Of a DNA stretch of 64,000 nt, positions 1 to 64,000 are shown one piece after another; the first letter of the stretch is position 1; the number at the start of each line of letters is the position of its first letter. Made by a program: the position numbers and the translations under genes. This DNA is from a virus. The stretch covers positions 20,814-84,813 of IMG/VR virus record IMGVR_UViG_3300000318_000002; one strand, given 5' to 3'. The notes below the pieces were generated by a model, which was not told where the DNA came from, made no database searches, and worked only from the letters and a program-made list of their open reading frames with translations.

Positions 1-412
1 CTTTTAATGCCTTTTCAGAATCAATTTTTATTTTCTTACAAACATTTTTAATATCTACTTCTTGATCGATATTACCTTTTTGGGAATCTTTATTTATATT
101 AAATCCAGAAGGTATGTTCTCTTTAATAAACAAATCGAACTTTTCGACGTCGATCAATGATTCATTAAATCGCGCCGAAAGCATCCCACACCCGATATCA
201 ACTCCAATGATATTTGGAATAACATATCCATTTATTTTCATGGTAAAACCGATCACCGCCCCTTTACCGGAATGGCAGTCAGGCATAATTGCTATATAGG
301 TTTTCCCGAATGCGGGATGATTTAAAAAACCTTGTATTTGATCTTTTGTTGTCAAATCTATTTCATCAATCATAATATTCGCAGTGTTATATTTACCTTC
401 CATTTGGATCAT
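1..412 (-). CDS. rtcB: RtcB RNA ligase, N-terminal part (cut by window edge)
   Basis: RtcB joins RNA ends (2',3'-cyclic phosphate or 3'-phosphate to 5'-OH) using GTP and Mn2+, repairing or splicing tRNA. The 137 visible residues contain the family signatures MPDCHSGKGAVIG and NIIGVDIGCGM; the Cys of DIGCGM is a metal ligand in the family. The catalytic His lies in the missing C-terminal part. The start at 412 has GGGGAG six bases upstream; an alternative ATG lies at 403. It is the last visible gene of the leftward operon and overlaps the preceding small gene by 20 bases. In phages RtcB is thought to repair tRNAs cut by host anticodon nucleases; here that is inference. Confidence 0.93.
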   Translation of the reverse strand, partial: MIQMEGKYNTANIMIDEIDLTTKDQIQGFLNHPAFGKTYIAIMPDCHSGKGAVIGFTMKINGYVIPNIIGVDIGCGMLSARFNESLIDVEKFDLFIKENIPSGFNINKDSQKGNIDQEVDIKNVCKKIKIDSEKALK

Positions 413-587
413 GTTGTCTCCCCTTTTTTCCCTTTGATATTTCAACAATTTTATATTTATCTGCTTTATTTTCAATTTCCAACAAATGATAAATATAATT
501 TGCTGTTATAAGATCCACCGATTCGCCGCGCAAAGAAAAATATTGTGCAAAGTCCCCGATATCGTTAATTACATTATAAAGTGTCAT
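393..587 (-). CDS. Small conserved phage protein (64 aa), paralogue of the gene at 17666
   Basis: Function unknown. It begins MTLYNVINDIGDFAQYF and is clearly related to the 67-aa product at 17666-17869, which begins MYLFNVTNKFGDYAEAG; both continue with (D/N)(L/Q)(I/M)TAxYxYxxx and end with KIVEIS or QIVSIE. A good ribosome site (GAGGTG) precedes the ATG. It overlaps rtcB, so the two are probably translated together. The similarity between two distant loci of one phage supports it as a real gene. Confidence 0.75.
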   Translation of the reverse strand: MTLYNVINDIGDFAQYFSLRGESVDLITANYIYHLLEIENKADKYKIVEISKGKKGRQHDPNGR

Positions 588-616
588 AAGTACACCTCAC
601 GTAAATTAAATCGCTA

Positions 617-781
617 TCACCAAACCGTATACACCAAAACTCCTATTATAACCAATAAAGTAAAAATCAGTTTAGCCGAAAAAAGACTATCTTCTTCTTT
701 TAATTTTGATCCGCACAAAGGGCATTTTGTATAATTATTATCTTCTACCCAATAATTACATGATGTACAATGATAAATCAT
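617..781 (-). CDS. Zinc-ribbon plus one transmembrane helix (54 aa)
   Basis: A 54-residue protein with two Cys pairs, CTSC near the N-terminus and CPLC at residues 20-23, forming a probable zinc ribbon. A C-terminal hydrophobic helix (about residues 37-53, LIFTLLVIIGVLVY) follows. The ATG at 781 has AAAGG at the right distance. It belongs to the leftward operon. The architecture (cytoplasmic zinc ribbon and tail anchor) resembles that of the product at 29422-29667. Specific function unknown. Confidence 0.65.
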   Translation of the reverse strand: MIYHCTSCNYWVEDNNYTKCPLCGSKLKEEDSLFSAKLIFTLLVIIGVLVYTVW

Positions 782-800
782 ACAAATACCTTTAACGTTG

Positions 801-959
801 TCATTTTATACCTCTATTTTTATTCTTTGATGCCGCAGGTCTACCACCTTTTTTCCCGTTAATCCTAGAAGCAATAGCCTTTCGTTCACTTTTTATTTTC
901 CCAAGTTCTGAAAAAAAGACAGATAACTCTATTTCTTTATTGCAATGTGGACAATGCAT
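801..959 (-). CDS. Small basic CxxC protein (52 aa)
   Basis: Encodes MHCPHCNKEIELS followed by a basic, Gly-rich C-terminus (INGKKGGRPAASK). One CPHC knuckle suggests metal or nucleic-acid binding. GGGAGG lies nine bases before the ATG, and a strong promoter lies just upstream at 985-1013, so this is the first gene of its own transcript. No family recognised. Confidence 0.65.
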   Translation of the reverse strand: MHCPHCNKEIELSVFFSELGKIKSERKAIASRINGKKGGRPAASKNKNRGIK

Positions 960-984
960 ACTGTTATTACCTCCCAATAATAAC

Positions 985-1013
985 AGTATAGCCTACCGGA
1001 TAGGTTTTGTCAA
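985..1013 (-). promoter_or_regulatory. Strong sigma70-type promoter with palindromic spacer
   Basis: On the minus strand TTGACA (1013-1008), a 17-bp spacer and TATACT (990-985). The spacer contains the near-palindrome CCTATCCGGTAGG, a plausible operator. The promoter and the following CTGTTATTATTG are nearly identical to the promoter at 16751-16779. It reads into the small gene at 959. Confidence 0.8.
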
Positions 1014-1064
1014 CATAAAAAAATAAAAAATTATATTTTTTGATATCGATATTAATTGCTTTTA

Positions 1065-1343
1065 TTACAATAAATTATTATTATCTTTAATAATAGAAAG
1101 TAGCCCAATAGTTATTCCTTGGACTTGCTTTTCGGATAAATTCAAATTTAATTTATCTGAAATAAAATGTAGCTGTTCATGTAAAATTGTTTCATATTTA
1201 ACTTGTTCGGGTAATTCGTTAAAAATTAAAATTTTGCATTGATCAGAAAAACACTTCCCGACAGAATCACCACCAATTAAATCTTTCTCAAATATAATAT
1301 TAACATCAAAAGAAAGAATTTTTTTAATGGATACTCTTTTCAT
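1065..1343 (-). CDS. HExxH metallopeptidase-like phage protein (92 aa)
   Basis: A short single-domain protein with HEQLH at about residues 54-58, followed by LNLNLSEKQV, whose Glu could be the third zinc ligand. This is the layout of small ImmA/IrrE-like or SprT-like phage proteins. A widespread phage family has the same order: strand-rich N-terminus, LHExxH, then LxLSExQV. Whether it cleaves anything is unknown. Its start overlaps the stop of the upstream HTH gene (ATGA), indicating translational coupling. Confidence 0.7.
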   Translation of the reverse strand: MKRVSIKKILSFDVNIIFEKDLIGGDSVGKCFSDQCKILIFNELPEQVKYETILHEQLHFISDKLNLNLSEKQVQGITIGLLSIIKDNNNLL

Positions 1344-1564
1344 CTTTTATTAATTTTTTTATAATGTCTTCTTATTGTACTTTCATCAACTCCGCACACG
1401 TCAGCTATATCGCAAAACGTTAATCTGGGATAATGGTTTTTAAGTGCATATTCAATTTTTGCATTAAATTCAATTTTTTTATAATTTATATTACTTTTAG
1501 ATTCTAATTGTTTAATAAAATCAGTATCAATATTTACTTCTGTTACCGATGTTTTTGTTTCCAT
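1340..1564 (-). CDS. Small helix-turn-helix protein (74 aa)
   Basis: The C-terminal half (LTFCDIADVCGVDESTIRRH) reads as a helix-turn-helix of the kind found in resolvases and sigma-like regulators; the N-terminus is acidic. It starts in a TAATG overlap with the metallophosphoesterase stop and ends in an ATGA overlap with the metallopeptidase-like gene, so the three form a coupled block. Probably DNA binding; target unknown. Confidence 0.65.
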   Translation of the reverse strand: METKTSVTEVNIDTDFIKQLESKSNINYKKIEFNAKIEYALKNHYPRLTFCDIADVCGVDESTIRRHYKKINKR

Positions 1565-2325
1565 TAAATCCTCTCGTAAGATTGTTTTAAATTAACTTTA
1601 TAAATATGTTTCGTAAAATCTAAGACCTTCCCATTATCTACAACCATTTCACAAAATCCTACATTATAAAATCCTCCGGACATCCTTCTTGGATAACGAT
1701 CATAATCCGCATTCCCTATTTTTAACGCCGGTAATGTCATCACTGTTGTATCTACATCGGATACCGATCTATATTCATGGACGTGCCCTCGAATAATATA
1801 ATCCGCTTTTTCAACACCCTCAGGTTCAGACATTAATTTGTTCCAAATAAGTTGTTTCCGCAACATAATGTCGCCGCCAACGGGAGTAGATGTTTTCCCA
1901 ATAGTATGTTGCATATTGAATTTAACGCCATCGACATCTATCTTTCTCATCCATGAAATCCCAAAATCTCCCATTTTTTCTGCAATTGTTTTTTCAAAAT
2001 CGATATTTCCGGTGCTAACATGATATGGAGTCCCATAACAAAAAATATGTTTTTTAGCATTTGCGCTTTTTAATACCTTTATACAATTTTCTTGTTGTTC
2101 GGAAATATCCGGCAATCTTAGAAACCCAGAATCTTTTGTATCTGGTCCTTCAATACAATCTCCCAAATGCAACATTACATCATATTCTGATTTTTTTGTG
2201 GTCATCCACCAATTCCAAAATGGAGTCATAATCTCATCAATTTTTTTTTCATTCGGATAATCAGGATGGGTCATCCCCATTAAATGTCCGGAATGATTAT
2301 CCGAAAGTAAAATAATTTTAGTCAT
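1564..2325 (-). CDS. Calcineurin-like metallophosphoesterase
   Basis: A 253-residue two-metal phosphoesterase. Motifs in order: SDNH (Asp9, His11), HLGD (Asp56), GTPYH (about 98-102), MQH (139-140) and GHVH (180-183), the usual metal-binding set. The metallophosphoesterase fold is certain, but the substrate (nucleic acid ends, cyclic nucleotide or nucleotide) cannot be read from the sequence. AAAGGA precedes the ATG. It sits between the NMP kinase-like gene and the HTH gene in the leftward operon, a setting that suggests nucleic-acid metabolism. Confidence 0.88.
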   Translation of the reverse strand: MTKIILLSDNHSGHLMGMTHPDYPNEKKIDEIMTPFWNWWMTTKKSEYDVMLHLGDCIEGPDTKDSGFLRLPDISEQQENCIKVLKSANAKKHIFCYGTPYHVSTGNIDFEKTIAEKMGDFGISWMRKIDVDGVKFNMQHTIGKTSTPVGGDIMLRKQLIWNKLMSEPEGVEKADYIIRGHVHEYRSVSDVDTTVMTLPALKIGNADYDRYPRRMSGGFYNVGFCEMVVDNGKVLDFTKHIYKVNLKQSYERI

Positions 2326-2355
2326 AAATATCCTTTAAATTCAAAAATTCTGATT

Positions 2356-2829
2356 TTAAACATTTATTGTTTCATGCTGAATATATTTCAATGACTGAAA
2401 ATCATGATGGTCAATCATTAACCGCTCAAAAATATTCTTCCACTTTTCACCACGAATGCGCATGTTAAATATACGTTTATACCATGGGCAATTAATATAA
2501 ACAATCTTTATATTAAACCTCTTTTGGATAATATCGTTTTCAAGTAAATATAAAATGCCAGGAGGATCTATTATATAAAAATCAGCATCAAATAAATCAT
2601 TTGAAGAAACCCAATATTCGTTTTTCCCGCGTTTTGTGTACGCAACAAAATCCTTCCTATAGTCTTCACATACTATTTTATGAAAGTGTTTGTGTACTCC
2701 ATTAATTTCGCCATCTCTTTTCGGACGTGTAGTATGGGAAATTACCATTTTACAACCAAAGATGTTTGTTAAATAATCTTTTCCAGATCCTGATTTCCCA
2801 CAAACCAAAGTAAGATTTTTTTTAATCAT
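2356..2829 (-). CDS. Guanylate-kinase-like nucleoside monophosphate kinase
   Basis: 157 residues with a P-loop GKSGSGKD (11-18) and the segment SHTTRPKRDGEING (31-44), which matches the GMP-binding S(H/R)TTRxxRxGE signature of guanylate kinases. A later R-x-R-x-E segment (MRIRGE) may be the lid. It is shorter than bacterial Gmk (about 200 aa), as phage versions often are. The likely role is phosphorylation of (d)GMP for phage DNA synthesis. It lies 10 bases after the transglycosylase gene in the same operon. Confidence 0.8.
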   Translation of the reverse strand: MIKKNLTLVCGKSGSGKDYLTNIFGCKMVISHTTRPKRDGEINGVHKHFHKIVCEDYRKDFVAYTKRGKNEYWVSSNDLFDADFYIIDPPGILYLLENDIIQKRFNIKIVYINCPWYKRIFNMRIRGEKWKNIFERLMIDHHDFQSLKYIQHETINV

Positions 2830-2838
2830 TTTCTTTCC

Positions 2839-3324
2839 TTACATCATCATTAAAAATTGTGCTTTTCGCATACAATTACGCGCATATATTCTTGATATTT
2901 TGGGATAAATTTTTCTATTGTGCCCAGAATTGTATTTGCAAAAACCTTCAAAGTAATCATTCTTTGCTGGTGTTTTTGATAGGCAATATTTTAAATATTT
3001 TGTTCCCGCAAGAATATTTTCATATTTAACCCACGGTGCAGCTTTATATCCTGCGGCGGTCGATGGCATCAATTGGCATATCCCCAAAGCCCCGGCAGAC
3101 GAAACGGCTGAATTTGAAAAATTACTTTCAGAATGAATCTTTGAAAATTCGTATAGTTCATCAATTCCTGTTTGATAACAGGCTTGTTTTATCTGACAAA
3201 AAGTAGTCTGATCAAGTGCCGGATACAATTTGTGCATAGTTGAATAATCAACAACAATTCCTGAAGAAAAATTAAGAGAAACAATACCTAAAAAAAATAA
3301 TATTATTGTAAATATAAATTTCAT
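2839..3324 (-). CDS. Exported lytic transglycosylase (SLT domain)
   Basis: 161 residues starting with a hydrophobic signal sequence (about 1-22). The SLT domain carries the catalytic Glu66 in HSESNF, then AGALGICQLMPST (77-89) and NILAGTKYLKYCL, the standard lytic transglycosylase blocks. It cleaves peptidoglycan glycan strands in the periplasm. It may be the lysis enzyme or help DNA entry; no holin is evident nearby. Its ATG overlaps the stop of the methyltransferase gene (ATGA). Confidence 0.88.
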   Translation of the reverse strand: MKFIFTIILFFLGIVSLNFSSGIVVDYSTMHKLYPALDQTTFCQIKQACYQTGIDELYEFSKIHSESNFSNSAVSSAGALGICQLMPSTAAGYKAAPWVKYENILAGTKYLKYCLSKTPAKNDYFEGFCKYNSGHNRKIYPKISRIYARNCMRKAQFLMMM

Positions 3325-4502
3325 TTTTTGACCTCTTTTAAAATTATAGAAAAAATATGAGAAATTACGTCAACAGTCCATGAATTCCCAACAGAGTGAT
3401 ATCGTCTTGAATTTGAAACGCAATCGGTATAATTATCTTTTAACGTTTGCAATCTTTCACATTCTACAGGAGTAAGTTTTCGCCAAGTTATTTTTTCTTC
3501 TGAGATTTTAGGCTCTTGATTCCCGCCGCAAATTGCAGTCAAACAGGGGCTTTTACCCTCCACCGAATAAACTCTTTTTATATTATCATTACCTTTTATA
3601 TCGGCAACTCCTATCTGTACGCATAAACTATCTTTTGTTAAACAATTAGATTTACCTGTTTCATTGACTTCAAGGCATTGTTCTGTATCAATACCTGAAG
3701 TTCGATCAGATGGATGTTCGGGATTCCGACCGCGGAATGCTCCGCCGGTAATAATTAACTGTCTTTTCCCTTGTTCTAAATAACTTTTTTCATTACCGCC
3801 TTTAGCATAATTGGCATCAAGACAATAGGATTTTGTTCTATCGGTTACCCCTGTTTCTATAATATCTTGTAAAAATATCTTTTTATCTTTTGGTTGAGTA
3901 ACTTCAGAGTCAAAAACAATAATATTATTTTCACTTTCAAATAAAGACTGAAAATAATTTCTTTTATTATCTTTATCAATTGATATTTGATAATTTTTAC
4001 AATCAGTAATTTTTTTACAAATTATATAAATACGTTCTCTGTTTTGTGCTGAAACCAATGCCGAATTTATTATAATCCAGTCTACGGCATATCCTAAATA
4101 ATTGAATTTTTTTAAAATAAACTTAAATGTATTACCATTATCAATTGATAAAAGTCCTTTTACATTTTCAAAAAATAAATCTTTTGGCTGATATTTTTCA
4201 ATAACACTAAACATCGCATCAAGGATATCCCCGCCTCTTTTGTCTCCCAACCCTTTTCTTTTACCGGCATTAGAGTATGGCTGGCAAGGGAAGCCTCCAA
4301 TAATTATATCAGGATGCTCAATATCCCATGTTTGGGAATAAAGTATTGATCCAAGCTGAATAGTATTCGGGTAATTTTTTTGTGTTATTTTTATTGCGTA
4401 AGGATCTATTTCTGAAGCATAATACTTTTCAATAGGTATACCGGACCTTTCAAAAGCAACTTGACCTGCCGAAATACCATCAAAAAGAGATAATACCTTC
4501 AT
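3321..4502 (-). CDS. C5-cytosine DNA methyltransferase (orphan)
   Basis: 393 residues with the ordered motifs of Dcm-type enzymes: SLFDGISAG (SAM binding, residues 5-13), GGFPCQPYSNAG with catalytic Cys73, ENVKGL (112-117), QNRERIY (153-159) and the C-terminal RRYHSVGNSW. The target-recognition region lies between about 190 and 340. No restriction endonuclease gene is visible nearby, so it probably protects phage DNA from host enzymes. It overlaps its neighbours on both sides by four bases (ATGA). Confidence 0.93.
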   Translation of the reverse strand: MKVLSLFDGISAGQVAFERSGIPIEKYYASEIDPYAIKITQKNYPNTIQLGSILYSQTWDIEHPDIIIGGFPCQPYSNAGKRKGLGDKRGGDILDAMFSVIEKYQPKDLFFENVKGLLSIDNGNTFKFILKKFNYLGYAVDWIIINSALVSAQNRERIYIICKKITDCKNYQISIDKDNKRNYFQSLFESENNIIVFDSEVTQPKDKKIFLQDIIETGVTDRTKSYCLDANYAKGGNEKSYLEQGKRQLIITGGAFRGRNPEHPSDRTSGIDTEQCLEVNETGKSNCLTKDSLCVQIGVADIKGNDNIKRVYSVEGKSPCLTAICGGNQEPKISEEKITWRKLTPVECERLQTLKDNYTDCVSNSRRYHSVGNSWTVDVISHIFSIILKEVKK

Positions 4503-4699
4503 TTTTTTTCATACTCAGAAAAAGCTTTTAAAATTTCATTAACCGTTAAATTTTGCATTTTTGATGGATGAAGTTTACACCAAAGCATAAAACGCCCCGC
4601 CGATTCAAGAGTAAAAAAAGCTTTTTCATTCATCAAAATAGCATGTATCCGCTTTTCAAGCGTCTCTTCGGATATCCATATAGGAAGTGGTTTTATCAT
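4499..4699 (-). CDS. Hypothetical protein (66 aa)
   Basis: The likely start is the ATG at 4699 (MIKPLPIWISEETLEK), preceded by GGGAG; longer versions up to 4753 would overlap the FmdB-like gene further. It is mostly helical by composition. The stop overlaps the methyltransferase start. No recognised domain. Confidence 0.6.
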   Translation of the reverse strand: MIKPLPIWISEETLEKRIHAILMNEKAFFTLESAGRFMLWCKLHPSKMQNLTVNEILKAFSEYEKK

Positions 4700-4880
4700 G
4701 TTCCGTACTCCCATTGTGTTTTTTATAGTCGTTAACATAAAATCCTGCTCCATTAAATTTAATACTAGGTTTTGAAAAAAGCCTTCTCATTTTCCCTTTA
4801 CAAAGTGGACAAGTTTGATTTTTAACATTTACAGGATCCTCATGCTCGTATCCACATCCGTCACATTTAAAATCTGCCAT
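4656..4880 (-). CDS. FmdB-like zinc-ribbon protein
   Basis: The start at 4880 gives MADFKCDGCGYEHEDP, which aligns with the FmdB family opening (M-x-x-Y-x-C-xx-CG); a second pair CPLC and the family tail RRLFSKPSIKFNGAGFYVNDY follow. FmdB-type proteins are small putative regulators. An in-frame ATG at 4886 and one at 4922 are alternatives. The C-terminal tail overlaps the next gene. Common in phages, role unproven. Confidence 0.75.
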   Translation of the reverse strand: MADFKCDGCGYEHEDPVNVKNQTCPLCKGKMRRLFSKPSIKFNGAGFYVNDYKKHNGSTEHDKTTSYMDIRRDA

Positions 4881-4887
4881 ATTCATT

Positions 4888-5097
4888 TTATGATACCTGT
4901 TTAACGCATGGATAAGAGCCAATTTTTATAGGGGAATCGATTTTCCCAATATTCCGAGCAAGAGTATAACTTGATCCAGAACAATCAACAAAATTATCCC
5001 CGTCTTTATAAAGACCAACTTTTTTACCGTCAGTATTCCATCTCTTTTTTATTCCATCCCACGAAACTATTAAGTAAATACCCTTATAAATCGCCAT
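4888..5097 (-). CDS. Hypothetical protein, first gene of the leftward operon (69 aa)
   Basis: Starts MAIYKGIYLIVSWDGIKK with GAGG about nine bases upstream. Contains two Cys and a Gly/Ser/Thr-rich centre; probably a small beta-rich protein. It is the first gene after the extended -10 promoter at 5122-5127. Family not recognised. Confidence 0.6.
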   Translation of the reverse strand: MAIYKGIYLIVSWDGIKKRWNTDGKKVGLYKDGDNFVDCSGSSYTLARNIGKIDSPIKIGSYPCVKQVS

Positions 5098-5113
5098 GAG
5101 GAAACCCTCTTTA

Positions 5114-5175
5114 TGTTTGAAATTATAACAACCATAAATAACCTGTTTGAAATGTCAAATATATTTTTGACATTT
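5114..5175. promoter_or_regulatory. Operator-like repeats and leftward extended -10 promoter
   Basis: Between the divergent leftward operon and the integrase. TGTTTGAAAT occurs twice in direct orientation, 30 bp apart (5114-5123, 5144-5153). The second copy runs into a 10-bp inverted repeat AAATGTCAAA / TTTGACATTT (5150-5159, 5166-5175; 6-bp loop). On the minus strand TGTTATAAT (extended -10) at 5130-5122 would start the leftward operon. A repressor site controlling both directions is likely, but inferred. Confidence 0.55.
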
Positions 5176-5196
5176 TTCGCAAAAAATAATAATCAG

Positions 5197-5225
5197 TTGA
5201 CTTTAATATAAACCTTATATTTTAT
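5197..5225 (+). promoter_or_regulatory. Possible integrase promoter
   Basis: TTGACT (5197-5202), 17-bp spacer and TTTTAT (5220-5225), just upstream of the integrase ribosome site (GTGAGG). The -10 is a poor match, so this is tentative. Confidence 0.35.
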
Positions 5226-5241
5226 TTTTATGTGAGGTTTT

Positions 5242-6120
5242 ATGCAAAAAAATGATTTAATTGTTCAAAATAATGCTTTCCCCGATCTTTCTTTAATAGC
5301 AGAAAAATTACCCAAACTTTCTGAAGAAAGTAGAAAAACATATTCCTACGCAATGAATTCATTTAAACATTATTGCGAAAAAAATTCCGTTCCGATAGGG
5401 ATAGACTCTCTTGTTGAATGGATTCAATCCATGGAAAACGGCAATACTCAAAAATGTTATCTTGCGGCAATAAAAAAAGTCATGCGTCAGCTTTTTAAAT
5501 TTGATCCGCGTCTTCAAAATATTCTTTCAAGTCTTGAAGAAATTCATCCTGAAAAGAAAGATATGACGATTACCAGATCCAAATATCTAACAAAAGAAGA
5601 AATTTATCAACTTATTCACAAATCGCCTAAAAATCTATCGGCAATTATTGAAGTTATGTTTTGGACTGGATTCCGTGTTTCTTCAATTTTGAACATTGAA
5701 CTCGAAAAATGTACTTTTGTAGAGTCCGGATACTATGAAATCCGCGTCAAAGGTAAACGCAACAAAGAAAATACCGGGTTTATTGACAAAAAACTTTACG
5801 ACAAGTGTAAAAAACTTTTCAATGGCAAAAAATTTTTATTTGAACATAAAGAAAAAAAGTTCACAAGGGAATATATAAGCCGATCAATAACGACTTTAGG
5901 TCGAAAAATACTCGATAAGAAAATTTCAGCGCATACTACCCGAAGATCCTTTGCTTGCTACCTGCTTTATGAGCGCGGCATTACTCTTGATAAAGTTCAA
6001 AAAGCAATGAATCATTCCAGTATAAATACCACTGCCATTTATTTATCCGGAAAAGCTACTCCGGAAGAAATAGGGATACCTGGACTAAAAAAAACAAGAA
6101 AAAATAAACCCGCCTGTTAA
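5242..6120 (+). CDS. int: Tyrosine recombinase (phage integrase)
   Basis: 292 residues: N-terminal SAM-like core-binding domain (about 15-100) and catalytic domain (113-285). Visible catalytic residues: Arg145 (TGFRVSSIL), Lys172 region (RVKGKR), His231 and Arg234 (HTTRRSF), His258 (MNHSS) and the nucleophile Tyr267 (NTTAIYL). It integrates and excises the phage genome by site-specific recombination. It stands alone, transcribed rightward, and its end overlaps a terminator hairpin. The att site was not identified. A phage resolvase role is a possible alternative. Confidence 0.9.
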   Translation: MQKNDLIVQNNAFPDLSLIAEKLPKLSEESRKTYSYAMNSFKHYCEKNSVPIGIDSLVEWIQSMENGNTQKCYLAAIKKVMRQLFKFDPRLQNILSSLEEIHPEKKDMTITRSKYLTKEEIYQLIHKSPKNLSAIIEVMFWTGFRVSSILNIELEKCTFVESGYYEIRVKGKRNKENTGFIDKKLYDKCKKLFNGKKFLFEHKEKKFTREYISRSITTLGRKILDKKISAHTTRRSFACYLLYERGITLDKVQKAMNHSSINTTAIYLSGKATPEEIGIPGLKKTRKNKPAC

Positions 6121-6132
6121 AGCGGGTTTATT
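6103..6132. terminator. Terminator hairpin at the end of the integrase
   Basis: Eleven-bp arms AATAAACCCGC / GCGGGTTTATT with an 8-base loop, followed by TTTAG. The arm begins inside the last codons of the integrase. Probably bidirectional, separating it from the convergent gene at 6146. Confidence 0.75.
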
Positions 6133-6145
6133 TTAGAAAACCTTC

Positions 6146-6319
6146 TCAGCGATAATCTGACGTCAATTGTTTTTTATATATTCTTTCAAGTGCAGCAAAC
6201 CCCTGTTTTTTTATCGCGCGTTTTATCGCTTCTGTTTTTGGGACATCTTTAATCTGCTCATTCAAAAACATAAGCATATCAAACTTTATACCATCGTAAT
6301 TATCTTTTGTTATTCGCAT
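6146..6319 (-). CDS. Hypothetical protein (57 aa)
   Basis: Encodes MRITKDNYDGIKFDMLMFL and a basic helical tail ending LTSDYR. AAGGG precedes the ATG at 6319. It lies between two hairpins and converges on the integrase. No family recognised; the charge pattern is that of a small helical protein. Confidence 0.55.
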   Translation of the reverse strand: MRITKDNYDGIKFDMLMFLNEQIKDVPKTEAIKRAIKKQGFAALERIYKKQLTSDYR

Positions 6320-6333
6320 AAATTTTAGCCCTT

Positions 6334-6360
6334 AAAAAAAGCGGGACTTTTATACCCCGC
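6334..6360 (-). terminator. Rho-independent terminator after the 60-aa gene
   Basis: On the minus strand GCGGGGTATAAAAGTCCCGC followed by seven T. A second hairpin CTGACT / AGTCAG (6361-6377) lies immediately before it. Confidence 0.7.
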
Positions 6361-6378
6361 CTGACTTTGTTAGTCAGC

Positions 6379-6561
6379 CTATATCATGCTATAATTTTTC
6401 ATCGACCAGTCGTGACAAAACTGTTTAACGTCTTTGTCATCTGTAAAATTATAGCCATTGTAAAGAGGATTGATCTTGCGATCATGTCTTACGCCGTCAA
6501 TGTAAAGATACCCGGCAGATGTTATTTTAACGCTCTTACCATTGATAATTGATGTTCTCAT
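6379..6561 (-). CDS. Hypothetical protein (60 aa) with its own promoter
   Basis: Starts MRTSIINGKSVKITSAGYLY with GGAG seven bases upstream. Short beta-rich protein with one Cys and a C-terminal aromatic tail (CHDWSMKNY). It is a single-gene unit: promoter at 6631-6659, terminator at 6334-6360. The monocistronic layout fits a gene expressed from the prophage, but that is inference. Confidence 0.65.
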   Translation of the reverse strand: MRTSIINGKSVKITSAGYLYIDGVRHDRKINPLYNGYNFTDDKDVKQFCHDWSMKNYSMI

Positions 6562-6630
6562 GTTGTTTCTCCTACCCGTCTGAGTGGGTTAGCCTCGTAA
6601 TTTGTTTTGGTCTCTCTCAACCATATAAAT

Positions 6631-6674
6631 AATCTACTGCACGGGACTATTTTTGTCAACAATTTTTTTGACAA
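6631..6674 (-). promoter_or_regulatory. Promoter with TTGTCAA-N8-TTGACAA dyad
   Basis: Minus-strand TTGACA (6659-6654), 17-bp spacer, TAGATT (6636-6631). The -35 is one arm of an inverted repeat TTGTCAA (6653-6659), 8 bp, TTGACAA (6668-6674). The same dyad recurs at 16736, 17223 and, with one mismatch, 58498. Confidence 0.65.
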
Positions 6675-6686
6675 AAATCTACTTTT

Positions 6687-6836
6687 TTATCTTTTTTTCG
6701 TAATTTTTATATCCTCAAACGTGCACCAACACAAAAAGATCAATCCCTCAATTTCACACAATCCGATATTATCATCTTTTACAGCATATATTTTGTATTT
6801 TTTGCCATTTGAGTATCCATATCCAATTGATTTCAT
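6687..6836 (-). CDS. Hypothetical protein (49 aa)
   Basis: Encodes MKSIGYGYSNGKKYKIYAVK and ends near CWCTFEDIKITKKR. Weak ribosome site (TAGGTAG). It sits between the interrupted gene and the promoter at 6631-6659. A small beta protein is likely; nothing recognised. Moderate doubt remains that it is expressed. Confidence 0.45.
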   Translation of the reverse strand: MKSIGYGYSNGKKYKIYAVKDDNIGLCEIEGLIFLCWCTFEDIKITKKR

Positions 6837-6857
6837 AGACTACCTATTAAAATCCCC

Positions 6858-7175
6858 TCATTGTTCACTGATAAATTCCTCCAACTTCTTTAATACTTTT
6901 TTATCATAAATTTTTTTACTACGCACGGTCTTCGCCTCGCGCCATTTGGAATAAATAGAATTTTCTCCACAACTTTCAAGAGGACATTTATTATATCTTC
7001 TTCTGAAATACCTAGGATAAGACGTTCTTTCAAAAAATAATTCGCAAAGAGGGCATTCATTTATAAATTTATTAACATTAACTGAAGTGCTCGACTTATA
7101 CCTTGACCCCGATGCTGAAAGTTCCTTCTAAATCTGAATAGAAATTTTTAATGCTTTTATAAGTTTTTTATCCAC
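6858..7175 (-). pseudogene. Zinc-finger-like gene interrupted by one in-frame TAG
   Basis: AAAGGAG precedes a GTG start at 7175. The frame runs 15 codons (VDKKLIKALKISIQI), meets TAG at 7130-7128, then continues open for 89 codons to a TGA at 6858. The second part has clear coding character: CPLC, then CPLESCGE, and a charged helical tail ending LEEFISEQ. There is no start codon soon after the TAG. TAG is a normal stop elsewhere in this window (for example at 11668, 25719 and 42242), so the simplest reading is a nonsense-mutated gene. Readthrough remains possible. Confidence 0.55.
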
Positions 7176-7279
7176 TTTATTTCTCCTTTTATTTTTTTCC
7201 ACAAACTGCCCTCTAAAATGCCCTCAGTCTGCTTAAAACGGCTTTATTTGGCTTCCAAAACCGCAAAACAACCCCTTAT

Positions 7280-8002
7280 CTACCCTATAGCCTTTTGACC
7301 GTTTGTAGAAAGGAAAAGACGTGTATATTCATCCGAATACAGAAAATAAACAATTTCACCATTAAAATTCTTTTTATCAATGCTTTCCTTTTCCAAAAGA
7401 CGGGCGATTGTCTCTTTTATCTGCTTTTCATCCAGATTAAAACAAATATCCATGATGCTATTATAATCCATGTATCGGTGTCCGACCCCTTCATCATATA
7501 TCGCATTCAGGATTATATTTTCAAACCGGACCTTTTCTTCTTTTTCCGCGTAGAAGTCTTTTTCTTCAGACGGGCAATATTTATATTCAAGCTGTGCAGT
7601 AATTGCTCTTACTTTTGTTTTTGTGCAATGCTCTTCCATGAGATCCAATTCTTTTTGGTAATCAATTTTTTCAGCATGAGAAACAACCGGCTTTTTAAGT
7701 GCCTGAAGACATTCATGTGAGAACCAATGCTTAAATGGTTTTGCTTTTTCTTTACGGCTGGAAAAGATTAAAGCAGTTAATCCAAATTCATTTACAATTA
7801 TTATAGGTTGCAATCCACCAGCCGTTTGTATCCGAATAGTCTTCTTATCTTCTTCATCAAGACGTTCAACAGCACGTGAAACATCTTTTATTTCTAAAGC
7901 TTCACAAATATCGGAAGCTACAAACCAATTAATATTTTCTTCATCCGTTATTTCTTGGATCTTTTTTGATCCAAAATTAAAAATTTGCAATTCATTATTC
8001 AT
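7280..8002 (-). CDS. BRO-N domain antirepressor-type protein
   Basis: 240 residues. The N-terminal BRO domain (about 5-115) is visible from WFVASDICEALEIKDVSRAVERL and EFGLTALIFSSRKEKAKPFKHWF. The C-terminal half is helical and specific to this phage. BRO proteins bind DNA and in phages act as antirepressors or regulators. The start overlaps the stop of the ribbon-helix-helix gene (ATGA), so the two are made together. It lies next to the candidate origin. Confidence 0.85.
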   Translation of the reverse strand: MNNELQIFNFGSKKIQEITDEENINWFVASDICEALEIKDVSRAVERLDEEDKKTIRIQTAGGLQPIIIVNEFGLTALIFSSRKEKAKPFKHWFSHECLQALKKPVVSHAEKIDYQKELDLMEEHCTKTKVRAITAQLEYKYCPSEEKDFYAEKEEKVRFENIILNAIYDEGVGHRYMDYNSIMDICFNLDEKQIKETIARLLEKESIDKKNFNGEIVYFLYSDEYTRLFLSTNGQKAIG

Positions 8003-8160
8003 TTGTTTTCCTCTTTTTGTTGAGATTTTTCAAATTCTGCAATTTCTTTTTTACAAGCTCTTGCAATTATTCTACTTCTTGACCGATCTTCAATCATCGC
8101 CATTTTCTCCAGCGAGGCAACTACCTCATCTTCAAAATAAACAGTAATCATTTTTGCCAT
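7999..8160 (-). CDS. Ribbon-helix-helix DNA-binding protein (53 aa)
   Basis: MAKMITVYFEDEVVASLEKM followed by EDRSRSRIIARACKKEI fits the strand-helix-helix pattern of the Arc/MetJ/CopG family. GGAG lies before the ATG. It forms a two-gene operon with the BRO protein and faces the iteron region, so it could autoregulate or act on the origin. That target is inferred. Confidence 0.75.
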   Translation of the reverse strand: MAKMITVYFEDEVVASLEKMAMIEDRSRSRIIARACKKEIAEFEKSQQKEENK

Positions 8161-8238
8161 TTTATTTCTCCTTTACAGTTAAAGAAATATATAGACGTTT
8201 TTTATGTCAAGTTATTTTATTTTTTTATATGTTTTAGT

Positions 8239-8289
8239 ATTATATCCTCATAGGGTACGATTTCAAATCGTACCCTATGAGGATATAAT
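8239..8289. repeat. Perfect palindrome with 25-bp arms
   Basis: Left arm 8239-8263 and right arm 8265-8289 are exact reverse complements around a single central C at 8264; the core is GGGTACGATTT C AAATCGTACCC. It could form a cruciform or a very stable RNA hairpin. There is no T tract, so a plain terminator is unlikely. Confidence 0.95.
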
Positions 8290-8440
8290 GGTTTGCAATA
8301 GTGTTTAAAATAATAAATTTTTAAGTAAATAGTAACTAAAAATCAATATTTTATCAGGATTTTACTCTCTTCCGGCATTAAAACAGTTCCCTATCAAATA
8401 CCAATACATAGTTTCTTCTATATAAGCAAATTACAAAAAC

Positions 8441-8960
8441 CGAATCTTTCAATCTTTCAAAGATCTTTCAAGGGGGTAAATTTGAAAGATTCGACCAAAA
8501 GAATCAACAAAACAGCCTAAAATTTAGTAAACAGTAAGTAAAAAAACGCCTATACACCGCAGTACACTATAGAAGAAAAAAAAGCAAAATTTACTGGTTT
8601 CTAATTTATCACGCCGAATCTTTCAATCTTTCAACCTAGGGAATAAAAATATAAGAAAATAATAAAAAATGATATAAAATAGATAAATAGTAAAAGAAAA
8701 CAAAAAATTGATAAATAGTAAAAAGTTTTGGGGAAGGGCTTGAAAGATTGAAAGATTTATTGTTAAATATTAGTAACAAGTAAATTATATATTATATATA
8801 TACATATTATAGATATATGTATATATATCTATACCTTTTTTTCAAATTAAAATAGTCATTTTATTATTTTTGTCTATTTTCGCATTTACTAGTTTCTAAA
8901 ATCTTGTATTAAATCTTTCAAGAGTATGCCTTGAAAGATTTATGAAAGATTTGAAAGATT
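8441..8960. repeat. Iterons: eleven copies of ATCTTTCAA / TTGAAAGAT
   Basis: Forward ATCTTTCAA at 8444, 8452, 8463, 8618, 8626 and 8913; reverse TTGAAAGAT at 8482, 8740, 8748, 8931 and 8951; a partial copy at 8943. Tandem pairs share one base (8-bp period). CGAATCTTTCAA (8441-8452) and TTGAAAGATTCG (8482-8493) form a 12-bp inverted frame around the first cluster. Probable binding sites of an initiator or regulator. Confidence 0.85.
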
Positions 8961-9096
8961 TATTCCCTATTTTCACCTTTATTCACTTTTTATCTTAATT
9001 TATATTTTTTCTCTTGACACATATGTTCCTACTTATCAAATAAATTATGCGTGAGTTGTTTTATCCTCTCCTTACGCTCTTGATACCCTCTACTTG

Positions 9097-9132
9097 GCAG
9101 TGCTGAGTTTTATGTTTTTTACTCAGCACTGC
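9097..9132. repeat. Inverted repeat with 12-bp arms upstream of the 9170 gene
   Basis: GCAGTGCTGAGT (9097-9108) and ACTCAGCACTGC (9121-9132) with a T-rich 12-base loop. It lies 38 bases before the start codon at 9170, so it may be an operator or leader hairpin. No T tract follows on the plus strand. Confidence 0.7.
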
Positions 9133-9169
9133 TTCCTTAAAAAAACAATATTTATAAGAAGGTCTTTTT

Positions 9170-9691
9170 ATGATCGATGCCTTAAAAGAATTTATTGAAA
9201 GTCCAATAGAACATTCTATCGAAAAAGAAAATTTTTACATCATGATCGGTAAACGTGGATTTGTTGTTTCCGTTGAAAAAAAAGAAATAAATAATTCTCA
9301 AACCGTAAATTCAGAATGTTCTGATCTTATTATAAATTATTTTTTCAAGTTTGCTGAAAAAAATCAATTAAGAGAATCTAAAAAACCTTCAGATATAAAA
9401 TATATTTGCTGCGATAATGTCATTGTATCAATTCAATTTTCATTCCAACGCATAAATTGGATAGTTCTTCCAAAAGTAAAATTATCTCTTGGAACAAAGG
9501 CTCTTGAGTTTATTTCGTCCGGCGGTACTGATGGAAAATCATTATCCGATATTACTGTTTATCTTCATAATAATAAACCAGAAATTAGAGCAGATATCTT
9601 AAAAAACCTTATAAATACAGGACAAATTGAACAAAAAACAGTTTTAGGGAAATCTAATCATCCTTGTACTTATTATTATGCAATCAAATAA
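9170..9691 (+). CDS. Putative DNA-binding protein beside the iterons (173 aa)
   Basis: The N-terminal 100 residues are not recognised. The C-terminal part (about 108-173, TKALEFISSGGTDGKSLSDI then RADILKNLINTGQIEQ) reads as a winged helix: helix, turn, recognition helix and hairpin ending CTYYYAIK. AGAAGG precedes the ATG. As the first gene right of the iterons it is a candidate initiator or regulator acting on them, but this rests on position and fold guess only. Confidence 0.6.
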   Translation: MIDALKEFIESPIEHSIEKENFYIMIGKRGFVVSVEKKEINNSQTVNSECSDLIINYFFKFAEKNQLRESKKPSDIKYICCDNVIVSIQFSFQRINWIVLPKVKLSLGTKALEFISSGGTDGKSLSDITVYLHNNKPEIRADILKNLINTGQIEQKTVLGKSNHPCTYYYAIK

Positions 9692-10115
9692 TATTCTCAA
9701 TATCCTAATTCCAGGTTCACTATATGACAGTGGTTCACCTGAAGGCAAACAGCGTGCTCGCCAAGGCAAAGGACATTTCTATAATCCTCAAAAAGATATG
9801 ATGGATAAAATGCGTATTTATGTAAAAGCGCAGCTTCCGGAAAATTTTATGATGATTAAAAAAAATGTTCCTGTAATTGTTAATAATAATTTTTTTATGG
9901 CAATACCAAAAATTCGTCAAAAGGGTGACTGGAAAGAATTTTATAAAAACGAAGATATCCCTCATCTTGAAAAATCCGATAGGGATAATTTGGACAAAAC
10001 CTTGCTGGATATTTGTAGTAAAATTATTTTTGCAGATGACAAGCAAATTTACGATGGCAGGATACAAAAATATTATTCCTTAAACCCTCGTGCTGAAATA
10101 GAAATTATTTATTAA
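9678..10115 (+). CDS. rusA: RusA-type Holliday junction resolvase
   Basis: 145 residues. The RusA signature is visible as PHLEKSDRDNLDKTLLD (95-111, with Asp101 and Asp103) and FADDKQI (118-124, Asp120-Asp121); these acidic residues hold the metal. RusA enzymes cut four-way junctions and branched DNA during recombination and before packaging. It overlaps the upstream gene by 14 bases, indicating coupling. Confidence 0.88.
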   Translation: MQSNNILNILIPGSLYDSGSPEGKQRARQGKGHFYNPQKDMMDKMRIYVKAQLPENFMMIKKNVPVIVNNNFFMAIPKIRQKGDWKEFYKNEDIPHLEKSDRDNLDKTLLDICSKIIFADDKQIYDGRIQKYYSLNPRAEIEIIY

Positions 10116-10127
10116 AAGGAGAAGGAT

Positions 10128-10817
10128 ATGAATGATTTAATCAAAATTGAAGAAAAAGACGGTAAACAAACAGTTAATGCCAGAGAATTACATGAATTTT
10201 TGGGAAATCAAAGACAATTTGCTAATTGGATTCAGGAAAGAATTGAAAAATATGATTTTATAGACGGTCAAGACTTTTTAACAATCCAGTTAAAAAGTAA
10301 TGGAGGACGACCTTCTATTGATTATTATATTTCTCTTGATATGGCAAAAGAACTTTCAATGGTAGAAAACAACGAAAAAGGAAAAGAAGCACGAAAATAT
10401 TTTATTGAAATAGAAAAAAGATATAAAAATATTATCCCCTTATATTTTGATAAAATATCTTCCCTCGAATTAAAAATTGATAAAATGGCTACTTTTATCG
10501 AAAAATACAATACTGAAGTTTTTCTTCCAAAACAAGAAGAAACTAAGCTGAAAAAAAATTGTAAACAAGTCATGAAAATGCTTCAACGAGTTCGTAATTA
10601 TGGAACACTTTATATGAATGAAGATGTTTTCTTTGGCTATCTCCCAGACTTTATGACAAGAGAAGAATTTAAAGAAGCTTCTAAACAACTTGAAGACGAA
10701 GGCGAAATCGAAATTACTGTAATATCAAATTCTGATATATCACCTCAATATCGTGTAGGTACTTGGTCGCTATTTAAACTCAGCATAAATCCATATGCCG
10801 GAAATGATTACAAATAA
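10128..10817 (+). CDS. AntA/AntB-type antirepressor
   Basis: The N-terminal domain (about 1-100) has the AntA/AntB pattern: VNARELHEFLGNQRQFANWI, then GRPSIDYYISLDMAKELSMV and a basic helix KEARKYFIEIEKRY. The C-terminal half (115-229) resembles the C-terminal half of the BRO protein at 7280 only in being helical and charged. Such proteins counter the phage repressor and promote induction. AAAAGGAG precedes the ATG. Confidence 0.85.
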   Translation: MNDLIKIEEKDGKQTVNARELHEFLGNQRQFANWIQERIEKYDFIDGQDFLTIQLKSNGGRPSIDYYISLDMAKELSMVENNEKGKEARKYFIEIEKRYKNIIPLYFDKISSLELKIDKMATFIEKYNTEVFLPKQEETKLKKNCKQVMKMLQRVRNYGTLYMNEDVFFGYLPDFMTREEFKEASKQLEDEGEIEITVISNSDISPQYRVGTWSLFKLSINPYAGNDYK

Positions 10818-10830
10818 GGAGCTACTATAA

Positions 10831-11088
10831 ATGTCAAACCGTACAACCAAAGGCAAAAAAGATGTTTTAATCCAAGAACTTTCCGTCCGTCACAAACTCA
10901 AAGACGGAATAATTATGAGACTCATGAATATTCTTGTTGCAAATAAAATAAAAATAGATCCTGAATTGTCAAATGTTATCGGAGCTTTATATTATGATAA
11001 AAATATTGCGAAAAAGATTTATAAGGAAATATCCATAAATGATACAGAAGCAAAAAGGGAAGCAGACAAAAACTCTTCCGCAGGATAA
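10831..11088 (+). CDS. Hypothetical helical protein upstream of TerS (85 aa)
   Basis: MSNRTTKGKKDVLIQELSVR then helices with Lys/Ile-rich character. It overlaps the TerS start by 50 bases. AAGGAG lies upstream of the ATG. No family recognised; the position suggests a late-gene regulator or packaging accessory, which is a guess. Confidence 0.6.
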   Translation: MSNRTTKGKKDVLIQELSVRHKLKDGIIMRLMNILVANKIKIDPELSNVIGALYYDKNIAKKIYKEISINDTEAKREADKNSSAG

Positions 11089-11668
11089 TCCGGATTATAA
11101 ACCCGGTGATGCATTCAAACAATTGTCTGAAAAACAAAAGGCTTTTGTTGCTGAATACTTTGCACAATTTCAAAATGGGGCTAAAACATATCTTAAATTG
11201 TATCCAAAATCAACAACAGACTCAGCGAAGGCAGGGGCAAGTGAACTCTTAGCTTTGCCTTACGTTCGGCAGGCGGTTTTGGATGAATGCAGGAAGCGTA
11301 TAAAAGCTTTTACGGGTGAAGAATCAATTAATGAGACCTTTGCTCAAATTAAAGCAATATCCTCGTCTGATATATCAGACGTTATAAATATGGAAGACGG
11401 GACGTTTGTAGTTAAGTCGTTGAAAGATATCCCCGTTGAGGCACGAAAGGCTATTAAAAATATAAAGAGGAAATATAAAGAGACAAAAGATGGAATTGAA
11501 GAGTATATAGAGGTTACCCTTCACGACAAAATGAAAGCTATAGAGTTCCAAGCTAATATACAAAAGTTGTTGAATAATAAAGTGACTATAGAGCCGATAG
11601 AGATAATAATAAAACCGGCGATAAGACCGGAAAAAAAAGAAGGAGAAGAAAAAGATGAAAAAAATTAG
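11039..11668 (+). CDS. terS: Terminase small subunit
   Basis: 209 residues. LSEKQKAFVAEYFAQFQNGA and YLKLYP...SAKAGASELLALPYVRQAV match the Terminase_2 small-subunit DNA-binding domain (about 28-90). The C-terminal part is acidic and charged, as expected for contact with the portal or large subunit. It recognises phage DNA for packaging. TerL lies 3.6 kb downstream at 15302, with accessory genes between them, which is unusual. It ends with TAG. Confidence 0.88.
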   Translation: MIQKQKGKQTKTLPQDNPDYKPGDAFKQLSEKQKAFVAEYFAQFQNGAKTYLKLYPKSTTDSAKAGASELLALPYVRQAVLDECRKRIKAFTGEESINETFAQIKAISSSDISDVINMEDGTFVVKSLKDIPVEARKAIKNIKRKYKETKDGIEEYIEVTLHDKMKAIEFQANIQKLLNNKVTIEPIEIIIKPAIRPEKKEGEEKDEKN

Positions 11669-11825
11669 ATTTTGGGGGACACTACCTTTTACTATTGCTT
11701 TATTATTTTTTTGGGGGATTATTACTCTGCCATTTTTGCTATTGGGTAAAATAGGATGGTGGGGAATTGGAGAAAATATTTGTTTTTTCAGTTTTGATCT
11801 TGTTGATAAAATAAGAGGAGAATAA
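11655..11825 (+). CDS. Small membrane protein (56 aa)
   Basis: Starts in the tail of terS (MKKIRFWGTLPF). One or two hydrophobic helices cover about residues 10-33 (FTIALLFFWGIITLPFLLL), then an amphipathic Trp-rich tail. AGAAGGAG precedes the ATG. It could be holin-like by size and topology, but nothing specific supports that. Confidence 0.6.
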   Translation: MKKIRFWGTLPFTIALLFFWGIITLPFLLLGKIGWWGIGENICFFSFDLVDKIRGE

Positions 11826-11826
11826 A

Positions 11827-11994
11827 ATGTTTAACATTACAAACGAAGAGTTGAAAGAAGCCGCTATCCCGATGATTAAGCTTATCAATGAAAAATGTCA
11901 TCCGAATGTAACTGTGATAATAACTCCTACAAGTGTTGAATTGTTTGAAAGTCAAATATGTGATCCGACTATAACCGAGTTTATAAAAGATTGA
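11827..11994 (+). CDS. Hypothetical phage protein (55 aa)
   Basis: MFNITNEELKEAAIPMIKLI then VIITPTSVELFESQICDPTI. Good ribosome site (AGAGGAG) and tight spacing to the upstream gene. Small helix-strand protein of a type frequent in phage accessory regions. Function unknown. Confidence 0.6.
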   Translation: MFNITNEELKEAAIPMIKLINEKCHPNVTVIITPTSVELFESQICDPTITEFIKD

Positions 11995-12013
11995 TTTTTT
12001 TACAAAAAAATTG

Positions 12014-12118
12014 TTGACAATAGATTATCTGTAATAATTATTGTCAACATGATCTTAAACGGATGTTTGTTCGATATCAAATAACCCAATTTAAAATTGC
12101 GCTCCGCCGTTTAAGATC
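12014..12118. promoter_or_regulatory. Promoter-like site and two consecutive inverted repeats
   Basis: TTGACAATA (12014-12022) and TATTGTCAA (12039-12047) form one inverted repeat around a -35-like TTGACA. GATCTTAAACGG (12051-12062) and CCGTTTAAGATC (12107-12118) form a perfect 12-bp pair with a 44-base loop holding a further small hairpin (CAATTTAAAATTG). The second would fold in the leader of the gene at 12145. It may be a regulatory leader RNA; a small RNA gene is possible. Confidence 0.55.
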
Positions 12119-12144
12119 AAATAAAACATTTAAGGATAACTAAA

Positions 12145-12519
12145 ATGTCAGATTATTACAGTCAACTTCGTAATGAATATAGTGGTCCATTATCGTCTCG
12201 GTCAAAAATGTTCCGAGAGGATAACTATCGTGAATCTGAATATGAAAAATCTGTAAAAAAAGAACCTGAAAATAAAAAATCTGTAAAAAAAAATAAATGG
12301 ATACCTAAAAATGGCGAGACCTGCGTTTTTTTTGATGATTTTAATTTAAAAAATAGAATTGTTTCTCAATTAAATAATCATTGTGATCCTAAAATAACAA
12401 ATAGATATCAAGCAGTAAATGGGGTGGGATATGAACATATAGCAAAATTAACACCAGAAAATTCTAAATATTTAACTCTTGGATTTGAAGAATTTTTAAA
12501 ACATTCAGAGGTTAAATAA
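12145..12519 (+). CDS. Hypothetical protein (124 aa)
   Basis: The N-terminal third is charged and probably disordered (YYSQLRNEYSGPLSSRSKMF, then a KSVKK repeat); the C-terminal two thirds look folded (TCVFFDDFNLKNRIVSQL, LTLGFEEFLKH). AAGGA precedes the ATG. It is first after the structured leader at 12014-12118 and is followed one base later by the beta-helix gene. Family not recognised. Confidence 0.6.
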   Translation: MSDYYSQLRNEYSGPLSSRSKMFREDNYRESEYEKSVKKEPENKKSVKKNKWIPKNGETCVFFDDFNLKNRIVSQLNNHCDPKITNRYQAVNGVGYEHIAKLTPENSKYLTLGFEEFLKHSEVK

Positions 12520-12520
12520 A

Positions 12521-13324
12521 ATGAAAATATTATATTTTGGTAATTGGATTAATGTCGAATTGAATGATCCTAAAATATCAGAGATTGGGATTACCATAGA
12601 ACAGGACGCATATATAGGACAGGACGCACGTATAGAACAGGGCGCATATATAGAACAGGGCGCATATATAGGACAGGGCGCATATATAGGACAGGACGCA
12701 TATATAGAACAGGGCGCACGTATCGGACAGGACGCACATATAGAACAGGGCGCACGTATCGGACAGGACGCACATATAGAACAGGGCGCATATATCGGAC
12801 AGGGCGCACGTATAGAACGGGACGCACGTATAGGACAGGACGCATATATAGGACAGGGCGCACGTATCGGACAGGGCGCATATATCGGACAAGACGCATA
12901 TATAGGACAGGGCGCACGTATCGGACAGGGCGCACGTATAGAACAGGGCGCACGTATCGAACGGGACGCATATATAGGACAGGGCGCACGTATAGAACGG
13001 GACGCATATATAGAACGGGGCGCATGTATAGAACGGGACGCATATATCGGACAGGACGCATATATAGGACAGGGCGCACGTATCGAACGGGACGCATATA
13101 TAGAACGGGGCGCATGTATCGAAACAATTATTATCTCATCACATAACAAATATACAATAATTTTGTGTAATGGTAAAATTGCTATTGGATGTAAATTGTT
13201 TACATATGATGAATGGATAGAAAACGGGGAATCCATCGCAAAAGAAAATGGATGTGATAGCGATATTGAATATTATCGTGATAAAATAAATAAACTTAAA
13301 AATTTTATGGATGAATCTAAATGA
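12521..13324 (+). CDS. Left-handed beta-helix (hexapeptide repeat) protein
   Basis: 267 residues: a short N-terminal cap (MKILYFGNWINVELNDP), then 29 hexads of the type I-(G/E)-(Q/R)-(G/D)-A-(Y/R/H/C), about residues 26-199, and a C-terminal segment (IIISSHNKYTIILCNGKIAI, then a helix). Hexads with Ile every six residues build a left-handed beta-helix; 29 hexads give nearly ten coils. Many such proteins are acyltransferases, but no catalytic His is evident. Its architecture matches the protein at 21358. Function unknown; a structural or binding role fits better than an enzyme. Confidence 0.8.
   Translation: MKILYFGNWINVELNDPKISEIGITIEQDAYIGQDARIEQGAYIEQGAYIGQGAYIGQDAYIEQGARIGQDAHIEQGARIGQDAHIEQGAYIGQGARIERDARIGQDAYIGQGARIGQGAYIGQDAYIGQGARIGQGARIEQGARIERDAYIGQGARIERDAYIERGACIERDAYIGQDAYIGQGARIERDAYIERGACIETIIISSHNKYTIILCNGKIAIGCKLFTYDEWIENGESIAKENGCDSDIEYYRDKINKLKNFMDESK
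12596..13117. repeat. 18-bp coding minisatellite, 29 units
   Basis: Units of the type ATAGAACAGGGCGCATAT or ATCGGACAGGACGCACGT repeat without interruption. Variation is limited to a few positions: GAA/GGA, CAG/CGG, GGC/GAC, TAT/CGT/CAT/TGT. The repeat is far more G+C-rich than its flanks. Unit changes keep the frame, so length can vary freely. Confidence 0.95.
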
Positions 13325-13563
13325 AAATTTATAAAATTAAACGATTCCCTAAAGAATATGAAACTGAATTTTTTGGAATAACCAAAGTTCAATGGAGAAT
13401 TTTACAAGAGAGAGAACATTTTGGTGAAATCGGATCAATAAATAAGGCATTATATTTATCTCCATCCGGATTTTGGATTCCTTTCGGATACTATTCTGAA
13501 ACAACAAATGAAACAATTATAAATAAAATTATAAATTTATTTATAGAAAGAGTCATAAAATGA
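13321..13563 (+). CDS. Hypothetical protein (80 aa)
   Basis: MKIYKIKRFPKEYETEFFGI then SPSGFWIPFGYYSETTNET. Starts in an ATGA overlap with the beta-helix gene and ends in an ATGA overlap with thyX, so it is translated with both. No family recognised. Confidence 0.6.
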   Translation: MKIYKIKRFPKEYETEFFGITKVQWRILQEREHFGEIGSINKALYLSPSGFWIPFGYYSETTNETIINKIINLFIERVIK

Positions 13564-14165
13564 AAATAGAGCTTTTATCAATAACTTCAAATGCTCAAAA
13601 ACTAATCGAAGAAGCTGGTCGCACTTGCTATAAATCAAAATCTGGAGATAACACTGATTCTAATTTTATTCGCGGTGCTATTCAACGCGGTCATGAGTCC
13701 ATAATAGAACATGCTTCAGCTACGTTTCGGATATCTGAAGTATCTCGTGCGCTTTCTCATCAACTTGTTCGGCATAGATTGGCAAGTTTCAGCCAAATGT
13801 CGCAAAGATATACTAACGGCGAAAATTTTACATATGAAGTCCCTAATGCTATAAAAAATGTTCCTCATTTGTATGAAGAATTTATTCGTTTTATGAATGA
13901 AACTAAAAATATGTATTCGTATTTTACTCATCAAGGGATTAAACCGGAAGACGCACGGTCGATACTACCAAATGCTTGCCATACTGAAATTGTTATGACT
14001 GCCAATTTTAGGGAATGGAGGACAATATTCAAACTCCGTTGTGATTCTCACGCTCAATTAGATATTCGTATAATGGCAAAATCAATTCTTGAAATATTAT
14101 ATTCAAATGCTCCGGATGTTTTTTTTGATTTATATGAAAAATTTATAGGAGTGGAGGAGAAATAA
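13560..14165 (+). CDS. thyX: Flavin-dependent thymidylate synthase ThyX
   Basis: 201 residues with the diagnostic motif RHRLASFSQMSQRY (71-84), the RHR-x7-S-x-R-Y ThyX signature, and RGHESIIEHA (43-52). It methylates dUMP to dTMP with FAD, NADPH and methylene-tetrahydrofolate, giving the phage its own thymidylate supply. Together with the guanylate-kinase-like gene at 2356 it forms the visible nucleotide-metabolism set. It is translationally coupled to the gene upstream. Confidence 0.95.
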   Translation: MKIELLSITSNAQKLIEEAGRTCYKSKSGDNTDSNFIRGAIQRGHESIIEHASATFRISEVSRALSHQLVRHRLASFSQMSQRYTNGENFTYEVPNAIKNVPHLYEEFIRFMNETKNMYSYFTHQGIKPEDARSILPNACHTEIVMTANFREWRTIFKLRCDSHAQLDIRIMAKSILEILYSNAPDVFFDLYEKFIGVEEK

Positions 14166-14166
14166 A

Positions 14167-14370
14167 ATGAAAACCTATTTCCCCGATGACCCTATAAAGC
14201 AGGAAATGCTAAATTTAATTCTAAAACATTTAAAAATTAAATTAGATAATGGTATTGGGTTATGTCAATATCCGGATTGTTCTGAATGCCCGAATTATCC
14301 TACGTGCAATACGTATGAAATATGCGATTTAATTAAACGTGCAACAGGCGGGAACCCCAGTGAAATTTAA
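14167..14370 (+). CDS. Small Cys-rich protein (67 aa)
   Basis: A cluster of five Cys (GLCQYPDCSECPNYPTCNTY) near the middle suggests metal or iron-sulphur binding. Starts one base after the thyX stop with GGAGG upstream. It precedes another Cys-containing gene pair. Function unknown. Confidence 0.6.
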   Translation: MKTYFPDDPIKQEMLNLILKHLKIKLDNGIGLCQYPDCSECPNYPTCNTYEICDLIKRATGGNPSEI

Positions 14371-14557
14371 AATAAAAGGATTAATTCCCGATTATATTAT
14401 TCTTGCCTATAAAGAAAAAAATGAAATTACAGTTGAATTGGCAATAGAAACTTTTAAGAATGGTAAAATAGTATTCCACGTAGAGGGTTGTTATAAAGAT
14501 TATAAATTTGATTATATTACTGAAGCTGTTGAATGTTATAATAATTGGGAAAATTGA
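14360..14557 (+). CDS. Hypothetical protein (65 aa, GTG start)
   Basis: The start is taken as GTG at 14360 (MKFKIKGLIPDYIILAYKEK), with GGCGGG upstream, rather than GTG at 14339, which has no ribosome site. Short beta-rich protein. It overlaps the preceding stop by 11 bases and abuts the next ATG. Confidence 0.55.
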   Translation: MKFKIKGLIPDYIILAYKEKNEITVELAIETFKNGKIVFHVEGCYKDYKFDYITEAVECYNNWEN

Positions 14558-14770
14558 ATGTCTTGTAAGCGTTGTGCAAAGCCTGTTCGAGGTTTAACCG
14601 GTCGTGCCGGATATTGCGATACTTGTAAGCCTATTATGACAAGAATAAGCCAATTGATTATTCTTGCGGATAAAGGGTTATTACAAAAGCGAGAAAGATC
14701 AAATCAAGGAATATTAAAAAAATGTTCTCATAATTGTTTTAATTGTGAGTTATCTGACTGTATTCAATAA
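14558..14770 (+). CDS. Zinc-knuckle protein (70 aa)
   Basis: N-terminal CKRCAKP and YCDTCKP form a zinc ribbon; a second Cys group (CSHNCFNCELSDC) is at the C-terminus. It follows the previous stop directly. It converges on the leftward gene at 14764 and overlaps its last codons. Probably nucleic-acid or protein binding. Confidence 0.6.
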   Translation: MSCKRCAKPVRGLTGRAGYCDTCKPIMTRISQLIILADKGLLQKRERSNQGILKKCSHNCFNCELSDCIQ

Positions 14771-15237
14771 ATCAAAAAACCGCCACTAATTGAAGCTGAA
14801 ATTGATTTAGATCCATATGTCCCCTGAACCCCAATAGTAAATCTATCATTAAAAAATTTGCTGAACGTAAGTCCATAAACTTGCGTTATTTTTTTATTAA
14901 TCAGCGTGAATCCATAAGCCCCTTGTATTAAATATCTAGGCATTGTAGATGAAGCCTTTATCCGGTCCTGAACATGTGTGCTTTTCCATCCATCACTGGC
15001 GGTTATATCATAAATATCTTCTCCTATTAAATATCTATTGATATCAATTGGAGAATTAAAAGCTTTTAGATAGTCGTCGGTTGTTTCCGGATATTTAATT
15101 ATTGTATGAGTTACCGGAATAATGTCTTTTTGTATCTCAATTTTTGTTTTTATTGCCGGCTTTAACCATATAGTAAGTCCTGATCCTGTAATAAGCCCCA
15201 AAAATACTGAGATTAAAATAATTTTTAAAGTTTTCAT
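14764..15237 (-). CDS. Membrane-anchored periplasmic-type protein (157 aa)
   Basis: The start is taken at 15237 (MKTLKIILISVFLGLITGSG), giving one N-terminal transmembrane helix (about 4-25) followed by a soluble domain rich in Ser, Thr and Tyr, with repeats of a strand type (YGLTFSKFF, FTIGVQGTYG). This is the layout of phage membrane-anchored proteins with a periplasmic domain. It is the only leftward gene here, beside TerL, with a TTGACA / TGTCAA pair just upstream. A role in lysis or exclusion is possible but unsupported. Confidence 0.6.
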   Translation of the reverse strand: MKTLKIILISVFLGLITGSGLTIWLKPAIKTKIEIQKDIIPVTHTIIKYPETTDDYLKAFNSPIDINRYLIGEDIYDITASDGWKSTHVQDRIKASSTMPRYLIQGAYGFTLINKKITQVYGLTFSKFFNDRFTIGVQGTYGSKSISASISGGFLIY

Positions 15238-15301
15238 AAACAAAAAAATAATTGACATCCGCTTTGTGTCAACCACTTATTTCTTTTCGAAAGGGAAATA
15301 A

Positions 15302-16732
15302 ATGGCTCAAACGGTTATTGATTTTACTGACTTTTATAAACTGATAAATCCTGCCTTTTGGGACTTCTTTGATAATAAATATCGTATAAGAATTTCTCTT
15401 GGCGGCGGCGGATCGGGAAAATCGTATGAGTGTTTTCAAGAAATTGTTTACAAAATGGTTAATGAACCAGGGCATAATTTTTTAATATGTCGTAAGGTCG
15501 CAAACACTTCAAAAACTTCTACTTATGCACTCATGAAGCAAGTTATTACAGATCTAGGATTATGGACCGTCTTCAAAGAAAATAAATCTGATCTTAGCTT
15601 TACTTGTATCCATAATAATAACATGGCGGTGTTCAAAGGACTTGATGATATTGAAAAACTTAAATCTATAACATTCCCGTCAGGAATTTTAACCGATATC
15701 GTTGTTGAAGAAGCAACGGAAATAACCCAAAAAGATTTTGATCAATTAAATATTCGTTTACGTGGTACAAAAAAACCGACAAACGTTCCTTTCCAGATTA
15801 CAATGCTACTCAACCCTATCCATGATAAACACTGGATAAAGCGTGAATTTTTTGATTTAAAATCTTATCAGACAGACCAATTTGATAAAGACGGTAAATT
15901 GATCCGGAAAGGGATAAGTGTTTATTTATTACATACGACATATCAAGACAATTTATTTATAGATGAGGAGTACAAGCAAACTCTTGAAAACTATAAAGTT
16001 ATTGATGAACAGATGTACCGGGTTTATTGTTTGGGAGAATGGGGTTGCTTTGGGAATGTTATTTTTAATAACTGGACCGCGTTGCCCTGTCCTTATGGCG
16101 TTGACGATTTTGATATGGTATTCTACGGTCAAGATTACGGGTATAATCATCCAAGCGTAATTTCTTGTACTGGATTAAAAGATGGTAATTTGTATTCTTT
16201 TGATGAGCTATGCGTATTTGAGAAAACAAATAAAGAATTTATCGCGGCAAACGAAGAGTATCAGGTATATCCAAAGAACAAACAGGCAAGAGGCGATTCC
16301 GCAGAACCGGCACGTATAAAAGAATGGCAGCAATATGGATATGCGGTTATAGGAGCCGCAAAAGGGCAAGGCTCCGTACGTCGTGGTATAGATTTTATAA
16401 AGTCTTTCAAGTGGTTCATTGATCCCAACAAATGCCCTCGCTTATTGCAAGAGGTCCAGACATTCCACTGGAAAACTAACAAGGCTGGTGAAGTTGTGAC
16501 GCCTGAAGAACCGATAGAACTCGATGATGATGCCATAAAAGCTACTTTTTATGGGCTTGAGCCGATCAGCAAAATGCGCGGGAAACCTGGTGTTTTATCC
16601 GGAACAAAAGATGATAATAAGAAAGAAGCCATTCAGATACGTCGTGAAATGCGACATAAGGAGCGAGAAGTGAAAACCGCTCTTGTTCGTAGGCGTAGAG
16701 AAGAAAGAGAAAAAAACAGAGAAAAAAGTTAA
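15302..16732 (+). CDS. terL: Terminase large subunit
   Basis: 476 residues. ATPase domain: Walker A GGGGSGKS (34-41), Walker B DIVVEEATE (132-140) and IRLRGTKKP (151-159). RNase H-like nuclease domain begins near FYGQDYGYNHPSV (Asp278), with later acidic residues (ARGDSAEPARI, LDDDAIKAT). It powers DNA packaging and cuts the concatemer at the portal. The GGCGG loop and overall order fit the Terminase_3 type. AAAGGG precedes the ATG. Confidence 0.93.
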   Translation: MAQTVIDFTDFYKLINPAFWDFFDNKYRIRISLGGGGSGKSYECFQEIVYKMVNEPGHNFLICRKVANTSKTSTYALMKQVITDLGLWTVFKENKSDLSFTCIHNNNMAVFKGLDDIEKLKSITFPSGILTDIVVEEATEITQKDFDQLNIRLRGTKKPTNVPFQITMLLNPIHDKHWIKREFFDLKSYQTDQFDKDGKLIRKGISVYLLHTTYQDNLFIDEEYKQTLENYKVIDEQMYRVYCLGEWGCFGNVIFNNWTALPCPYGVDDFDMVFYGQDYGYNHPSVISCTGLKDGNLYSFDELCVFEKTNKEFIAANEEYQVYPKNKQARGDSAEPARIKEWQQYGYAVIGAAKGQGSVRRGIDFIKSFKWFIDPNKCPRLLQEVQTFHWKTNKAGEVVTPEEPIELDDDAIKATFYGLEPISKMRGKPGVLSGTKDDNKKEAIQIRREMRHKEREVKTALVRRRREEREKNREKS

Positions 16733-16735
16733 TTT

Positions 16736-16779
16736 TTGTCAAAAAAATTGTTGACAAAACCTATTAAATGGGTTATACT
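16736..16779 (+). promoter_or_regulatory. Strong promoter with TTGTCAA-N8-TTGACAA dyad
   Basis: TTGACA (16751-16756), 17-bp spacer, TATACT (16774-16779). TTGTCAA at 16736-16742 and TTGACAA at 16751-16757 form the recurring dyad with 8 bp between arms. The -35 to +1 region closely matches the promoter at 985-1013. It reads into the small gene at 16822. Confidence 0.8.
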
Positions 16780-16821
16780 GTTATTATTGAATGAGATGAA
16801 AATCAAAAGAGAGGTTCCGTT

Positions 16822-16968
16822 ATGAAAAAAGTATTTTTTAACCATGCCTATTGGATGATTGATGAAAATTTAACGGTATTGGTCGAATGTATGGCTAAAG
16901 GTAGGACCGTTACCCTGAACCATCTGACTCTCGAAGATCGGAAAACTGTTTTGAAGCAAATTTTTTAA
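16822..16968 (+). CDS. Hypothetical protein (48 aa)
   Basis: MKKVFFNHAYWMIDENLTVL followed by a Thr/Leu-rich helical part. The leader AAAAGAGAGG is shared with the gene at 17298. A strong promoter lies just upstream. No family recognised. Confidence 0.6.
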   Translation: MKKVFFNHAYWMIDENLTVLVECMAKGRTVTLNHLTLEDRKTVLKQIF

Positions 16969-16991
16969 TTATTAAATAAAAGGGGGATACT

Positions 16992-17204
16992 ATGAAAATA
17001 TCAGATAAAGTTATTGCGACTGAATCGGGAACATTTGGCGGTATAACAGGTGAAGTTATTTCTGTATATCCGGCTGGAACCCATGGAACCGAACCTGTTC
17101 TTCAGGTGTTGTTTAGAATCCAAAAGCATTTTTATAAAGCTCAATTCCCAAAAACTAAATTACGTTACGAGCATGAAGCTATCGATAATTTTATAATGTT
17201 TTAG
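16992..17204 (+). CDS. Hypothetical beta-rich protein (70 aa)
   Basis: MKISDKVIATESGTFGGITG reads like a small SH3/KOW-type barrel: alternating strands, a central Gly-rich turn and VLQVLFRIQ. AAGGGGG precedes the ATG. Part of the short transcript from 16774. Confidence 0.6.
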   Translation: MKISDKVIATESGTFGGITGEVISVYPAGTHGTEPVLQVLFRIQKHFYKAQFPKTKLRYEHEAIDNFIMF

Positions 17205-17222
17205 GTTAAAAAAAGTCAATTA

Positions 17223-17268
17223 TTGTCAAAAAAGTTGTTGACAGAATAGAATAAATGAATCATGGTAT
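17223..17268 (+). promoter_or_regulatory. Dyad with weak promoter before the 17298 gene
   Basis: TTGTCAA (17223-17229), 8 bp, TTGACA (17238-17243). At 17 bp from TTGACA the -10 is CATGGT, a poor match. Same dyad geometry as 16736 and 6653. Confidence 0.5.
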
Positions 17269-17297
17269 TTTTAGATCAAAACAAAAGAGAGGAAATT

Positions 17298-17504
17298 ATG
17301 AAAGCGATTAGAACTTTTAGCATTTTAAAAAATGATTCGGATTCCGAAAGAATAAAAATTGACCTTGTAAAAAATGAAGATGGCATGTATCAGTGGGTGT
17401 ATGAAGACGATGACCTTCCGTTATTTGCCTCTATCTCTAAAGCTACTGAGTGGGCAAAGATATCGTATAAGGGCACGGCATGGGCGATGAAAAGTAACTG
17501 GTAA
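17298..17504 (+). CDS. Hypothetical protein (68 aa)
   Basis: The start is taken at 17298 (MKAIRTFSILKNDSDSERIK) with AGAGAGG upstream; the frame before it is promoter DNA. Acidic centre (VYEDDDLPL) and a Trp-rich C-terminus. Its leader resembles that of the 16822 gene. Followed by hairpins. Confidence 0.6.
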   Translation: MKAIRTFSILKNDSDSERIKIDLVKNEDGMYQWVYEDDDLPLFASISKATEWAKISYKGTAWAMKSNW

Positions 17505-17515
17505 TAACAACCCGA

Positions 17516-17588
17516 CCGGCGGCGGAGTATCCGCCGGAAATAATAAACGGAAAACTGCTGTAAAAATGACGAAAGTCTGCGGTTTTTA
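17516..17588 (+). terminator. Hairpin pair, probable terminator
   Basis: CCGGCGG / CCGCCGG (17516-17522, 17531-17537) form a strong stem. A second stem AAAACTGC / GCGGTTTT with a 20-base loop ends in T5 near 17587. Confidence 0.5.
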
Positions 17589-17665
17589 AACGACAATTAT
17601 TGCGTCCTTAAATTCAAAAAAACGGGTGATTGCCGGATGACGTAAATATTTAAATGGAGGCTCTT

Positions 17666-17869
17666 ATGTATCTGTTTAATGTTACAAACAAATTCGGGGA
17701 TTATGCAGAGGCTGGCGGGATAAAAGCTAATCAGGTTGATCAGATGACCGCCGAGTACTTTTATCGTCACATGCTCAAATACCGTGCGCAGGAGCACTGG
17801 CAGATTGTGAGCATAGAGCAAAATAAAAACAAGGAGCAAATAAAATGTCAAACATCAAAGTGGTGTTAA
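17666..17869 (+). CDS. Small conserved protein (67 aa), paralogue of the gene at 393
   Basis: The start at 17666 (MYLFNVTNKFGDYAEAGGIK) has GGAGG six bases upstream. It shares its whole length with the product at 393-587: N-terminal LxNVxNxxGD, a central TAExFY segment and QIVSIE. It begins a run of tiny overlapping genes with higher G+C than the surroundings. Confidence 0.7.
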   Translation: MYLFNVTNKFGDYAEAGGIKANQVDQMTAEYFYRHMLKYRAQEHWQIVSIEQNKNKEQIKCQTSKWC

Positions 17870-18009
17870 CGCCGAAACAAAAAAAAATGTTGGAACAGAT
17901 TATAAATGAGGGTTGCGACGGCATAACGTGCGAGCTCTGCCCGCTTGAAAACATGTACGGAGGCAGCAATGACATAATCGCCGAGACGCTTCTCGAGGCA
18001 TCAAAATGA
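17845..18009 (+). CDS. Small Cys-containing protein (54 aa)
   Basis: MSNIKVVLTPKQKKMLEQII followed by CDGITCELCPLEN, a likely metal-binding loop, and a helical tail. AAGGAG precedes the ATG. Overlaps both neighbours (ATGA with the next). Confidence 0.6.
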   Translation: MSNIKVVLTPKQKKMLEQIINEGCDGITCELCPLENMYGGSNDIIAETLLEASK

Positions 18010-18182
18010 AAATATTACCGAATGAAGAAACAGAAAAGCCGTTCAAGCCGTTTTCAATATTGATCGAATCGGCAGATGAGGCGTGGGCGATTGAGAATTT
18101 GATGTATTCAGATGAGTCCCCTTTTTCAGAATACGATTATAGCAATTTTCATGCCGCTCGGATACTCGCAGAAAAAGGATAA
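18006..18182 (+). CDS. Hypothetical acidic protein (58 aa)
   Basis: MKILPNEETEKPFKPFSILI then an acidic Asp/Glu/Ser-rich C-terminal half (SDESPFSEYDY). Coupled to the previous gene by ATGA. No family recognised. Confidence 0.55.
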   Translation: MKILPNEETEKPFKPFSILIESADEAWAIENLMYSDESPFSEYDYSNFHAARILAEKG

Positions 18183-18187
18183 TAAAA

Positions 18188-18382
18188 ATGAAAATAAAAA
18201 TTACTAATGAATATGCATGGGACAATGTGGTAACTCATAGGGATATCGCTGTAAGGATAAAAAAAATGTTATCTGACGACCCGGTATTTACGTTTGCCGT
18301 ATATAGGGACGAAACAGATTTTTTTGACCGCACCACCGAGTTAACGGTTAGGGCAAAAATAAAGGAGAATAAAAATGTTTAA
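18188..18382 (+). CDS. Hypothetical protein (64 aa)
   Basis: MKIKITNEYAWDNVVTHRDI and a C-terminal strand-rich half (LTVRAKIKENKNV). AAAAGGA precedes the ATG. Overlaps the next gene by eight bases. Confidence 0.55.
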   Translation: MKIKITNEYAWDNVVTHRDIAVRIKKMLSDDPVFTFAVYRDETDFFDRTTELTVRAKIKENKNV

Positions 18383-18560
18383 ATTTATCGATGTTAATGG
18401 CAATGTAAAGTTTTCCGAAAAAACTACATTGCCAAAATTACAGGAATTTGTTGGCGGCACGGTTACTCATATCGGCAATTACTATTATAATCCGGCGGAG
18501 ATGACGCCGAATAAGCTAAAACCGTCGCTGTGCGGTAATATTGTGGAGGTGGTGAAATGA
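18375..18560 (+). CDS. Hypothetical protein (61 aa)
   Basis: MFKFIDVNGNVKFSEKTTLP, a small beta-rich protein with a Gly-Gly turn (FVGGTVTHIG). AAAGGAG upstream. ATGA overlap with the 20-aa frame that follows. Confidence 0.55.
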   Translation: MFKFIDVNGNVKFSEKTTLPKLQEFVGGTVTHIGNYYYNPAEMTPNKLKPSLCGNIVEVVK

Positions 18561-18619
18561 AAGTATATTTTGAAGATGATTCGCCTTGCGGGATACTCAT
18601 AAGCGAGGATGAGAAATGA
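18557..18619 (+). CDS. Possible micro-ORF (20 aa)
   Basis: A 20-codon frame (MKVYFEDDSPCGILISEDEK) linked by ATGA overlaps at both ends and preceded by GGAGG. It could be a translated spacer that keeps ribosomes coupled, not a functional protein. Confidence 0.35.
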   Translation: MKVYFEDDSPCGILISEDEK

Positions 18620-18786
18620 AAAGCCAAGAAGAGCTAGGAGAAGAAATTTGTGAATATTGTCCTATTGAGCCGTCCGATCGTGGTGTACATTGTTATGGCG
18701 GATCGGTTAGTATGTGCGAGGGATCGAAATGTGACGATGCCTATGAAAATTATATTGAATCACAAGAGGATAAAAATGAAACGTGA
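18616..18786 (+). CDS. Small Cys-rich protein (56 aa)
   Basis: MKSQEELGEEICEYCPIEPS with CEYC, then HC, MC and KC, giving five Cys and one His likely to bind metal. Weak ribosome site inside the preceding frame. Overlaps the HTH gene by 11 bases. Confidence 0.5.
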   Translation: MKSQEELGEEICEYCPIEPSDRGVHCYGGSVSMCEGSKCDDAYENYIESQEDKNET

Positions 18787-19288
18787 AATAACTACAAAAA
18801 CAGAACAACGGAATATTGATATTATGAGTGATTATACGGCAAGTATCAGTGTTTATGAAATTGCTAAAAAATATAATCTTGAGGTTTCCACTGTTCGGAA
18901 TATTATTTGCATTCATGATAAGTCGAAAGAAGAAAAAATAAATAAATATCAAAAAGTAATTGATATGTTTGATCGAGGGTTTTCGAGAAAGGAAATTTCC
19001 ATTAAATTACATATCGGTTATAATAAAGTTCGGGATATTGTAGATAATGGTATTCCGGAAATTGAAATTGAAGAGCAAGAAGAAGTTATTTCTCAAAAAA
19101 AGATAAAATCAATTCCAGGATTATTGATCCAGCCAACGGAACGAGGGGAAATAGATCAGCGACGTTTTCTAAAAGCCAAAATACCGGCAGAAGAACGTGT
19201 CAAAATACATGTTTTGTCTGAAGATCCGAGATGTTTCCGGAATGGGGGTATTCTTTTATCTGCCGTTTTTTTGAATAAAATTAGATAA
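18776..19288 (+). CDS. Double helix-turn-helix protein (170 aa)
   Basis: The start is taken at 18776 (MKREITTKTEQRNIDIM) with AGAGGA upstream. Two HTH segments are visible: SVYEIAKKYNLEVSTVRNII (about 22-41) and FSRKEISIKLHIGYNKVRDI (about 63-82). The C-terminal domain is not recognised (SIPGLLIQPTERGEIDQRRF). A phage transcription regulator is the likely role; it is the last gene before the inverted repeat at 19303. Confidence 0.65.
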   Translation: MKREITTKTEQRNIDIMSDYTASISVYEIAKKYNLEVSTVRNIICIHDKSKEEKINKYQKVIDMFDRGFSRKEISIKLHIGYNKVRDIVDNGIPEIEIEEQEEVISQKKIKSIPGLLIQPTERGEIDQRRFLKAKIPAEERVKIHVLSEDPRCFRNGGILLSAVFLNKIR

Positions 19289-19302
19289 TAATGAAACAGT
19301 TG

Positions 19303-19339
19303 AAAATAAATTGTTGACAAATAGCCAACAATTTATTTT
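19303..19339. repeat. 14-bp inverted repeat containing TTGTTGACA
   Basis: AAAATAAATTGTTG (19303-19316) and CAACAATTTATTTT (19326-19339) with a 9-base loop. The left arm runs into TTGACA (19314-19319), so it may be an operator over a promoter for the gene at 19377; a terminator for the HTH gene is the alternative. Confidence 0.6.
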
Positions 19340-19376
19340 ATTGTTAATATATTTCAAAAGGAGAAAACGACACACT

Positions 19377-19517
19377 ATGTCAAAACTCACCTACCGCCTG
19401 GATCAGCTTCTTTCAAAGAAAGAAAAGCTTAAGGCAGAAAGCGAATCTGTTACATCTGAGATCAAAACCGTAAAACTGGGTATCGCTGAAGAAAAGAAAG
19501 TTGCAAAAGCAAAGTAA
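19377..19517 (+). CDS. Small coiled-coil protein (46 aa)
   Basis: MSKLTYRLDQLLSKKEKLKA followed by heptad-like Lys/Glu helix. AAGGAG lies 14 bases upstream, rather far. It is monocistronic, closed by the terminator at 19529-19560. Confidence 0.6.
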   Translation: MSKLTYRLDQLLSKKEKLKAESESVTSEIKTVKLGIAEEKKVAKAK

Positions 19518-19528
19518 TTTAGAATCAG

Positions 19529-19560
19529 AAAAAAGGGTGTCTTGACTGGCACTCTTTTTT
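19529..19560 (+). terminator. Rho-independent terminator
   Basis: AAAAAAGGGTGTC pairs with GGCACTCTTTTTT (two wobble pairs), followed by CTTCTT. Directly downstream of the 46-aa gene. Confidence 0.8.
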
Positions 19561-19584
19561 CTTCTTATCATTGAGAGGTTTAAA

Positions 19585-19854
19585 ATGTTGAATAAAGCTT
19601 TAAAATTACTTCGGGTTTATCATGATATGAAGGCGGTGGACCTTGCGGACAAGCTAGGGATGCCCGATAGCTCATTTGTATCATTGATGGAAAAGGGACG
19701 AAGAAAGGTTACAATGGAAATGCTACAAAAATATGCAAATGTTTTTGATATGAAGCCTCAAGAAATTTTAACTTTTGCTGAAAAAATTGAGCACAAAAAA
19801 GGTCTTGAAGTCGCGATCATCAAAAGTATTAAAAAAACCATAGCGGAGTATTAA
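19585..19854 (+). CDS. XRE-family HTH regulator (89 aa)
   Basis: MLNKALKLLRVYHDMKAVDL, then ADKLGMPDSSFVSLMEKGRR (helix 2-turn-helix 3), then TMEMLQKYANVFDMKPQEIL, the full Xre/Cro fold. The ribosome site GAGAGG precedes it. It may be a phage repressor or Cro-like regulator, although it lies away from the integrase. It is the first gene after a terminator and is followed by five genes in tight order. Confidence 0.82.
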   Translation: MLNKALKLLRVYHDMKAVDLADKLGMPDSSFVSLMEKGRRKVTMEMLQKYANVFDMKPQEILTFAEKIEHKKGLEVAIIKSIKKTIAEY

Positions 19855-19857
19855 ACA

Positions 19858-20208
19858 ATGGCGGGATTTACGTCTATTGGTAATCGTCGGATTTACCATG
19901 ATGAAACATATTTTGTTTCTTATGCTGGTGGGAAGAGAGATCTTGCGGCAAAAGATCAAAAAGAGTACAGTAATATTATTAAACTTCCTTTTGAACTCCA
20001 GCGAAAAGAATTAAAGAAGCTTGGTTTTGAAAAAAATCCTAATGTAATTCCCATTAAAGGAATACGTTTGATTGAAATTTTCAAGACCAGTAATTTTATT
20101 CCGCTCTTTGATCATTTCTTTGATCAATCACATCTTTTAACGGTAACAGATGAAATTGTTTATGAAAGTATTCGTCAGAAAAACTATGAAATTGCACTTG
20201 GTAAATAA
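19858..20208 (+). CDS. Hypothetical protein (116 aa)
   Basis: MAGFTSIGNRRIYHDETYFV, basic and mixed alpha/beta, containing KLPFELQRKELKKLGFEK. Starts four bases after the XRE stop. Function not recognised. Confidence 0.6.
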   Translation: MAGFTSIGNRRIYHDETYFVSYAGGKRDLAAKDQKEYSNIIKLPFELQRKELKKLGFEKNPNVIPIKGIRLIEIFKTSNFIPLFDHFFDQSHLLTVTDEIVYESIRQKNYEIALGK

Positions 20209-20211
20209 AAT

Positions 20212-20541
20212 ATGAAACAGCCTATCAGTATAATCCAAAAAATATATGATTCTGAAATAAATATCCGTATCTCATGGTCCTGGGACGCTGGTTTTTATTG
20301 GTTTATCATAAATCCAAATAGAGCAAGTCGTCAGAACGCCGATATGCTATTGCCGGAAAATCCTCTTAATGAAGATATTTCCAATATTATTGAAGTTGAT
20401 TGGTTAAAAAAGGGATCGAAAGAAACATTTTCAGAAATGGTTGTAGACCTTGCTGAAAATATTGTGTTGCTATATCCTGATTCAAATTTTAGTGGATGGT
20501 ATAAAGAGCAAAATGAAAAAAAAATCAATCCAGATATTTAA
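20212..20541 (+). CDS. Hypothetical protein (109 aa)
   Basis: MKQPISIIQKIYDSEINIRI, Trp-rich N-terminal half (SWSWDAGFYWFIINP), acidic C-terminal half. Spacing and overlap place it in the same operon. No family recognised. Confidence 0.6.
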   Translation: MKQPISIIQKIYDSEINIRISWSWDAGFYWFIINPNRASRQNADMLLPENPLNEDISNIIEVDWLKKGSKETFSEMVVDLAENIVLLYPDSNFSGWYKEQNEKKINPDI

Positions 20542-20728
20542 ACAGCAAGAAAATTTTGTTCCGGATAATGCCTCTATCGCAAGTGAACAAACATTCCAAT
20601 CTATTTTAAATGAATTTTCAATGATTTTTGCTTCAAATAAAAAAAAATATGGTGATATCGCTAATACTGAAAACACAAAACATATAATAAACAATTCAAA
20701 ACTTTTAACCGTAAGGAAGGTAGATTAA
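20513..20728 (+). CDS. Hypothetical protein (71 aa)
   Basis: The start is taken at 20513 (MKKKSIQIFKQQENFVPDNA), 29 bases inside the previous gene; the longer frame from 20450 lacks a ribosome site. Helical, Ser/Asn-rich. Confidence 0.5.
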   Translation: MKKKSIQIFKQQENFVPDNASIASEQTFQSILNEFSMIFASNKKKYGDIANTENTKHIINNSKLLTVRKVD

Positions 20729-20729
20729 A

Positions 20730-21167
20730 ATGGAAATTTTAAAACATATTTTTTCAGATGCTATATTCTGTTTTGTTTTGTTTTTGATTAAATTTTATGT
20801 TCCTGATTTTGTTGGAGGATTCGGGGTGTTTACCGGGATTCTGTTTTCTTTAAATATTTTGTATTTGCTTTTTTGTATAAGTAATGCTCAAGAAGGATAC
20901 TTTGACAAGCGTTTTCATAAAGAAAATATAAAATTTGCAAATAGAACTATTTCTTTGTGGGTATATGATATTGCTACGGACATATTATATATCATTATTT
21001 TTATTGTTTATTTCCATTATGTTTTTGCTCCAATAGTATTGATGTTTTCCCTAATGGCTAAATTTTATGGCAAGCCAATATTTAACACGTATAAAATATG
21101 GTATGATGCGGTTTATTCAAAGCTTCTGGAGTTTGAGAAAACAAAACTTACAAAAGGACTAAAATAA
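20730..21167 (+). CDS. Multi-pass membrane protein (145 aa)
   Basis: Four hydrophobic segments: about 8-28 (AIFCFVLFLIKFYV), 32-52 (FTGILFSLNILYLLF), 84-105 (ILYIIIFIVYFHYVF) and 106-118. Aromatic-rich and with a basic C-terminus. It could affect the host membrane or lysis, but it lacks a recognisable holin pattern. AAGGAAGG precedes the ATG. Confidence 0.6.
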   Translation: MEILKHIFSDAIFCFVLFLIKFYVPDFVGGFGVFTGILFSLNILYLLFCISNAQEGYFDKRFHKENIKFANRTISLWVYDIATDILYIIIFIVYFHYVFAPIVLMFSLMAKFYGKPIFNTYKIWYDAVYSKLLEFEKTKLTKGLK

Positions 21168-21358
21168 TGCAAAATGTAGAAATGACGAGTGACGGTAAGA
21201 AATTAACTATTGTCGTTGATCTTACAAAAGAATATGGGGAAAGTGCTTCTAAAAAATCGATTATAATTGCGTCAACCGGCGGGGGTATCGCAATACCCGA
21301 ATCAAATGATATTAAGATCGGATTGAATATTTATAAAAAGGTAAAGAGGAAAAAGTAA
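21167..21358 (+). CDS. Hypothetical protein (63 aa)
   Basis: MQNVEMTSDGKKLTIVVDLT, with a Ser/Gly turn (IIASTGGGIAIPES) and a Lys-rich C-terminus. Overlaps neighbours by one base on each side (TAATG). The MTSDGKKLTI(V) opening is common in phage accessory genes. Confidence 0.6.
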   Translation: MQNVEMTSDGKKLTIVVDLTKEYGESASKKSIIIASTGGGIAIPESNDIKIGLNIYKKVKRKK

Positions 21359-22077
21359 TGGAAATTTTTCAATTAGGACAAGGGTGGATAGAAGTAGACC
21401 CTACAGATCAAAAAGTTAAAGATCAAAAGATAATATTTGAATGTTTGGATAGTTTGCAACCGACATTTATTGATAATTCAGTACGGGTATTGTTTAATTG
21501 CACGATTGAACACTCTTGTTTTTTCGATGAAGATGTAACCATTAATTCGAATTGTAAAATTTCGCATGATGTGAAAATAGGTAAAAAATCACATATAGGA
21601 AATGGTGTTCTTATTGGTCCGAATACTATTATTTCTCAATCTGTAATTATTTCAGATAATGTTTTTATTGGAGAAGATGTTATTATTGGTGATAATGTTA
21701 TTATTGGTAAAGGATCGCGAATAAGATCCGGATCAATTATTGGTAATTTTTCATTTATACATGAAAAAACTTTACTTAATAAAAATATTGTTTTATCGCC
21801 TTTTTGTATTATTCCCGAAAATACCGAGATTAAAGAATCTTTGCAAATAAGCTCTATTATGATCAATGACAATTCTCATGAATTGATTTATTGTAATGGC
21901 GAATTTTTTATTAATAGAATTCATATAATTGATGATGAATTAAATTGTTATCTTGATTATATGGAAAATATCCCAATTTTAAGGGACAAAGATCAAATAG
22001 ATCAAAACAAAATTGATGTTCAAAACACAATTATATGGGCAAAAAAGCAAATTAAAAAAATTAAGGAGATTATATGA
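21358..22077 (+). CDS. Second left-handed beta-helix protein (239 aa)
   Basis: The N-terminal cap MEIFQLGQGWIEVDPTDQKV parallels the cap of the 12521 protein. The central part (about 55-145) has degenerate hexads (IGKKSHIGNGVLIGPN, VFIGEDVIIGDNVIIG). The C-terminal part (HELIYCNGEFFINRI plus helix) corresponds to NKYTIILCNGKIAI in the paralogue. Unlike that gene it has no DNA-level tandem repeat. No catalytic His for an acyltransferase is evident. Located just before the portal gene. Confidence 0.8.
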   Translation: MEIFQLGQGWIEVDPTDQKVKDQKIIFECLDSLQPTFIDNSVRVLFNCTIEHSCFFDEDVTINSNCKISHDVKIGKKSHIGNGVLIGPNTIISQSVIISDNVFIGEDVIIGDNVIIGKGSRIRSGSIIGNFSFIHEKTLLNKNIVLSPFCIIPENTEIKESLQISSIMINDNSHELIYCNGEFFINRIHIIDDELNCYLDYMENIPILRDKDQIDQNKIDVQNTIIWAKKQIKKIKEII

Positions 22078-22415
22078 AATTTGAAAAGGCACTAGAATTG
22101 GTTAATGTACAATTAAAAAAATCATATCCGTTCTTTAAAGGTGTTGATGAACAAGATGGAAAAGCAATGATTATGATTTGGAATATGTTTGCACTTGTAA
22201 AAAAAAATAAGCTTGACGATTTAGTTTTAATAGCTAAGAACGGAACAGATATAATTTCTATCCCAATTCCCGATGAATTGGAAGACGAAAAAACGTTCAA
22301 TGAGGCTGATGAACAAATAAATGAGTCATCCAAACCGAAGAAAGCAACAAAGAAAGATGCAAAAGGCGCAAAGCCCGATGTCATCTCCGCAACCTCAACA
22401 GAACCAAATAGCTGA
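22074..22415 (+). CDS. Hypothetical protein before the portal (113 aa)
   Basis: MKFEKALELVNVQLKKSYPF then helical/strand core, and a disordered Lys/Ala/Ser tail (SKPKKATKKDAKGAKPD). ATGA overlap with the beta-helix gene; the tail overlaps the portal start. Possibly a head-assembly accessory protein. Confidence 0.6.
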   Translation: MKFEKALELVNVQLKKSYPFFKGVDEQDGKAMIMIWNMFALVKKNKLDDLVLIAKNGTDIISIPIPDELEDEKTFNEADEQINESSKPKKATKKDAKGAKPDVISATSTEPNS

Positions 22416-24030
22416 TACCTACAATAGAGCTTATAAAGAAGGAAGAGCCGCTGTCAAAGAACTTGAAAAGCGGCTCTCTCTTTCTGTTCCTTCCGGCGTA
22501 AAATACGATCAACTCAATAATATCTCTTATAACAATGTTGTTTATCAACGTGATAAAATCCCAGATAGAATCCTTAAAATGGTTGAGCGTCGGAATCCGG
22601 TTGTTGCCGCTGGAATAACGCTCCGGATACAGCAAGCTCTTGAATATTCTAACATTTCCCATGATAAAGATGTTCCCGGTTGGGAATTTGTCCCGCGTGA
22701 TGAGAAACAACAAATGACGCCCAAAATGGAAAAGCAGAAACTTTTCCTTGAATACCTTCTAGAAAAAGGTCATTCTTCTGATTATACGTCATTTGATGGT
22801 GTTGATGAACCTTCTTATTTCCGTGAAAGAATTACTCAATATGTTCGTGATCGAATAACTATTGATAAAGTATGCTGGGAGATTGAACGCGATCTCAAGG
22901 GACGTGCTATAGCACTATGGACTCTCGACGGTGCTACAGTGTTCCCTGTACTTCCTGGCGGGTTTTGGGGTTCGTGTTCGATGATTACCGCTGGGATGGG
23001 AGGGGGTTATACAGAACTTGCCGAAAAGATCCGTCAAGCCCGTCTGACAAATGTTCCTCCAGTCGAAAAAATAGCATTTGTTCAAGAACTTCTTTATGGC
23101 ATGAGTGGCGGCGGGATTGCTGCGGCTTTCACAAATAAAGACATGATTTATGATATTTCAAATGACCTTAATGATGTTCGTTATTATAAACAAGGGTTTT
23201 CAGTTATTGAAAAAGCGAATATTGCCATAACTGCTTTTATCAATTCCCTTTCCTATAATTCAAACGGTCTTTCCCGTGGTGCTATTCCAAAAGTAGCAAT
23301 TTCTATGGGCAAGGAAAGCGGTTACACCGAAGAACAACTTGAAGATCTTCAAGACGAATGGATGGCAAATTTTGAAGGTGTAGATTCTCAATGGAATATT
23401 CCGCTTCTTAATGGGGATGCAAAAGTTCTTAATCTTTTGCCGTCAAATCGTGATATGGAATATCAATCGTACCTTGAATTTACAGGTGCATTAACTTTTG
23501 CCTGTATGGGTATAGATCCTACTGAATGCGGGTTACGATTTAATCAAGCAACTCAGATTATGTCAGAGAACAGCGATGGGAAACAAAAGTTTTCTAAGAA
23601 TCGCGGTCTTGCCGAAATGCTGACCTCTTTTGCGTATACGACAAATAGATTCCTTGAACTCAGTGGATATGATTTTGCAAAAGACTGGAATTTCCGTTTT
23701 AACGGATTATCTTTTGAGGATAAAGGTTTTGAGGCTGATCTTAGAGAAAAGGCAATAAGAACAGATACTACAATTAATGAAAGTCGCATAAAACGCGGTG
23801 ACAAACCGATCAAATATGGTGATATTATTGCGAACCCTCAATTTATTCAATATATAATGAATAAAGAACAACAAGAACAGCAAGGTCAAGATCAAAGTGA
23901 TAATCAAAATGATTTTGGTAGTGATGATACCGAAGATGATGATCTTGATTCAACCGTTGATGATGCAATGAATGAAGCTTTAGGAAGTGATTCATCTCAA
24001 AAAATGGAAAAAGCGTTTAGATTAATATAA
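22378..24030 (+). CDS. Portal protein
   Basis: About 550 residues. Typical portal features: helical stem-like region, VIEKANIAITAFINS, MANFEGVDSQWNIPLLNGDA, and an acidic, Gln-rich disordered C-terminus. It forms the dodecameric DNA gate at one capsid vertex and binds the terminase. The start is uncertain: 22378 (MSSPQPQQNQIADTYNRAYK) has AAAGG upstream; 22357 and 22321 are in-frame alternatives. The last residues read KMEKAFRLI, carrying the M-x-K-A motif discussed in the findings. Confidence 0.85.
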   Translation: MSSPQPQQNQIADTYNRAYKEGRAAVKELEKRLSLSVPSGVKYDQLNNISYNNVVYQRDKIPDRILKMVERRNPVVAAGITLRIQQALEYSNISHDKDVPGWEFVPRDEKQQMTPKMEKQKLFLEYLLEKGHSSDYTSFDGVDEPSYFRERITQYVRDRITIDKVCWEIERDLKGRAIALWTLDGATVFPVLPGGFWGSCSMITAGMGGGYTELAEKIRQARLTNVPPVEKIAFVQELLYGMSGGGIAAAFTNKDMIYDISNDLNDVRYYKQGFSVIEKANIAITAFINSLSYNSNGLSRGAIPKVAISMGKESGYTEEQLEDLQDEWMANFEGVDSQWNIPLLNGDAKVLNLLPSNRDMEYQSYLEFTGALTFACMGIDPTECGLRFNQATQIMSENSDGKQKFSKNRGLAEMLTSFAYTTNRFLELSGYDFAKDWNFRFNGLSFEDKGFEADLREKAIRTDTTINESRIKRGDKPIKYGDIIANPQFIQYIMNKEQQEQQGQDQSDNQNDFGSDDTEDDDLDSTVDDAMNEALGSDSSQKMEKAFRLI

Positions 24031-24045
24031 CAGGAGTTTTTTAAA

Positions 24046-25143
24046 ATGTCAGTGAATAAAAAAAGTTTAATGTATTGCCAAATCTCTCATAAAAGTACGA
24101 CATATGAAGTATATGTTGGAGTTACTGATACTGACGAACTTAATGATATACTTCAGGATTGGGCAATCAGCAATACCACTATTGCGGAAGCCCTTGATTT
24201 ACCTGCGGATCTTGTAATATGCCAAGCAATTACTGATTATCTTACAACCAATGATTCCGATGGTTATGTTTATATAAAAAGTGCCGTTTCTGCTTATATG
24301 GATAAAGTAAAGAATGCAGGGCTTACCGGAACTTTCCCAACACTTCCAACCGCCCTTGTTGCAGAGAAATATGTCCTTCCAGCGACAACTGCATTTGTTT
24401 TCTCTGCCGCTTCTTTTGCTGGAGTGTTTGGAGAATATACAATCCCTACAGCGTCTTTTGAGCTTGCGACTGGAGTTAACATAATCGGTATTGATTATAA
24501 TGCGGGAACTCCTCAATATCAGATTTATTCCGATATCTCTTCAGTTAATTATTCCAGCATAATCCCTGTTTGTAAAGTTCTGTATTTTAATAGCAATATT
24601 TATTCTATTCCTCTCGGTGTTTCCGGAGACGGACTTGCTGAAAAAATTATTGCCGATCAACGGAAACAACATCAGTATGTTTTGATAGATGAATTTACAC
24701 TTACTCATGATTCAAACCTTTATACTCAAATAGGGGCATTGTCCGTAACTCACGGGCTTGATACTATTGCTCCGCTTGCGTTTGATTCGTCTTTATCAAA
24801 TAATGATCTTTATCTTTATTACAAAAATTCAAGTTCCGAATGGCAGACAAGTAAGGTTACCCAACTTAATAATCTTCAGTATCAAGGTGCGGGTCTTGTT
24901 GCTCTTGCCGATGGCGAATATGTGGCAAATTATCTTTATCGTTTGGTTGATGGAACGAATAAACTTGCTTTTACAGTGCTTTCTGGTAAATTTACATCTC
25001 TTCAGGATGCAATTAACAGCGCGCCAGTTTCTATCCCTGATACGATAAAAAATTCATCAGTAATTGTCGGACGTATTATATTTGCAAAAGGATCAACAAC
25101 GGGAACTGTACAAAAAGTGCAGAAAATCGTTTTTGGTATATAA
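24046..25143 (+). CDS. Putative fibre-like virion protein (365 aa)
   Basis: MSVNKKSLMYCQISHKSTTY, followed by Ser/Thr/Ala/Tyr-rich beta sequence. The C-terminal block (YLYRLVDGTNKLAFTVLSGK, LQDAINSAPVSIPD, VGRIIFAKG) resembles receptor-binding or fibre tips of phages. It sits between portal and MuF, where head fibres or decoration proteins are found, not tail fibres. AGGAG precedes the ATG. Family name not certain. Confidence 0.6.
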   Translation: MSVNKKSLMYCQISHKSTTYEVYVGVTDTDELNDILQDWAISNTTIAEALDLPADLVICQAITDYLTTNDSDGYVYIKSAVSAYMDKVKNAGLTGTFPTLPTALVAEKYVLPATTAFVFSAASFAGVFGEYTIPTASFELATGVNIIGIDYNAGTPQYQIYSDISSVNYSSIIPVCKVLYFNSNIYSIPLGVSGDGLAEKIIADQRKQHQYVLIDEFTLTHDSNLYTQIGALSVTHGLDTIAPLAFDSSLSNNDLYLYYKNSSSEWQTSKVTQLNNLQYQGAGLVALADGEYVANYLYRLVDGTNKLAFTVLSGKFTSLQDAINSAPVSIPDTIKNSSVIVGRIIFAKGSTTGTVQKVQKIVFGI

Positions 25144-25168
25144 TTTCAAACAAAAGGAATAAAATTTT

Positions 25169-25507
25169 ATGAAAAAGAATCTTGGGATATTTGACCACTT
25201 CGATTTTTTGAAACAGCAATATCCTTGTGTACTGGATGGATGTTTCGCTTTTGTGAAAGATTCGGGGACAGTTTATCTTCATATCAATAATGCATGGAAG
25301 AATACAAATCTACCCATTACGCATTACGAGTTTTTGGTTAAAGCAGATGATCTTACACCTGATCCTATTATTGATGAAAAGCCTAAATTCGAAACGGTTG
25401 TTGAAGAAAGTTCAGAAGCAACGAACAAATTAGTTGAAGAAGAAGCAATAGAAACGGAAACATCGGAAGAGCCTGAACTCGAAATCAAATTAACCGAGAA
25501 GGAATAA
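25169..25507 (+). CDS. Small acidic protein sharing a head-fibre-like N-terminus (112 aa)
   Basis: The first 50 residues (MKKNLGIFDHFDFLKQQYPC, FAFVKDSGTVYLHINNAWKN) correspond to the N-terminus of the 25733 protein (GTFDIPELLK, YAIIKSTSSMWKYTKEGWLD). The remainder is acidic and disordered (Glu-rich). Perhaps an assembly partner or a capsid-binding domain without its fibre. Confidence 0.6.
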   Translation: MKKNLGIFDHFDFLKQQYPCVLDGCFAFVKDSGTVYLHINNAWKNTNLPITHYEFLVKADDLTPDPIIDEKPKFETVVEESSEATNKLVEEEAIETETSEEPELEIKLTEKE

Positions 25508-25512
25508 TTTAA

Positions 25513-25719
25513 ATGACACCGCAAAGAAGAAAAACAGATCATATTAGAAATGTATGGGATTTTTTGCGGTGGCTCATCGGCGGTAAGAATTTATTTAAAG
25601 TTACCTTCTATCTTGCTATCGTATTTTTTATTGCTTTTTCAAGTTTTTCTTTTTCAGTAGGAAATAGTCAATTTAAAAAAGACTCCATCACTACAATAAT
25701 TTTGAATTTAATTAAATAG
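25513..25719 (+). CDS. Small membrane protein (68 aa)
   Basis: MTPQRRKTDHIRNVWDFLRW then one hydrophobic helix (about 29-50, FKVTFYLAIVFFIAFSSF). Basic N-terminus, so probably N-in. Located among head genes; purpose unknown. Confidence 0.55.
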   Translation: MTPQRRKTDHIRNVWDFLRWLIGGKNLFKVTFYLAIVFFIAFSSFSFSVGNSQFKKDSITTIILNLIK

Positions 25720-25732
25720 GAGTTTTATAACA

Positions 25733-26920
25733 ATGGCAAAGAACATAGGAACTTTTGATATCCCTGAACTTTTAAAACCTTCAGATCAAGGTGATTATGC
25801 TATCATAAAAAGCACAAGTTCAATGTGGAAATATACAAAGGAAGGTTGGCTCGACACGGGAACACCTTCCGTAGTTTCAGAAGGAGAAACATTCCCTTCT
25901 ACAACCATTTATGTTGATGGGAATAGAACTGACGAATATACTCCAGATGGAACATATGAAAAACCTTTTTTAAAATTTAGTGATGCTCTAGTCGTTGCAC
26001 ATTCTGCGGTAGCAATCAATCTAGCTCCTGGAGCTTATGTTGAAACGGGAACAGTATCTTTACCCGCATATCCGATTACAATTTATGGGAATAAATCAAC
26101 ATTAACCTCTTCTGGAACCATTACAGTAAACGAAGTATTGACTGTTTACGATTTAAATACTGTTGGGGCGGTTGTTTATGCTTATACCGGAGCAGCCAGA
26201 TCGATGAGAATTGGCGGATCAATCAATGGAGCGGTTACAATCCAAGGAGGATTTATACATTTTGATTCATTAAATTATACGGGAACAATGACAATTACGG
26301 GTGGGACTCCATATTTCAGGGGGATGACTGGCGGGGGTTCGATTGTTGTGAACGGTTCTTCTGCGGTAGTAATTTTAAATGATTGTAATCTTAACAAGGC
26401 AAATGTTTCATCCGCCAATATAACTGTTACTTCGGGACAAGTCTTTGGCAAGGGGAGCATTTGTATAAATAAAGGAGATACTTCAAATATTGTATTTAAC
26501 AATACTAATACAATTACCACTCCACATTATTTAACTCAAATAACTTGTAATTATGGCGTATCATGCAATTCTGCTTATACCATTGTTGCTCCAGATAATA
26601 TTATTCCTGTTCTGACTGGTTCTGCTATTGTTGGACCTCCGGCGATTCCTACTTTTGGAGTTGGCGGAGGAACTGCACAAGTACAGACAGCGACTATTCC
26701 GCTTCTTGTTTCAACTTATTATCCAGGAATGAGATTTTCATATGTGGTTTCTGTTTCTAATACGGGCGCGACTCCGACATTGAATGTTAATACTCTTGGT
26801 GCAAAAACAGTAATCAAGGGAACTGGTGCGGCAGTAGCGGCAGGTAGTTTAGCTATTGGAATGGTTGCAGAAATTATTTATGATGGTACATATTTACGTA
26901 TTCTTAATCCTGCTGCATAA
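25733..26920 (+). CDS. Beta-helix fibre protein, probable head fibre (395 aa)
   Basis: N-terminal anchor (MAKNIGTFDIPELLKPSDQG). A central right-handed beta-helix type region (about 55-290), starting with a pectate-lyase-like segment (TIYVDGNRTDEYTPDGTYEK) and rich in Gly/Thr/Asn. A C-terminal trimeric-tip type domain (FSYVVSVSNTGATPTLNVNT, AGSLAIGMVAEIIYDG). It probably binds host glycans. The position between portal and MuF suggests attachment to the head. Confidence 0.7.
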   Translation: MAKNIGTFDIPELLKPSDQGDYAIIKSTSSMWKYTKEGWLDTGTPSVVSEGETFPSTTIYVDGNRTDEYTPDGTYEKPFLKFSDALVVAHSAVAINLAPGAYVETGTVSLPAYPITIYGNKSTLTSSGTITVNEVLTVYDLNTVGAVVYAYTGAARSMRIGGSINGAVTIQGGFIHFDSLNYTGTMTITGGTPYFRGMTGGGSIVVNGSSAVVILNDCNLNKANVSSANITVTSGQVFGKGSICINKGDTSNIVFNNTNTITTPHYLTQITCNYGVSCNSAYTIVAPDNIIPVLTGSAIVGPPAIPTFGVGGGTAQVQTATIPLLVSTYYPGMRFSYVVSVSNTGATPTLNVNTLGAKTVIKGTGAAVAAGSLAIGMVAEIIYDGTYLRILNPAA

Positions 26921-26929
26921 TATGGCAAT

Positions 26930-28342
26930 ATGAAAAAAACCGTTAAACAGGTTGAGCAAAAAGAATATCAAGAAGTTAAATACATACGTGAGCTGACCGA
27001 ATATTGGTCGGCTTACGTTTCTTCGGTTATCAATGAAATATTTGTTGGTATAGGAACAACTCTTGGTATTTCTGAAAACGAAGCATATAAACTAATAAAA
27101 AATGATCCGTCAAAACTTGAGAAAGCTGGATTCTTTAAAAGCATATTTGAAAAGTTTAAAAATATTTTTAAGTATCGTGTTAAAAAATTCAGACCAAAGG
27201 TAAAACTATTTAATAAAGATGGATCAGTTATTGATGAAAAAAGATGGCAAAAAGTTCAGGACGATATCCATGATTTTTGGGTAAAACAAACTCAAAAAAA
27301 TTCAGAGGATATGACTCTAAAAGGTTTTATTCTTGGCAAGAAAACAAGTAAATATAGAGAAGAAAAGAAGAAGAACTTTGAGAATAAATCTTTTGAACAG
27401 ATAGATGAAGAAGAATATAAGAATAAAATGCCGTCGCGGATTGAAGAAATATATGCAGATTTAAAACCGTCTGAACGCCGGACTATGAATAAAGCCTTGT
27501 CACGTGTAGCAATGCACGTAGCAGACGTTGAAAATAAAGTAAAAAGCTCAATACGAAAGAATGTAGTGCAAGGTCTTAATGCCGGTAAAAGCCCAACGCA
27601 AATAGCGTCTGACCTTTACTGGAATGTTCAGGGAGGATCTAAACAATCAGCAGACGTATTGAGACGCGATTGGAATAGGATTGCTGAAACAGAGGTTCAA
27701 AGCATTTATGAAGCCGGTATTCTTGCGCCTCATGAAGAAGAGGCAAGGGAATCAATAGAAAATCCAGAAAAAGCACAATATTTTGTTTATACAGGCGGAA
27801 CTTGTAAGTGGTGTAAATCCCAACAAGGGACTATTGTCAGGTTACTTCCGGAAGACGTTATAAGAGATAAAAATAATGACAGTCTTTCGTCAATGGGTAT
27901 TGATGATTATTTTACAGATATCGCTGTTTGGATTGGTAAAAATAATGTCGGACGGTATTCGTATAAAGATCCTTACTGGCAAATCTGTACACCTGCTCAT
28001 CCGCACGGGGTAGCTACGTTACATCCTATAGATTTTGAAAAAGAATTTTACAATGAAAATACGGGACGAGTAGAAGCCAAATTGACGCAGTATTCAGGAA
28101 TACCAAAGAAAAAAGATTTTGAGTTTACACCGGAAGAAATAGAAAATAGAAAGCCTCATTTTGTCGGCAATAACAGAGTGATGTTTAATGATAATTTGTA
28201 TGAAAGAGTATCTCCTGATGAATATAAATCATCTTTAAAACGCTGGAATGATAACCCTAATCTTCCGATTCCCGTATCGGCAGGGACTACAAGTGATAGA
28301 CAAATTTTTGAAGCTGCGGAGAAAAATAGAAATGATTCTTGA
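26930..28342 (+). CDS. MuF-like head morphogenesis protein
   Basis: 470 residues. The MuF/SPP1 gp7-type region is seen at LRRDWNRIAETEVQSIYEAG (about 240-260), followed by a Cys pair in GGTCKWCKSQQG (about 288-299), a conserved feature of this group. The basic N-terminal half is helical. MuF proteins associate with the portal and may be injected or support head assembly. Overlaps the next gene by 11 bases. Confidence 0.8.
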   Translation: MKKTVKQVEQKEYQEVKYIRELTEYWSAYVSSVINEIFVGIGTTLGISENEAYKLIKNDPSKLEKAGFFKSIFEKFKNIFKYRVKKFRPKVKLFNKDGSVIDEKRWQKVQDDIHDFWVKQTQKNSEDMTLKGFILGKKTSKYREEKKKNFENKSFEQIDEEEYKNKMPSRIEEIYADLKPSERRTMNKALSRVAMHVADVENKVKSSIRKNVVQGLNAGKSPTQIASDLYWNVQGGSKQSADVLRRDWNRIAETEVQSIYEAGILAPHEEEARESIENPEKAQYFVYTGGTCKWCKSQQGTIVRLLPEDVIRDKNNDSLSSMGIDDYFTDIAVWIGKNNVGRYSYKDPYWQICTPAHPHGVATLHPIDFEKEFYNENTGRVEAKLTQYSGIPKKKDFEFTPEEIENRKPHFVGNNRVMFNDNLYERVSPDEYKSSLKRWNDNPNLPIPVSAGTTSDRQIFEAAEKNRNDS

Positions 28343-29183
28343 TCTTGATGCAGATACGATTATTGATTCTATTTCGCAATCTTTGGGCAATTCAGATATT
28401 GACATTTCTTCTGCTGAAGTTGAAAAAATAGTTAATCATATCGACAATTGTTTACCTGGATTGATAGGTCTTATTGTTTCAGAAGGTAAAGAATGCTGGA
28501 TACAAAAAGCAATTGCGGCTGGCGGTTGGGGTAAAAAATATGCAGAAGCAATAAGAGGAGAATCTAAAGGTTTAGATGGTACATTGTTTCTTGATGAAGA
28601 AATTAAAGATAAAGGCAGTAATAAAACTAATTTTATGTTTGCTATGATGATGGAAAAAGGAGTTTCGTCATGGTCAATAAAAGACGCACTTTTAAAAAGT
28701 GAAAAAGCAAAAGATGGTTTTGATGGTAATGGAAAAGCTATCCGATATATTGTAATCCCTTTACCCGTTTCTACACCGAGAAAAGAAGGTCAAGGAACAA
28801 TGTCTAGCGAATTTGGTGGTCGTGAAATGACCAAAGAAATGTACAAAATAGTAAAATCAGGTGAACGTCTCGGTTCCGGATCAGTAGACGTAACAACAGT
28901 ATCCGGAACAAAACAAGTTAATATCTCTGGACTTACAAAATTTAAAACAGCTCAATTGCATAGTGGATATGGGATTTTTCGTTGTGTCACTTCCAATTCA
29001 AAAGGATGGCAATATCCGGATGTTTCACCAAAACCAATTTTTAAATCAGTATGCGATTATATGGATAGACGGATTCAAGAGATAATGATAGAGTTTTGTT
29101 CACAGATCGTTAAGGAATATACAGGGAAAGAAGATTACGCCTATAGCAGAAATAGGAATTCTTTTATTTTTTACCTTCCTTAA
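28332..29183 (+). CDS. Hypothetical virion-associated protein (283 aa)
   Basis: The start at 28332 (MILDLDADTIIDSISQSLGN) overlaps MuF; the frame upstream of it is not used. It contains a Gly-rich region (GTMSSEFGGREMTKEMYKIV) and a C-terminal aromatic segment. It is the last rightward gene before the leftward island. Structural role likely from position; family not recognised. Confidence 0.6.
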   Translation: MILDLDADTIIDSISQSLGNSDIDISSAEVEKIVNHIDNCLPGLIGLIVSEGKECWIQKAIAAGGWGKKYAEAIRGESKGLDGTLFLDEEIKDKGSNKTNFMFAMMMEKGVSSWSIKDALLKSEKAKDGFDGNGKAIRYIVIPLPVSTPRKEGQGTMSSEFGGREMTKEMYKIVKSGERLGSGSVDVTTVSGTKQVNISGLTKFKTAQLHSGYGIFRCVTSNSKGWQYPDVSPKPIFKSVCDYMDRRIQEIMIEFCSQIVKEYTGKEDYAYSRNRNSFIFYLP

Positions 29184-29394
29184 AAATATTCTTAAATCTG
29201 TTTATGTCTATAAGAGAAAAAATATCATCACTATTATTAAAATCATCTTCAAAGTCTTCCCAACTCGACCATACTGTTTGTTCGTTAAACGATATTATCG
29301 TTCCGCTTACAGTATCATACCATGCAAACTCGAAAATTCTATCTTCATTGTCTGCACCCCATATGTCATCTGTTAAATTTAAAAATCTTATCAT
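29164..29394 (-). CDS. Acidic hypothetical protein (76 aa)
   Basis: MIRFLNLTDDIWGADNEDRI, very acidic and aromatic (WSSWEDFEDDFNNSDDI). AAAGGA upstream. Convergent with the 28332 gene, overlapping it by 20 bases. Acidic DNA-mimic-like composition is notable, but no evidence of that role. Confidence 0.6.
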   Translation of the reverse strand: MIRFLNLTDDIWGADNEDRIFEFAWYDTVSGTIISFNEQTVWSSWEDFEDDFNNSDDIFSLIDINRFKNIFKEGKK

Positions 29395-29421
29395 TTTAAT
29401 GTCCTTTTAAAAAAATTATAT

Positions 29422-29667
29422 TCAATTAACATTTAACATGTAAACAATAATACCAAAAAATATTGTTGTGACAACCATACAAATCAGTGGGAGAATTATC
29501 ATCCATTGAGATTTTATAAAATCAATAATATCGTAAACCCACCACCGAATATCTCGGACATAACATGAATGTGTTCCTGCGTTTCTCGTCCTGATGCCCC
29601 AACATTTACCACATTCTTTGAAAAAAGGATGAAAATATATTTTCCCACATACAGAACATTTAAGCAT
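29422..29667 (-). CDS. Zinc ribbon plus transmembrane helix (81 aa)
   Basis: CSVC and CGKC near the N-terminus, further Cys at CYVRD, and a C-terminal transmembrane helix (about 53-77, WMIILPLICMVVTTIFFGII). Similar in plan to the product at 617-781. AAAGGAG precedes the ATG. Confidence 0.65.
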   Translation of the reverse strand: MLKCSVCGKIYFHPFFKECGKCWGIRTRNAGTHSCYVRDIRWWVYDIIDFIKSQWMIILPLICMVVTTIFFGIIVYMLNVN

Positions 29668-29688
29668 AATTTACTCCTTTATTTAATA

Positions 29689-30507
29689 TTACCATCTATC
29701 AAAAATCTTTATCCGGATATTCTCTCCGATTCGAGAAGGATCTCCACCATATAGATTGATTTTTGCACGAATTTCTTCGTTTAAAAACTTATAATGAGTA
29801 TTCGTCTTGTACGCTTTTATCTGAAAATAATCATTATGCCCAATACTCGATTTTTCTTTTTTCATTTTATTTATGATTGTTATATCGGGAACCTTTTTCC
29901 CGTCAAGAATATAACAAACTTTTTCAAGATCGTCTGTAATTGTTGGGCGATCATCATATCCAAAAATTCTACGATGATCCATTGCCCCCAAAATAAAAAC
30001 CTTATCAACACCGTTGTTGTTTCTTTTTTTCTTTGGGCTATTCCATCCACCGGTATGATATGTTTGTTCTGTTAATTCCGTAAATACTGTTTTGACTAAT
30101 GTTCTAACATTATCATAAATAAGAGCCTTTAACCCTTCAACCCAAGATTCTACATTCTCAATTGTAAATGGCGGAAAAACATATTGGTTGATATCATTGC
30201 ATAGTTTTTTGTATTCGGTGCAAAGCATATATTTCTGCAACCCAAATTGTCGAAGAATATACCACCATATAGTGCGGTCGATGTGTTTTTCTTCTCGTTG
30301 CTCCATATGCGGAAACCCATTTTTAAGATCAATAGGAGAATATCCATCAATTGATTTATAGATATCAGAGATTTCTTTGTCTTTATTCTGTATCTCATTT
30401 AAGCGTTCAAGCATATTTACTTTAAGCAAAAAAAGATCTTTTATCGTTTTGCGTTTCTCCGGTAAATTCTCTTCAGGATCTTCTATTGAATTATTAAATT
30501 GGTTCAT
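29689..30507 (-). CDS. DUF4942-like protein (272 aa)
   Basis: Helical N-terminal half and a central segment FTIENVESWVEGLKALIYDN with WWYILRQFGLQKYM before it and FILGAMDHRRIFGYDD after. This order resembles DUF4942, often found in phage or plasmid methyltransferase genes, but no methyltransferase motif is present here. The assignment is from memory of the pattern and is tentative. Confidence 0.55.
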   Translation of the reverse strand: MNQFNNSIEDPEENLPEKRKTIKDLFLLKVNMLERLNEIQNKDKEISDIYKSIDGYSPIDLKNGFPHMEQREEKHIDRTIWWYILRQFGLQKYMLCTEYKKLCNDINQYVFPPFTIENVESWVEGLKALIYDNVRTLVKTVFTELTEQTYHTGGWNSPKKKRNNNGVDKVFILGAMDHRRIFGYDDRPTITDDLEKVCYILDGKKVPDITIINKMKKEKSSIGHNDYFQIKAYKTNTHYKFLNEEIRAKINLYGGDPSRIGENIRIKIFDRW

Positions 30508-30517
30508 TATGATATTG

Positions 30518-30805
30518 TTATCCTTTGTCTTTAAGGTTGCTTAATACTTTTATAATCTCGTTTTGCAACAGCACTCTTCTCATGGATAATATAATGTCAT
30601 CTGATAATTGATATTTATTCATAACTGACCATAAAATATCAATTTCAAAACATAGTTTTTGAACATCTTTTTTGTTCGATTGAGAATATTTTTCAATTTT
30701 ATTTTCAAGCCATTCAACATATTCTCTTGTATAACCGCCTTCTGGAAGATCGGCTGAATATGTTTCTTTTTTTGTTTCTTCAAAGTATTTTTGTGATAAA
30801 TCCAT
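30518..30805 (-). CDS. Hypothetical phage protein (95 aa)
   Basis: The start at 30805 (MDLSQKYFEETKKETYSADL) has AGGGG upstream. GGYTREYVEWLENKI is a segment seen in many short phage proteins. Helical. The upstream part of the frame overlaps the next gene and is probably not used. Confidence 0.6.
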   Translation of the reverse strand: MDLSQKYFEETKKETYSADLPEGGYTREYVEWLENKIEKYSQSNKKDVQKLCFEIDILWSVMNKYQLSDDIILSMRRVLLQNEIIKVLSNLKDKG

Positions 30806-30815
30806 GATTATCCCC

Positions 30816-31034
30816 TTATTTCGATTTTTGTTCAAAATTAATGCATCCGAAATCTTCACTTACCATAAAATAAGCATCATATCCTTCGTAATCAGTATAT
30901 GTTGCACCGCTTGAAGGGGGATTTCTATCTTCAGAATATATGATTTTATCCGAAGCACATTCCCCAATAATTTTACCTAAATCTTTAGTTTTATCATAAT
31001 CTTGATGAAAAAACTCGCAATCTTGGCAATACAT
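30816..31034 (-). CDS. Small Cys protein with C-terminal FGCINFE (72 aa)
   Basis: MYCQDCEFFHQDYD at the N-terminus, a central GECAS and the C-terminal DYEGYDAYFMVSEDFGCINF: four Cys likely to bind one metal. This CxxC ... GxC ... FGCxxFE layout recurs in small phage proteins. AAAGGA upstream. Located between the tRNA-Gln and the 30518 gene. Confidence 0.65.
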   Translation of the reverse strand: MYCQDCEFFHQDYDKTKDLGKIIGECASDKIIYSEDRNPPSSGATYTDYEGYDAYFMVSEDFGCINFEQKSK

Positions 31035-31060
31035 AATATTATCCTTTTTTATTAAAATGC

Positions 31061-31132
31061 AGACCTGGCTGGACTTGAACCAGCGAGTGACGGCTTCAAA
31101 AGCCGTTGCCTTACCGACTTGGCGACAGGTCT
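31061..31132 (-). tRNA. tRNA-Gln (anticodon TTG)
   Basis: 72 nt. Acceptor stem AGACCTG / CAGGTCT, D stem GCC / GGC, anticodon arm ACGGC-TTTTGAA-GCCGT, variable loop CACTC, T arm GCTGG-TTCAAGT-CCAGC. The anticodon TTG reads CAA. The discriminator is G and a full CCA is not encoded. CAA/CAG Gln codons are frequent in the phage, so it may supplement the host pool. The stop of the next gene overlaps the first base. Confidence 0.93.
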
Positions 31133-31232
31133 ATTTTTTTGTATCTTCATACCACTGAGAATTATAATGATCATTGTCCATACGATAAGCGATAAGATCA
31201 AGCAAAAGATTGATTTTTTTAATGAGTTGCAT
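31131..31232 (-). CDS. Small hypothetical protein (33 aa)
   Basis: MQLIKKINLLLDLIAYRMDN with GGAG upstream. Amphipathic helix and acidic tail. Ends with TAG that overlaps the tRNA-Gln start; coupled to the larger gene at 31219. Confidence 0.4.
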   Translation of the reverse strand: MQLIKKINLLLDLIAYRMDNDHYNSQWYEDTKK

Positions 31233-31506
31233 GGGGAATCTCCTTATAAATTTTATTAAGTTCTTTGACAATTTGATTGTATCCATGATTTTTAATCCTA
31301 AATACAAAATCACTCATCTCTTCCCCTATATTAATACATTCTTTGTCGCGCGGATTTATACTGGAATATAAATCTTTTGAATATAATATTTGTGGATCAC
31401 GGATATCGAAATCCAATAAAAACCGGATATTATTCAATAATATATTAAAATCAGCACTTTGCTTACAATCATTTGCATCAATATATTTCATTTCCATCCA
31501 TTTCAT
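31219..31506 (-). CDS. Hypothetical protein (95 aa)
   Basis: The ATG at 31506 (MKWMEMKYIDANDCKQSADF) is preferred over TTG at 31524, which has no separate ribosome site. Helical, mixed charge; not recognised. Overlaps the 33-aa gene. Confidence 0.55.
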   Translation of the reverse strand: MKWMEMKYIDANDCKQSADFNILLNNIRFLLDFDIRDPQILYSKDLYSSINPRDKECINIGEEMSDFVFRIKNHGYNQIVKELNKIYKEIPHATH

Positions 31507-31524
31507 AATATTATATTTCTCCAA

Positions 31525-31989
31525 TTACCATTTAAAGTTTACTGATTTTAATTCTGGTAAATTCCTTACTTCTTTAGGAATAAACAATCCGTCCAAAAAC
31601 CAAAAATATATTTTAGAATCCATAGCAATGATAGCCTTTTTTCTTGATTCAATATAATTTGATTCTATTTCGGTAAGTGCCAAAATAGCTTCCGATAAAA
31701 TTTTTGATTGAGATAAGTTTTCAATTGATCCGGAAATCATTGTCCCTTGTTCCTTTTGTGGATAATAAGATTTTTGGATATCAATAATCCTTATACGTTG
31801 GTTTTGAATAGAATCATATTTTGCACTTAATCCCGAATAATCCCTTACTCCAGAACAAATTGTTATAAATAACAGTATACCAGTAAGTAAAGAAATTATG
31901 AACCAAGAAGCCGCATAATCTTCTTCTGATGATAAAATTGATTTAACAAACATAACAACAAACGCTATAAATAAAATTACATAAAACAT
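31525..31989 (-). CDS. Membrane protein with two N-terminal helices (154 aa)
   Basis: Transmembrane segments about 1-17 (FYVILFIAFVVMFV) and 29-46 (FIISLLTGILLFITIC), then a soluble helical domain containing QNQRIRIIDIQKSYYPQK and ESNYIESRKKA. The topology and QNQRIR segment recur in phage-encoded membrane proteins of unknown function. In the leftward accessory island. Confidence 0.6.
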   Translation of the reverse strand: MFYVILFIAFVVMFVKSILSSEEDYAASWFIISLLTGILLFITICSGVRDYSGLSAKYDSIQNQRIRIIDIQKSYYPQKEQGTMISGSIENLSQSKILSEAILALTEIESNYIESRKKAIIAMDSKIYFWFLDGLFIPKEVRNLPELKSVNFKW

Positions 31990-32001
31990 AAATATCCTTC
32001 A

Positions 32002-32346
32002 TTATTTTATAAACATAAAATATATAGATCCGGCAATAAAAATAAAAAGCAATGACCAAAATGCTCTTTTATAAAAAGTATAAAAAGAATTTTTATCTAT
32101 TTCTTGACTAAGTAGTTCCCGTGTGCTGTTATGTATTATTTGAAGATCTCTTATTTCTCTATTACATACTTCAACCGCTTCTGCGATTATGGCATCTTCG
32201 GAAGAAAAAGCTTTAATTTCGTAAAAAAAGCTATAGTCCTTTCTTATTACTAAACTATAGGTATGTTCCTTTTTGTCAGCTTCTGCCGCTTTCTTTAAAA
32301 GTTCTTCATGATCTTCATACGATAAAATAACCTGTTTGTTGTCCAT
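32002..32346 (-). CDS. Tail-anchored membrane protein (114 aa)
   Basis: MDNKQVILSYEDHEELLKKA with AAAGGAG upstream, long helical domain, and a C-terminal transmembrane helix (about 94-113, FWSLLFIFIAGSIYFMFI). The reading frame stays open upstream through the segment described at 32347, so a longer or fused product cannot be excluded. Confidence 0.65.
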   Translation of the reverse strand: MDNKQVILSYEDHEELLKKAAEADKKEHTYSLVIRKDYSFFYEIKAFSSEDAIIAEAVEVCNREIRDLQIIHNSTRELLSQEIDKNSFYTFYKRAFWSLLFIFIAGSIYFMFIK

Positions 32347-32569
32347 TTTAAATTCTCCTTTTATTTTAGTAAAACTTCCGCCGGACTCTTTGCCGACTGT
32401 CATTGGTTCCACATTGTTACCAAAAACCGCCTTTTCCTTTCTCAGGTAGTCATACTCCGATATGATCGCCGCACGTTATGGAGTAATTACGTATCGTCAG
32501 CGTCCCGGTCTCGTTATTTACTGCACCAATTACCGAGCGTTTATCTGGATGTGCCTTCCAGAGAGCCAT
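32347..32569 (-). pseudogene. Possible frameshifted gene next to the tRNA-like gene
   Basis: Two fragments with coding character lie in adjacent frames. A 39-codon frame starts at 32569 (MALWKAHPDKRSVIGAVNNE ... CGDHIGV) and stops at 32450. A second frame, open from 32475 and continuing in phase into the 32002 gene, reads SEYDYLRKEKAVFGNN and GKESGGSFTKIKGEF. They could be halves of one small phage protein broken by a frameshift. G+C is visibly higher than in neighbouring DNA. No ribosome site before 32569. Confidence 0.4.
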
Positions 32570-32570
32570 T

Positions 32571-32689
32571 TGAACGGGGCAGGATTCGAACCTGCATGGC
32601 ATGTTTATGGGAGACCTCTTTTACACATACCTTACTGCTGTTAGTACCGCCCACAGACTATTAGCGTCTACCAATTCCGCCACCCGTTC
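32571..32689 (-). tRNA. tRNA-Leu-like gene with abnormal central region
   Basis: Acceptor stem GAACGGG / CCCGTTC, a D arm matching the Leu consensus (TGGCGGAATTGGTAGACGC) and a T arm GCAGG-TTCGAAT-CCTGC are perfect. Between D and T arms are 68 bases where about 35-40 are expected. No 5-bp stem with a 7-base loop and a Leu anticodon is visible. Partial stems are TAGT / ACTA, GGTATGT / ACATGCC (one wobble) and TGTGGG / CCCATA. It may be degenerate, contain an insertion or small intron, or be a tRNA-like RNA. Confidence 0.6.
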
Positions 32690-32698
32690 TGATATACC

Positions 32699-32745
32699 CA
32701 TATAACTCTATTTAACATATTTTTTGTCAACATTTTTTTTGCTAA
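32699..32745 (-). promoter_or_regulatory. Possible promoter of the leftward island
   Basis: Minus-strand TTGACA (32730-32725); the best -10, TATATG (32704-32699), is 20 bp away, longer than ideal. TTGTCAA and a degenerate TTGCTAA with 8 bp between resemble the recurring dyad. Confidence 0.35.
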
Positions 32746-32831
32746 AACCAATTTTTTTTACATTTTTAATTAAATCTTGACATATACGCTCCCTTTTGCA
32801 TTGATTTATCAACCATATAAGGAAGGTTTTC

Positions 32832-35800
32832 ATGAACAAGTCTCAAATAAAAGCACTTATCAGGAAAAATATTAAGATAGATAATCTTGAAAAATCAAAA
32901 GAAATGTTAAAAAATCAATATAATATATCCTTTGGGAGATATGAACCAGAAGAAATCAGGCAATCTCTTATAAAGGGACTACCGGTTCTCGTACAGGATC
33001 ATTTTATTATAGGAATGGACGAAGCAAAACAAAACACTTTTGAGGATACCGACGGAAAAGTTTTTAGTATAGATGTCCCTGTAAAAGCAATTATTGTAAA
33101 TGATGAAATAGATCAGGACGATATTGATGCCTCAACAGATAATTTTGCAATCATCGGACGCAATGAATGGAAAACGCCGATTAATGAATTTGATAATATT
33201 ATTGCACCGCTTAGAAATGGGAAACCTTTTCTTCCGAAAACTCCTGTTATTTTTAATTTTCTTAATCTTACAGATGAAATAAAAAAAACAGATATTGTTT
33301 CTAAAACTGTTGGAGCGCAAATTTATCTTTATGATAAAGACGGATACATCGATAATGCTTTTCACGAGATAGGTCATATCTTTTGGAGAACCCGATTGAC
33401 CTATGACGAGCAAGAATTATTCCAGGAAATCTTTGATAGTGGAAAACTTTCGAGTGCCATTTATGAATACGAATGGGAAAAGAAATCAGCAGAAGAAATT
33501 TTCTGTACAGTTTATAAATGGTATTTAAAATCAATTCTGATAAATACATCTTTCCGTAAAATTCTTTCTTTTGAAGAACCAGACGGATATGATCTTATGG
33601 TTTCAATTGTTCAGCGTATTGGAGAAGACAATATCAGGTCGGATGTTTGGGAAAGTGTAGAAGACAAGGTTAGAGAATACCTAAATCCTCGATATGATAC
33701 AACGACAAATAGTTTTATCCGTAAACGTGGTGATTTTGATGCTATCAAAGATGTCGAAATACCTTCAGAACTTTTGGAAGATATTTCTTCAGTTCAAGAT
33801 GGAATAAAATATGTTAATCTATTTAAAGGTAAAAATCCTGTTCCCGTAAAAGAATATTCTATTGATTTTGTAAGGGCAACCGAAGATTTTACTAAAAAAC
33901 TTGAGAAGTCGCGTCCGATTATCCCCGCTGGGAAAGAAGTTTTGTACATGGATATGGACGGAGTTATCGCAGATATAGGAACAGGATATAAAGAGTTGTC
34001 CGGACGTAATATCTTTAAAGATGATACTTTTACTGTTCGACAGACGATAGGTTTGATCCCTCATTTTTGGCGTAAATTGCCCGTCCTTCCCAAAGGGAAA
34101 GAGCTTTACGATATGCTCAAAGATTATTACGCTATTATATTTCTGACAACTCCGATGGATTCTATAGATTCTTGTAAGATGGATAAAATAGCATGGGCGA
34201 AGCAGTATTTCCCTGAAGTTAAAACAATTCTATTCAGTGATAAAAAAGAAGAATACGCAGCGTCAAATAAAAGCGTATTGATAGATGACTATGGTAAAAA
34301 CGTAAAAGCATTTAATGATGCCGGAGGAAGTGCTATAAATTTCAAAGAAAAAAATACCGAAATAGTATCGCAGATAAAAGAAATATTTAATCCTAAAGAT
34401 GAAATTGCTGAAATAAAAGAGCAATTAAAATCTATGCAAGTTGATCCTTCCCCGTTCGAAGCACAAAAGAAAACGGGAAATTATAAAAAGGGTAAAATAT
34501 TATTCAAAGGGCTTTCTCTTATAATCGAAAATCCGAAAGGATCTATCCGTTTTGGTCGCGGATCTGACGGTAAGCGTTGGATGAATATTATGAAGGCACA
34601 CTACGGATATATTGATACAAAGCCAGGAGAAGAAGGTGCTGATGGCGATAAAATAGATTTCTTTCTTGGTGAAAATTTATCAACAAATAAAGTGTTTGCC
34701 ATAAATCAGGTGTGTCCGGAAACGGGGATGTTTGACGAAATCAAGTTGGTTATGGGTTGTAATACCGCCGAAGAAGCAGAAAAGCTATATCGATCATGTT
34801 ATTCTAAAAACTGGACCGGATTTGGTTCAATAGTCCAGACGAATACAAAGGGCATACGAGAATACATCCAAAACGGGTATAGATATGAACCTTTTGGGGA
34901 TAATTTTATAGAGCAAGAACCGCTACAAAAAGCAACATTTTTAGAAATGCTAAAAGCCAGAATTACAAAATATGTAAGACGTGAACCAGACGGTAAAGGC
35001 GGATGGAAGTATTTTTATAAAAACAATATAAAGAATAATACAATCCAAAATCAGGAAGAACATAAAGATAGAAAAATATCTCAAACCGAAACTCCTGAAT
35101 TTAAAAAGTGGTTTGGGGATTCAAAAGTTGTAGATAAAAATGGTAAACCCTTAATCGTTTATCACGGAACAACGGCTTCAAATATTAAAGAATTTAAACC
35201 TGAGAGATTACACGGACGAAATGGAATTTATTTTACAGATAAACAGGAAGAAGCCCAATTATATGGGTCAAATATAATAAAAGTCTATGTAAAAATGGAA
35301 AATCCCAAAATTTTTGATGCTGAAGGTAAATCTTTCAATGATATTTTTGACAAAATTGAGCCACTATTAAGATTCTTAGGCAAGTTTGAGAATGATGGTA
35401 TAATTATAAAAAATGTATATGATTCCCCTTCCGGGAAGAAGGAGGGGCGAAAATCTACAACATTTATTGTAGATGATGCTTCACAAATAAAATCAGCAAC
35501 AAATAATAATGGTAATTTTGATCCGAATGAATCTGATATGACAAAAGCACACGATTCTTTTGATATTTCAGATAAAGAAATTGTACAATCCTTGGATCAA
35601 ATAAAAAAAGAAATAACCGTCAACCATGATTTTGATATTCCTTATTTATGCGGATACAGCAAAGACGCTAAAACAATTTACATCGATAGACATCTTCCAA
35701 AGATGAAAACACGTGGACATTTTGATTCTGATGATGCTCTGATAATGCACGAAGCTACTGAAAAGGCAATGGAGAAAACATATCATCTGGAATATGCCAA

Positions 35801-36008
35801 AGCTCACCAGATCGCATTACGTGCCGAAAAAGCATATGTAGAATCTCAAGGTATTTCATGGAAAGGTTATAATTCCTTTATGCAAAAGTACATTAAGAAA
35901 GCTGGAGATGAGAGACTTACGGAAACTCCTAAAAATCTGGATTTGCAACCATATCGTAATTGTCATGATTATTCCGAGTTGACAAAAATTTCAAAGGTGC
36001 AAAAGTAA
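32832..36008 (+). CDS. Polyvalent protein 1: metallopeptidase, HAD nucleotidase, InPase-like, ART-like domains
   Basis: 1058 residues. In order: an N-terminal domain with FHEIGH (178-182) and a likely zinc-ligand Glu near 222; a HAD-type 5'-nucleotidase-like domain (370-520, MDMDGV with Asp374/376, LIDD 483-486); an InPase-like domain (546-680, GNYKKGKILFKGL, YGYIDTKPGEEGADGDKIDF, MFDEIKLVMG); an ARITKYVRR linker (709-733); an ADP-ribosyltransferase-like domain (757-895, KKWFGDSKVVDKNGKPLIVY-HGT); a last domain with HEATE (973-977). This matches the polyvalent proteins described for phages and conjugative elements, thought to enter the host with DNA. It ends at the next gene. Confidence 0.8.
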   Translation: MNKSQIKALIRKNIKIDNLEKSKEMLKNQYNISFGRYEPEEIRQSLIKGLPVLVQDHFIIGMDEAKQNTFEDTDGKVFSIDVPVKAIIVNDEIDQDDIDASTDNFAIIGRNEWKTPINEFDNIIAPLRNGKPFLPKTPVIFNFLNLTDEIKKTDIVSKTVGAQIYLYDKDGYIDNAFHEIGHIFWRTRLTYDEQELFQEIFDSGKLSSAIYEYEWEKKSAEEIFCTVYKWYLKSILINTSFRKILSFEEPDGYDLMVSIVQRIGEDNIRSDVWESVEDKVREYLNPRYDTTTNSFIRKRGDFDAIKDVEIPSELLEDISSVQDGIKYVNLFKGKNPVPVKEYSIDFVRATEDFTKKLEKSRPIIPAGKEVLYMDMDGVIADIGTGYKELSGRNIFKDDTFTVRQTIGLIPHFWRKLPVLPKGKELYDMLKDYYAIIFLTTPMDSIDSCKMDKIAWAKQYFPEVKTILFSDKKEEYAASNKSVLIDDYGKNVKAFNDAGGSAINFKEKNTEIVSQIKEIFNPKDEIAEIKEQLKSMQVDPSPFEAQKKTGNYKKGKILFKGLSLIIENPKGSIRFGRGSDGKRWMNIMKAHYGYIDTKPGEEGADGDKIDFFLGENLSTNKVFAINQVCPETGMFDEIKLVMGCNTAEEAEKLYRSCYSKNWTGFGSIVQTNTKGIREYIQNGYRYEPFGDNFIEQEPLQKATFLEMLKARITKYVRREPDGKGGWKYFYKNNIKNNTIQNQEEHKDRKISQTETPEFKKWFGDSKVVDKNGKPLIVYHGTTASNIKEFKPERLHGRNGIYFTDKQEEAQLYGSNIIKVYVKMENPKIFDAEGKSFNDIFDKIEPLLRFLGKFENDGIIIKNVYDSPSGKKEGRKSTTFIVDDASQIKSATNNNGNFDPNESDMTKAHDSFDISDKEIVQSLDQIKKEITVNHDFDIPYLCGYSKDAKTIYIDRHLPKMKTRGHFDSDDALIMHEATEKAMEKTYHLEYAKAHQIALRAEKAYVESQGISWKGYNSFMQKYIKKAGDERLTETPKNLDLQPYRNCHDYSELTKISKVQK

Positions 36009-36032
36009 ATTTGTAAAAGGACGTAGTATCAC

Positions 36033-39000
36033 ATGAAAAACCCTCTCTTTTCCTCTTTCTCTCCTCAACAATTAAGATTTGCTATAGAGTATGAAATGCG
36101 ATTCCGAGATGATCCTAAAATCGCGTCAGATATCGCAATCGGGCGTTTAACGGAAAACCCAAAATATTATGATCAGTTTGCAAAGATGGAGAAAGCTCGT
36201 ATTACAAAATATGTAAGACGTGAACCCGACGGTAAAGGCGGGTGGAAATATTTTTATAAAAATAATGTAAAAAAAGAATCAAAGGAAATAGTTGAAGGTA
36301 CTTCTGAATGGGCGGAAAGAATGTTTATTAATAAAGAAATACCAGAGGGATGGTACGTTCATGGAAGAAGTAGAGGACATAATGAGGATTTGACTACAGG
36401 AGCAGTGACCCAATGTACTAAAAGATGGGATGTTGCAGAACATTATGGTCGGTCAGGTTCGATGTTCCTTATTCATCCAGATAAAAATGCAAAAGTATTA
36501 GATCTTTCATCATCAAATACTAAAGATATGGATATGGTTGTAAATCTTTTTACTAATCAATATGTAAAAGATATAATGCCAGATGAAATACAGGAATTAT
36601 TTATTCCTTTAGATATGAAAAATGAATTAACTATAGAAGAAAAAAAAGAACATATTGAAAAAGTAGTAAGAAAAGAATTTTCTCCTAAAGATATCGTGAA
36701 TTCGGCTGAAGCTTATGACAGTTTAGAGTTAATGGATTATTTTGATAGATTAAATATAGCAGATTTTGTAATAACTCCTGATGGTGCGGTGATAACTGGA
36801 GATTTGGATAAAATAAAAAAAGTAAAAATCCCGAATCATCAGCTGTTAGAGAAAGCCAATCAATTATCTATCGGAACGAAAATAGAATCAGAACATAAAG
36901 AGACAGTTGATTTTATCCGTTCTTATGTTAAAAAAAATGGGAAGATGCCTCTTGATAAGGAAATATATAAACATATTTCGATGAATCATACTGAAAAAGA
37001 AATGAAAGATTATTATACTCGATTGATTCAAATGGAGAAACAAGCCAAAAAAGATAAAAAGCGTCCTCAGATTGAAATAGATGTTATAAAATTTCTTATA
37101 GATAATCCAAACCCTCCTGATTCAAAAATACATGCTTTTGCAGAGAGCAAAAGTCTTGATCCTTCAAAACTTGAAACAGTAGTCTATCGGATAGCAACCG
37201 AAAGAGCAAAGATGAGTACAGATATGTTTAAAGCCCGTATCGTCAAATATATCCGAAAAGAACGAATGAAAGACGGTAAGTTCAAATATTATTACGCAGA
37301 CGGTACGCACTCGACAACCGAAAAAGAAAAACCCTTTAATGTCGTAGAAGCTTTTAAAAATTTCTTTGGTCTATCTGATGAGAAGATTGCAAAAGAAAAG
37401 ATTAAAAAAGACTATTACGAACATAAAATTTCAGCAAAATATAATTTATCTTTACTCGGTTGGGCAGATCATCTTTCAGAATATTTTATTCATAAAGATA
37501 AATGGGACAGTAAGTTTTCAAATAAAACTCCCGAAACAAAAGCGGATGATGCCAAAAAGGATACAAATGCCGAAAAGAAGGCTTCTACACCTTCTGAAAA
37601 GCCTAAGTTTAATACCAACGCAATGAAAGAAATTTATGATCTTTATAATAAAAAGGCTGAAGAACCTATAAAAGAAACCGCCAAAGAGTCAGAGGCTATT
37701 GTCGAGCCTGTTAAAGAAACATCGGAACAAAAAGCAAAAGATATTCAAATATCAACTGCGATAAATACTGTAACTCCTGAAAACAGAAATGAAAAAGAAA
37801 ATGAAATCCTTAATATCCCTGAACTAACAGAACCAGAAAAAGAAAATATAATAGAGCCAACGGTTGAATTTGTTCCTGATTATGAAGTAGTCTCTATCCC
37901 TGGATTAATAGTTGAAGGTAAAAATAACAGTCAACATTTATTAAAAAGTTATTTAAAAGTAAAGCCGAAAGATATTTTACTACAAAATGAAAAAACTATT
38001 CTTACCAAAGAAAAACCATCATATATTCCTGAAGTTGATGAAAAATTTCTTAAAGGAGCAGGATTTGTTATTCCAACATACAAACTTGAAACTGACAAAT
38101 ATTTAATTCAGACTAATGCAAAACGGAAAGTATGGACAGAAGATAAAAAATGGCATATCGCAGGTGAAGATACTTATATTATAGTGAATAGAGATGTTCT
38201 TGCAGCAACTTATGATTATTTTATCAAGAAAGCCAAGATGTTAAAGAAAGAAGAAACAAAAAAAAGACAAGAAAAATATCCTGATTATAAAGTTACAGCA
38301 GAAAGAATTACAGTTTTAACCGATAAGAAAATGTCGTATGATCAACAACGAGTATTTTCTTATTTCATTCGGAATGTAACGGGTTTTTCTGGCGGTGGTT
38401 CAAAGTTCATGTGGGAAAAATATAAAGAAATAAGAGAAGATATTGCTCAAAAAACATCGGATATGGAAATACAGCTTGAAGATTATTATAATGCTCATGC
38501 GAAAGGAAGAGAAACTTCATATGGAGATAAAGGAACAAATGATTCTCTTCTAAGCACTTTGGGAGTAAAAGTAAAAAGACAAAATGGCGCGGAGATTACA
38601 TCAAAAGAAATAACCGAAATAAAAGATGCTGTTGATGACGTATTCTCTGTTTTTGGGAATAGATCTTCTATGGCTAAAAATTTTGGGTTGAAAATATCTC
38701 ATGCTGGGGATAAGAATATGCACGCTCGGAACGCAGCAGGGATATTTATACCCTCTCTTAAGGTAATCGGCGTAACAACTCAATATGGAAATGGAACGAC
38801 TGGATTTGTTCTTGCTCATGAATGGTCTCATTTTATGGATTTTTATGTTGGTGAAAAAAATGACAGACATTATATTTCCGATAATCCGAACCATGTTGCA
38901 GGCGAAATAGCAGATACGTTTAGAAAAAACATGAAAAAACAACAAAAATCTGCATACTATAATCGTACTTGTGAATGTTTCGCAAGAGCATTGGAGCAAT

Positions 39001-39236
39001 ATTGGGCTATTAAAACAAACAGTACAGATATACTTCAAAGATGGGATAGTTTAGGGACACATCCCGAAGAAAATATTTTTAAAGAAAAGGTAATGCCACT
39101 CATTGATAGATTTTTATCTGAAAATGACCAATTACTCAAAGCTTTTTTCAACGATAATTTCAATAAAAATAAAAATATCTTGATTAAATCTTTTGATCGT
39201 GTAAAAGGTGTATTTGTTTACAGGAGAATGAAATAA
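36033..39236 (+). CDS. Polyvalent protein 2: ART-like and C-terminal metallopeptidase domains
   Basis: 1067 residues. The N-terminus (SPQQLRFAIEYEMRFRDDPK ... LTENPKYYDQ) is DUF5661-like. An ARITKYVRR segment (55-80) is followed by an ADP-ribosyltransferase-like domain (about 105-290, EGWYVHGRSRGHN, FLIHPDKNAKVLDLSS). A second linker ARIVKYIRK lies at 401-423, then a charged linker. The C-terminal domain has HEWSH (929-933) and a likely third ligand Glu in TCECFARALEQY (about 981), as in large polyvalent-protein metallopeptidases. It lies 24 bases after polyvalent protein 1. Confidence 0.78.
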   Translation: MKNPLFSSFSPQQLRFAIEYEMRFRDDPKIASDIAIGRLTENPKYYDQFAKMEKARITKYVRREPDGKGGWKYFYKNNVKKESKEIVEGTSEWAERMFINKEIPEGWYVHGRSRGHNEDLTTGAVTQCTKRWDVAEHYGRSGSMFLIHPDKNAKVLDLSSSNTKDMDMVVNLFTNQYVKDIMPDEIQELFIPLDMKNELTIEEKKEHIEKVVRKEFSPKDIVNSAEAYDSLELMDYFDRLNIADFVITPDGAVITGDLDKIKKVKIPNHQLLEKANQLSIGTKIESEHKETVDFIRSYVKKNGKMPLDKEIYKHISMNHTEKEMKDYYTRLIQMEKQAKKDKKRPQIEIDVIKFLIDNPNPPDSKIHAFAESKSLDPSKLETVVYRIATERAKMSTDMFKARIVKYIRKERMKDGKFKYYYADGTHSTTEKEKPFNVVEAFKNFFGLSDEKIAKEKIKKDYYEHKISAKYNLSLLGWADHLSEYFIHKDKWDSKFSNKTPETKADDAKKDTNAEKKASTPSEKPKFNTNAMKEIYDLYNKKAEEPIKETAKESEAIVEPVKETSEQKAKDIQISTAINTVTPENRNEKENEILNIPELTEPEKENIIEPTVEFVPDYEVVSIPGLIVEGKNNSQHLLKSYLKVKPKDILLQNEKTILTKEKPSYIPEVDEKFLKGAGFVIPTYKLETDKYLIQTNAKRKVWTEDKKWHIAGEDTYIIVNRDVLAATYDYFIKKAKMLKKEETKKRQEKYPDYKVTAERITVLTDKKMSYDQQRVFSYFIRNVTGFSGGGSKFMWEKYKEIREDIAQKTSDMEIQLEDYYNAHAKGRETSYGDKGTNDSLLSTLGVKVKRQNGAEITSKEITEIKDAVDDVFSVFGNRSSMAKNFGLKISHAGDKNMHARNAAGIFIPSLKVIGVTTQYGNGTTGFVLAHEWSHFMDFYVGEKNDRHYISDNPNHVAGEIADTFRKNMKKQQKSAYYNRTCECFARALEQYWAIKTNSTDILQRWDSLGTHPEENIFKEKVMPLIDRFLSENDQLLKAFFNDNFNKNKNILIKSFDRVKGVFVYRRMK

Positions 39237-42200
39237 ATGAAAAAATCCCTACTGAAAATTAAAGATAAATTTTTCATTAATATGGAAAAAGCTATTCCCG
39301 AATCAACATATGAACATTCTGATAAACTTGGAGAAGGGGCTAAAAAAAGAAAAAAACTACATTTAAATAAAGATAAATTTGACGCAGTTATGCATGAATT
39401 TAAACGTGGGACATTACGTTCTGGGTCAGGTGAACATGTAAAAGATCATAATCAAGCGGTTGCGATAGCAATGCATGAAAGTGGAATGGCGAAAGCAGAA
39501 TCTCCCGAAGTCCAGGCGAAGATTAAGAAAGTTATGGACGAATTTAAAGCTGGAAAACTAAAATCAAGTAGCGGACAAATAGTAACTGATCGGAATCAGG
39601 CTTTGGCTATCGCATATTCATATTTTAAGAAGGCAGATAACTCGATGACAAAAGCAAATGAATGTTCTTTTCTTGATGATGTCTATGCGGCAAAAGAAAA
39701 TACCCTTATACCTTCAGATATAGATGTTTATCAACTCGCTATGGGAATACAAGTAGAGTTCGGGGAACATACAAATGATATCCAGATTGCAATGCAAATA
39801 GCAATGGATCATCTTGAGGAAAATCCGGTATATTATACTAAATTGCAAGAATCAGGGCTTGTAGATGAAGTGTTGTTACATACCTATGAAATATCAAATA
39901 TTCTCCGTGGAGCATTACCATTTAATGCAGGGTTAGAGCCTATGGAGAAGGCAAGGATTACGAAATATGTAAGACGAGTTCCGAAGCCATCGGGAAAAGG
40001 TTATATTTATTTCTATAATAAAGCCGAATACGAACATTATAAAAAAACAGGAGAACTTCCAACAAAGCAAAAGTCTATTTTCTCTAAAATTATATCATTC
40101 TTTGGTCTTGGATCTGATAAAGAAGCCAAAGAAAAAATTGATAAAATGTATGAAAGCCATAAGACAGTTTTGACAGGTGTTGGGAAAGATGCTTTCACCG
40201 ATCATGTCATAGAATATATAACAAACAAAGAAAAATGGGACAAAAAACTTTCAGCACCAAAAGCAGAGCGCAAAGAGTCAAAAGAAGGTGCTAAAAAAGA
40301 ACCTACAGAAAAGAAAAAAGTAGTTAAGAAAGAAGGAAAGAAATTTAATATTTCTGTAATGCGTGTTGTTGCGGGGATAGTTAATGAGAAGGAAAATAAA
40401 AAACAAAATGCAGGATCAAAAGATAAAGACAACTTTGAGACTATGCCGAAAGATGAAAAGAAATGGTATGAAAATATATTAGAAAAAATAGAAAATATTA
40501 CCAATGAAGATGATAAAAGTGGATTAAAGGAATGGATATCTGATTGGACTAATACTAAAGGATCTGTTCGTAAATCGTTGGCAAAAGATATTGAAGATAA
40601 ATTGTCTAATATTCAAGGCAAAGAAGAAAAAAATAAATTAAAAGAAAATTTGTCTAACTCACGATTGAAAAAATTTGAAGATTCAGGGAAAGAAGCTTTT
40701 GAAACCACCAAGAAAGATTGGGTAGAGATGCAACGAGAAGAGCGGCGAATTATGGGGCAAAATGAAGGTAATGGGAATCCGAATGCTCCTTATTCTGATT
40801 ACGAAAACTATCATAATGATTCTGTAAGACGTGCTATTGAAGAAGGTAAAACGGTTTCTCCTGAAGTGTTGAAGGATTATCCTGAATTAAAAAAAGACAA
40901 TAGCATAATCAAAGAAATTGATAAAGTCAAAGATGAGATAAAAAAACAAATAAATACAGAAGAAGATATCGAAGATGAAGAAACTAAACTTCAAAAAGAA
41001 TCAGATGAACATTTGAAACAAAAACCCGAAAAGGTAGAAAGACCTTCCGTTCTTGATAAGGGCGGAGATAATTTCTGGAATGGAAAAATTTATGGTAATG
41101 AAAAATATGGTTTCAATATATATTTAAACAATGAAAAGGAAGTTATTCCTAAAAGTGTAGCCCAAAAATTAGAGCAATATGTTGAATATCGTCAAAAATT
41201 AAAGTCATGGAAAGAAAAACAAGAAACTATTGATAATAAACAACTTAAATTTAAAAATAAAAATGAACAACTACAACAAATAATTGATAAGCCGATAGAA
41301 CATATTAAGAAAATAGCTGAAGATAACTTTTTAACACAAGTTGATGGGATGTTTGTTAGTACTGATTATACGGGTGCAAAAACAATTATTGTTGATGATG
41401 TAAAAGAACAAAAACTTATAGATCGTATGAAAGAATGGACTCCTAAAGATTTTAAAGAAATGTTAAAGGAGAGAATAGGAACAATTACAAAAGAAAGCAG
41501 TAAAAAAGAAAATGAAGTTAATACTGTATTAAATAAAACTATAAATGATAGTATTGATAACGAGTTTGTAGAACATCTTAAAAATATTGTTAAAAATCGT
41601 TTAATCGAATTGAAAGCAGAATCGCTCAAACAAAATAAAGATAAAGAGGAACAAGATAAAAAGAATAAACTTATACAAGAAAAAATTAATGAAGCTGAAA
41701 AGAAATATATCCCAGAAGGCTATTGGAATGGTAAAGTTTATGGACGTCATGGTAACTACAATATTTATGTAGATAATAAAAAAAGAGCTATAAACGATAA
41801 TGTTGCTTTGGAGCTTATGGGGGGCGAAAAAAAATCAATGTCAAAAGCCGAAGAACTTGAAGATATGTTAAAAGCCAAAAAAGCAATCACCGGGGAAGTA
41901 CATACCTATAAAAACGGCAAGAAATATCGTAAAGAAGGCGATAAATGGGTACTCGTAACAAGTGGTAAGAACAAAGTCAAAGGGAAACCGGAAGAGAAAA
42001 ATAAAAAGAAAAAATCTAAAACTGGAGGAAAAAATAAAATATCTAAAGAAGATCGGAGTTTAATAAAAAATACTCTGAAACGAGTAGCTTCGGTAATTGC
42101 AGAAGCTCTTGCTGGTAAAAATCCCAATGCTCAAGCCGCACAGGGGATCGAACATACAGGAGAAGATTTAAAATCAAGTAGTCATAAAGGCTTAACAGAA

Positions 42201-42242
42201 AAACAAGTTGACAAAAATAATAATAATAACAATAAAAAATAG
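39237..42242 (+). CDS. Polyvalent protein 3: DUF6496-like repeats and coiled coil
   Basis: 1001 residues. Two DUF6496-like repeats (about 48-85 VMHEFKRGTLRSGSGEHV and 98-133 VMDEFKAGKLKSSSGQIV), a DUF5661-like segment (about 160-205), the ARITKYVRR linker (239-265), then long charged helices. Two copies of a beta motif follow (FWNGKIYGNEKYGFNIYL, YWNGKVYGRHGNYNIYVD), then a Lys-rich tail. No enzyme motif is obvious. Six M-x-K-A sites occur. Its ATG follows the previous stop directly, so all three large genes are one unit. Confidence 0.72.
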   Translation: MKKSLLKIKDKFFINMEKAIPESTYEHSDKLGEGAKKRKKLHLNKDKFDAVMHEFKRGTLRSGSGEHVKDHNQAVAIAMHESGMAKAESPEVQAKIKKVMDEFKAGKLKSSSGQIVTDRNQALAIAYSYFKKADNSMTKANECSFLDDVYAAKENTLIPSDIDVYQLAMGIQVEFGEHTNDIQIAMQIAMDHLEENPVYYTKLQESGLVDEVLLHTYEISNILRGALPFNAGLEPMEKARITKYVRRVPKPSGKGYIYFYNKAEYEHYKKTGELPTKQKSIFSKIISFFGLGSDKEAKEKIDKMYESHKTVLTGVGKDAFTDHVIEYITNKEKWDKKLSAPKAERKESKEGAKKEPTEKKKVVKKEGKKFNISVMRVVAGIVNEKENKKQNAGSKDKDNFETMPKDEKKWYENILEKIENITNEDDKSGLKEWISDWTNTKGSVRKSLAKDIEDKLSNIQGKEEKNKLKENLSNSRLKKFEDSGKEAFETTKKDWVEMQREERRIMGQNEGNGNPNAPYSDYENYHNDSVRRAIEEGKTVSPEVLKDYPELKKDNSIIKEIDKVKDEIKKQINTEEDIEDEETKLQKESDEHLKQKPEKVERPSVLDKGGDNFWNGKIYGNEKYGFNIYLNNEKEVIPKSVAQKLEQYVEYRQKLKSWKEKQETIDNKQLKFKNKNEQLQQIIDKPIEHIKKIAEDNFLTQVDGMFVSTDYTGAKTIIVDDVKEQKLIDRMKEWTPKDFKEMLKERIGTITKESSKKENEVNTVLNKTINDSIDNEFVEHLKNIVKNRLIELKAESLKQNKDKEEQDKKNKLIQEKINEAEKKYIPEGYWNGKVYGRHGNYNIYVDNKKRAINDNVALELMGGEKKSMSKAEELEDMLKAKKAITGEVHTYKNGKKYRKEGDKWVLVTSGKNKVKGKPEEKNKKKKSKTGGKNKISKEDRSLIKNTLKRVASVIAEALAGKNPNAQAAQGIEHTGEDLKSSSHKGLTEKQVDKNNNNNNKK

Positions 42243-42269
42243 GACAAGGATAAAAAGGAATAATCCAAA

Positions 42270-42452
42270 ATGCACATTGTAATTGATAATCCGGTAATGT
42301 CAAAGTGTTCTTGTGGAAGCGTATATAAGGTTTCCAACCCTGATGAAGAAGTTATAAAAAATGTCAGGGCGGTATACGTTGATAAAAAGGCAAATTTGAG
42401 AAAAATACTTTGCCGTAAGTGTAAAACTTGGATAGAAGAAAAAATTTCTTGA
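42270..42452 (+). CDS. Zinc-ribbon protein (60 aa)
   Basis: CSCG near residue 13 and CRKC near residue 51 form a split zinc ribbon; MHIVIDNPVMSKCSCGSVYK start with AAAGGA upstream (a second ATG is at 42297). Located between the polyvalent proteins and the protease gene. Function unknown. Confidence 0.6.
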   Translation: MHIVIDNPVMSKCSCGSVYKVSNPDEEVIKNVRAVYVDKKANLRKILCRKCKTWIEEKIS

Positions 42453-42476
42453 CATTCTTCTAAATGAGTTTTTATT
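42449..42476 (+). promoter_or_regulatory. Promoter before the prohead protease
   Basis: TTGACA (42449-42454), 16-bp spacer, TTTATT (42471-42476), with a ribosome site AAAGGA near 42501 that serves a 25-codon leader frame at 42512 overlapping the protease start. Confidence 0.5.
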
Positions 42477-42533
42477 GAAACTGCTATTGAAAGTCCGTTA
42501 AAGGAATAAGCATGAATACTAACGAAGGTATAA

Positions 42534-43406
42534 ATGTTATTCCGCGTAAACGGGTTTTACATCTCGAATCTACAGAAAGCAAAAGACGATAAACTCGTTA
42601 CTGTTGATATAATCGCAAATCATCTTACCGAAGACCAAGATAATGAAGTCGTTCTCAAAGAAGCCTTTGACGATGATACGGTCAAAGAATTTCTCGATAT
42701 CGGCGTTATCGAATTTTGGCATGAATCAAAAAACGAACTTCTTACCAAAAAAGAAAAAAATGATAATCTTATAGGTCGCCCCGTAGCTTTTCGTTGGGAA
42801 AATGGGCTTCCGGTTGTTACTGCGACACTTTCAAAAACTCATCCTATCGTACAGTCAATGATGCCTCATCTTGAATCGCAAAATCCTGTATACGCCGCTT
42901 CAATAGGCGGTTCTAAAGTCGTACTCGAAGCAAAAGATAATTCGGGTGAAATACATAAAATAATCCCCAAAATACGTTGGGATCATCTTGCTATAGCTCC
43001 TCAAAATATGGTCGTGAACCGTGAACCTGGAATAAATGTCAAGATGCTTGAAAAAGCAAAATCTATATATAATTTTAGCAATTTTACTACTCTTGCAAAA
43101 GCTCTTGAAGCCCCCGGTTCGGTAGACGCTCTTTATTCAACTCCCGGCGGTGCTATTACCAAACAATCTCTTGAAAAAAGTATTTCCGTTCAAGGTTTTT
43201 CGGAATCCGAAGCGGATCTTTTACTTGATACTATACTTAAATATGCAAACGGAGAAATGCCGACAGATAAAGTTGGTTATTTTGCTCTGTTTCCAAACAA
43301 TGAAGAATTTGCCGATAAGTCGTATCGGCTGTTCGATAACCATTTTAAAAAAGGAGAATTCGTAAATGAAGTTTTCAAAAGAAGAACTTCTTGCCAAAGG
43401 TATTGA
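42534..43406 (+). CDS. Prohead maturation protease
   Basis: 290 residues. DDDTVKEFLDIGVIEFWHES, LIGRPVAFRWENGLPVVTAT and VQSMMPHLESQNPVYAASIG match phage prohead protease/XkdF-like sequences; Ser in AASIGG and His in FWHES are plausible catalytic residues (inference). The C-terminal part (about 185-215) contains ALEAPGSVDALYSTPGG, which is repeated in the capsid N-terminus. It cleaves scaffold and capsid during maturation. The start at 42534 has GAAGG upstream. Confidence 0.72.
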   Translation: MLFRVNGFYISNLQKAKDDKLVTVDIIANHLTEDQDNEVVLKEAFDDDTVKEFLDIGVIEFWHESKNELLTKKEKNDNLIGRPVAFRWENGLPVVTATLSKTHPIVQSMMPHLESQNPVYAASIGGSKVVLEAKDNSGEIHKIIPKIRWDHLAIAPQNMVVNREPGINVKMLEKAKSIYNFSNFTTLAKALEAPGSVDALYSTPGGAITKQSLEKSISVQGFSESEADLLLDTILKYANGEMPTDKVGYFALFPNNEEFADKSYRLFDNHFKKGEFVNEVFKRRTSCQRY

Positions 43407-44154
43407 TCCGATTGTCGCTGATGAAATAATCGCGTCATATGACCGTACCGATGACGGAACTCCCCTGTCTAAGCTTGAAAAAGCTTTGAAGCCGAAAAAG
43501 AAAAATGACGAACAGTCGCTTTTTAAGGCTGAAAAAGGGGAAAAAGAAGGGGACGCAGAAGATGATGCAGAACCAGATGATGATGAAGATGACAAAGAAA
43601 AGTTTATGAAAAAGAACAAAAAGGCAATGAAAAAAGCCGAAGAAGAAGACGAAGATGAGGAAGACGAAAAAGAAATGAAAAAAGCATTTGATTCGATTGA
43701 TAGAACTGCTCCTGGTGCTGTTGTAGAAATGGAAGATCTTGCTCCGTCTCTTTCTGCTATCCATAAAAGCTTTTCTTCACTACTTAAAGCGGTAAATGAC
43801 CTTTCAAATCGTGTTGATACTATTGTTTCTCAAAATGAAGAATCTTATAGTCTCATGCACAAAGCCGCAGAACTTCAGGTCGAAACTTCAAAAGGTCTTT
43901 CAAGTGTTCTGTCTATTCCGGCTGGACGTAAAGGCGTAACTGCTTCCGTCAATATGGAAAAAGCTCAGGGCATAAATACTGATCTTGCTAACCGCGCACT
44001 TGTTTATCAGGTACTCGCTAAAGCAGTTAAGCTCAAAGATCCTATCGGCGGTGCTATTGCAGAGCGTTATGAAAGTGCTGGTCACGATATTCGCGCTCTC
44101 AGTAAAGATGACCGCGCAGGGATCGCAAAACTTATTCAGGAGAATAATAAATAA
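43366..44154 (+). CDS. Scaffold-like protein
   Basis: 262 residues: an N-terminal charged region, a very acidic Asp/Glu stretch (about 60-105), a helical coiled region (about 125-190) and a C-terminal domain ending KDDRAGIAKLIQENNK. Composition and position between protease and capsid are those of a scaffold. Three M-x-K-A sites are present (MKKA twice, MEKA once). Overlaps the protease by 41 bases and the capsid start by one. Confidence 0.7.
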   Translation: MKFSKEELLAKGIDPIVADEIIASYDRTDDGTPLSKLEKALKPKKKNDEQSLFKAEKGEKEGDAEDDAEPDDDEDDKEKFMKKNKKAMKKAEEEDEDEEDEKEMKKAFDSIDRTAPGAVVEMEDLAPSLSAIHKSFSSLLKAVNDLSNRVDTIVSQNEESYSLMHKAAELQVETSKGLSSVLSIPAGRKGVTASVNMEKAQGINTDLANRALVYQVLAKAVKLKDPIGGAIAERYESAGHDIRALSKDDRAGIAKLIQENNK

Positions 44155-45659
44155 TGGACGAAGAACTTTTCCCACTCACCGACAGCTCGATGGGATCTGA
44201 ACAGATGGGACAGTTTCAGGAGCTTCTGAAAGCTCTTGCAGCTCCTGGATCTGTTGACGATCTCTACGGTACGCCTGGCGGTGCTATTACTCAACAGTCA
44301 CTCGAACTGATGCTTGCAAATCTTACCTTGAAACCGACGGATATGACTTTCTGGCAGGATATTGTTAAGATCAAAGCATTTTCAACCGTTGAAGAATACA
44401 ATCAGCTTATTGGTTCTGGTATTAGCGATGGCGGATTCGTGGATGCAATGGAAAATCCGGAATTTTCCGATCCTGATATCCTCAAACAGATAGCAATTGT
44501 AAAATTCATGTCTGAAGGTTGGAAGGTTGGTGATGTACAGGAGCAAACCCGTACAACTGTAGCTTCCCGTGCGCTTTCTCAGAAAGCGGCGATGACTCGT
44601 CTCCTCCGTAACGTAAACCGTGCTCTGTATTCTGGAAATTCACTCTGGATTCCGGAATCAATTGACGGTCTTTCCGCTACTATCTCCGGATCAAGCTCAA
44701 GTCAGGTATTTGACCTTCGTGGCGCGTCTCTGACTATGGCGGCGCTGAATCTTGCCGGTCAACTTATTACCGAAGGCAATGGGAATGTTGAAAATTCAAA
44801 TCTGTACCTTTCCCCTGCTGGAGTACAGAATCTTTCAACGATCATAGAATCTACCGGAGATGCAACAAATAACCGTAAATTTGTGCCAATGGGTGATGGG
44901 AACATTACTATCGGCGGTAAAATATCAGACATTATGACCAATTATGGGAAGATAAAAACTCGTATGGACAAAGTTCTTGGTCTTGAATATGAAGCAAACG
45001 GCGTTCCTAAGATTTTCAATAACAAGACTAAAACTTGGTACGAAGGTCCTACTTCTGAATTTGCTCCCTCTGCTCCTACTATTGCTCTTACGAATCAGGG
45101 AACTATTGCAAATTCTCAGTATTCCGCAACAGGGACTCGTCCTTCTGGTGTAAAAGCTCGCTATCGTGTTTCTGCTCGTAATCGTTATGGTCGTTCAATT
45201 GCTTGCGCTCTTGTTGAGTCTACTTCGGTTGTAGCTTCCGGAGGTGGTATTGATATCGCTATTACTCCTGTTTCTACAGATACTGGGAAACGTACGCCTT
45301 CTTGTTTCGTGATCTATGGCGAACAGGTATATAATTCTGGAGAATTCCGTTATCTCGATACGATTGCGGTTGATACTACCAATCCATATGCAGTTGTTAC
45401 CTATCATGAAAAGAATTCATACATCCCCGGTACTGCTCGCATGTTCATTGTTGACCAGACTTCTGCCGGAGAAGATCGTTCCCTTGCTTTTGCGCAACTT
45501 GCGCCAATTCATAATACCGATCTTTCCAAAGAAAACCGTTCAACTCGTGGTCTCATCAATCTTTATGGAACGATGAAATACTATAAACCTCAGGTTCTTG
45601 TTGAAATCCGTAACATCGCTGTTACTCAGGCAAACATTAATCTGTACAACAATAACTAA
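44154..45659 (+). CDS. Major capsid protein with Ig-like insertion
   Basis: 501 residues. The N-terminal arm contains ALAAPGSVDDLYGTPGGA, then capsid-type sequence (TFWQDIVKIKAFSTVEEYNQ, QIAIVKFMSEGWKVGDVQEQ, LNLAGQLITEGNG, NLYLSPAGVQ). About residues 305-415 form a separate Ser/Thr/Tyr-rich Ig/fibronectin-like domain (SGVKARYRVSARNRYGRS). The C-terminus returns to the capsid core (APIHNTDLSKENRS). The HK97 fold is inferred from order and neighbours. AGGAG precedes the ATG. Confidence 0.82.
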   Translation: MDEELFPLTDSSMGSEQMGQFQELLKALAAPGSVDDLYGTPGGAITQQSLELMLANLTLKPTDMTFWQDIVKIKAFSTVEEYNQLIGSGISDGGFVDAMENPEFSDPDILKQIAIVKFMSEGWKVGDVQEQTRTTVASRALSQKAAMTRLLRNVNRALYSGNSLWIPESIDGLSATISGSSSSQVFDLRGASLTMAALNLAGQLITEGNGNVENSNLYLSPAGVQNLSTIIESTGDATNNRKFVPMGDGNITIGGKISDIMTNYGKIKTRMDKVLGLEYEANGVPKIFNNKTKTWYEGPTSEFAPSAPTIALTNQGTIANSQYSATGTRPSGVKARYRVSARNRYGRSIACALVESTSVVASGGGIDIAITPVSTDTGKRTPSCFVIYGEQVYNSGEFRYLDTIAVDTTNPYAVVTYHEKNSYIPGTARMFIVDQTSAGEDRSLAFAQLAPIHNTDLSKENRSTRGLINLYGTMKYYKPQVLVEIRNIAVTQANINLYNNN

Positions 45660-45670
45660 GGTAGATAATT

Positions 45671-45967
45671 ATGGGCGTCTGGCACAATAGCAAACTTATT
45701 CCGAGTTACCATGCAAGTCACAGAGCTTCGTGTCAGTATGTACTGACGGGTACGGACCCGTCAGTAAGCTCTACAAAGGGTATTTTCTTTTTGGAAATGT
45801 TGCAAACTTCCGCAGGAGTAACATTGACAAGTGGTGATAGTAAAAACGTCATAACCGGCGCATTATCATTTAGCCAGGATCAGTCTCCTCTTCGTTTTGA
45901 TGGCGGACTTTCGATTACCGGAACAGTAATTTTTGCAAAAGGTTTTCTAATTGAAGGTGCTCTTTGA
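45671..45967 (+). CDS. Small virion protein candidate (98 aa)
   Basis: MGVWHNSKLIPSYHASHRAS, Ser/Thr/Gly-rich beta sequence ending TGTVIFAKGFLIEGAL. It follows the capsid gene, so a decoration protein is possible. Family not recognised. Confidence 0.55.
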   Translation: MGVWHNSKLIPSYHASHRASCQYVLTGTDPSVSSTKGIFFLEMLQTSAGVTLTSGDSKNVITGALSFSQDQSPLRFDGGLSITGTVIFAKGFLIEGAL

Positions 45968-46212
45968 TATTTACCATAGAAGAAAAGAATTTATTTCGAT
46001 ATATTCTTCCAGTTCAAGGGAATATTTTAACTCTTGAACTGGTTGAAAATATTATTCGGAAACTTGATTCAAATATTATAGATGAAAATATTATTTTTTC
46101 TGACGATGAATGGAAATTGATTAAAATTGCCATTGAAATTAAAGATCATAATGGTGTTATTCCCTATGAATGTTTGAATATAGTTCGTAAACTTTTAAAA
46201 GGAGAATTTTAA
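45964..46212 (+). CDS. Hypothetical protein with TTG start (82 aa)
   Basis: Starts at TTG 45964 overlapping the previous stop (TTGA), with GAAGG upstream; no ATG is available near the N-terminus. Helical; IFTIEEKNLFRYILPVQGNI. Function unknown, head module. Confidence 0.5.
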   Translation: MIFTIEEKNLFRYILPVQGNILTLELVENIIRKLDSNIIDENIIFSDDEWKLIKIAIEIKDHNGVIPYECLNIVRKLLKGEF

Positions 46213-46213
46213 A

Positions 46214-46648
46214 ATGTCGCAAAAACCCGATGTTTTTGATCAAAAGGTTTCAGGATCTCCGAATTCTGAAGCCGCTCAGTATATTCAGTCTGTTTTTAAC
46301 TCTGTTGCTAAGGTAGGCGCAATTGCTAAACGTGTGAAAACAGCAATTACCGCCGATGCTTCGGCAGGATTGGATATAACTTCTTTGATCCCTTTGGGAT
46401 CTCAGATTATAGGTGTTACTGTTATTGCAACGGTGGCGAATACTCTTGGTACGGTTACTTTGAAAACTAATGCAACGTCTCCAGTAGCTATTACCGATGC
46501 GATCATTGCCGCAGTTGACAAAGTAGTTACTCGTGTCGGAACGATTGATGATGCGTATAATACCGTGACGGCAGATGGGCTTTTGCTTGTTGCTGGTGGA
46601 ACTGATGCAACCGCGACTCGTGCGATTGTTGTCATCGATTATGTGTAA
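46214..46648 (+). CDS. Virion protein candidate (144 aa)
   Basis: MSQKPDVFDQKVSGSPNSEA and an Ala/Val/Thr-rich beta domain (SQIIGVTVIATVANTLGTVT). Low-charge, typical of a structural or decoration protein. AAAGGAG upstream; followed by a terminator. Confidence 0.6.
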   Translation: MSQKPDVFDQKVSGSPNSEAAQYIQSVFNSVAKVGAIAKRVKTAITADASAGLDITSLIPLGSQIIGVTVIATVANTLGTVTLKTNATSPVAITDAIIAAVDKVVTRVGTIDDAYNTVTADGLLLVAGGTDATATRAIVVIDYV

Positions 46649-46671
46649 AAAGAAGTTGACAATCTGATTTA

Positions 46672-46703
46672 TGAAGCCGGAAGATAATTCCGGCTTCATT
46701 TTA
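46672..46703 (+). terminator. Terminator after the capsid cluster
   Basis: TGAAGCCGGAA / TTCCGGCTTCA (11-bp arms, 5-base loop) followed by TTTTA. Ends the capsid transcript, perhaps partially. Confidence 0.75.
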
Positions 46704-46717
46704 AGAGGAAGACAAAC

Positions 46718-47647
46718 ATGTCAGAAGAACGTTCCGGATTTGCATTTAATAATCCAGATTTAAAAAATGATTACCATGCTCCTAAATGGGGCTTGCTTGT
46801 TACTGCCGATGAATTACGATATGATCAAGCTTTCGGAAATAAGCTTATTGCCGCTGCGGATAGCCAAGATATTACCGATGACCAATTATTAGATTATGTT
46901 CGTCTTGCACTTGGATATGTTGAAAGAGAGTTGAAACTGGATATTTTGCCTCGCCGAATACGATATATGAACCGAATAGGTTCTGATGGCAAAGAAATTT
47001 TAAGAGATGATATTGATGAAGATAAAAAAATATTATCTCAATATAAAACACGAAAACAAAAAAATGCACTTTATATAAGAGAACAGGGCTATCCTTACCG
47101 ACTTAAACAAGTTCGAAAGGAAATGAGGATAAAACTTCGTCGCCGTCCTGTCCGGGATATTTTAACCGCCGAATTGGTCGATCCTTATAGAGGGCTTCTA
47201 ATTGCTGATTTATTGCCTTATAGAGTTTTAAAACCTGGTCTTACGGGCGTTTGTTATTTCCGACAAAATACATATCTTGGTAGAGGTTATGCTTTTTCAA
47301 ATGCTGTTCAATCTTTTTCAGCTTTTCAAGCGGATAATATTCAATCTCTGTTTCTTATAGATTATGATTCTGGTTATGAAAGTTGCGAAGATGTTCCTGA
47401 TGATTTACGATGGTTAATTGGCAAAATAGCGGCGGTTACGCTTCTTTCAATTTATGGTCTTGGCAAAAGTGCGGGTATGGCTAGCCGGTCCGTAAGTCTC
47501 AATGCGGTATCAGAATCTATTAGCACTACTCAGTCCGCCACAAGCAGTTATTTTGGTGCAAATATACTGCAATATCAAAAAGAAATACGCGAATGGTTTA
47601 AAGACAATAGTAAACATTATGCACGTACCTCTATTGGGTGCTTATGA
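46718..47647 (+). CDS. Head-tail connector protein
   Basis: 309 residues. TDDQLLDYVRLALGYVEREL at the N-terminus and DDLRWLIGKIAAVTLLSIYG in the C-terminal part are characteristic of neck/connector (gp6-like) adaptors; a long Arg/Lys-rich insertion lies between. It closes the portal ring and starts the tail interface. Family assignment by pattern. Confidence 0.65.
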   Translation: MSEERSGFAFNNPDLKNDYHAPKWGLLVTADELRYDQAFGNKLIAAADSQDITDDQLLDYVRLALGYVERELKLDILPRRIRYMNRIGSDGKEILRDDIDEDKKILSQYKTRKQKNALYIREQGYPYRLKQVRKEMRIKLRRRPVRDILTAELVDPYRGLLIADLLPYRVLKPGLTGVCYFRQNTYLGRGYAFSNAVQSFSAFQADNIQSLFLIDYDSGYESCEDVPDDLRWLIGKIAAVTLLSIYGLGKSAGMASRSVSLNAVSESISTTQSATSSYFGANILQYQKEIREWFKDNSKHYARTSIGCL

Positions 47648-48027
47648 TAACTCAAGAATTTAAAAATGACACATCTACAATAAAAATAGAAAATGCAACT
47701 TCACTTGAAGATGCTAAAAAAAACAAGTTCGCAGAAGGTATTTTTTCCCGTATTTCAATTGATGGTAAACCTGTTGAATATATGGATATGATACAACATA
47801 TAATTTCAAATGCAACAAAAACAGGAACAAAATTTATCCCTCCGTCTGATGAATCTTTACGCCAAATGCAAAAAGACCTTATTCAGAAACAAAAAGAAGA
47901 TTTCAGAGCGATAATGGTACAAATGAAACAGAAATATGGTGAAGCCGGCGTTCCCGTTTCTGAATTAGATAAATTCGACGATATCGCTGATAAAGTTGAT
48001 CTTGCGTTTGTGCGAGTTGAGAAATAA
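47644..48027 (+). CDS. Hypothetical neck-region protein (127 aa)
   Basis: The start is taken at the ATG at 47644 (MITQEFKNDTSTIKIENATS). Helical C-terminus rich in Gln/Lys (LRQMQKDLIQKQKEDFRAIM). Between two neck proteins. Confidence 0.55.
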   Translation: MITQEFKNDTSTIKIENATSLEDAKKNKFAEGIFSRISIDGKPVEYMDMIQHIISNATKTGTKFIPPSDESLRQMQKDLIQKQKEDFRAIMVQMKQKYGEAGVPVSELDKFDDIADKVDLAFVRVEK

Positions 48028-49226
48028 TGGGACAAAATAGAAATACCGGGGCTGATAATGTAAATGTCGTATACGGTAATCCTGAAAGTTTCAGACAGCT
48101 TATTAAAAATCATGGTCAATTATGTAAAATAAGACAAATGCTTCCCTGCCCATGTTCAGGGACAAATCACAATGCACCGTCAGATGATTGTGAATTGTGT
48201 CATGGCGATGGTATGATTTATACACACCAACGACGATTTTTAATAGCTGATGAAGATTCTTTATGTAATAAAAAAGTAACTGAAATATATCCATATTTTT
48301 ATCCTGTATTGGAAGTAACAAAAGTAGAAAGAATGACTTCTGAGAAACAGGGCGGAATTACAGAAATGACCGTCAAGAGTTTTAACGAAAAAACTATTTA
48401 TGTTGAAAACGATAAAAATGATGTTAAAGAATATCAACAAAAAAGAGTTACCTATTTTTTTGATGGCTGGACAAAAGTAGAAGGCGAAGTTTTAAAAACC
48501 GATATTTCTAACGGTCTTATGTGGGCAACGGGAACTTTTTATAATGCAAAATATCAAAGTAGTAATCCATTACGTGCCGAATCAGATATTGCAGAAATAA
48601 TTCAAATAAAAAATACCAAAACAGGACAAGTTTTATCTCGAAGTGATTATAAGATGCTTGGTAATCTTATAAAAACAACCGCGCAGATAGACGCTGGTTA
48701 CATGGTTATGGATTATTATTATTCTGATCTTACTCAAATTATAACCGCTGATTTAAAGACAAAAGATCCGCTTGAAAAATGGACAAATGATCTTTCAAGC
48801 GGTGATATCCGATGCGCTGTTTATCCGTGGTGGAATATAGGGAAAGGGGACCTTATCGTAATTGCTGCCGATGCTCAATATAAAAATCAACTTTTTACAC
48901 ATACGTCTGATTATGATAAAATGAAAGAAATAGAAGTATTTGAATTAAATGATGTTATGATCGATGATTTAGGTAATAAATATTACCGTGAAGAAGATTA
49001 TACTCTTGTTGGATTTCGATTTATTCATTGGATTAGTAAAAATAAACCTAAAAACGGCGCGATAATGTCAATCAAATACGGGTTTAAGCCGACATTCATC
49101 TGCTTTGAAGATAATCCAGAACCAAATAATCTGGAAAATAGACGATATCCTAAAATTATTTATGTGAAAGAATTTACAAAAACGAGTAAAGATGAAATAA
49201 ATCGCCTTATGTCAATAGGTAACTAA
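48027..49226 (+). CDS. Neck or tail-completion protein with zinc motif (399 aa)
   Basis: MGQNRNTGADNVNVVYGNPE. A Cys cluster CPCSGTNHNAPSDDCELCHG (residues 41-60) resembles a zinc finger. Then a beta-rich domain (GITEMTVKSFNEKTIYV) and a C-terminal domain ending EFTKTSKDEINRLMSIGN. Position suggests head-closure or tail completion. Shares overlaps with both neighbours. Confidence 0.6.
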   Translation: MGQNRNTGADNVNVVYGNPESFRQLIKNHGQLCKIRQMLPCPCSGTNHNAPSDDCELCHGDGMIYTHQRRFLIADEDSLCNKKVTEIYPYFYPVLEVTKVERMTSEKQGGITEMTVKSFNEKTIYVENDKNDVKEYQQKRVTYFFDGWTKVEGEVLKTDISNGLMWATGTFYNAKYQSSNPLRAESDIAEIIQIKNTKTGQVLSRSDYKMLGNLIKTTAQIDAGYMVMDYYYSDLTQIITADLKTKDPLEKWTNDLSSGDIRCAVYPWWNIGKGDLIVIAADAQYKNQLFTHTSDYDKMKEIEVFELNDVMIDDLGNKYYREEDYTLVGFRFIHWISKNKPKNGAIMSIKYGFKPTFICFEDNPEPNNLENRRYPKIIYVKEFTKTSKDEINRLMSIGN

Positions 49227-49972
49227 TGGAAAAAATAATAGAATATTCAGAATACGATTTTAATTCTCTTAATTATTTTTGCGATAATATTGAACTTGCT
49301 TTAAACTCAAGAGACTTAGCTGGATTATTTAACGATAAAATAGAAAAAGTAGCTGTCTCAAAAGAACACCCGTTGATAACATATATTGCAAGCACGCTAT
49401 TGAACAAAAAAACAAATGATACTCAAGACGGCGGTCTTTTACCTGCAATAGGGGTAACCCCCGGAACAAATCATCCTTCCGCTGAAACTTTAGGGAAAAC
49501 CCCTGGTATGCAATTGGTCGATGATGCATATATCGAAAACTTTAAAACTATTCGAAAAATACCGTTTAAAACTCGTAAAAACGAAGGGTTATTAACCGAT
49601 GATCAAATTGATAATGTTCTTTTAGCATATCGCAAAAAAGGAACTTCGAAGATGTTTTTTCAAAAAAATACATGGGGATGGGACGAAGAAGTAAATGTTT
49701 CATGTTGGTCTGATAATATAGATAGAGATAGAATCCTTGCGGCGATTGTAGATAGTACCCTCGCCCGCCTTTCTGTCGAAGAAAATTCGCCCATTCGTGG
49801 AATGAAATATAATATGGCAAATGGTTTAACTAATTTTAGTTACGGAAGAATCCTTTTTGGTACAGAATTTAACTTGACTTTTTTGAACAGATATTCCATA
49901 TCTTCTATCTATACAGAAGAACACATTACAGGCGTTACGTTTGTAAATACGTTCAGGATACCGAGTTTATAA
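49226..49972 (+). CDS. Tail terminator-like protein (248 aa)
   Basis: MEKIIEYSEYDFNSLNYFCD. A central region with LLPAIGVTPG and a C-terminal beta domain ending TGVTFVNTFRIPSL. Position directly before the sheath gene suggests a tail terminator. No motif confirms it. Confidence 0.5.
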   Translation: MEKIIEYSEYDFNSLNYFCDNIELALNSRDLAGLFNDKIEKVAVSKEHPLITYIASTLLNKKTNDTQDGGLLPAIGVTPGTNHPSAETLGKTPGMQLVDDAYIENFKTIRKIPFKTRKNEGLLTDDQIDNVLLAYRKKGTSKMFFQKNTWGWDEEVNVSCWSDNIDRDRILAAIVDSTLARLSVEENSPIRGMKYNMANGLTNFSYGRILFGTEFNLTFLNRYSISSIYTEEHITGVTFVNTFRIPSL

Positions 49973-49986
49973 CGGAGAATGAACGT

Positions 49987-50235
49987 ATGATACTTGATAA
50001 ATACCTCGCCAACCATTCACCAAATCGTCATCTTGATAAGGTTATTATTAAATGGTTTCTTACCAGAAACGGGAATGCTTATTTTGATAAATCAAAAGAA
50101 GATTGGGATAGTATTATCTCTGATTTTTTTGGCGAAACTGAAAAAAAAATAGAAGATCCCGTTGCTCTAGTAGCTGAACCAAAAGAAGACATTATAATCA
50201 CGAAAATAAATTCAAAGAAAGGAGATGTTAAATAA
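49987..50235 (+). CDS. Hypothetical protein before the sheath (82 aa)
   Basis: MILDKYLANHSPNRHLDKVI and an acidic/Lys-rich tail. GAGAAT upstream. TAATG overlap with the sheath gene. Possibly a tail assembly accessory. Confidence 0.5.
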   Translation: MILDKYLANHSPNRHLDKVIIKWFLTRNGNAYFDKSKEDWDSIISDFFGETEKKIEDPVALVAEPKEDIIITKINSKKGDVK

Positions 50236-52019
50236 TGGCACAATGGTATGATTTCGCAGGGCAAAGAATTATTCTTCCTGGCGCATATACAAAAAGATTT
50301 TTCCCAAAAGATCAAGGATCAGGCTCAACCGCTGGTAAAGTTCTGATTCTCGGTGAAGCTTCAAAAGGCGGCGTTCCTTACGATGCTTATACAGATGTTG
50401 AAAGTGTTATAAATGTTATTACTGGTCAAGCTCAAGCTCTTAATGTTTTTGGAGGAGGAGATCTTTATTACGGAGCGGAATTCTTTTTGACTCCGACAAA
50501 AGATTCTCGGTTCAACACTCCGTCTCAGGCAAATTGCATTGTTGTTAATAAAATGACTCAGGCTGGGACTACAATTGTTAATAGTTCTACTACTGTACTT
50601 GATTTGCTCTATGGTAAATTCGGAACAGATGGTAATCAGGCGGCTATTAAAATAAGTGCTGGAACGACTACAGGGAAACTCCTTCAGCTACTTTATAAGG
50701 GAACCGAAGTTCTTAATACAGATAATGTTACTCTCCCTCTATTCTCGATTCAATATACCGGAGCAGGTTCTGCTTGTACATTAACCATTACGGCAACAAC
50801 TCTTTCCACAACGGTAACGGCTGGCGGTTCAACTGATACACTCTCTATTACTCTTGCCGATTATGATGATCTTGGCAGTTTGATAAATTATATTAACAGC
50901 AATTCCGCATATACTTGTACTCTTACGGGGAAATCTGATGAATTTGCAAATGTTTTTGATGCAGTAACAGCGGTTGACATTAAAACTGCTTCTTATGATG
51001 CTGTTGGAATTGTGGAGTCCCTTCTCCGTGCGATTAACGCAAGTGAATCTTTTACGGCAACTCTTCACACTGGAAGCGCAAGACTGATCCCTGACAATCT
51101 TTCTGCTTATAAATTTCTTACTGGCGGGACAGTTACAGCCGCAACAACTGATGACTGGACAAAAACTCTTACTAAACTTGAGAAGTATGATTTCGATTGC
51201 ATTGTCCCGATGTCCGGAAGTACAACTATCCAAAATCTTGTAACTGCTCATGTCGAAAAAATGAATGGCGTAAAAGTAAAAAAATATCGTCAAGCAATAA
51301 CAGGATCTGGAAGCGCAACTTCCACAAAAGCTCTTCGTATCTCTCAGATAAAGAGTCTTAATTCTGCATATACGGAATATGCAGTGTCGCCATTCAAAAG
51401 ATATGATTATGTTAACAAGCAAGTACCTACTACTAATTTTGATTCTTATTATCTTGCGCCTCTTGTTGCAGGATTGCGATATTCAAATAATATCGGGATG
51501 GATGTTGTTTTTAAATATTTGAATGTATTATCAACTCCCGAAATTACAAAAGAAGATCAGGAAGCATACGCCGAAGCAGGAGCAGTTTTTATTCAAAAAA
51601 CCACAAATGTTCTTGATTCTACACAAAATTTTGAAATTCTTTGCGATAATTCAACATATCAGGGATCTCAGGTTACTCGAACAAATCCGGCTTGCGTTTA
51701 TGAAATAAATAAACTCACAAAAGATTTTGAAGAAAGAGTGACTGAAAAAATACGCGCTCTTGATGAAGTTGCAAATAGCGTAATTATGAGTTCTATTGAA
51801 AACTGGGTTACGACATACCTTTTCCCATACTATCGCGATAGCAAAAAATGGATTACAAATTATACTGATGCTTCAGGGAATGTACAAAAAGCATTTGATA
51901 ATGTAAGTTTTGAACAAGACGGCGAACAATTAAAAATAACGGCAACACTTACAATGAGCGTAACACCTCGCTTTGTATTTAATTTCCTGACGTTTATTGT
52001 TCCTGGTCAGAATGTATAA
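50235..52019 (+). CDS. Tail sheath protein
   Basis: 594 residues. N-terminal AGQRIILPGAYTKRFFPKDQ with STAGKVLILGEASKGG, an Ala/Thr/Ser-rich inserted domain (about 130-300), and the C-terminal sheath core: FEERVTEKIRALDEVANSVI, NVSFEQDGEQLKITATLTMS and FNFLTFIVPG. It makes the contractile layer of the tail, so the phage is a myovirus. AAAGGAG upstream. Confidence 0.88.
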   Translation: MAQWYDFAGQRIILPGAYTKRFFPKDQGSGSTAGKVLILGEASKGGVPYDAYTDVESVINVITGQAQALNVFGGGDLYYGAEFFLTPTKDSRFNTPSQANCIVVNKMTQAGTTIVNSSTTVLDLLYGKFGTDGNQAAIKISAGTTTGKLLQLLYKGTEVLNTDNVTLPLFSIQYTGAGSACTLTITATTLSTTVTAGGSTDTLSITLADYDDLGSLINYINSNSAYTCTLTGKSDEFANVFDAVTAVDIKTASYDAVGIVESLLRAINASESFTATLHTGSARLIPDNLSAYKFLTGGTVTAATTDDWTKTLTKLEKYDFDCIVPMSGSTTIQNLVTAHVEKMNGVKVKKYRQAITGSGSATSTKALRISQIKSLNSAYTEYAVSPFKRYDYVNKQVPTTNFDSYYLAPLVAGLRYSNNIGMDVVFKYLNVLSTPEITKEDQEAYAEAGAVFIQKTTNVLDSTQNFEILCDNSTYQGSQVTRTNPACVYEINKLTKDFEERVTEKIRALDEVANSVIMSSIENWVTTYLFPYYRDSKKWITNYTDASGNVQKAFDNVSFEQDGEQLKITATLTMSVTPRFVFNFLTFIVPGQNV

Positions 52020-52032
52020 GGAGGATTTTTAA

Positions 52033-52491
52033 ATGGCTTTTAACGCAGGTAACGAACCAAGAACCCCATTAGGAAGTGGTATTGATTGCCTTCTGATGCA
52101 GGACAATAGAGTGCTGGCATACAGCACAGATATGAGAGTATCAGAAGATTATCAGCTCGAACGAGTAACCACCTTGGGATATTTTGGAGCAAGAGATATT
52201 CTTTCTCTTGGGTATAACTGTAATTTCTCTTTGGGGACATTCCTTTTGAGAGGTGCGGATATCTCCGGAGCTGTTGCGATGCCTGGTTGGCAGGCAGATG
52301 GTTCAAATAATATTAACTCATCGGGGCTTTACGCGTTTACTGTTATAGATATTCATACACTGACTGTTCTTGCGACTATTATGGGCGCAAAATATGGCGG
52401 CGGAGATATTGATATCTCAGTAGGTCAACTTTTGAAAAAAAGTACGAATTGGCAGGCAAGACAATTGCTCCCAGGTTTAGCCGTATCTTAA
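52033..52491 (+). CDS. Tail tube protein
   Basis: 152 residues directly after the sheath. Pattern MAFNAGNEPRTPLGSGIDCL, ERVTTLGYFGARDILSLGYN and FTVIDIHTLTVLATIMGAKY fits a beta-rich tube subunit. Forms the inner tail tube. AGGAGG upstream. Confidence 0.78.
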   Translation: MAFNAGNEPRTPLGSGIDCLLMQDNRVLAYSTDMRVSEDYQLERVTTLGYFGARDILSLGYNCNFSLGTFLLRGADISGAVAMPGWQADGSNNINSSGLYAFTVIDIHTLTVLATIMGAKYGGGDIDISVGQLLKKSTNWQARQLLPGLAVS

Positions 52492-52538
52492 AATTAAGAA
52501 TATAAGTTTATACACCATATTAAAAAGGGAAACAAACG

Positions 52539-52886
52539 ATGAATTTACTCGATCTCGAAGAAGAAAAATTTAAGACTGTTACTATCAAAGGATACACCTT
52601 CAAAATAAGGTGTATCCTTATGAAAGATAAAATGGTAATAACTCAGCGCAGAGTTAGAATGCAGAATGGCGCACCTGTTGAAATGTTTTTGACAGATGAA
52701 TTTATTCAAATGGACAATATCGCAACGGTTGATGTTTGTACAGAAGAACGTCCAAAGGAATTTGACAAGAACGAAAGTTGTATCAATTGGGCAGATATGG
52801 AACTTGTCAATTTGCTTGCGATGGAAATAAAAAATCATTCTGAAGACATTCAAGAAAAGTTAAAAAAAAATAGATCTATTGCTTGA
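52539..52886 (+). CDS. Tail assembly chaperone, first part
   Basis: 115 residues, between tube and tape measure. MNLLDLEEEKFKTVTIKGYT with WADMELVNLLAMEIKNHSED near the end. The C-terminus is reached through an A9 tract (52862-52870), and the next frame continues the charged helix. Analogue of gpG of lambda or gpE of P2. Confidence 0.72.
   Translation: MNLLDLEEEKFKTVTIKGYTFKIRCILMKDKMVITQRRVRMQNGAPVEMFLTDEFIQMDNIATVDVCTEERPKEFDKNESCINWADMELVNLLAMEIKNHSEDIQEKLKKNRSIA
52861..52871 (+). other. A9 slippery sequence for programmed frameshift
   Basis: TAAAAAAAAAT inside the codons TTA AAA AAA AAT of the first chaperone gene. A +1 or -2 shift leads to the frame K-K-I-D-L-L-L-E-A-R-K of the following gene. 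That frame is open only from the A tract onward (TAA at 52861-52863). Confidence 0.7.
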
Positions 52887-53343
52887 AGCGAGAAAAGATC
52901 AGTATTTTACTGATGGATTTTTGATTAAATATTTTAATATTTTCCCTGTTAATTTTGACAGGGAAAATTTATTCCCGGAGCAAAAAGCTTTTTTAGTTTA
53001 TTTACTTGGAATTATACCGTCTCTTGAGACTTGGAGTTTAAATGTTGAATATTTGCTTAAAAAACGAGAAATTGAGAATTTAACTACAAGAGATATTGTT
53101 CTTGGAGAATCTGAAATTGATTTAATAAAAATGCGTAACGGAGATATTGAAAAAATAAAACGTGAAAGAGTACCACAAGAAAAGAAAAAAAGACTTGAAG
53201 AATTAAATAAAGAATATGGAATAGAAATAGAAAAGGAAGAAGTAAATTATAGTATTCCTGCGATGCAAAACGTAAAAGATCCAAGAGCAAGAATATATGA
53301 TTTACTGATGGGAAAAGGACTTGTGAAAAAAGATGGCAAGTAA
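52879..53343 (+). CDS. Tail assembly chaperone, frameshift extension
   Basis: 154 codons from TTG 52879; no good ribosome site, so probably made mainly as a fusion with the preceding gene (gpG-T type). EARKDQYFTDGFLIKYFNIF and PEQKAFLVYLLGIIPSLETW at the N-terminus, charged helical C-terminus ending VKKDGK. The tape measure ATG overlaps its end. Confidence 0.7.
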   Translation: MLEARKDQYFTDGFLIKYFNIFPVNFDRENLFPEQKAFLVYLLGIIPSLETWSLNVEYLLKKREIENLTTRDIVLGESEIDLIKMRNGDIEKIKRERVPQEKKKRLEELNKEYGIEIEKEEVNYSIPAMQNVKDPRARIYDLLMGKGLVKKDGK

Positions 53344-55054
53344 TTTTAAGATAGAAGTCAAAGGTGTTAAGGGCGGAATGGGTACTGGGAGTCGGACTTC
53401 CGGAATAGGATCTGACGTTAATACCATTCGTCAAAAAGCAATCCAGGCTCAAAAAAGTACCGAAAAAAACTCAAATGTTTCTATAAGCGCAATGAAAGAG
53501 CTTTCTAATTCAATGAAAGCTCTTATACAATCTAATAAATCTTTAATAGAACACCTTAAAAAAAGTGGCGGAGGCGGAGAAGGCGGTCCTAAAGGTGGAT
53601 CGGCTCGAAGTTTAGCGTCAAATGCCGCTGCTATGTTCGGAGGCGGTTTTTTAGCGTCTATTATAGGGTTCGCAGCGTCAAAAAGTAATATGATTGGTCA
53701 GGCATATATTTCTACAGCGGCAGAACAAAGCAAGAATGTAGGAACTGGCGGATTTAGACGAGGACAAGGGATGTATACTGGATCTGAAATAGGATCTGGG
53801 ATGAAAGCATATGCTATGAATAGCGGGAAATTTGCGAATGGTCAAGGGATTAATAAATCTGCTCTTCAGGTTGGGAATATATACGGATTATCTACTGAAG
53901 AAACTTTTGGGCAGGCTGGTAAATTTGCAAAAGCAGGCGGGAGTTATGCGCAAGCAGCAAATATTGGAGCCGGTGCAGGAATAGAAACTCAATTGCCAAT
54001 GTTTATTTCCTCTATTGGGGATCAACTGGAAGAATCTGTTGCGGCTGGGATAGATACTTCAGATATGTCAAAATCAATTTCTTCGGATATGGCAGAGTTG
54101 ACAGAAGCTACAAAAACAAAAGATGTAAGAACCGCGATGGCATTAACAAACGCAGTTAAAGGTGTAAAAAGCACAGTCGGAACAAAAGGACAAATAACAA
54201 ATATTGATGAATTATTAGAATATAAGGCAACACAAAAACAAATATTATCAGGAATAAATCAAACTGGTCCGAAAGGCGGAATCGCAATTGAAAAAATGCT
54301 GCAAAGCGGTGAGATCGATTCTGGGACAGCAGAAAGATTAAGAGGAATAAAATCATCTGGGAAAGATGTTACTGAAGCAGATTTTAGGGGAGGATTATCT
54401 TATGCTATCCAACAGAGAGTACAGAGGAAAAGCGATGTAGAAGTACAACGAGATGTCGCTGGCGGACTTCTTGATATAACAGGTAATAACCCAATAAATG
54501 CAACTTATTTGGCTCAACAAAATAACTCTTCTATTTCCCCACAAGCTATTTCCGCAGAAGACCGGAGACGGAGAAATCGTGCGAACGGCATTTTTGATGC
54601 AAAAGACATTGAAACCAAAGGGGAAGGACTAAATGCAAGTAGAAATAAAAATGTTGTTGAAAGTGATAGCGGAACAGCAGTTTCATTAATAAATGCTCAA
54701 ACAAATTTATTATTAGAACACGGGAAAGCTTTTGCGACAGCAACGGTTACGGCGACAAGAACATTATTGACATTGTCTGATGCAGTTGCAACAACAGTAG
54801 AAAACATGTATCAAATGGCAGGTTCCTTTAAGACAATGGTGGGTCGAGGTGCTAAAGGGGACTGGGAAGGTGCAATGAGAACCGGGCAAATACAATCTAT
54901 AAATGATATGTTGAATGGCAAAGCAGGTGGGGTGTTATTCCCTGTATCTATAAAATTTAGTCCAGAAGGAAGAAAACAACTTATGGCAGAAAGACAAAGG
55001 CTGATAGATGAAGACAAAAAAAATGCTCCCTCCACTCCAGGAACAAAAAAATAA
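53333..55054 (+). CDS. Tape measure protein
   Basis: 573 residues after the chaperone pair. Gly/Ala/Ser-rich, with a hydrophobic segment (about 95-115, AAAMFGGGFLASIIGFAASK) and long helical stretches; a C-terminal domain (GGVLFPVSIKFSPEGRKQLM). It sets tail length and would be short for a phage tape measure. The coding frame overlaps the chaperone end by 11 bases. Confidence 0.75.
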   Translation: MASNFKIEVKGVKGGMGTGSRTSGIGSDVNTIRQKAIQAQKSTEKNSNVSISAMKELSNSMKALIQSNKSLIEHLKKSGGGGEGGPKGGSARSLASNAAAMFGGGFLASIIGFAASKSNMIGQAYISTAAEQSKNVGTGGFRRGQGMYTGSEIGSGMKAYAMNSGKFANGQGINKSALQVGNIYGLSTEETFGQAGKFAKAGGSYAQAANIGAGAGIETQLPMFISSIGDQLEESVAAGIDTSDMSKSISSDMAELTEATKTKDVRTAMALTNAVKGVKSTVGTKGQITNIDELLEYKATQKQILSGINQTGPKGGIAIEKMLQSGEIDSGTAERLRGIKSSGKDVTEADFRGGLSYAIQQRVQRKSDVEVQRDVAGGLLDITGNNPINATYLAQQNNSSISPQAISAEDRRRRNRANGIFDAKDIETKGEGLNASRNKNVVESDSGTAVSLINAQTNLLLEHGKAFATATVTATRTLLTLSDAVATTVENMYQMAGSFKTMVGRGAKGDWEGAMRTGQIQSINDMLNGKAGGVLFPVSIKFSPEGRKQLMAERQRLIDEDKKNAPSTPGTKK

Positions 55055-56812
55055 ATGGAAAATATAGTTTCATATGCCGAATCGGCGATAAAATATCAAA
55101 AGAAAATAATTTTCAATGCTGGGATTGAAAGTTCAAGATATTATTATGAACCTGAAAAAGAATATTCTCCGCGTATTCAAATTCTTATTTCTCCCTTTGG
55201 ACTTCCGTTTGTTCCGATAGAAATTGTAGGTACAGATGTAGGTAAAATTCTTACAAGTTTACAATTTAATGGAGATCGGAATAACCCAGGAGGAATACTT
55301 ACTTTTACTCTTGCTCCTGATGAAACAATGATTCAAGATATATATAATATTTTAAGGAAATTCCCGACGGCGGGACTTTACTCTAAAATATGGGATGCTT
55401 TAGGTTTTAATCTTGAAGATTTATTTAAACCGATGGCTTTATGCCAATTATGGATTGACGGATATCATGTAATGACCGGAACCGTTGAAAGTTGTCATAG
55501 AGGCGTTCAGGCAAGCAACGATGGACATGATGTTTCTTATTCAGTAACAATAAATGAACTTGGAAATATTTATAATAAAAACATGATGCGTCTTGATACG
55601 ACGATTGCTCAAAATTTACTTACTTCACGCTTGAGTGATAGTGCTTTAAAAGCATTTGATCTTACTAAAGATATAAAAATGGTTCCCGTCTCCGTCGCTT
55701 TAAAATTATTGATTGAAGCGTTTAAGGTTTCATTATTTGCGGAGCAAGGTCTTACCGCAAGTGATGGTTTACCTTTAACACTGAGGTTACTTGCAACAAG
55801 TAATTTCCTTGGTGCAATTGCACAAATGAGTTATAGCCAAAATGTTATCGTTAATTCATCATTTATGCAATTAGAGGATCAATCTTTTTGGGATTATTTA
55901 AAGAATTTAATTCCATTGCCTTGGATGGAATTTTATACTGAATCCGGCGGGAGGACAATGGTTACCGAGCCTAATTTCGGTGCGCCAAGTGTACTTTTCC
56001 CAGGTATTAATTATGTTGTTGCAAGATCAACTCCATATACAAATCCGATGATTGGTCTTCCTAATTTATCACATATCGCCGCATTACAACCTTTCAATTT
56101 ATCAGTTTTAAATTTAATTGCAGGCGGTGATTTTGTTATTATTACTGATGATGATATTATTGATAAAAATATTGGAGTAGATTGCACAAATCAGGCAACG
56201 GCTTTTTGGTCTTCATATACTCAAGGCAATATGAACCCAGCGAACTCAAGACCAATATGTTCAGATGGTCCATTAAACCCTTTTGCAACAGGCGGGATGA
56301 GAACTTTTGGATTTAATGAAATGAGACAAGTTATTAACAGTATGCAATTATTTGATGCTGGATCTGCTATTGAGCAAAATTTTAATTATTCAAAAGATAC
56401 AATTTCAACGACAGGTAAGTTTTCAATTCCTGCATGGAGTAATTTACTCGCACTTTGGTATAGAAACCAAGCGAAATTCCGTGAAGGGTCTGTTACGATT
56501 AGAATGAAACCATGGGCAAGGAAGGGAATGGTATGTCTTTATTTACCAACGATCAGAGGGTCAAAACCTGATAATGCCCGTGATATTGGGATGTATTATA
56601 TAGATTCTTTTTCTCATGATTATAATTTAAGTAACGAAAGTGCTTCGGCGACAACAACACTTAACCTTATTCGTGGCGTTCCTCTCCCGACAAGTGTTGC
56701 AAATTCAGCATTACTTTTATTTGATTTTGAAATACTTCCTCCGACAGGTGGACTTGTCGATGGTGAAGATAGCATTATACGAAAAGCACGTATGGCGGCG
56801 GCAACTTTATAA
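55055..56812 (+). CDS. Baseplate hub protein
   Basis: 585 residues following the tape measure. YSPRIQILISPFGLPFVPIE at the N-terminus, a long beta-rich body (GGILTFTLAPDETMIQDIYN, ALCQLWIDGYHVMTGTVESC) and a C-terminal region with FSIPAWSNLLALWYRNQ. Consistent with gpD/gp27-like hubs; identity from position and pattern. Confidence 0.65.
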   Translation: MENIVSYAESAIKYQKKIIFNAGIESSRYYYEPEKEYSPRIQILISPFGLPFVPIEIVGTDVGKILTSLQFNGDRNNPGGILTFTLAPDETMIQDIYNILRKFPTAGLYSKIWDALGFNLEDLFKPMALCQLWIDGYHVMTGTVESCHRGVQASNDGHDVSYSVTINELGNIYNKNMMRLDTTIAQNLLTSRLSDSALKAFDLTKDIKMVPVSVALKLLIEAFKVSLFAEQGLTASDGLPLTLRLLATSNFLGAIAQMSYSQNVIVNSSFMQLEDQSFWDYLKNLIPLPWMEFYTESGGRTMVTEPNFGAPSVLFPGINYVVARSTPYTNPMIGLPNLSHIAALQPFNLSVLNLIAGGDFVIITDDDIIDKNIGVDCTNQATAFWSSYTQGNMNPANSRPICSDGPLNPFATGGMRTFGFNEMRQVINSMQLFDAGSAIEQNFNYSKDTISTTGKFSIPAWSNLLALWYRNQAKFREGSVTIRMKPWARKGMVCLYLPTIRGSKPDNARDIGMYYIDSFSHDYNLSNESASATTTLNLIRGVPLPTSVANSALLLFDFEILPPTGGLVDGEDSIIRKARMAAATL

Positions 56813-57624
56813 TGGCAGTTCCAGGATATAAACAAGTACGGTATAATCAAACGAATAAATACGATTCACATACTCGTGATTATTCGACAAATGAATTTCA
56901 AAAGCCATCTACGCAATGCACAAAAATGATCCAGGGCGAAATATTAATTACTCAGCCTGAACCATTATTTCGACAGACGGCAGTTACGGTAAGAACAGAT
57001 AACAATGAGATATTGACCGGCGTAGGATATCCAAACGCTTTTATAGATCCTATTACGGGTAATTTGCACGGGACATATGAAGGTCCGTATCCTGGTCAAT
57101 CGGTTATGGTTGGGTTTTTGAATGGCAATTCTCATTCTCCGGTTGTCGTAAATAGATATCCATATCAGGGTAACAAAAATACACTTTTAACACCATTGTA
57201 TAATAGCCCTATGACGAGAAGTATGTATGATGCAACAGATATTATAATTGGTCATTTTACCGGATCTGTTTTGAGCTTTAATACGGGATTACTATCCGGG
57301 AAACTACCTGGTAGTGTTACAATGTCCGCTACGACAGCAATGGAACTTTCCGCAACTACCGACATGGCAATATCCGCACTAGTAACAGCTTCAGTTACCG
57401 CTACAAGTACGACAATAAATGGGGATGCAGAGTTAAAATTAACCGGCGGAATTATCCAGATAAAAAGCACTGCCCAATCAATGAAAACTCTTATAGATGG
57501 TCTTTTCGATGTTTTAACAAAATTCGGGACAGCAGGATCTCCGGTAAAACACGTTGTAGATCCTGCAACAATAGCCCTCTTAAATGCCGAAAAAGCAAAA
57601 TGGGCATTACTTTTGGAGGCTTGA
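56812..57624 (+). CDS. Baseplate spike (gpV/gp45-like)
   Basis: 270 residues. GPYPGQSVMVGFLNGNSHSP and VVVNRYPYQGN form an OB-fold-like part (about 85-125). A Thr/Ala-rich beta-helix follows (about 150-225, SVTMSATTAMELSATTDMAI), typical of a trimeric membrane-piercing spike. TAATG overlap with the hub gene. Confidence 0.75.
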   Translation: MAVPGYKQVRYNQTNKYDSHTRDYSTNEFQKPSTQCTKMIQGEILITQPEPLFRQTAVTVRTDNNEILTGVGYPNAFIDPITGNLHGTYEGPYPGQSVMVGFLNGNSHSPVVVNRYPYQGNKNTLLTPLYNSPMTRSMYDATDIIIGHFTGSVLSFNTGLLSGKLPGSVTMSATTAMELSATTDMAISALVTASVTATSTTINGDAELKLTGGIIQIKSTAQSMKTLIDGLFDVLTKFGTAGSPVKHVVDPATIALLNAEKAKWALLLEA

Positions 57625-57626
57625 TT

Positions 57627-57863
57627 ATGGCTCTTGTAGATTCAACCCTTGAAAATGCTCTTAACGCAATAGATGCTCAAGCAGAAGCGGCAGCGACAAC
57701 AACGCCGATGACGCACCAGCAATATAATGCTCTGGTAGCGGCGGCAATATCAACTTTTATAAAGACAGCTACGGTTACGACTCCGATGGGTGTTGCGGTT
57801 CAGGTCACACCCGCAACAGGAACCGGAGCTACTACAGCTCCTGGCGTTGGGGTGGTCTCTTAA
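57627..57863 (+). CDS. Small baseplate-associated protein (78 aa)
   Basis: The start at 57627 (MALVDSTLENALNAIDAQAE) has GGAGG upstream. Ala/Thr-rich, with helical N-terminus and a Gly/Thr C-terminal tail (GTGATTAPGVGVVS). The N-terminal helix may be an assembly domain. Followed by a strong terminator. Confidence 0.6.
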   Translation: MALVDSTLENALNAIDAQAEAAATTTPMTHQQYNALVAAAISTFIKTATVTTPMGVAVQVTPATGTGATTAPGVGVVS

Positions 57864-57865
57864 AT

Positions 57866-57897
57866 AAAAAGCCATGCTTCTTATAACATGGCTTTTT
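57866..57897. terminator. Bidirectional terminator between baseplate and lipoprotein genes
   Basis: AAAAAGCCATG / CATGGCTTTTT, 11-bp arms, 10-base loop, with A and T runs on both sides. Confidence 0.85.
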
Positions 57898-57910
57898 GGG
57901 AATTATTGAT

Positions 57911-58441
57911 TTAATAATATTTACCAACATTATTATGATAATAATATGTCATCCAGATTACTTCATTATAAGGTATTTTGCAAGACTCCGACCATCCGTT
58001 AGGAAGAGAAGAAAAATATGCTGAATTTGTTGTTGGATCTTCATAATATAAATTTCCATCACCTAACAAATCACCATATATTAACGCATGACATTCTGAA
58101 CCATTTCTCACTATCGCTAGAGAAGAATCTATATTAAATTTTGTTTTTGCTAAATACATCCAAAGGATGCAAAAATCTTCACAATCTCCTGTACCTAAAC
58201 TCAAAGTTTCTTCAGGTAATTGCCAGTAATCTGCCACGTCATCTTTATATCCAATTGTACTGTGAACATAATAACTGATTTTACTAATATTTTTTAAATC
58301 AATATTATTATCACAAACATAATCATCTTTTTGCCCAATCTGGATATCTTCCAAAGGATTATGTTCTTCGGAACCATCAAAACACCCAAAAAATGACAAA
58401 AATAAACCAATAGCACTAATAACCATAAATAATTTTTTCAT
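57911..58441 (-). CDS. Lipoprotein with transglutaminase-like cysteine protease fold
   Basis: 176 residues. Signal peptide and lipobox MKKLFMVISAIGLFLSFFGC (Cys20 lipidated). Cys87 in GTGDCEDFC, His118 in ECHALIYGD and Asp135 in YYEDPT form a possible Cys-His-Asp triad of the bacterial transglutaminase-like type. It would act at the cell surface or periplasm, perhaps in proteolysis or exclusion of other phages. Leftward, single gene, own promoter; AAGGAAGG upstream. A lysogenic conversion gene is inferred. Confidence 0.72.
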   Translation of the reverse strand: MKKLFMVISAIGLFLSFFGCFDGSEEHNPLEDIQIGQKDDYVCDNNIDLKNISKISYYVHSTIGYKDDVADYWQLPEETLSLGTGDCEDFCILWMYLAKTKFNIDSSLAIVRNGSECHALIYGDLLGDGNLYYEDPTTNSAYFSSLPNGWSESCKIPYNEVIWMTYYYHNNVGKYY

Positions 58442-58475
58442 AAAACACCTTCCTTTTGTTAATCTCAATAAAATA

Positions 58476-58519
58476 ATCATGATTTATTTACTTTGTTTTG
58501 TCAACAAATTATTTGACTA
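58476..58519 (-). promoter_or_regulatory. Promoter of the lipoprotein gene with recurring dyad
   Basis: Minus-strand TTGACA (58504-58499), 17-bp spacer, CATGAT (58481-58476). TTGTCAA (58498-58504), 8 bp, TTGACTA (58513-58519) is the recurring dyad with one mismatch. Confidence 0.55.
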
Positions 58520-58548
58520 AATCAACTTTTTTTAACCAGTAAAAGAAC

Positions 58549-58577
58549 TTGACATTTTTAGTCTTTTCTTCTTTATA
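58549..58577 (+). promoter_or_regulatory. Promoter for the distal tail operon
   Basis: TTGACA (58549-58554), 17-bp spacer and TTTATA (58572-58577), upstream of the GTG at 58627. Confidence 0.5.
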
Positions 58578-58626
58578 TAGCACAATATACGCCACTTTAT
58601 AGGCAAATAAACGGAGTTATTAATCT

Positions 58627-60426
58627 GTGAATTTGCCTATTTTAATGCAAAAACTTTATGGCGAAATTACCTTCACGGGACTCTATTCTTTTGAATTTAA
58701 GAATAAAGGCAAGAAAATAACCGAAATTTTCTTTATGATGCCCCCCAAATCAAAAGATGTTTCAGAATCTACTCGCTCCGCTACGATTCCGACTCTTTCT
58801 TCAAATTATGTAATAGATGCAGGAAACAGCACGAAATCAATATCTTTAAATGGTGAATTGTATTTCCCAACAGTCGGAAGTCCCGTTAATCCAGTTGCAA
58901 TGGATAGCGCAAACCTTCCGAATTTGATAGACGGTCTTACCGAATTTTTTAAACTCAAATGGATGCTTATTTCTTACCGCGATTATACAATGACAAAAAA
59001 CGGGAAGATAGATGTCCCTACAGTTCCCATGAATTCAAGTCCGGAACTTACGACTCTTTATAAAAAAGTATCAAAACTTGTTAAAAACAAATCAGGCGCA
59101 TTATACGATCAGATACAACTTATATTCCATGATTATGACATGGATGATCATTATTTTTGTCGTATAGCTAATTTTTCATCTAAACAGAGCGACTCAAAAT
59201 ATATTGCAGTTGAATATAATATTTCTCTTGATTGTTATAAAAAATATCAATCAAATACTCAAAAATCGGTAACTATAAAAAAAACTATTTCAGAAGAACT
59301 TAATATTTCAAATACTCAATTACAAAACGTTTCTCTTGCAACGATTGTATCAAATATGAATGCTGCCGGTTCAAGTTCTGGAGCTGTTTTCAATAATGCT
59401 ACGTTTTATGCACTCATATTAAGTATAGAAAATACCATTGCAAGTATTGATACTGAGAACACAAACATACAATCAGGAGTTTCAACCCCATTTGATAATA
59501 TGCTTTTATATACTTTAAATTTAATTTCAGATATTACAAGTGTTATGAATGCATATATAACATTATTTTTAACCGAAGCACAACAAACATTATATGCTGA
59601 TGGAGATTTAACGCTTGACGAAATTTTAGATATTACGTTAATTGCTTTATATAATAGTTTTTTAAAAATAAAAATTATTGCAGAAACTATTAAGGGATCG
59701 ATTATTTCAGCTCCAAGACAAAATACCATTTCTTACAATTCTAATTCTGATGATTATACTATTACGACGGAACAATTTGATTCTACAGATAGCACAAACA
59801 AAATATCTAACGAATCAAGTTTTGAATATTATACTATTAAAGAAGGAGATTCCGCTCGATCAATTGCTCTAAGCGAACTTGGCGATAGTGAAAAATTTGT
59901 ACAAATATTACAAATAAATGATATCACGGAATCAGAACTTATCGAAGGAACTTTAATCGGAACGCAAATAAAAATTCCAGTAGACAGCACTTCGGTAACA
60001 AAAAGCGCAGATAATCTTGTTTACGAATCTGATGATACAGATATTGAAGCCTATTTACACGGATCAGATATTTCATCAGGCGTAAATAATACGATTCTCA
60101 TATCCTCGAAAGGCGATATTGCAAATGTTTCGGGGGCAGATAATACTATAAACGCAATAACGGCTAGAGTATCCGGGAAGAAGGGATCTTTAAATGTTTT
60201 TTCTTCAGATTGGGGAGTTACGCCTATCGGCGATGGGAATGTACCGCTAATGGTACGAATAAATAATTATCTAACCGATCTTACAAATCAAATACAAGAA
60301 GACCCTCGCGTAGAATCAGTAAATATTGATATGGACAAATTATATCTTGATGGTGAAAAATTATCTGTTTATGCAAAAGTTTTACTTATTGGTTCTGAAG
60401 AAGAAAAGGAGATTATCGTAGCATGA
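58627..60426 (+). CDS. Baseplate/tail protein with LysM-like domain (599 aa)
   Basis: GTG start with GGAG upstream (MNLPILMQKLYGEITFTGLY). An N-terminal baseplate-type beta region, a long helical middle and a LysM-like segment at about 399-455 (YYTIKEGDSARSIALSELGD, LQINDITESELIEGTLIGTQ). The C-terminal region (VYAKVLLIGSEEEKEIIVA) is beta-rich. LysM suggests peptidoglycan contact. First gene of the distal tail operon. Confidence 0.65.
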   Translation: MNLPILMQKLYGEITFTGLYSFEFKNKGKKITEIFFMMPPKSKDVSESTRSATIPTLSSNYVIDAGNSTKSISLNGELYFPTVGSPVNPVAMDSANLPNLIDGLTEFFKLKWMLISYRDYTMTKNGKIDVPTVPMNSSPELTTLYKKVSKLVKNKSGALYDQIQLIFHDYDMDDHYFCRIANFSSKQSDSKYIAVEYNISLDCYKKYQSNTQKSVTIKKTISEELNISNTQLQNVSLATIVSNMNAAGSSSGAVFNNATFYALILSIENTIASIDTENTNIQSGVSTPFDNMLLYTLNLISDITSVMNAYITLFLTEAQQTLYADGDLTLDEILDITLIALYNSFLKIKIIAETIKGSIISAPRQNTISYNSNSDDYTITTEQFDSTDSTNKISNESSFEYYTIKEGDSARSIALSELGDSEKFVQILQINDITESELIEGTLIGTQIKIPVDSTSVTKSADNLVYESDDTDIEAYLHGSDISSGVNNTILISSKGDIANVSGADNTINAITARVSGKKGSLNVFSSDWGVTPIGDGNVPLMVRINNYLTDLTNQIQEDPRVESVNIDMDKLYLDGEKLSVYAKVLLIGSEEEKEIIVA

Positions 60427-61838
60427 GTGATATTTTAAAAATATATACAGAAGAACAGTTATATGAGATGTATCGTAAAATTATTCTTGCCGCTGGAGTA
60501 GGACTTACCGATTTTAACGATGGATCAAAAATAAAAGTATTATTACAATCAAATTCCGATATTGTTTCAAGCGTAAGCATGGATTTTAAAGAAGGCATTT
60601 ATAACGCTATCCCAATTGCTCTTTATGAAGGTATGGGATTTACAAAAAAGGCAGCGGCACAAGCTACCGGATATTTAAAACTTTATAGAAAACCCGTTAT
60701 GACTTTACAGTATACGGGAACCGGAACTGCCGCAAATATAACAATTACCTCAAGTGGAATTTCTTCAACAGTATCCGGTGCACCCGGTGACGCATTTTCT
60801 TTTGATTTTACAACATATCCCAAAACAGGTGTACTTGTTACGGCGATTGATGCGCTTACAAACTGGACGGCGGCAAAAGTTTCTGATGTAGACTGCGATA
60901 CATTATATCAATATACTAATCTTGACGCAAAAACTTCAACCACTTATGACAATGTGAATGGAATGGATATTTGCCTTGCAACAGATATTGCTGTTTCTGT
61001 TTCAGCGGGATTTTCTGCAACAATAGATAGTATGACAATATTAACAAATTCAACAACAACACTTCCGGCTGGAACGGCTTGGATTCTTGCCGCTTCTACT
61101 GTTCAACAAGCGGGAATAGATGGCAATATAAAAGTAGCGGCACTTGATACGGCTAATGGTTTAGGATATATGAATTCAAGTGTTTCGGGCGTTGACTATG
61201 TTCGAAATGATTCTGCTTTTTCCGGAGGTAGTGATGTCGAAACAGACGCAGAACGTAAAATCCGTTTTGTAGATACCATAAACGCCCTTAATGCAGGAAC
61301 AAAAAACGGAATTATTGCTGCTCTTGAAGCAATAAATGGGATAAAAAGTGTAGGGATGCGAACCGCATATCCTCATAGAGGGACCAACACCATTATTGTT
61401 GATGATGGTTCGGGTACAATTAGTTCAACATTGCTAGCTTCGATTACCAAAGTTCTATATGGGGATGCCTCGGATTTGACTAACTATCCGGGGAAAAATT
61501 GTGAGGGCATTGGATATACTATTGTTGCTCCGACAATAGTATCGGTAAGTGTTGGCATAGTTGCAACAAGACTTTCAACTGTAAATGTATCTCTTTCTAC
61601 AATTTCTACAGATATACAATCAGCCGTTGAACAATATATAAATACCTTACCTCTTGGACGCGATGTTCTTTTAAGTGAAGTAGTCCGTGTTGCTAAAAAC
61701 TCTAATACTGCAATTTATGATTTATCAATAAGCAGTCCTTCTACGAATATAACTATAAATTCTAATGAATTTGGAAGAACAGGTTCCGGTTATGGTGGAA
61801 CTGTTTCTGTTACTGTATCTATAGCGTCAAGCGAGTAA
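60423..61838 (+). CDS. Baseplate protein J-like
   Basis: 471 residues. GGSDVETDAERKIRFVDTIN (about 275-295) and the Gly/Ile segment GIIAALEAINGIKSVGM, followed by VNVSLSTISTDIQSAVEQYI and LPLGRDVLLSEVVRVA, match Baseplate_J (gpJ/gp47). Forms the wedge of the baseplate. ATGA overlap with the previous gene. Confidence 0.82.
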   Translation: MSDILKIYTEEQLYEMYRKIILAAGVGLTDFNDGSKIKVLLQSNSDIVSSVSMDFKEGIYNAIPIALYEGMGFTKKAAAQATGYLKLYRKPVMTLQYTGTGTAANITITSSGISSTVSGAPGDAFSFDFTTYPKTGVLVTAIDALTNWTAAKVSDVDCDTLYQYTNLDAKTSTTYDNVNGMDICLATDIAVSVSAGFSATIDSMTILTNSTTTLPAGTAWILAASTVQQAGIDGNIKVAALDTANGLGYMNSSVSGVDYVRNDSAFSGGSDVETDAERKIRFVDTINALNAGTKNGIIAALEAINGIKSVGMRTAYPHRGTNTIIVDDGSGTISSTLLASITKVLYGDASDLTNYPGKNCEGIGYTIVAPTIVSVSVGIVATRLSTVNVSLSTISTDIQSAVEQYINTLPLGRDVLLSEVVRVAKNSNTAIYDLSISSPSTNITINSNEFGRTGSGYGGTVSVTVSIASSE

Positions 61839-61841
61839 TTA

Positions 61842-62885
61842 ATGTCAGAACCGATTACGACACGAATAAATAATAATTTAAAAGCAGTTTGGAATGTTGA
61901 TGATCCAATATATAAAGTCTGCATTTGCAATGCGGATGGGACAATACCTTCTACAATTACAAAACCTACAGATATTGCGATTGGTGCAATTGCAAGTGAG
62001 CTTGAATATTTAAGACTTTTTTCTTTATCGCTGGTGAAGCAACTTGTTTTAACAAATGCAAGTACAGATTTTTTAAAGTATACCCTTGAAAATTATTTTG
62101 GGAGTTATCGTCTTGAGGGAGAAACTGATAGCGCATGGTTGACACGAGTTATTGCAACGGTATTTCAACCAAAAGTTTCCCGTGCCGCTATTATTTATGC
62201 ACTACGAGCATATTCAAATCAAGAACCTGAAATTGAAGATGGTTCTGGAAGTTCTGCTTTCTCAAACGTATGTTTCGCTGGTCGTAATAAAAAATATTCA
62301 ACAACATATAAAGGGAAAATATTTTATGTATTTCCCGCAATATCAAATGATTTTAGCTCTTTATATTTTTTCATTATTATTACGTTATATCAAAATAATA
62401 CCACAAATGTTCAAAACGCAATAAACGTAATAAATAAAGTTATTGCCGCTGGCATAAAATATGTACTTCAACTGAAAGGATTTAAGGCAATCTCTGAAAA
62501 TATGTATTATTGTTCAGGGAATATTTCTTATGCTATAAAAATAGATTCATTAAATTCTCAGATGGGTACGTTCCCTGATGATTTTATTAGATATGATTCT
62601 GTTAATTATAACAGTACAACTTATTCAGCGACCGGAGAATATGTTGGTATTTTTAAAGGAATGTCCGTTTTTAATTCTGTAACATTAAAATCAACGGGTA
62701 CAGTTTATTATCAAATTGCAGAATCAACAGATGGAGTTGTTTTCGATCCCTATAGCACGAAAGCGTTAATCGGAACAACCGTTACGGTTGCACTTACTAA
62801 AAAATATTTCAAATTACGTTTAATTTTTGATACTGCAACATGGACAGATACAATAACAAGTGCACATATAGATTCTATAACATAA
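61842..62885 (+). CDS. Tail protein, gpI-like (347 aa)
   Basis: MSEPITTRINNNLKAVWNVD, then LEYLRLFSLSLVKQLVLTN, and FGSYRLEGETDSAWLTRVIA. Position directly after baseplate J fits a P2 gpI-like wedge or tail-fibre connector. The C-terminal part (about 230-347) is beta-rich. Assignment by neighbourhood. Confidence 0.6.
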   Translation: MSEPITTRINNNLKAVWNVDDPIYKVCICNADGTIPSTITKPTDIAIGAIASELEYLRLFSLSLVKQLVLTNASTDFLKYTLENYFGSYRLEGETDSAWLTRVIATVFQPKVSRAAIIYALRAYSNQEPEIEDGSGSSAFSNVCFAGRNKKYSTTYKGKIFYVFPAISNDFSSLYFFIIITLYQNNTTNVQNAINVINKVIAAGIKYVLQLKGFKAISENMYYCSGNISYAIKIDSLNSQMGTFPDDFIRYDSVNYNSTTYSATGEYVGIFKGMSVFNSVTLKSTGTVYYQIAESTDGVVFDPYSTKALIGTTVTVALTKKYFKLRLIFDTATWTDTITSAHIDSIT

Positions 62886-62900
62886 AAGGATGTTTTAAAA

Positions 62901-64000
62901 ATGGCTAAAGATTTAAGAACAGTGAATATGGTAGACGGACAATTGATTGAAGCAAAAAAAGTGCTTAAAAGAATTGGAGATGTTGGTTATAGAGACCTCG
63001 GAGTATTATCTAAAATAGGACTTTTTGATACCGGGAAAGTATTAATCACAAGCGGTCTTCGGGTTGTTGCTTCATCAGGGATGACAATATCCGTGGGACT
63101 TGGGAAAGGGATGCAACGACTTTCTGATTCTGCTGATATTCTACCTTTTATTCAATTGACCGATCAAACAGTAACTGTTTCGGCTTCAGACGGAACCGCA
63201 AGAACTGACATTATCGAAGCGCAAGTAATAGCAACCGAAGACAAAAACGATTATTCAGATGTAGTCCTTGACTCTGATACCGGAACAATAACAACGGCAG
63301 CGGTAAAACGAGATATAAAATATTCTTTATCGGTACGTGCTCAAAAGGGGACTATAACTCCCACAGCAGGTACTGCCGGGGTATTAACCGGAACAATATC
63401 AATTCCAAGTTCTATTAACCTTTCACTTTTATATTTGTTAAACATTGCAGACGGAGAAGATGGCTCATTTCAAGAAATAGATTTACGCGGTGCTGATCCT
63501 TCCGCAACAACAAAAGCCGAAATAATTTCTAAAATCAATACTGCAATTGGGAGAACCATAGCGTCTATCAGTGGTAATTATATTGTTTTGACGGGATATT
63601 TGACAGGAGTATCAAGTAAGTTCGAGATAAAGCCACCGGTTTCAGATTCTTCCCTTGACGCTTTTGAGACTGTTTTTGGTGTAGTAGGAAGTGGCGAATA
63701 TGATTATACTTATGCTGGTACAAATGAATGGTTTAAACTATCCGAAATAGATGTTGGAGCATCGTCTTCGTCTATCACTACAGGGATGATTCGTAATGTT
63801 GACCAAAAATCAACATGGGGAAGTGAAGCTACAAATACCCTCCTTGCAAATGCATTATTTGATTCAGGAGGTTCCCATGTCGCTCTTGCAGATGTTGCGA
63901 CAAATGCATTGGCATGTTCAGGGAATTCGGCTACGGCTACAAGTGCGACAAATGCATTGGCATGTTCAGGGAATTCGGCTACGGCTACAAGTGCGACAAA
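62901..64000 (+). CDS. Tail fibre protein, partial (runs off the right edge)
   Basis: 366 residues visible: MAKDLRTVNMVDGQLIEAKK, then a beta-rich region (TGKVLITSGLRVVASSGMTI), a T/S/A-rich middle, and the start of a 48-bp tandem repeat encoding ATNALACSGNSATATS at the window edge. Typical tail-fibre shaft; receptor-binding end not in the window. AAAAGGA upstream. Confidence 0.75.
   Translation, partial: MAKDLRTVNMVDGQLIEAKKVLKRIGDVGYRDLGVLSKIGLFDTGKVLITSGLRVVASSGMTISVGLGKGMQRLSDSADILPFIQLTDQTVTVSASDGTARTDIIEAQVIATEDKNDYSDVVLDSDTGTITTAAVKRDIKYSLSVRAQKGTITPTAGTAGVLTGTISIPSSINLSLLYLLNIADGEDGSFQEIDLRGADPSATTKAEIISKINTAIGRTIASISGNYIVLTGYLTGVSSKFEIKPPVSDSSLDAFETVFGVVGSGEYDYTYAGTNEWFKLSEIDVGASSSSITTGMIRNVDQKSTWGSEATNTLLANALFDSGGSHVALADVATNALACSGNSATATSATNALACSGNSATATSAT
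63897..64000 (+). repeat. 48-bp coding tandem repeat (two units and a start)
   Basis: Units at 63897-63944 and 63945-63992 are identical; a third begins at 63993 and continues beyond the window. Each encodes 16 residues, ATNALACSGNSATATS, so the frame is kept. Confidence 0.95.

Follow-up and report, generated by a model that had tools for sequence, protein, structure and literature searches.

Candidate prohead protease sites in the head proteins and polyvalent proteins of a phage with an SPO1-type capsid

Organization of the head gene region

The window, meaning the whole 64,000-nucleotide stretch of viral DNA that was analysed, contains genes for a prohead protease, a scaffold and a major capsid protein in that order, with the portal gene about 18 kb upstream (Table 1). 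Three further genes encode polyvalent proteins, the first of which combines InPase, ART-PolyVal and NT5C domains in one chain and belongs to the head gene cluster. The capsid protein is homologous over its full length to capsid proteins of the SPO1/Herelle type (profile phrog_752; 382 phage records). Assignment of the protease is based on orthology and gene order because the window protein lacks a match to Peptidase_S78; it has no other Pfam hit either, while the orthologues from SPO1, Fi4S2 and L056 do match Peptidase_S78. His63 is invariant in 16 sequences, and the candidate catalytic Ser lies in AASIGG versus GFSVEG, where the alignment is uncertain. A poor structure model of the protease (pLDDT 59) had herpes assemblins and T4 gp21 as its top PDB matches (E 0.02-0.09), and against a viral library it gave E values down to 9e-7 with prohead proteases among the matches. 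A profile search of solved structures with the protease returned no match.

A maturation site is predicted in the N-terminal part of the capsid protein, and its P1 residue is Lys. In Listeria phage A511, the deposited mature peptide begins at the homologous bond (K↓SFTTGYG), as does the solved mature Staphylococcus capsid chain 9row_B (K↓SFQTGYG), and about 60 relatives have [LI]xKA at this position. A copy of the capsid N-terminal segment lies inside the protease and reads LAK↓ALEAPGSV, compared with LLK↓ALAAPGSV in the capsid protein; phrog_752 likewise matches the C-terminal half of the relatives' proteases. The scaffold sites are largely kept in relatives. At the end of the portal, a site and tail are present in 8 of the 13 other portals examined, with A or S at P1' (variants include MEK↓AIRLI, MQK↓AIRD.., MKK↓SLLRT.. 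and VEK↓SLSRLI..).

Table 1. Features of the head gene region, in window coordinates; arrows mark the predicted bond and residue numbers refer to the protein concerned
Feature	Position	Strand	Basis or remarks
Portal protein	22321..24030	+	Pfam Phage_portal 1.6e-13
Portal C-terminal site MEK↓A before tail AFRLI	24004..24015	+	Site and tail in 8 of 13 other portals
Polyvalent protein 1: HEIGH motif, NT5C, InPase, ART	32832..36008	+	Pfam
Site LEK↓S, residue 359, directly before NT5C	33900..33911	+	Counterparts LEK↓A in L017, MSK↓A in L100, FQK↓S in LE1
Site LQK↓A, residue 700, after InPase	34923..34934	+	
Site MLK↓A, residue 708, then module I	34947..34958	+	
Module I copy, RITKYVRREPDGKGGWKYFY	34956..35030	+	Profile match
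Site MTK↓A, residue 905, after ART	35538..35549	+	
Polyvalent protein 2: DUF5661, module I twice, C-terminal metallopeptidase-like domain (HEWSH)	36033..39236	+	
Site MEK↓A, residue 54, at DUF5661 end	36186..36197	+	
Module I copy	36195..36278	+	Profile match
Site LEK↓A, residue 274	36846..36857	+	Counterpart MQK↓ASQLEIGT in L009
Site MFK↓A, residue 400, then module I	37224..37235	+	
Module I copy	37233..37316	+	Profile match
Site LLK↓A, residue 1036, after metallopeptidase domain	39132..39143	+	Aligned LLK↓A, MLK↓A; LLK↓S in Leptospira LinZ_10
Polyvalent protein 3: leader, two DUF6496, DUF5661, module I, module II near C-terminus	39237..42242	+	
Site MEK↓A, residue 18, end of N-terminal leader	39282..39293	+	
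Site MAK↓A, residue 86, after first DUF6496	39486..39497	+	
Site MTK↓A, residue 139, before DUF5661	39645..39656	+	
Site MEK↓A, residue 238, then module I	39942..39953	+	
Module I copy	39951..40034	+	Profile match
Site MSK↓A, residue 870	41838..41849	+	
Site MLK↓A, residue 879, then module II	41865..41876	+	
Module II copy, KAITGEVHTYKNGKKYRKEGDKWVLV	41874..41966	+	
Prohead protease, S78/assemblin-like, 290 aa, His63 invariant	42534..43406	+	Orthology; gene order as in SPO1
Protease site LQK↓A, residue 15, end of N-terminal leader MLFRVNGFYISNLQK	42570..42581	+	K there, A/S next, in all clade proteases
Protease site LEK↓A, residue 174	43047..43058	+	LxKA kept across clade
Copy of capsid N-terminal segment inside protease, LAK↓ALEAPGSVDALYSTPGGAITKQSLE	43092..43175	+	Equivalent segment in SPO1, A511, Fi4S2 proteases
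Scaffold, eight [LM]xKA (after residues 39, 54, 90, 106, 141, 166, 199, 219)	43366..44154	+	8 vs 0.43 expected
Major capsid protein, SPO1/Herelle type, 501 aa	44154..45659	+	phrog_752 1.3e-59; PDB matches 9vel, 5lii, 9row
Capsid maturation site LLK↓A, after residue 26	44223..44234	+	Homologous to A511 mature start and 9row_B

Distribution of the motif

An initial annotation of this DNA had proposed MxKA as the protease site and listed 14 copies in five proteins. The five proteins stand, but the count is 16: two in polyvalent protein 1 (MLKA, MTKA), two in polyvalent protein 2 (MEKA, MFKA) and six in polyvalent protein 3, all as listed, together with four rather than three in the scaffold and two in the portal, where only the terminal MEKA had been noticed. 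Sheath, tape measure and TerL lack MxKA, as had been stated. The shuffle comparison suggested there found enrichment in all five proteins over per-protein shuffle means of 0.09-0.20: 6 vs 0.20 in polyvalent protein 3 and 4 vs 0.10 in the scaffold (both p<0.0005), 2 vs 0.12 in polyvalent protein 1 (p=0.0045), 2 vs 0.20 in polyvalent protein 2 (p=0.015) and 2 vs 0.09 in the portal (p=0.005).

The true motif is [LM]xK↓A, which is wider than MxKA, and its strongest copies, in the capsid protein and the protease, had been overlooked. Scaffold, protease and capsid N-terminus together hold 12 copies where 0.7 are expected and the three polyvalent (cargo) proteins hold 13 against 1.7, whereas the remaining window proteins show no enrichment (7 vs 5.4). 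A test that is robust to composition asks what fraction of KA dipeptides has L or M at P3; this was the case for 11 of 12 in scaffold and protease (p=2e-10) and 13 of 32 in the cargo proteins (p=4e-7), compared with 7 of 56 in other proteins (p=0.3). The cargo and scaffold proteins are rich in K, E and A, which might favor the motif through chance or composition alone, but the shuffles, the conditional P3 test and the other-protein controls reject this explanation and leave it hardly credible.

The impression that the sites lie between recognisable domains holds qualitatively, although avoidance of Pfam intervals is weak: 12 of 13 sites fall outside and one at an edge, and the intervals span about 18% of the residues (p about 0.08). 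Some weaker copies of the motif occur inside domains, such as IMK↓A at residue 588 within InPase. Two small modules recur in the polyvalent proteins, and all 18 copies of module I and all 10 of module II lie 3-10 amino acids behind a site, where about 11% would be expected at random. Leaders of cargo proteins scored 7-11 with a matrix built from protease leaders, against a background of up to about 10, which is only suggestive of a leader peptide common to protease and cargo. A structure model of the N-terminus of polyvalent protein 3 (pLDDT 52) was too poor to judge exposure of the sites.

Specificity in related phages

Among 48 protease and scaffold pairs of the capsid family, the pattern hydrophobic-x-K-small occurs 783 times against 148.5 expected, a count in which sequences of the clade share ancestry and copies are not independent events. 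Only Lys is so enriched at P1 in these pairs and no other residue comes close; Glu, as in proteases of the T4/phiKZ type, shows no enrichment (99 vs 141). When a matrix was derived solely from the core proteins of relatives, cargo sites of the window ranked among its top matches. InPase-containing polyvalent proteins of unrelated phages with other proteases had no motif excess (2 vs 2.2), which rules out the motif being a general property of polyvalent proteins.

In Leptospira phage LE1, the signal in the capsid proteins has changed to F-x-K↓S/G, and that in the polyvalent proteins has changed accordingly. FxK[SG] is found 8 times against 0.4 in the LE1 core proteins and 9 times against 2.9 in its cargo (p=0.007), and LE1 has no excess of [LM]xKA. 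F occupies P3 at four of four module sites in LE1 versus none of 21 in the clade of the window (Fisher 8e-5, hand count). In the alignment of the C-terminal site behind the metallopeptidase domain, LinZ_10, with a core of the K↓S type, has LLK↓S where the window has LLK↓A. Covariation at P1' is not strict: L026 and L032 have cores of the K↓S type yet carry [LM]xKA in large upstream open reading frames, and one module site in L011 is of the K↓S type.

Scans of genome contigs found no relatives in cellular genomes, and a scan of viral contigs with the linker profile returned just three loci, including one on a new contig. In the Bacteroides DAC19 region, a related capsid gene is present and no polyvalent cargo stood out.

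Interpretation and alternatives

The recurring peptide matches the signal of the capsid protease, and therefore the cargo proteins are probably cut inside the assembling head. In this proposal, the prohead protease recognises [L/M]-x-K↓A as its cleavage signal and, during head maturation, would clip the capsid protein, the scaffold, the portal tail and its own chain there. The polyvalent proteins, whose three genes lie just upstream, would be co-packaged precursors bearing the signal before and after their domains, and cutting at Lys↓Ala would release separate effectors, several of them starting with a small basic module (I or II), which would then be delivered with the DNA into the next bacterium. 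Processing of packaged polyvalent precursors into separate effectors by the prohead protease is given a probability of roughly 0.8. Capsid-site homology, family-wide enrichment, the LE1 covariation and the InPase controls all support the initial suggestion of a prohead protease. The argument for a cleavage signal is one from sequence, namely enrichment, conservation, homology to annotated or solved cleavage positions and covariation with the capsid site, and it is by deduction from it that the cargo may enter the procapsid, be cut there and be injected. Cellulophaga phi13:1 gp20, an InPase homologue, has an MS/MS-based annotation as a virion protein.

It is also conceivable that the protease uses the sites only in the head proteins, while those of the polyvalent proteins are carried along uncut, as part of a duplicated linker repeat. 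The module I copies are indeed homologous, and many have ARITKY behind the site; sites also precede non-homologous segments, however, and those at the portal tail and the metallopeptidase tail lie outside the repeat. Since P3 and P1' follow the capsid site of each phage while the modules stay homologous, passive inheritance of the sites is unlikely. Processing by zincin-like metallopeptidase domains of the polyvalent proteins themselves, to which the K-A sites would then belong, was proposed by Iyer et al. 2017 (PMC5512222) and could draw on HEIGH in polyvalent protein 1 and HEWSH in polyvalent protein 2. Polyvalent protein 3 and several of the relatives' cargo proteins lack HExxH yet carry sites, and the motif also marks capsid, scaffold, protease and portal and changes together with the capsid site in LE1, so that self-processing is disfavoured and seems quite improbable. 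Fusion is a way in which polyvalent proteins grow, and many proteins start with M-x-K, so MxKA might instead be a relic of start codons, left by fused genes or used for internal translation. This is very improbable, given that relatives have LxKA, IxKA, FxKS or FxKG at equivalent places and that eight scaffold sites cannot represent eight fused genes; internal translation starts were rejected because a Shine-Dalgarno match precedes one of 16 sites versus 34 of 48 gene starts.

Cleavage by the prohead protease could, at about even odds, be part of a broader scheme in which this enzyme serves as polyprotein processor for injected effectors. A modular cassette of site, small beta-hairpin-like module (I, II and others) and effector domain would allow effectors to be gained, fused or lost yet remain packageable and be separately released, specificity would co-evolve between capsid and cargo as suggested by LE1, and the module may be a tag for capsid retention, DNA riding or ejection. 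These considerations bear on the packaging of very large multi-domain polyvalent proteins and on their passage into a new host, for which metallopeptidase self-processing is the published proposal. If a prohead protease code does mark the borders, it would explain how many small effectors arise from one gene, predict the exact ends of each fragment and aid in spotting unrecognised effector domains in dark phage genomes.

Comparison with known systems

In phage T4, the prohead protease gp21 acts on internal proteins and Alt, removing leaders of co-packaged, injected proteins at a short motif, much as is proposed for the window; an N-terminal leader ending at a site may be present in the window as well. 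The T4 prohead protease cuts after Glu (L-x-E). T4 trims leaders, whereas the window has Lys at P1 and multi-domain precursors with internal sites. Proteases of the phiKZ/SPN3US type (gp175, gp245) likewise process head and ejection proteins broadly at one motif, with Glu at P1, unlike the Lys of the window. The SPN3US motif is AXE, and 13 of 14 mapped cuts remove N-terminal propeptides and do not separate effector domains (PMC10052503).

The polyvalent proteins described by Iyer et al. 2017, including DarA and DarB of phage P1, resemble those of the window in joining InPase, ART, NT5C and metallopeptidase-like domains in one chain. P1 DarA is reported to be processed and DarB has an N-terminal capsid signal. 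Metallopeptidase self-processing was proposed for that group, whereas in the window the borders are marked by the motif of the phage's own prohead protease.

The Herelleviridae (SPO1, A511, Staphylococcus 812/K) share with the window the capsid homology, the protease-scaffold-capsid order, Lys at P1 and the capsid-like copy in the protease. Their P1' in protease and scaffold is mainly Ser, unlike Ala in the window, and the SPO1 head region examined has no polyvalent cargo genes. The Leptospira phages LE1 and LinZ_10 have cargo domains related to those of the window, together with both modules, but their site specificity (F-x-K↓S/G in LE1, [LMIV]-x-K↓S/G in LinZ_10) is unlike that of the window. 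Because the code differs between phages in this way (LxK↓A, FxK↓S), each capsid gene would tell how to read its own cargo.

Distribution of [LM]xKA sites

The virus record is 84.8 kb long, the window being its bases 20814-84813, and the protease of its head gene cluster has no Pfam match of its own, so that orthology and gene order provide its assignment. The initial annotation listed 14 M-x-K-A sites in five proteins around this protease and proposed that it cleaves the three polyvalent proteins (the cargo). All of these sites are present, but the total is 16, with four in the scaffold and two in the portal, and copies in the capsid N-terminus and the C-terminal half of the protease had been missed. 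As stated there, no copy occurs in the sheath, the tape measure or TerL. The anticipated enrichment over random expectation is borne out, since [LM]xKA occurs 13 times in the cargo (1.7 expected). It occurs 12 times in the core of protease, scaffold and capsid N-terminus (0.7 expected), twice in the portal (0.3 expected) and seven times in the remaining window proteins (5.4 expected). Richness in Lys and Ala is not the source of the enrichment: Leu or Met lies two residues before the Lys of Lys-Ala pairs in 13 of 32 cases in the cargo, 11 of 12 in scaffold and protease and 7 of 56 elsewhere. A placement of sites between domains, also claimed earlier, holds in qualitative terms; avoidance of Pfam domains on its own is no more than suggestive (p about 0.08).

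The window portal ends in K|AFRLI (the bar marks the proposed cut), with a short tail behind the site. K|A or K|S followed by a short, mostly hydrophobic tail ends 8 of the 13 other portals examined and is absent from the other five, which include those of SPO1, Fi4S2 and the Leptospira phage LE1. The hydrophobic portal tail is possibly a cleavable assembly anchor. Two sites (LEK|AGFF and MNK|ALSR; p about 0.01) occur in a MuF-like minor head protein, which may be another protease substrate.

Features of the window and of related sequences
Feature	Position	Remark
601-aa protein with numerous leucine-rich repeats that are almost identical (AITSLPDNMSVGG.L.LR)	L007:13706-15511	ahead of the window in the record
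TerL	15302	
Portal	22321	
Hydrophobic portal tail	23980-24030	
MuF-like minor head protein	26930-28342	
tRNA-Gln (TTG)	31059-31132	minus strand, between portal region and cargo genes
Polyvalent proteins (three)	32832, 36033, 39237	
Alike cargo N-terminal leaders (..K.xDG.YI.L.KA)	39237-39290; L009:5690-5750, 6807-6890; L013:4-60	
Protease	42534-43406	orthology and gene order
Copy of capsid N-terminal segment in protease	43092-43175	
Scaffold	43366-44154	
Protease-scaffold gene overlap	43366-43406	41 bases, frames differ
Capsid protein	44154-45659	
Capsid N-terminal segment	44223-44306	
Cargo proteins with third small module	L009:597-5693, L100:2720-3487, L031:1745-4318, L073:1644-5045, L026:1587-5186, L088:3-4646	relatives
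phi13:1 gp20	L129:5986-8052	Cellulophaga phage

Site pattern across the capsid family

The capsid protein N-terminus reads ...ELLK|ALAAPGSVDDLYGTPGGAITQQSLE and the protease C-half ...LAK|ALEAPGSVDALYSTPGGAITKQSLE, and about 60 related capsid proteins have [LI]xKA at the capsid N-terminal site position. The deposited mature peptide of the Listeria phage A511 begins at residue 24 (EDALK|SFTTGYG), and chain 9row_B of a solved Staphylococcus phage capsid begins SFQTGYG directly behind VVK, 24 residues into a 463-residue protein. These mature N-termini establish externally that the capsid site of this family has Lys at P1; the window site is the homologue of their bond. A capsid-like segment, copying the capsid N-terminus, also lies inside Staphylococcus phage proteases and those of SPO1, A511 and Fi4S2. 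In SPO1, Fi4S2 and the relative L056, the C-half of the protease is matched by phrog_752, a profile of the capsid protein; candidate roles for the capsid-like segment are a substrate mimic, a targeting domain or a scaffold-like domain.

Related capsid genes are preceded by 48 distinct pairs of protease and scaffold, which together contain hydrophobic-x-K-[ASG] 783 times where 148.5 would be expected; all P1 residues other than Lys are near or below expectation. The window clade has Leu or Met at P3 and Ala at P1'. When the window proteome is ranked by a site matrix trained on the relatives alone, without the window sequence, sites of the protease, scaffold, cargo and portal come out near the top, along with a few matches that are likely due to chance.

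Cargo modules and covariation with the capsid site

All 18 copies of module I (KY[IV]RR..GKGYxYFY) lie 3-10 residues behind a site, and all 10 of module II ([IV]G[TE]..TYxDGxxYRKxGxWxxV) do so at a constant distance of 4, each against 11% at random positions, the copies being homologous and hence not independent. The informative feature of these copies is that P3 and P1' vary with the modules constant. Cargo proteins also have another small module, of the type K.V..NKKGK.QTVYVK or VTRKGKTFMQDIWV, that follows K|A or K|S at short distance. The site before the NT5C domain is LEK|S in the window, LEK|A and MSK|A in the relatives L017 and L100 and FQK|S in LE1, and that behind the metallopeptidase-like domain is LLK|A, MLK|A or, in the Leptospira phage LinZ_10, LLK|S.

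LE1 has a capsid and cargo of the same kind as the window, but with NFMK|S as the capsid site. FxK[SG] occurs 8 times in its core (0.4 expected) and 9 times in its polyvalent proteins (2.9 expected, p=0.007), neither of which has an excess of [LM]xKA; its other proteins have an excess of neither motif. By hand count, Phe is at P3 in all 4 LE1 sites that precede modules and in none of the 21 from the window clade (Fisher p about 8e-5). In LinZ_10 the core sites are of the form [LMIV]xK[SG], and the aligned cargo site has K|S. There are exceptions to the rule: in the relatives L026 and L032 the core has K|S, but a large protein encoded upstream has K|A.

Self-processing by a metallopeptidase would leave the sites in 39237 and several relatives' cargo unexplained, as these proteins lack HExxH, and internal translation starts are excluded as the meaning of the sites. 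InPase-containing proteins of five phages outside the capsid family's matches have no excess of [LM]xKA (2 against 2.2 expected).

Proposed mechanism and comparison with other phages

We infer that the cargo of the window phage is cleaved and injected. The protease would enter the procapsid with its leader and capsid-like segment and, once activated, would cleave itself at [LM]xK|A as well as the capsid, scaffold and portal tail. Encoded next to the protease, the polyvalent precursors would share this compartment and be cleaved at the same bonds, giving fragments that often start with a short basic module. Structure models are weak. Cargo leaders that resemble each other bear a faint likeness to the protease leader; a common N-terminal leader as a possible capsid targeting signal is only suggestive.

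The internal proteins of T4 are a precedent for packaging and injection. Further precedents are DarA/DarB of P1 (PMC9024508), the SPN3US ejection proteins (PMC10052503) and polyvalent proteins in general (PMC5512222), and by analogy they make both steps plausible here. The Cellulophaga phage phi13:1 has a fusion of an InPase domain with a Clp-type protease, gp20, whose annotation gives it as a virion component by MS/MS. No report linking polyvalent proteins to procapsid cleavage was found in partial coverage of the literature. The proposed processing of packaged proteins resembles that of T4 and phiKZ-type phages, but P1 would be Lys rather than Glu, and whereas processing in those phages is mainly leader removal, the window sites would subdivide multi-domain precursors.
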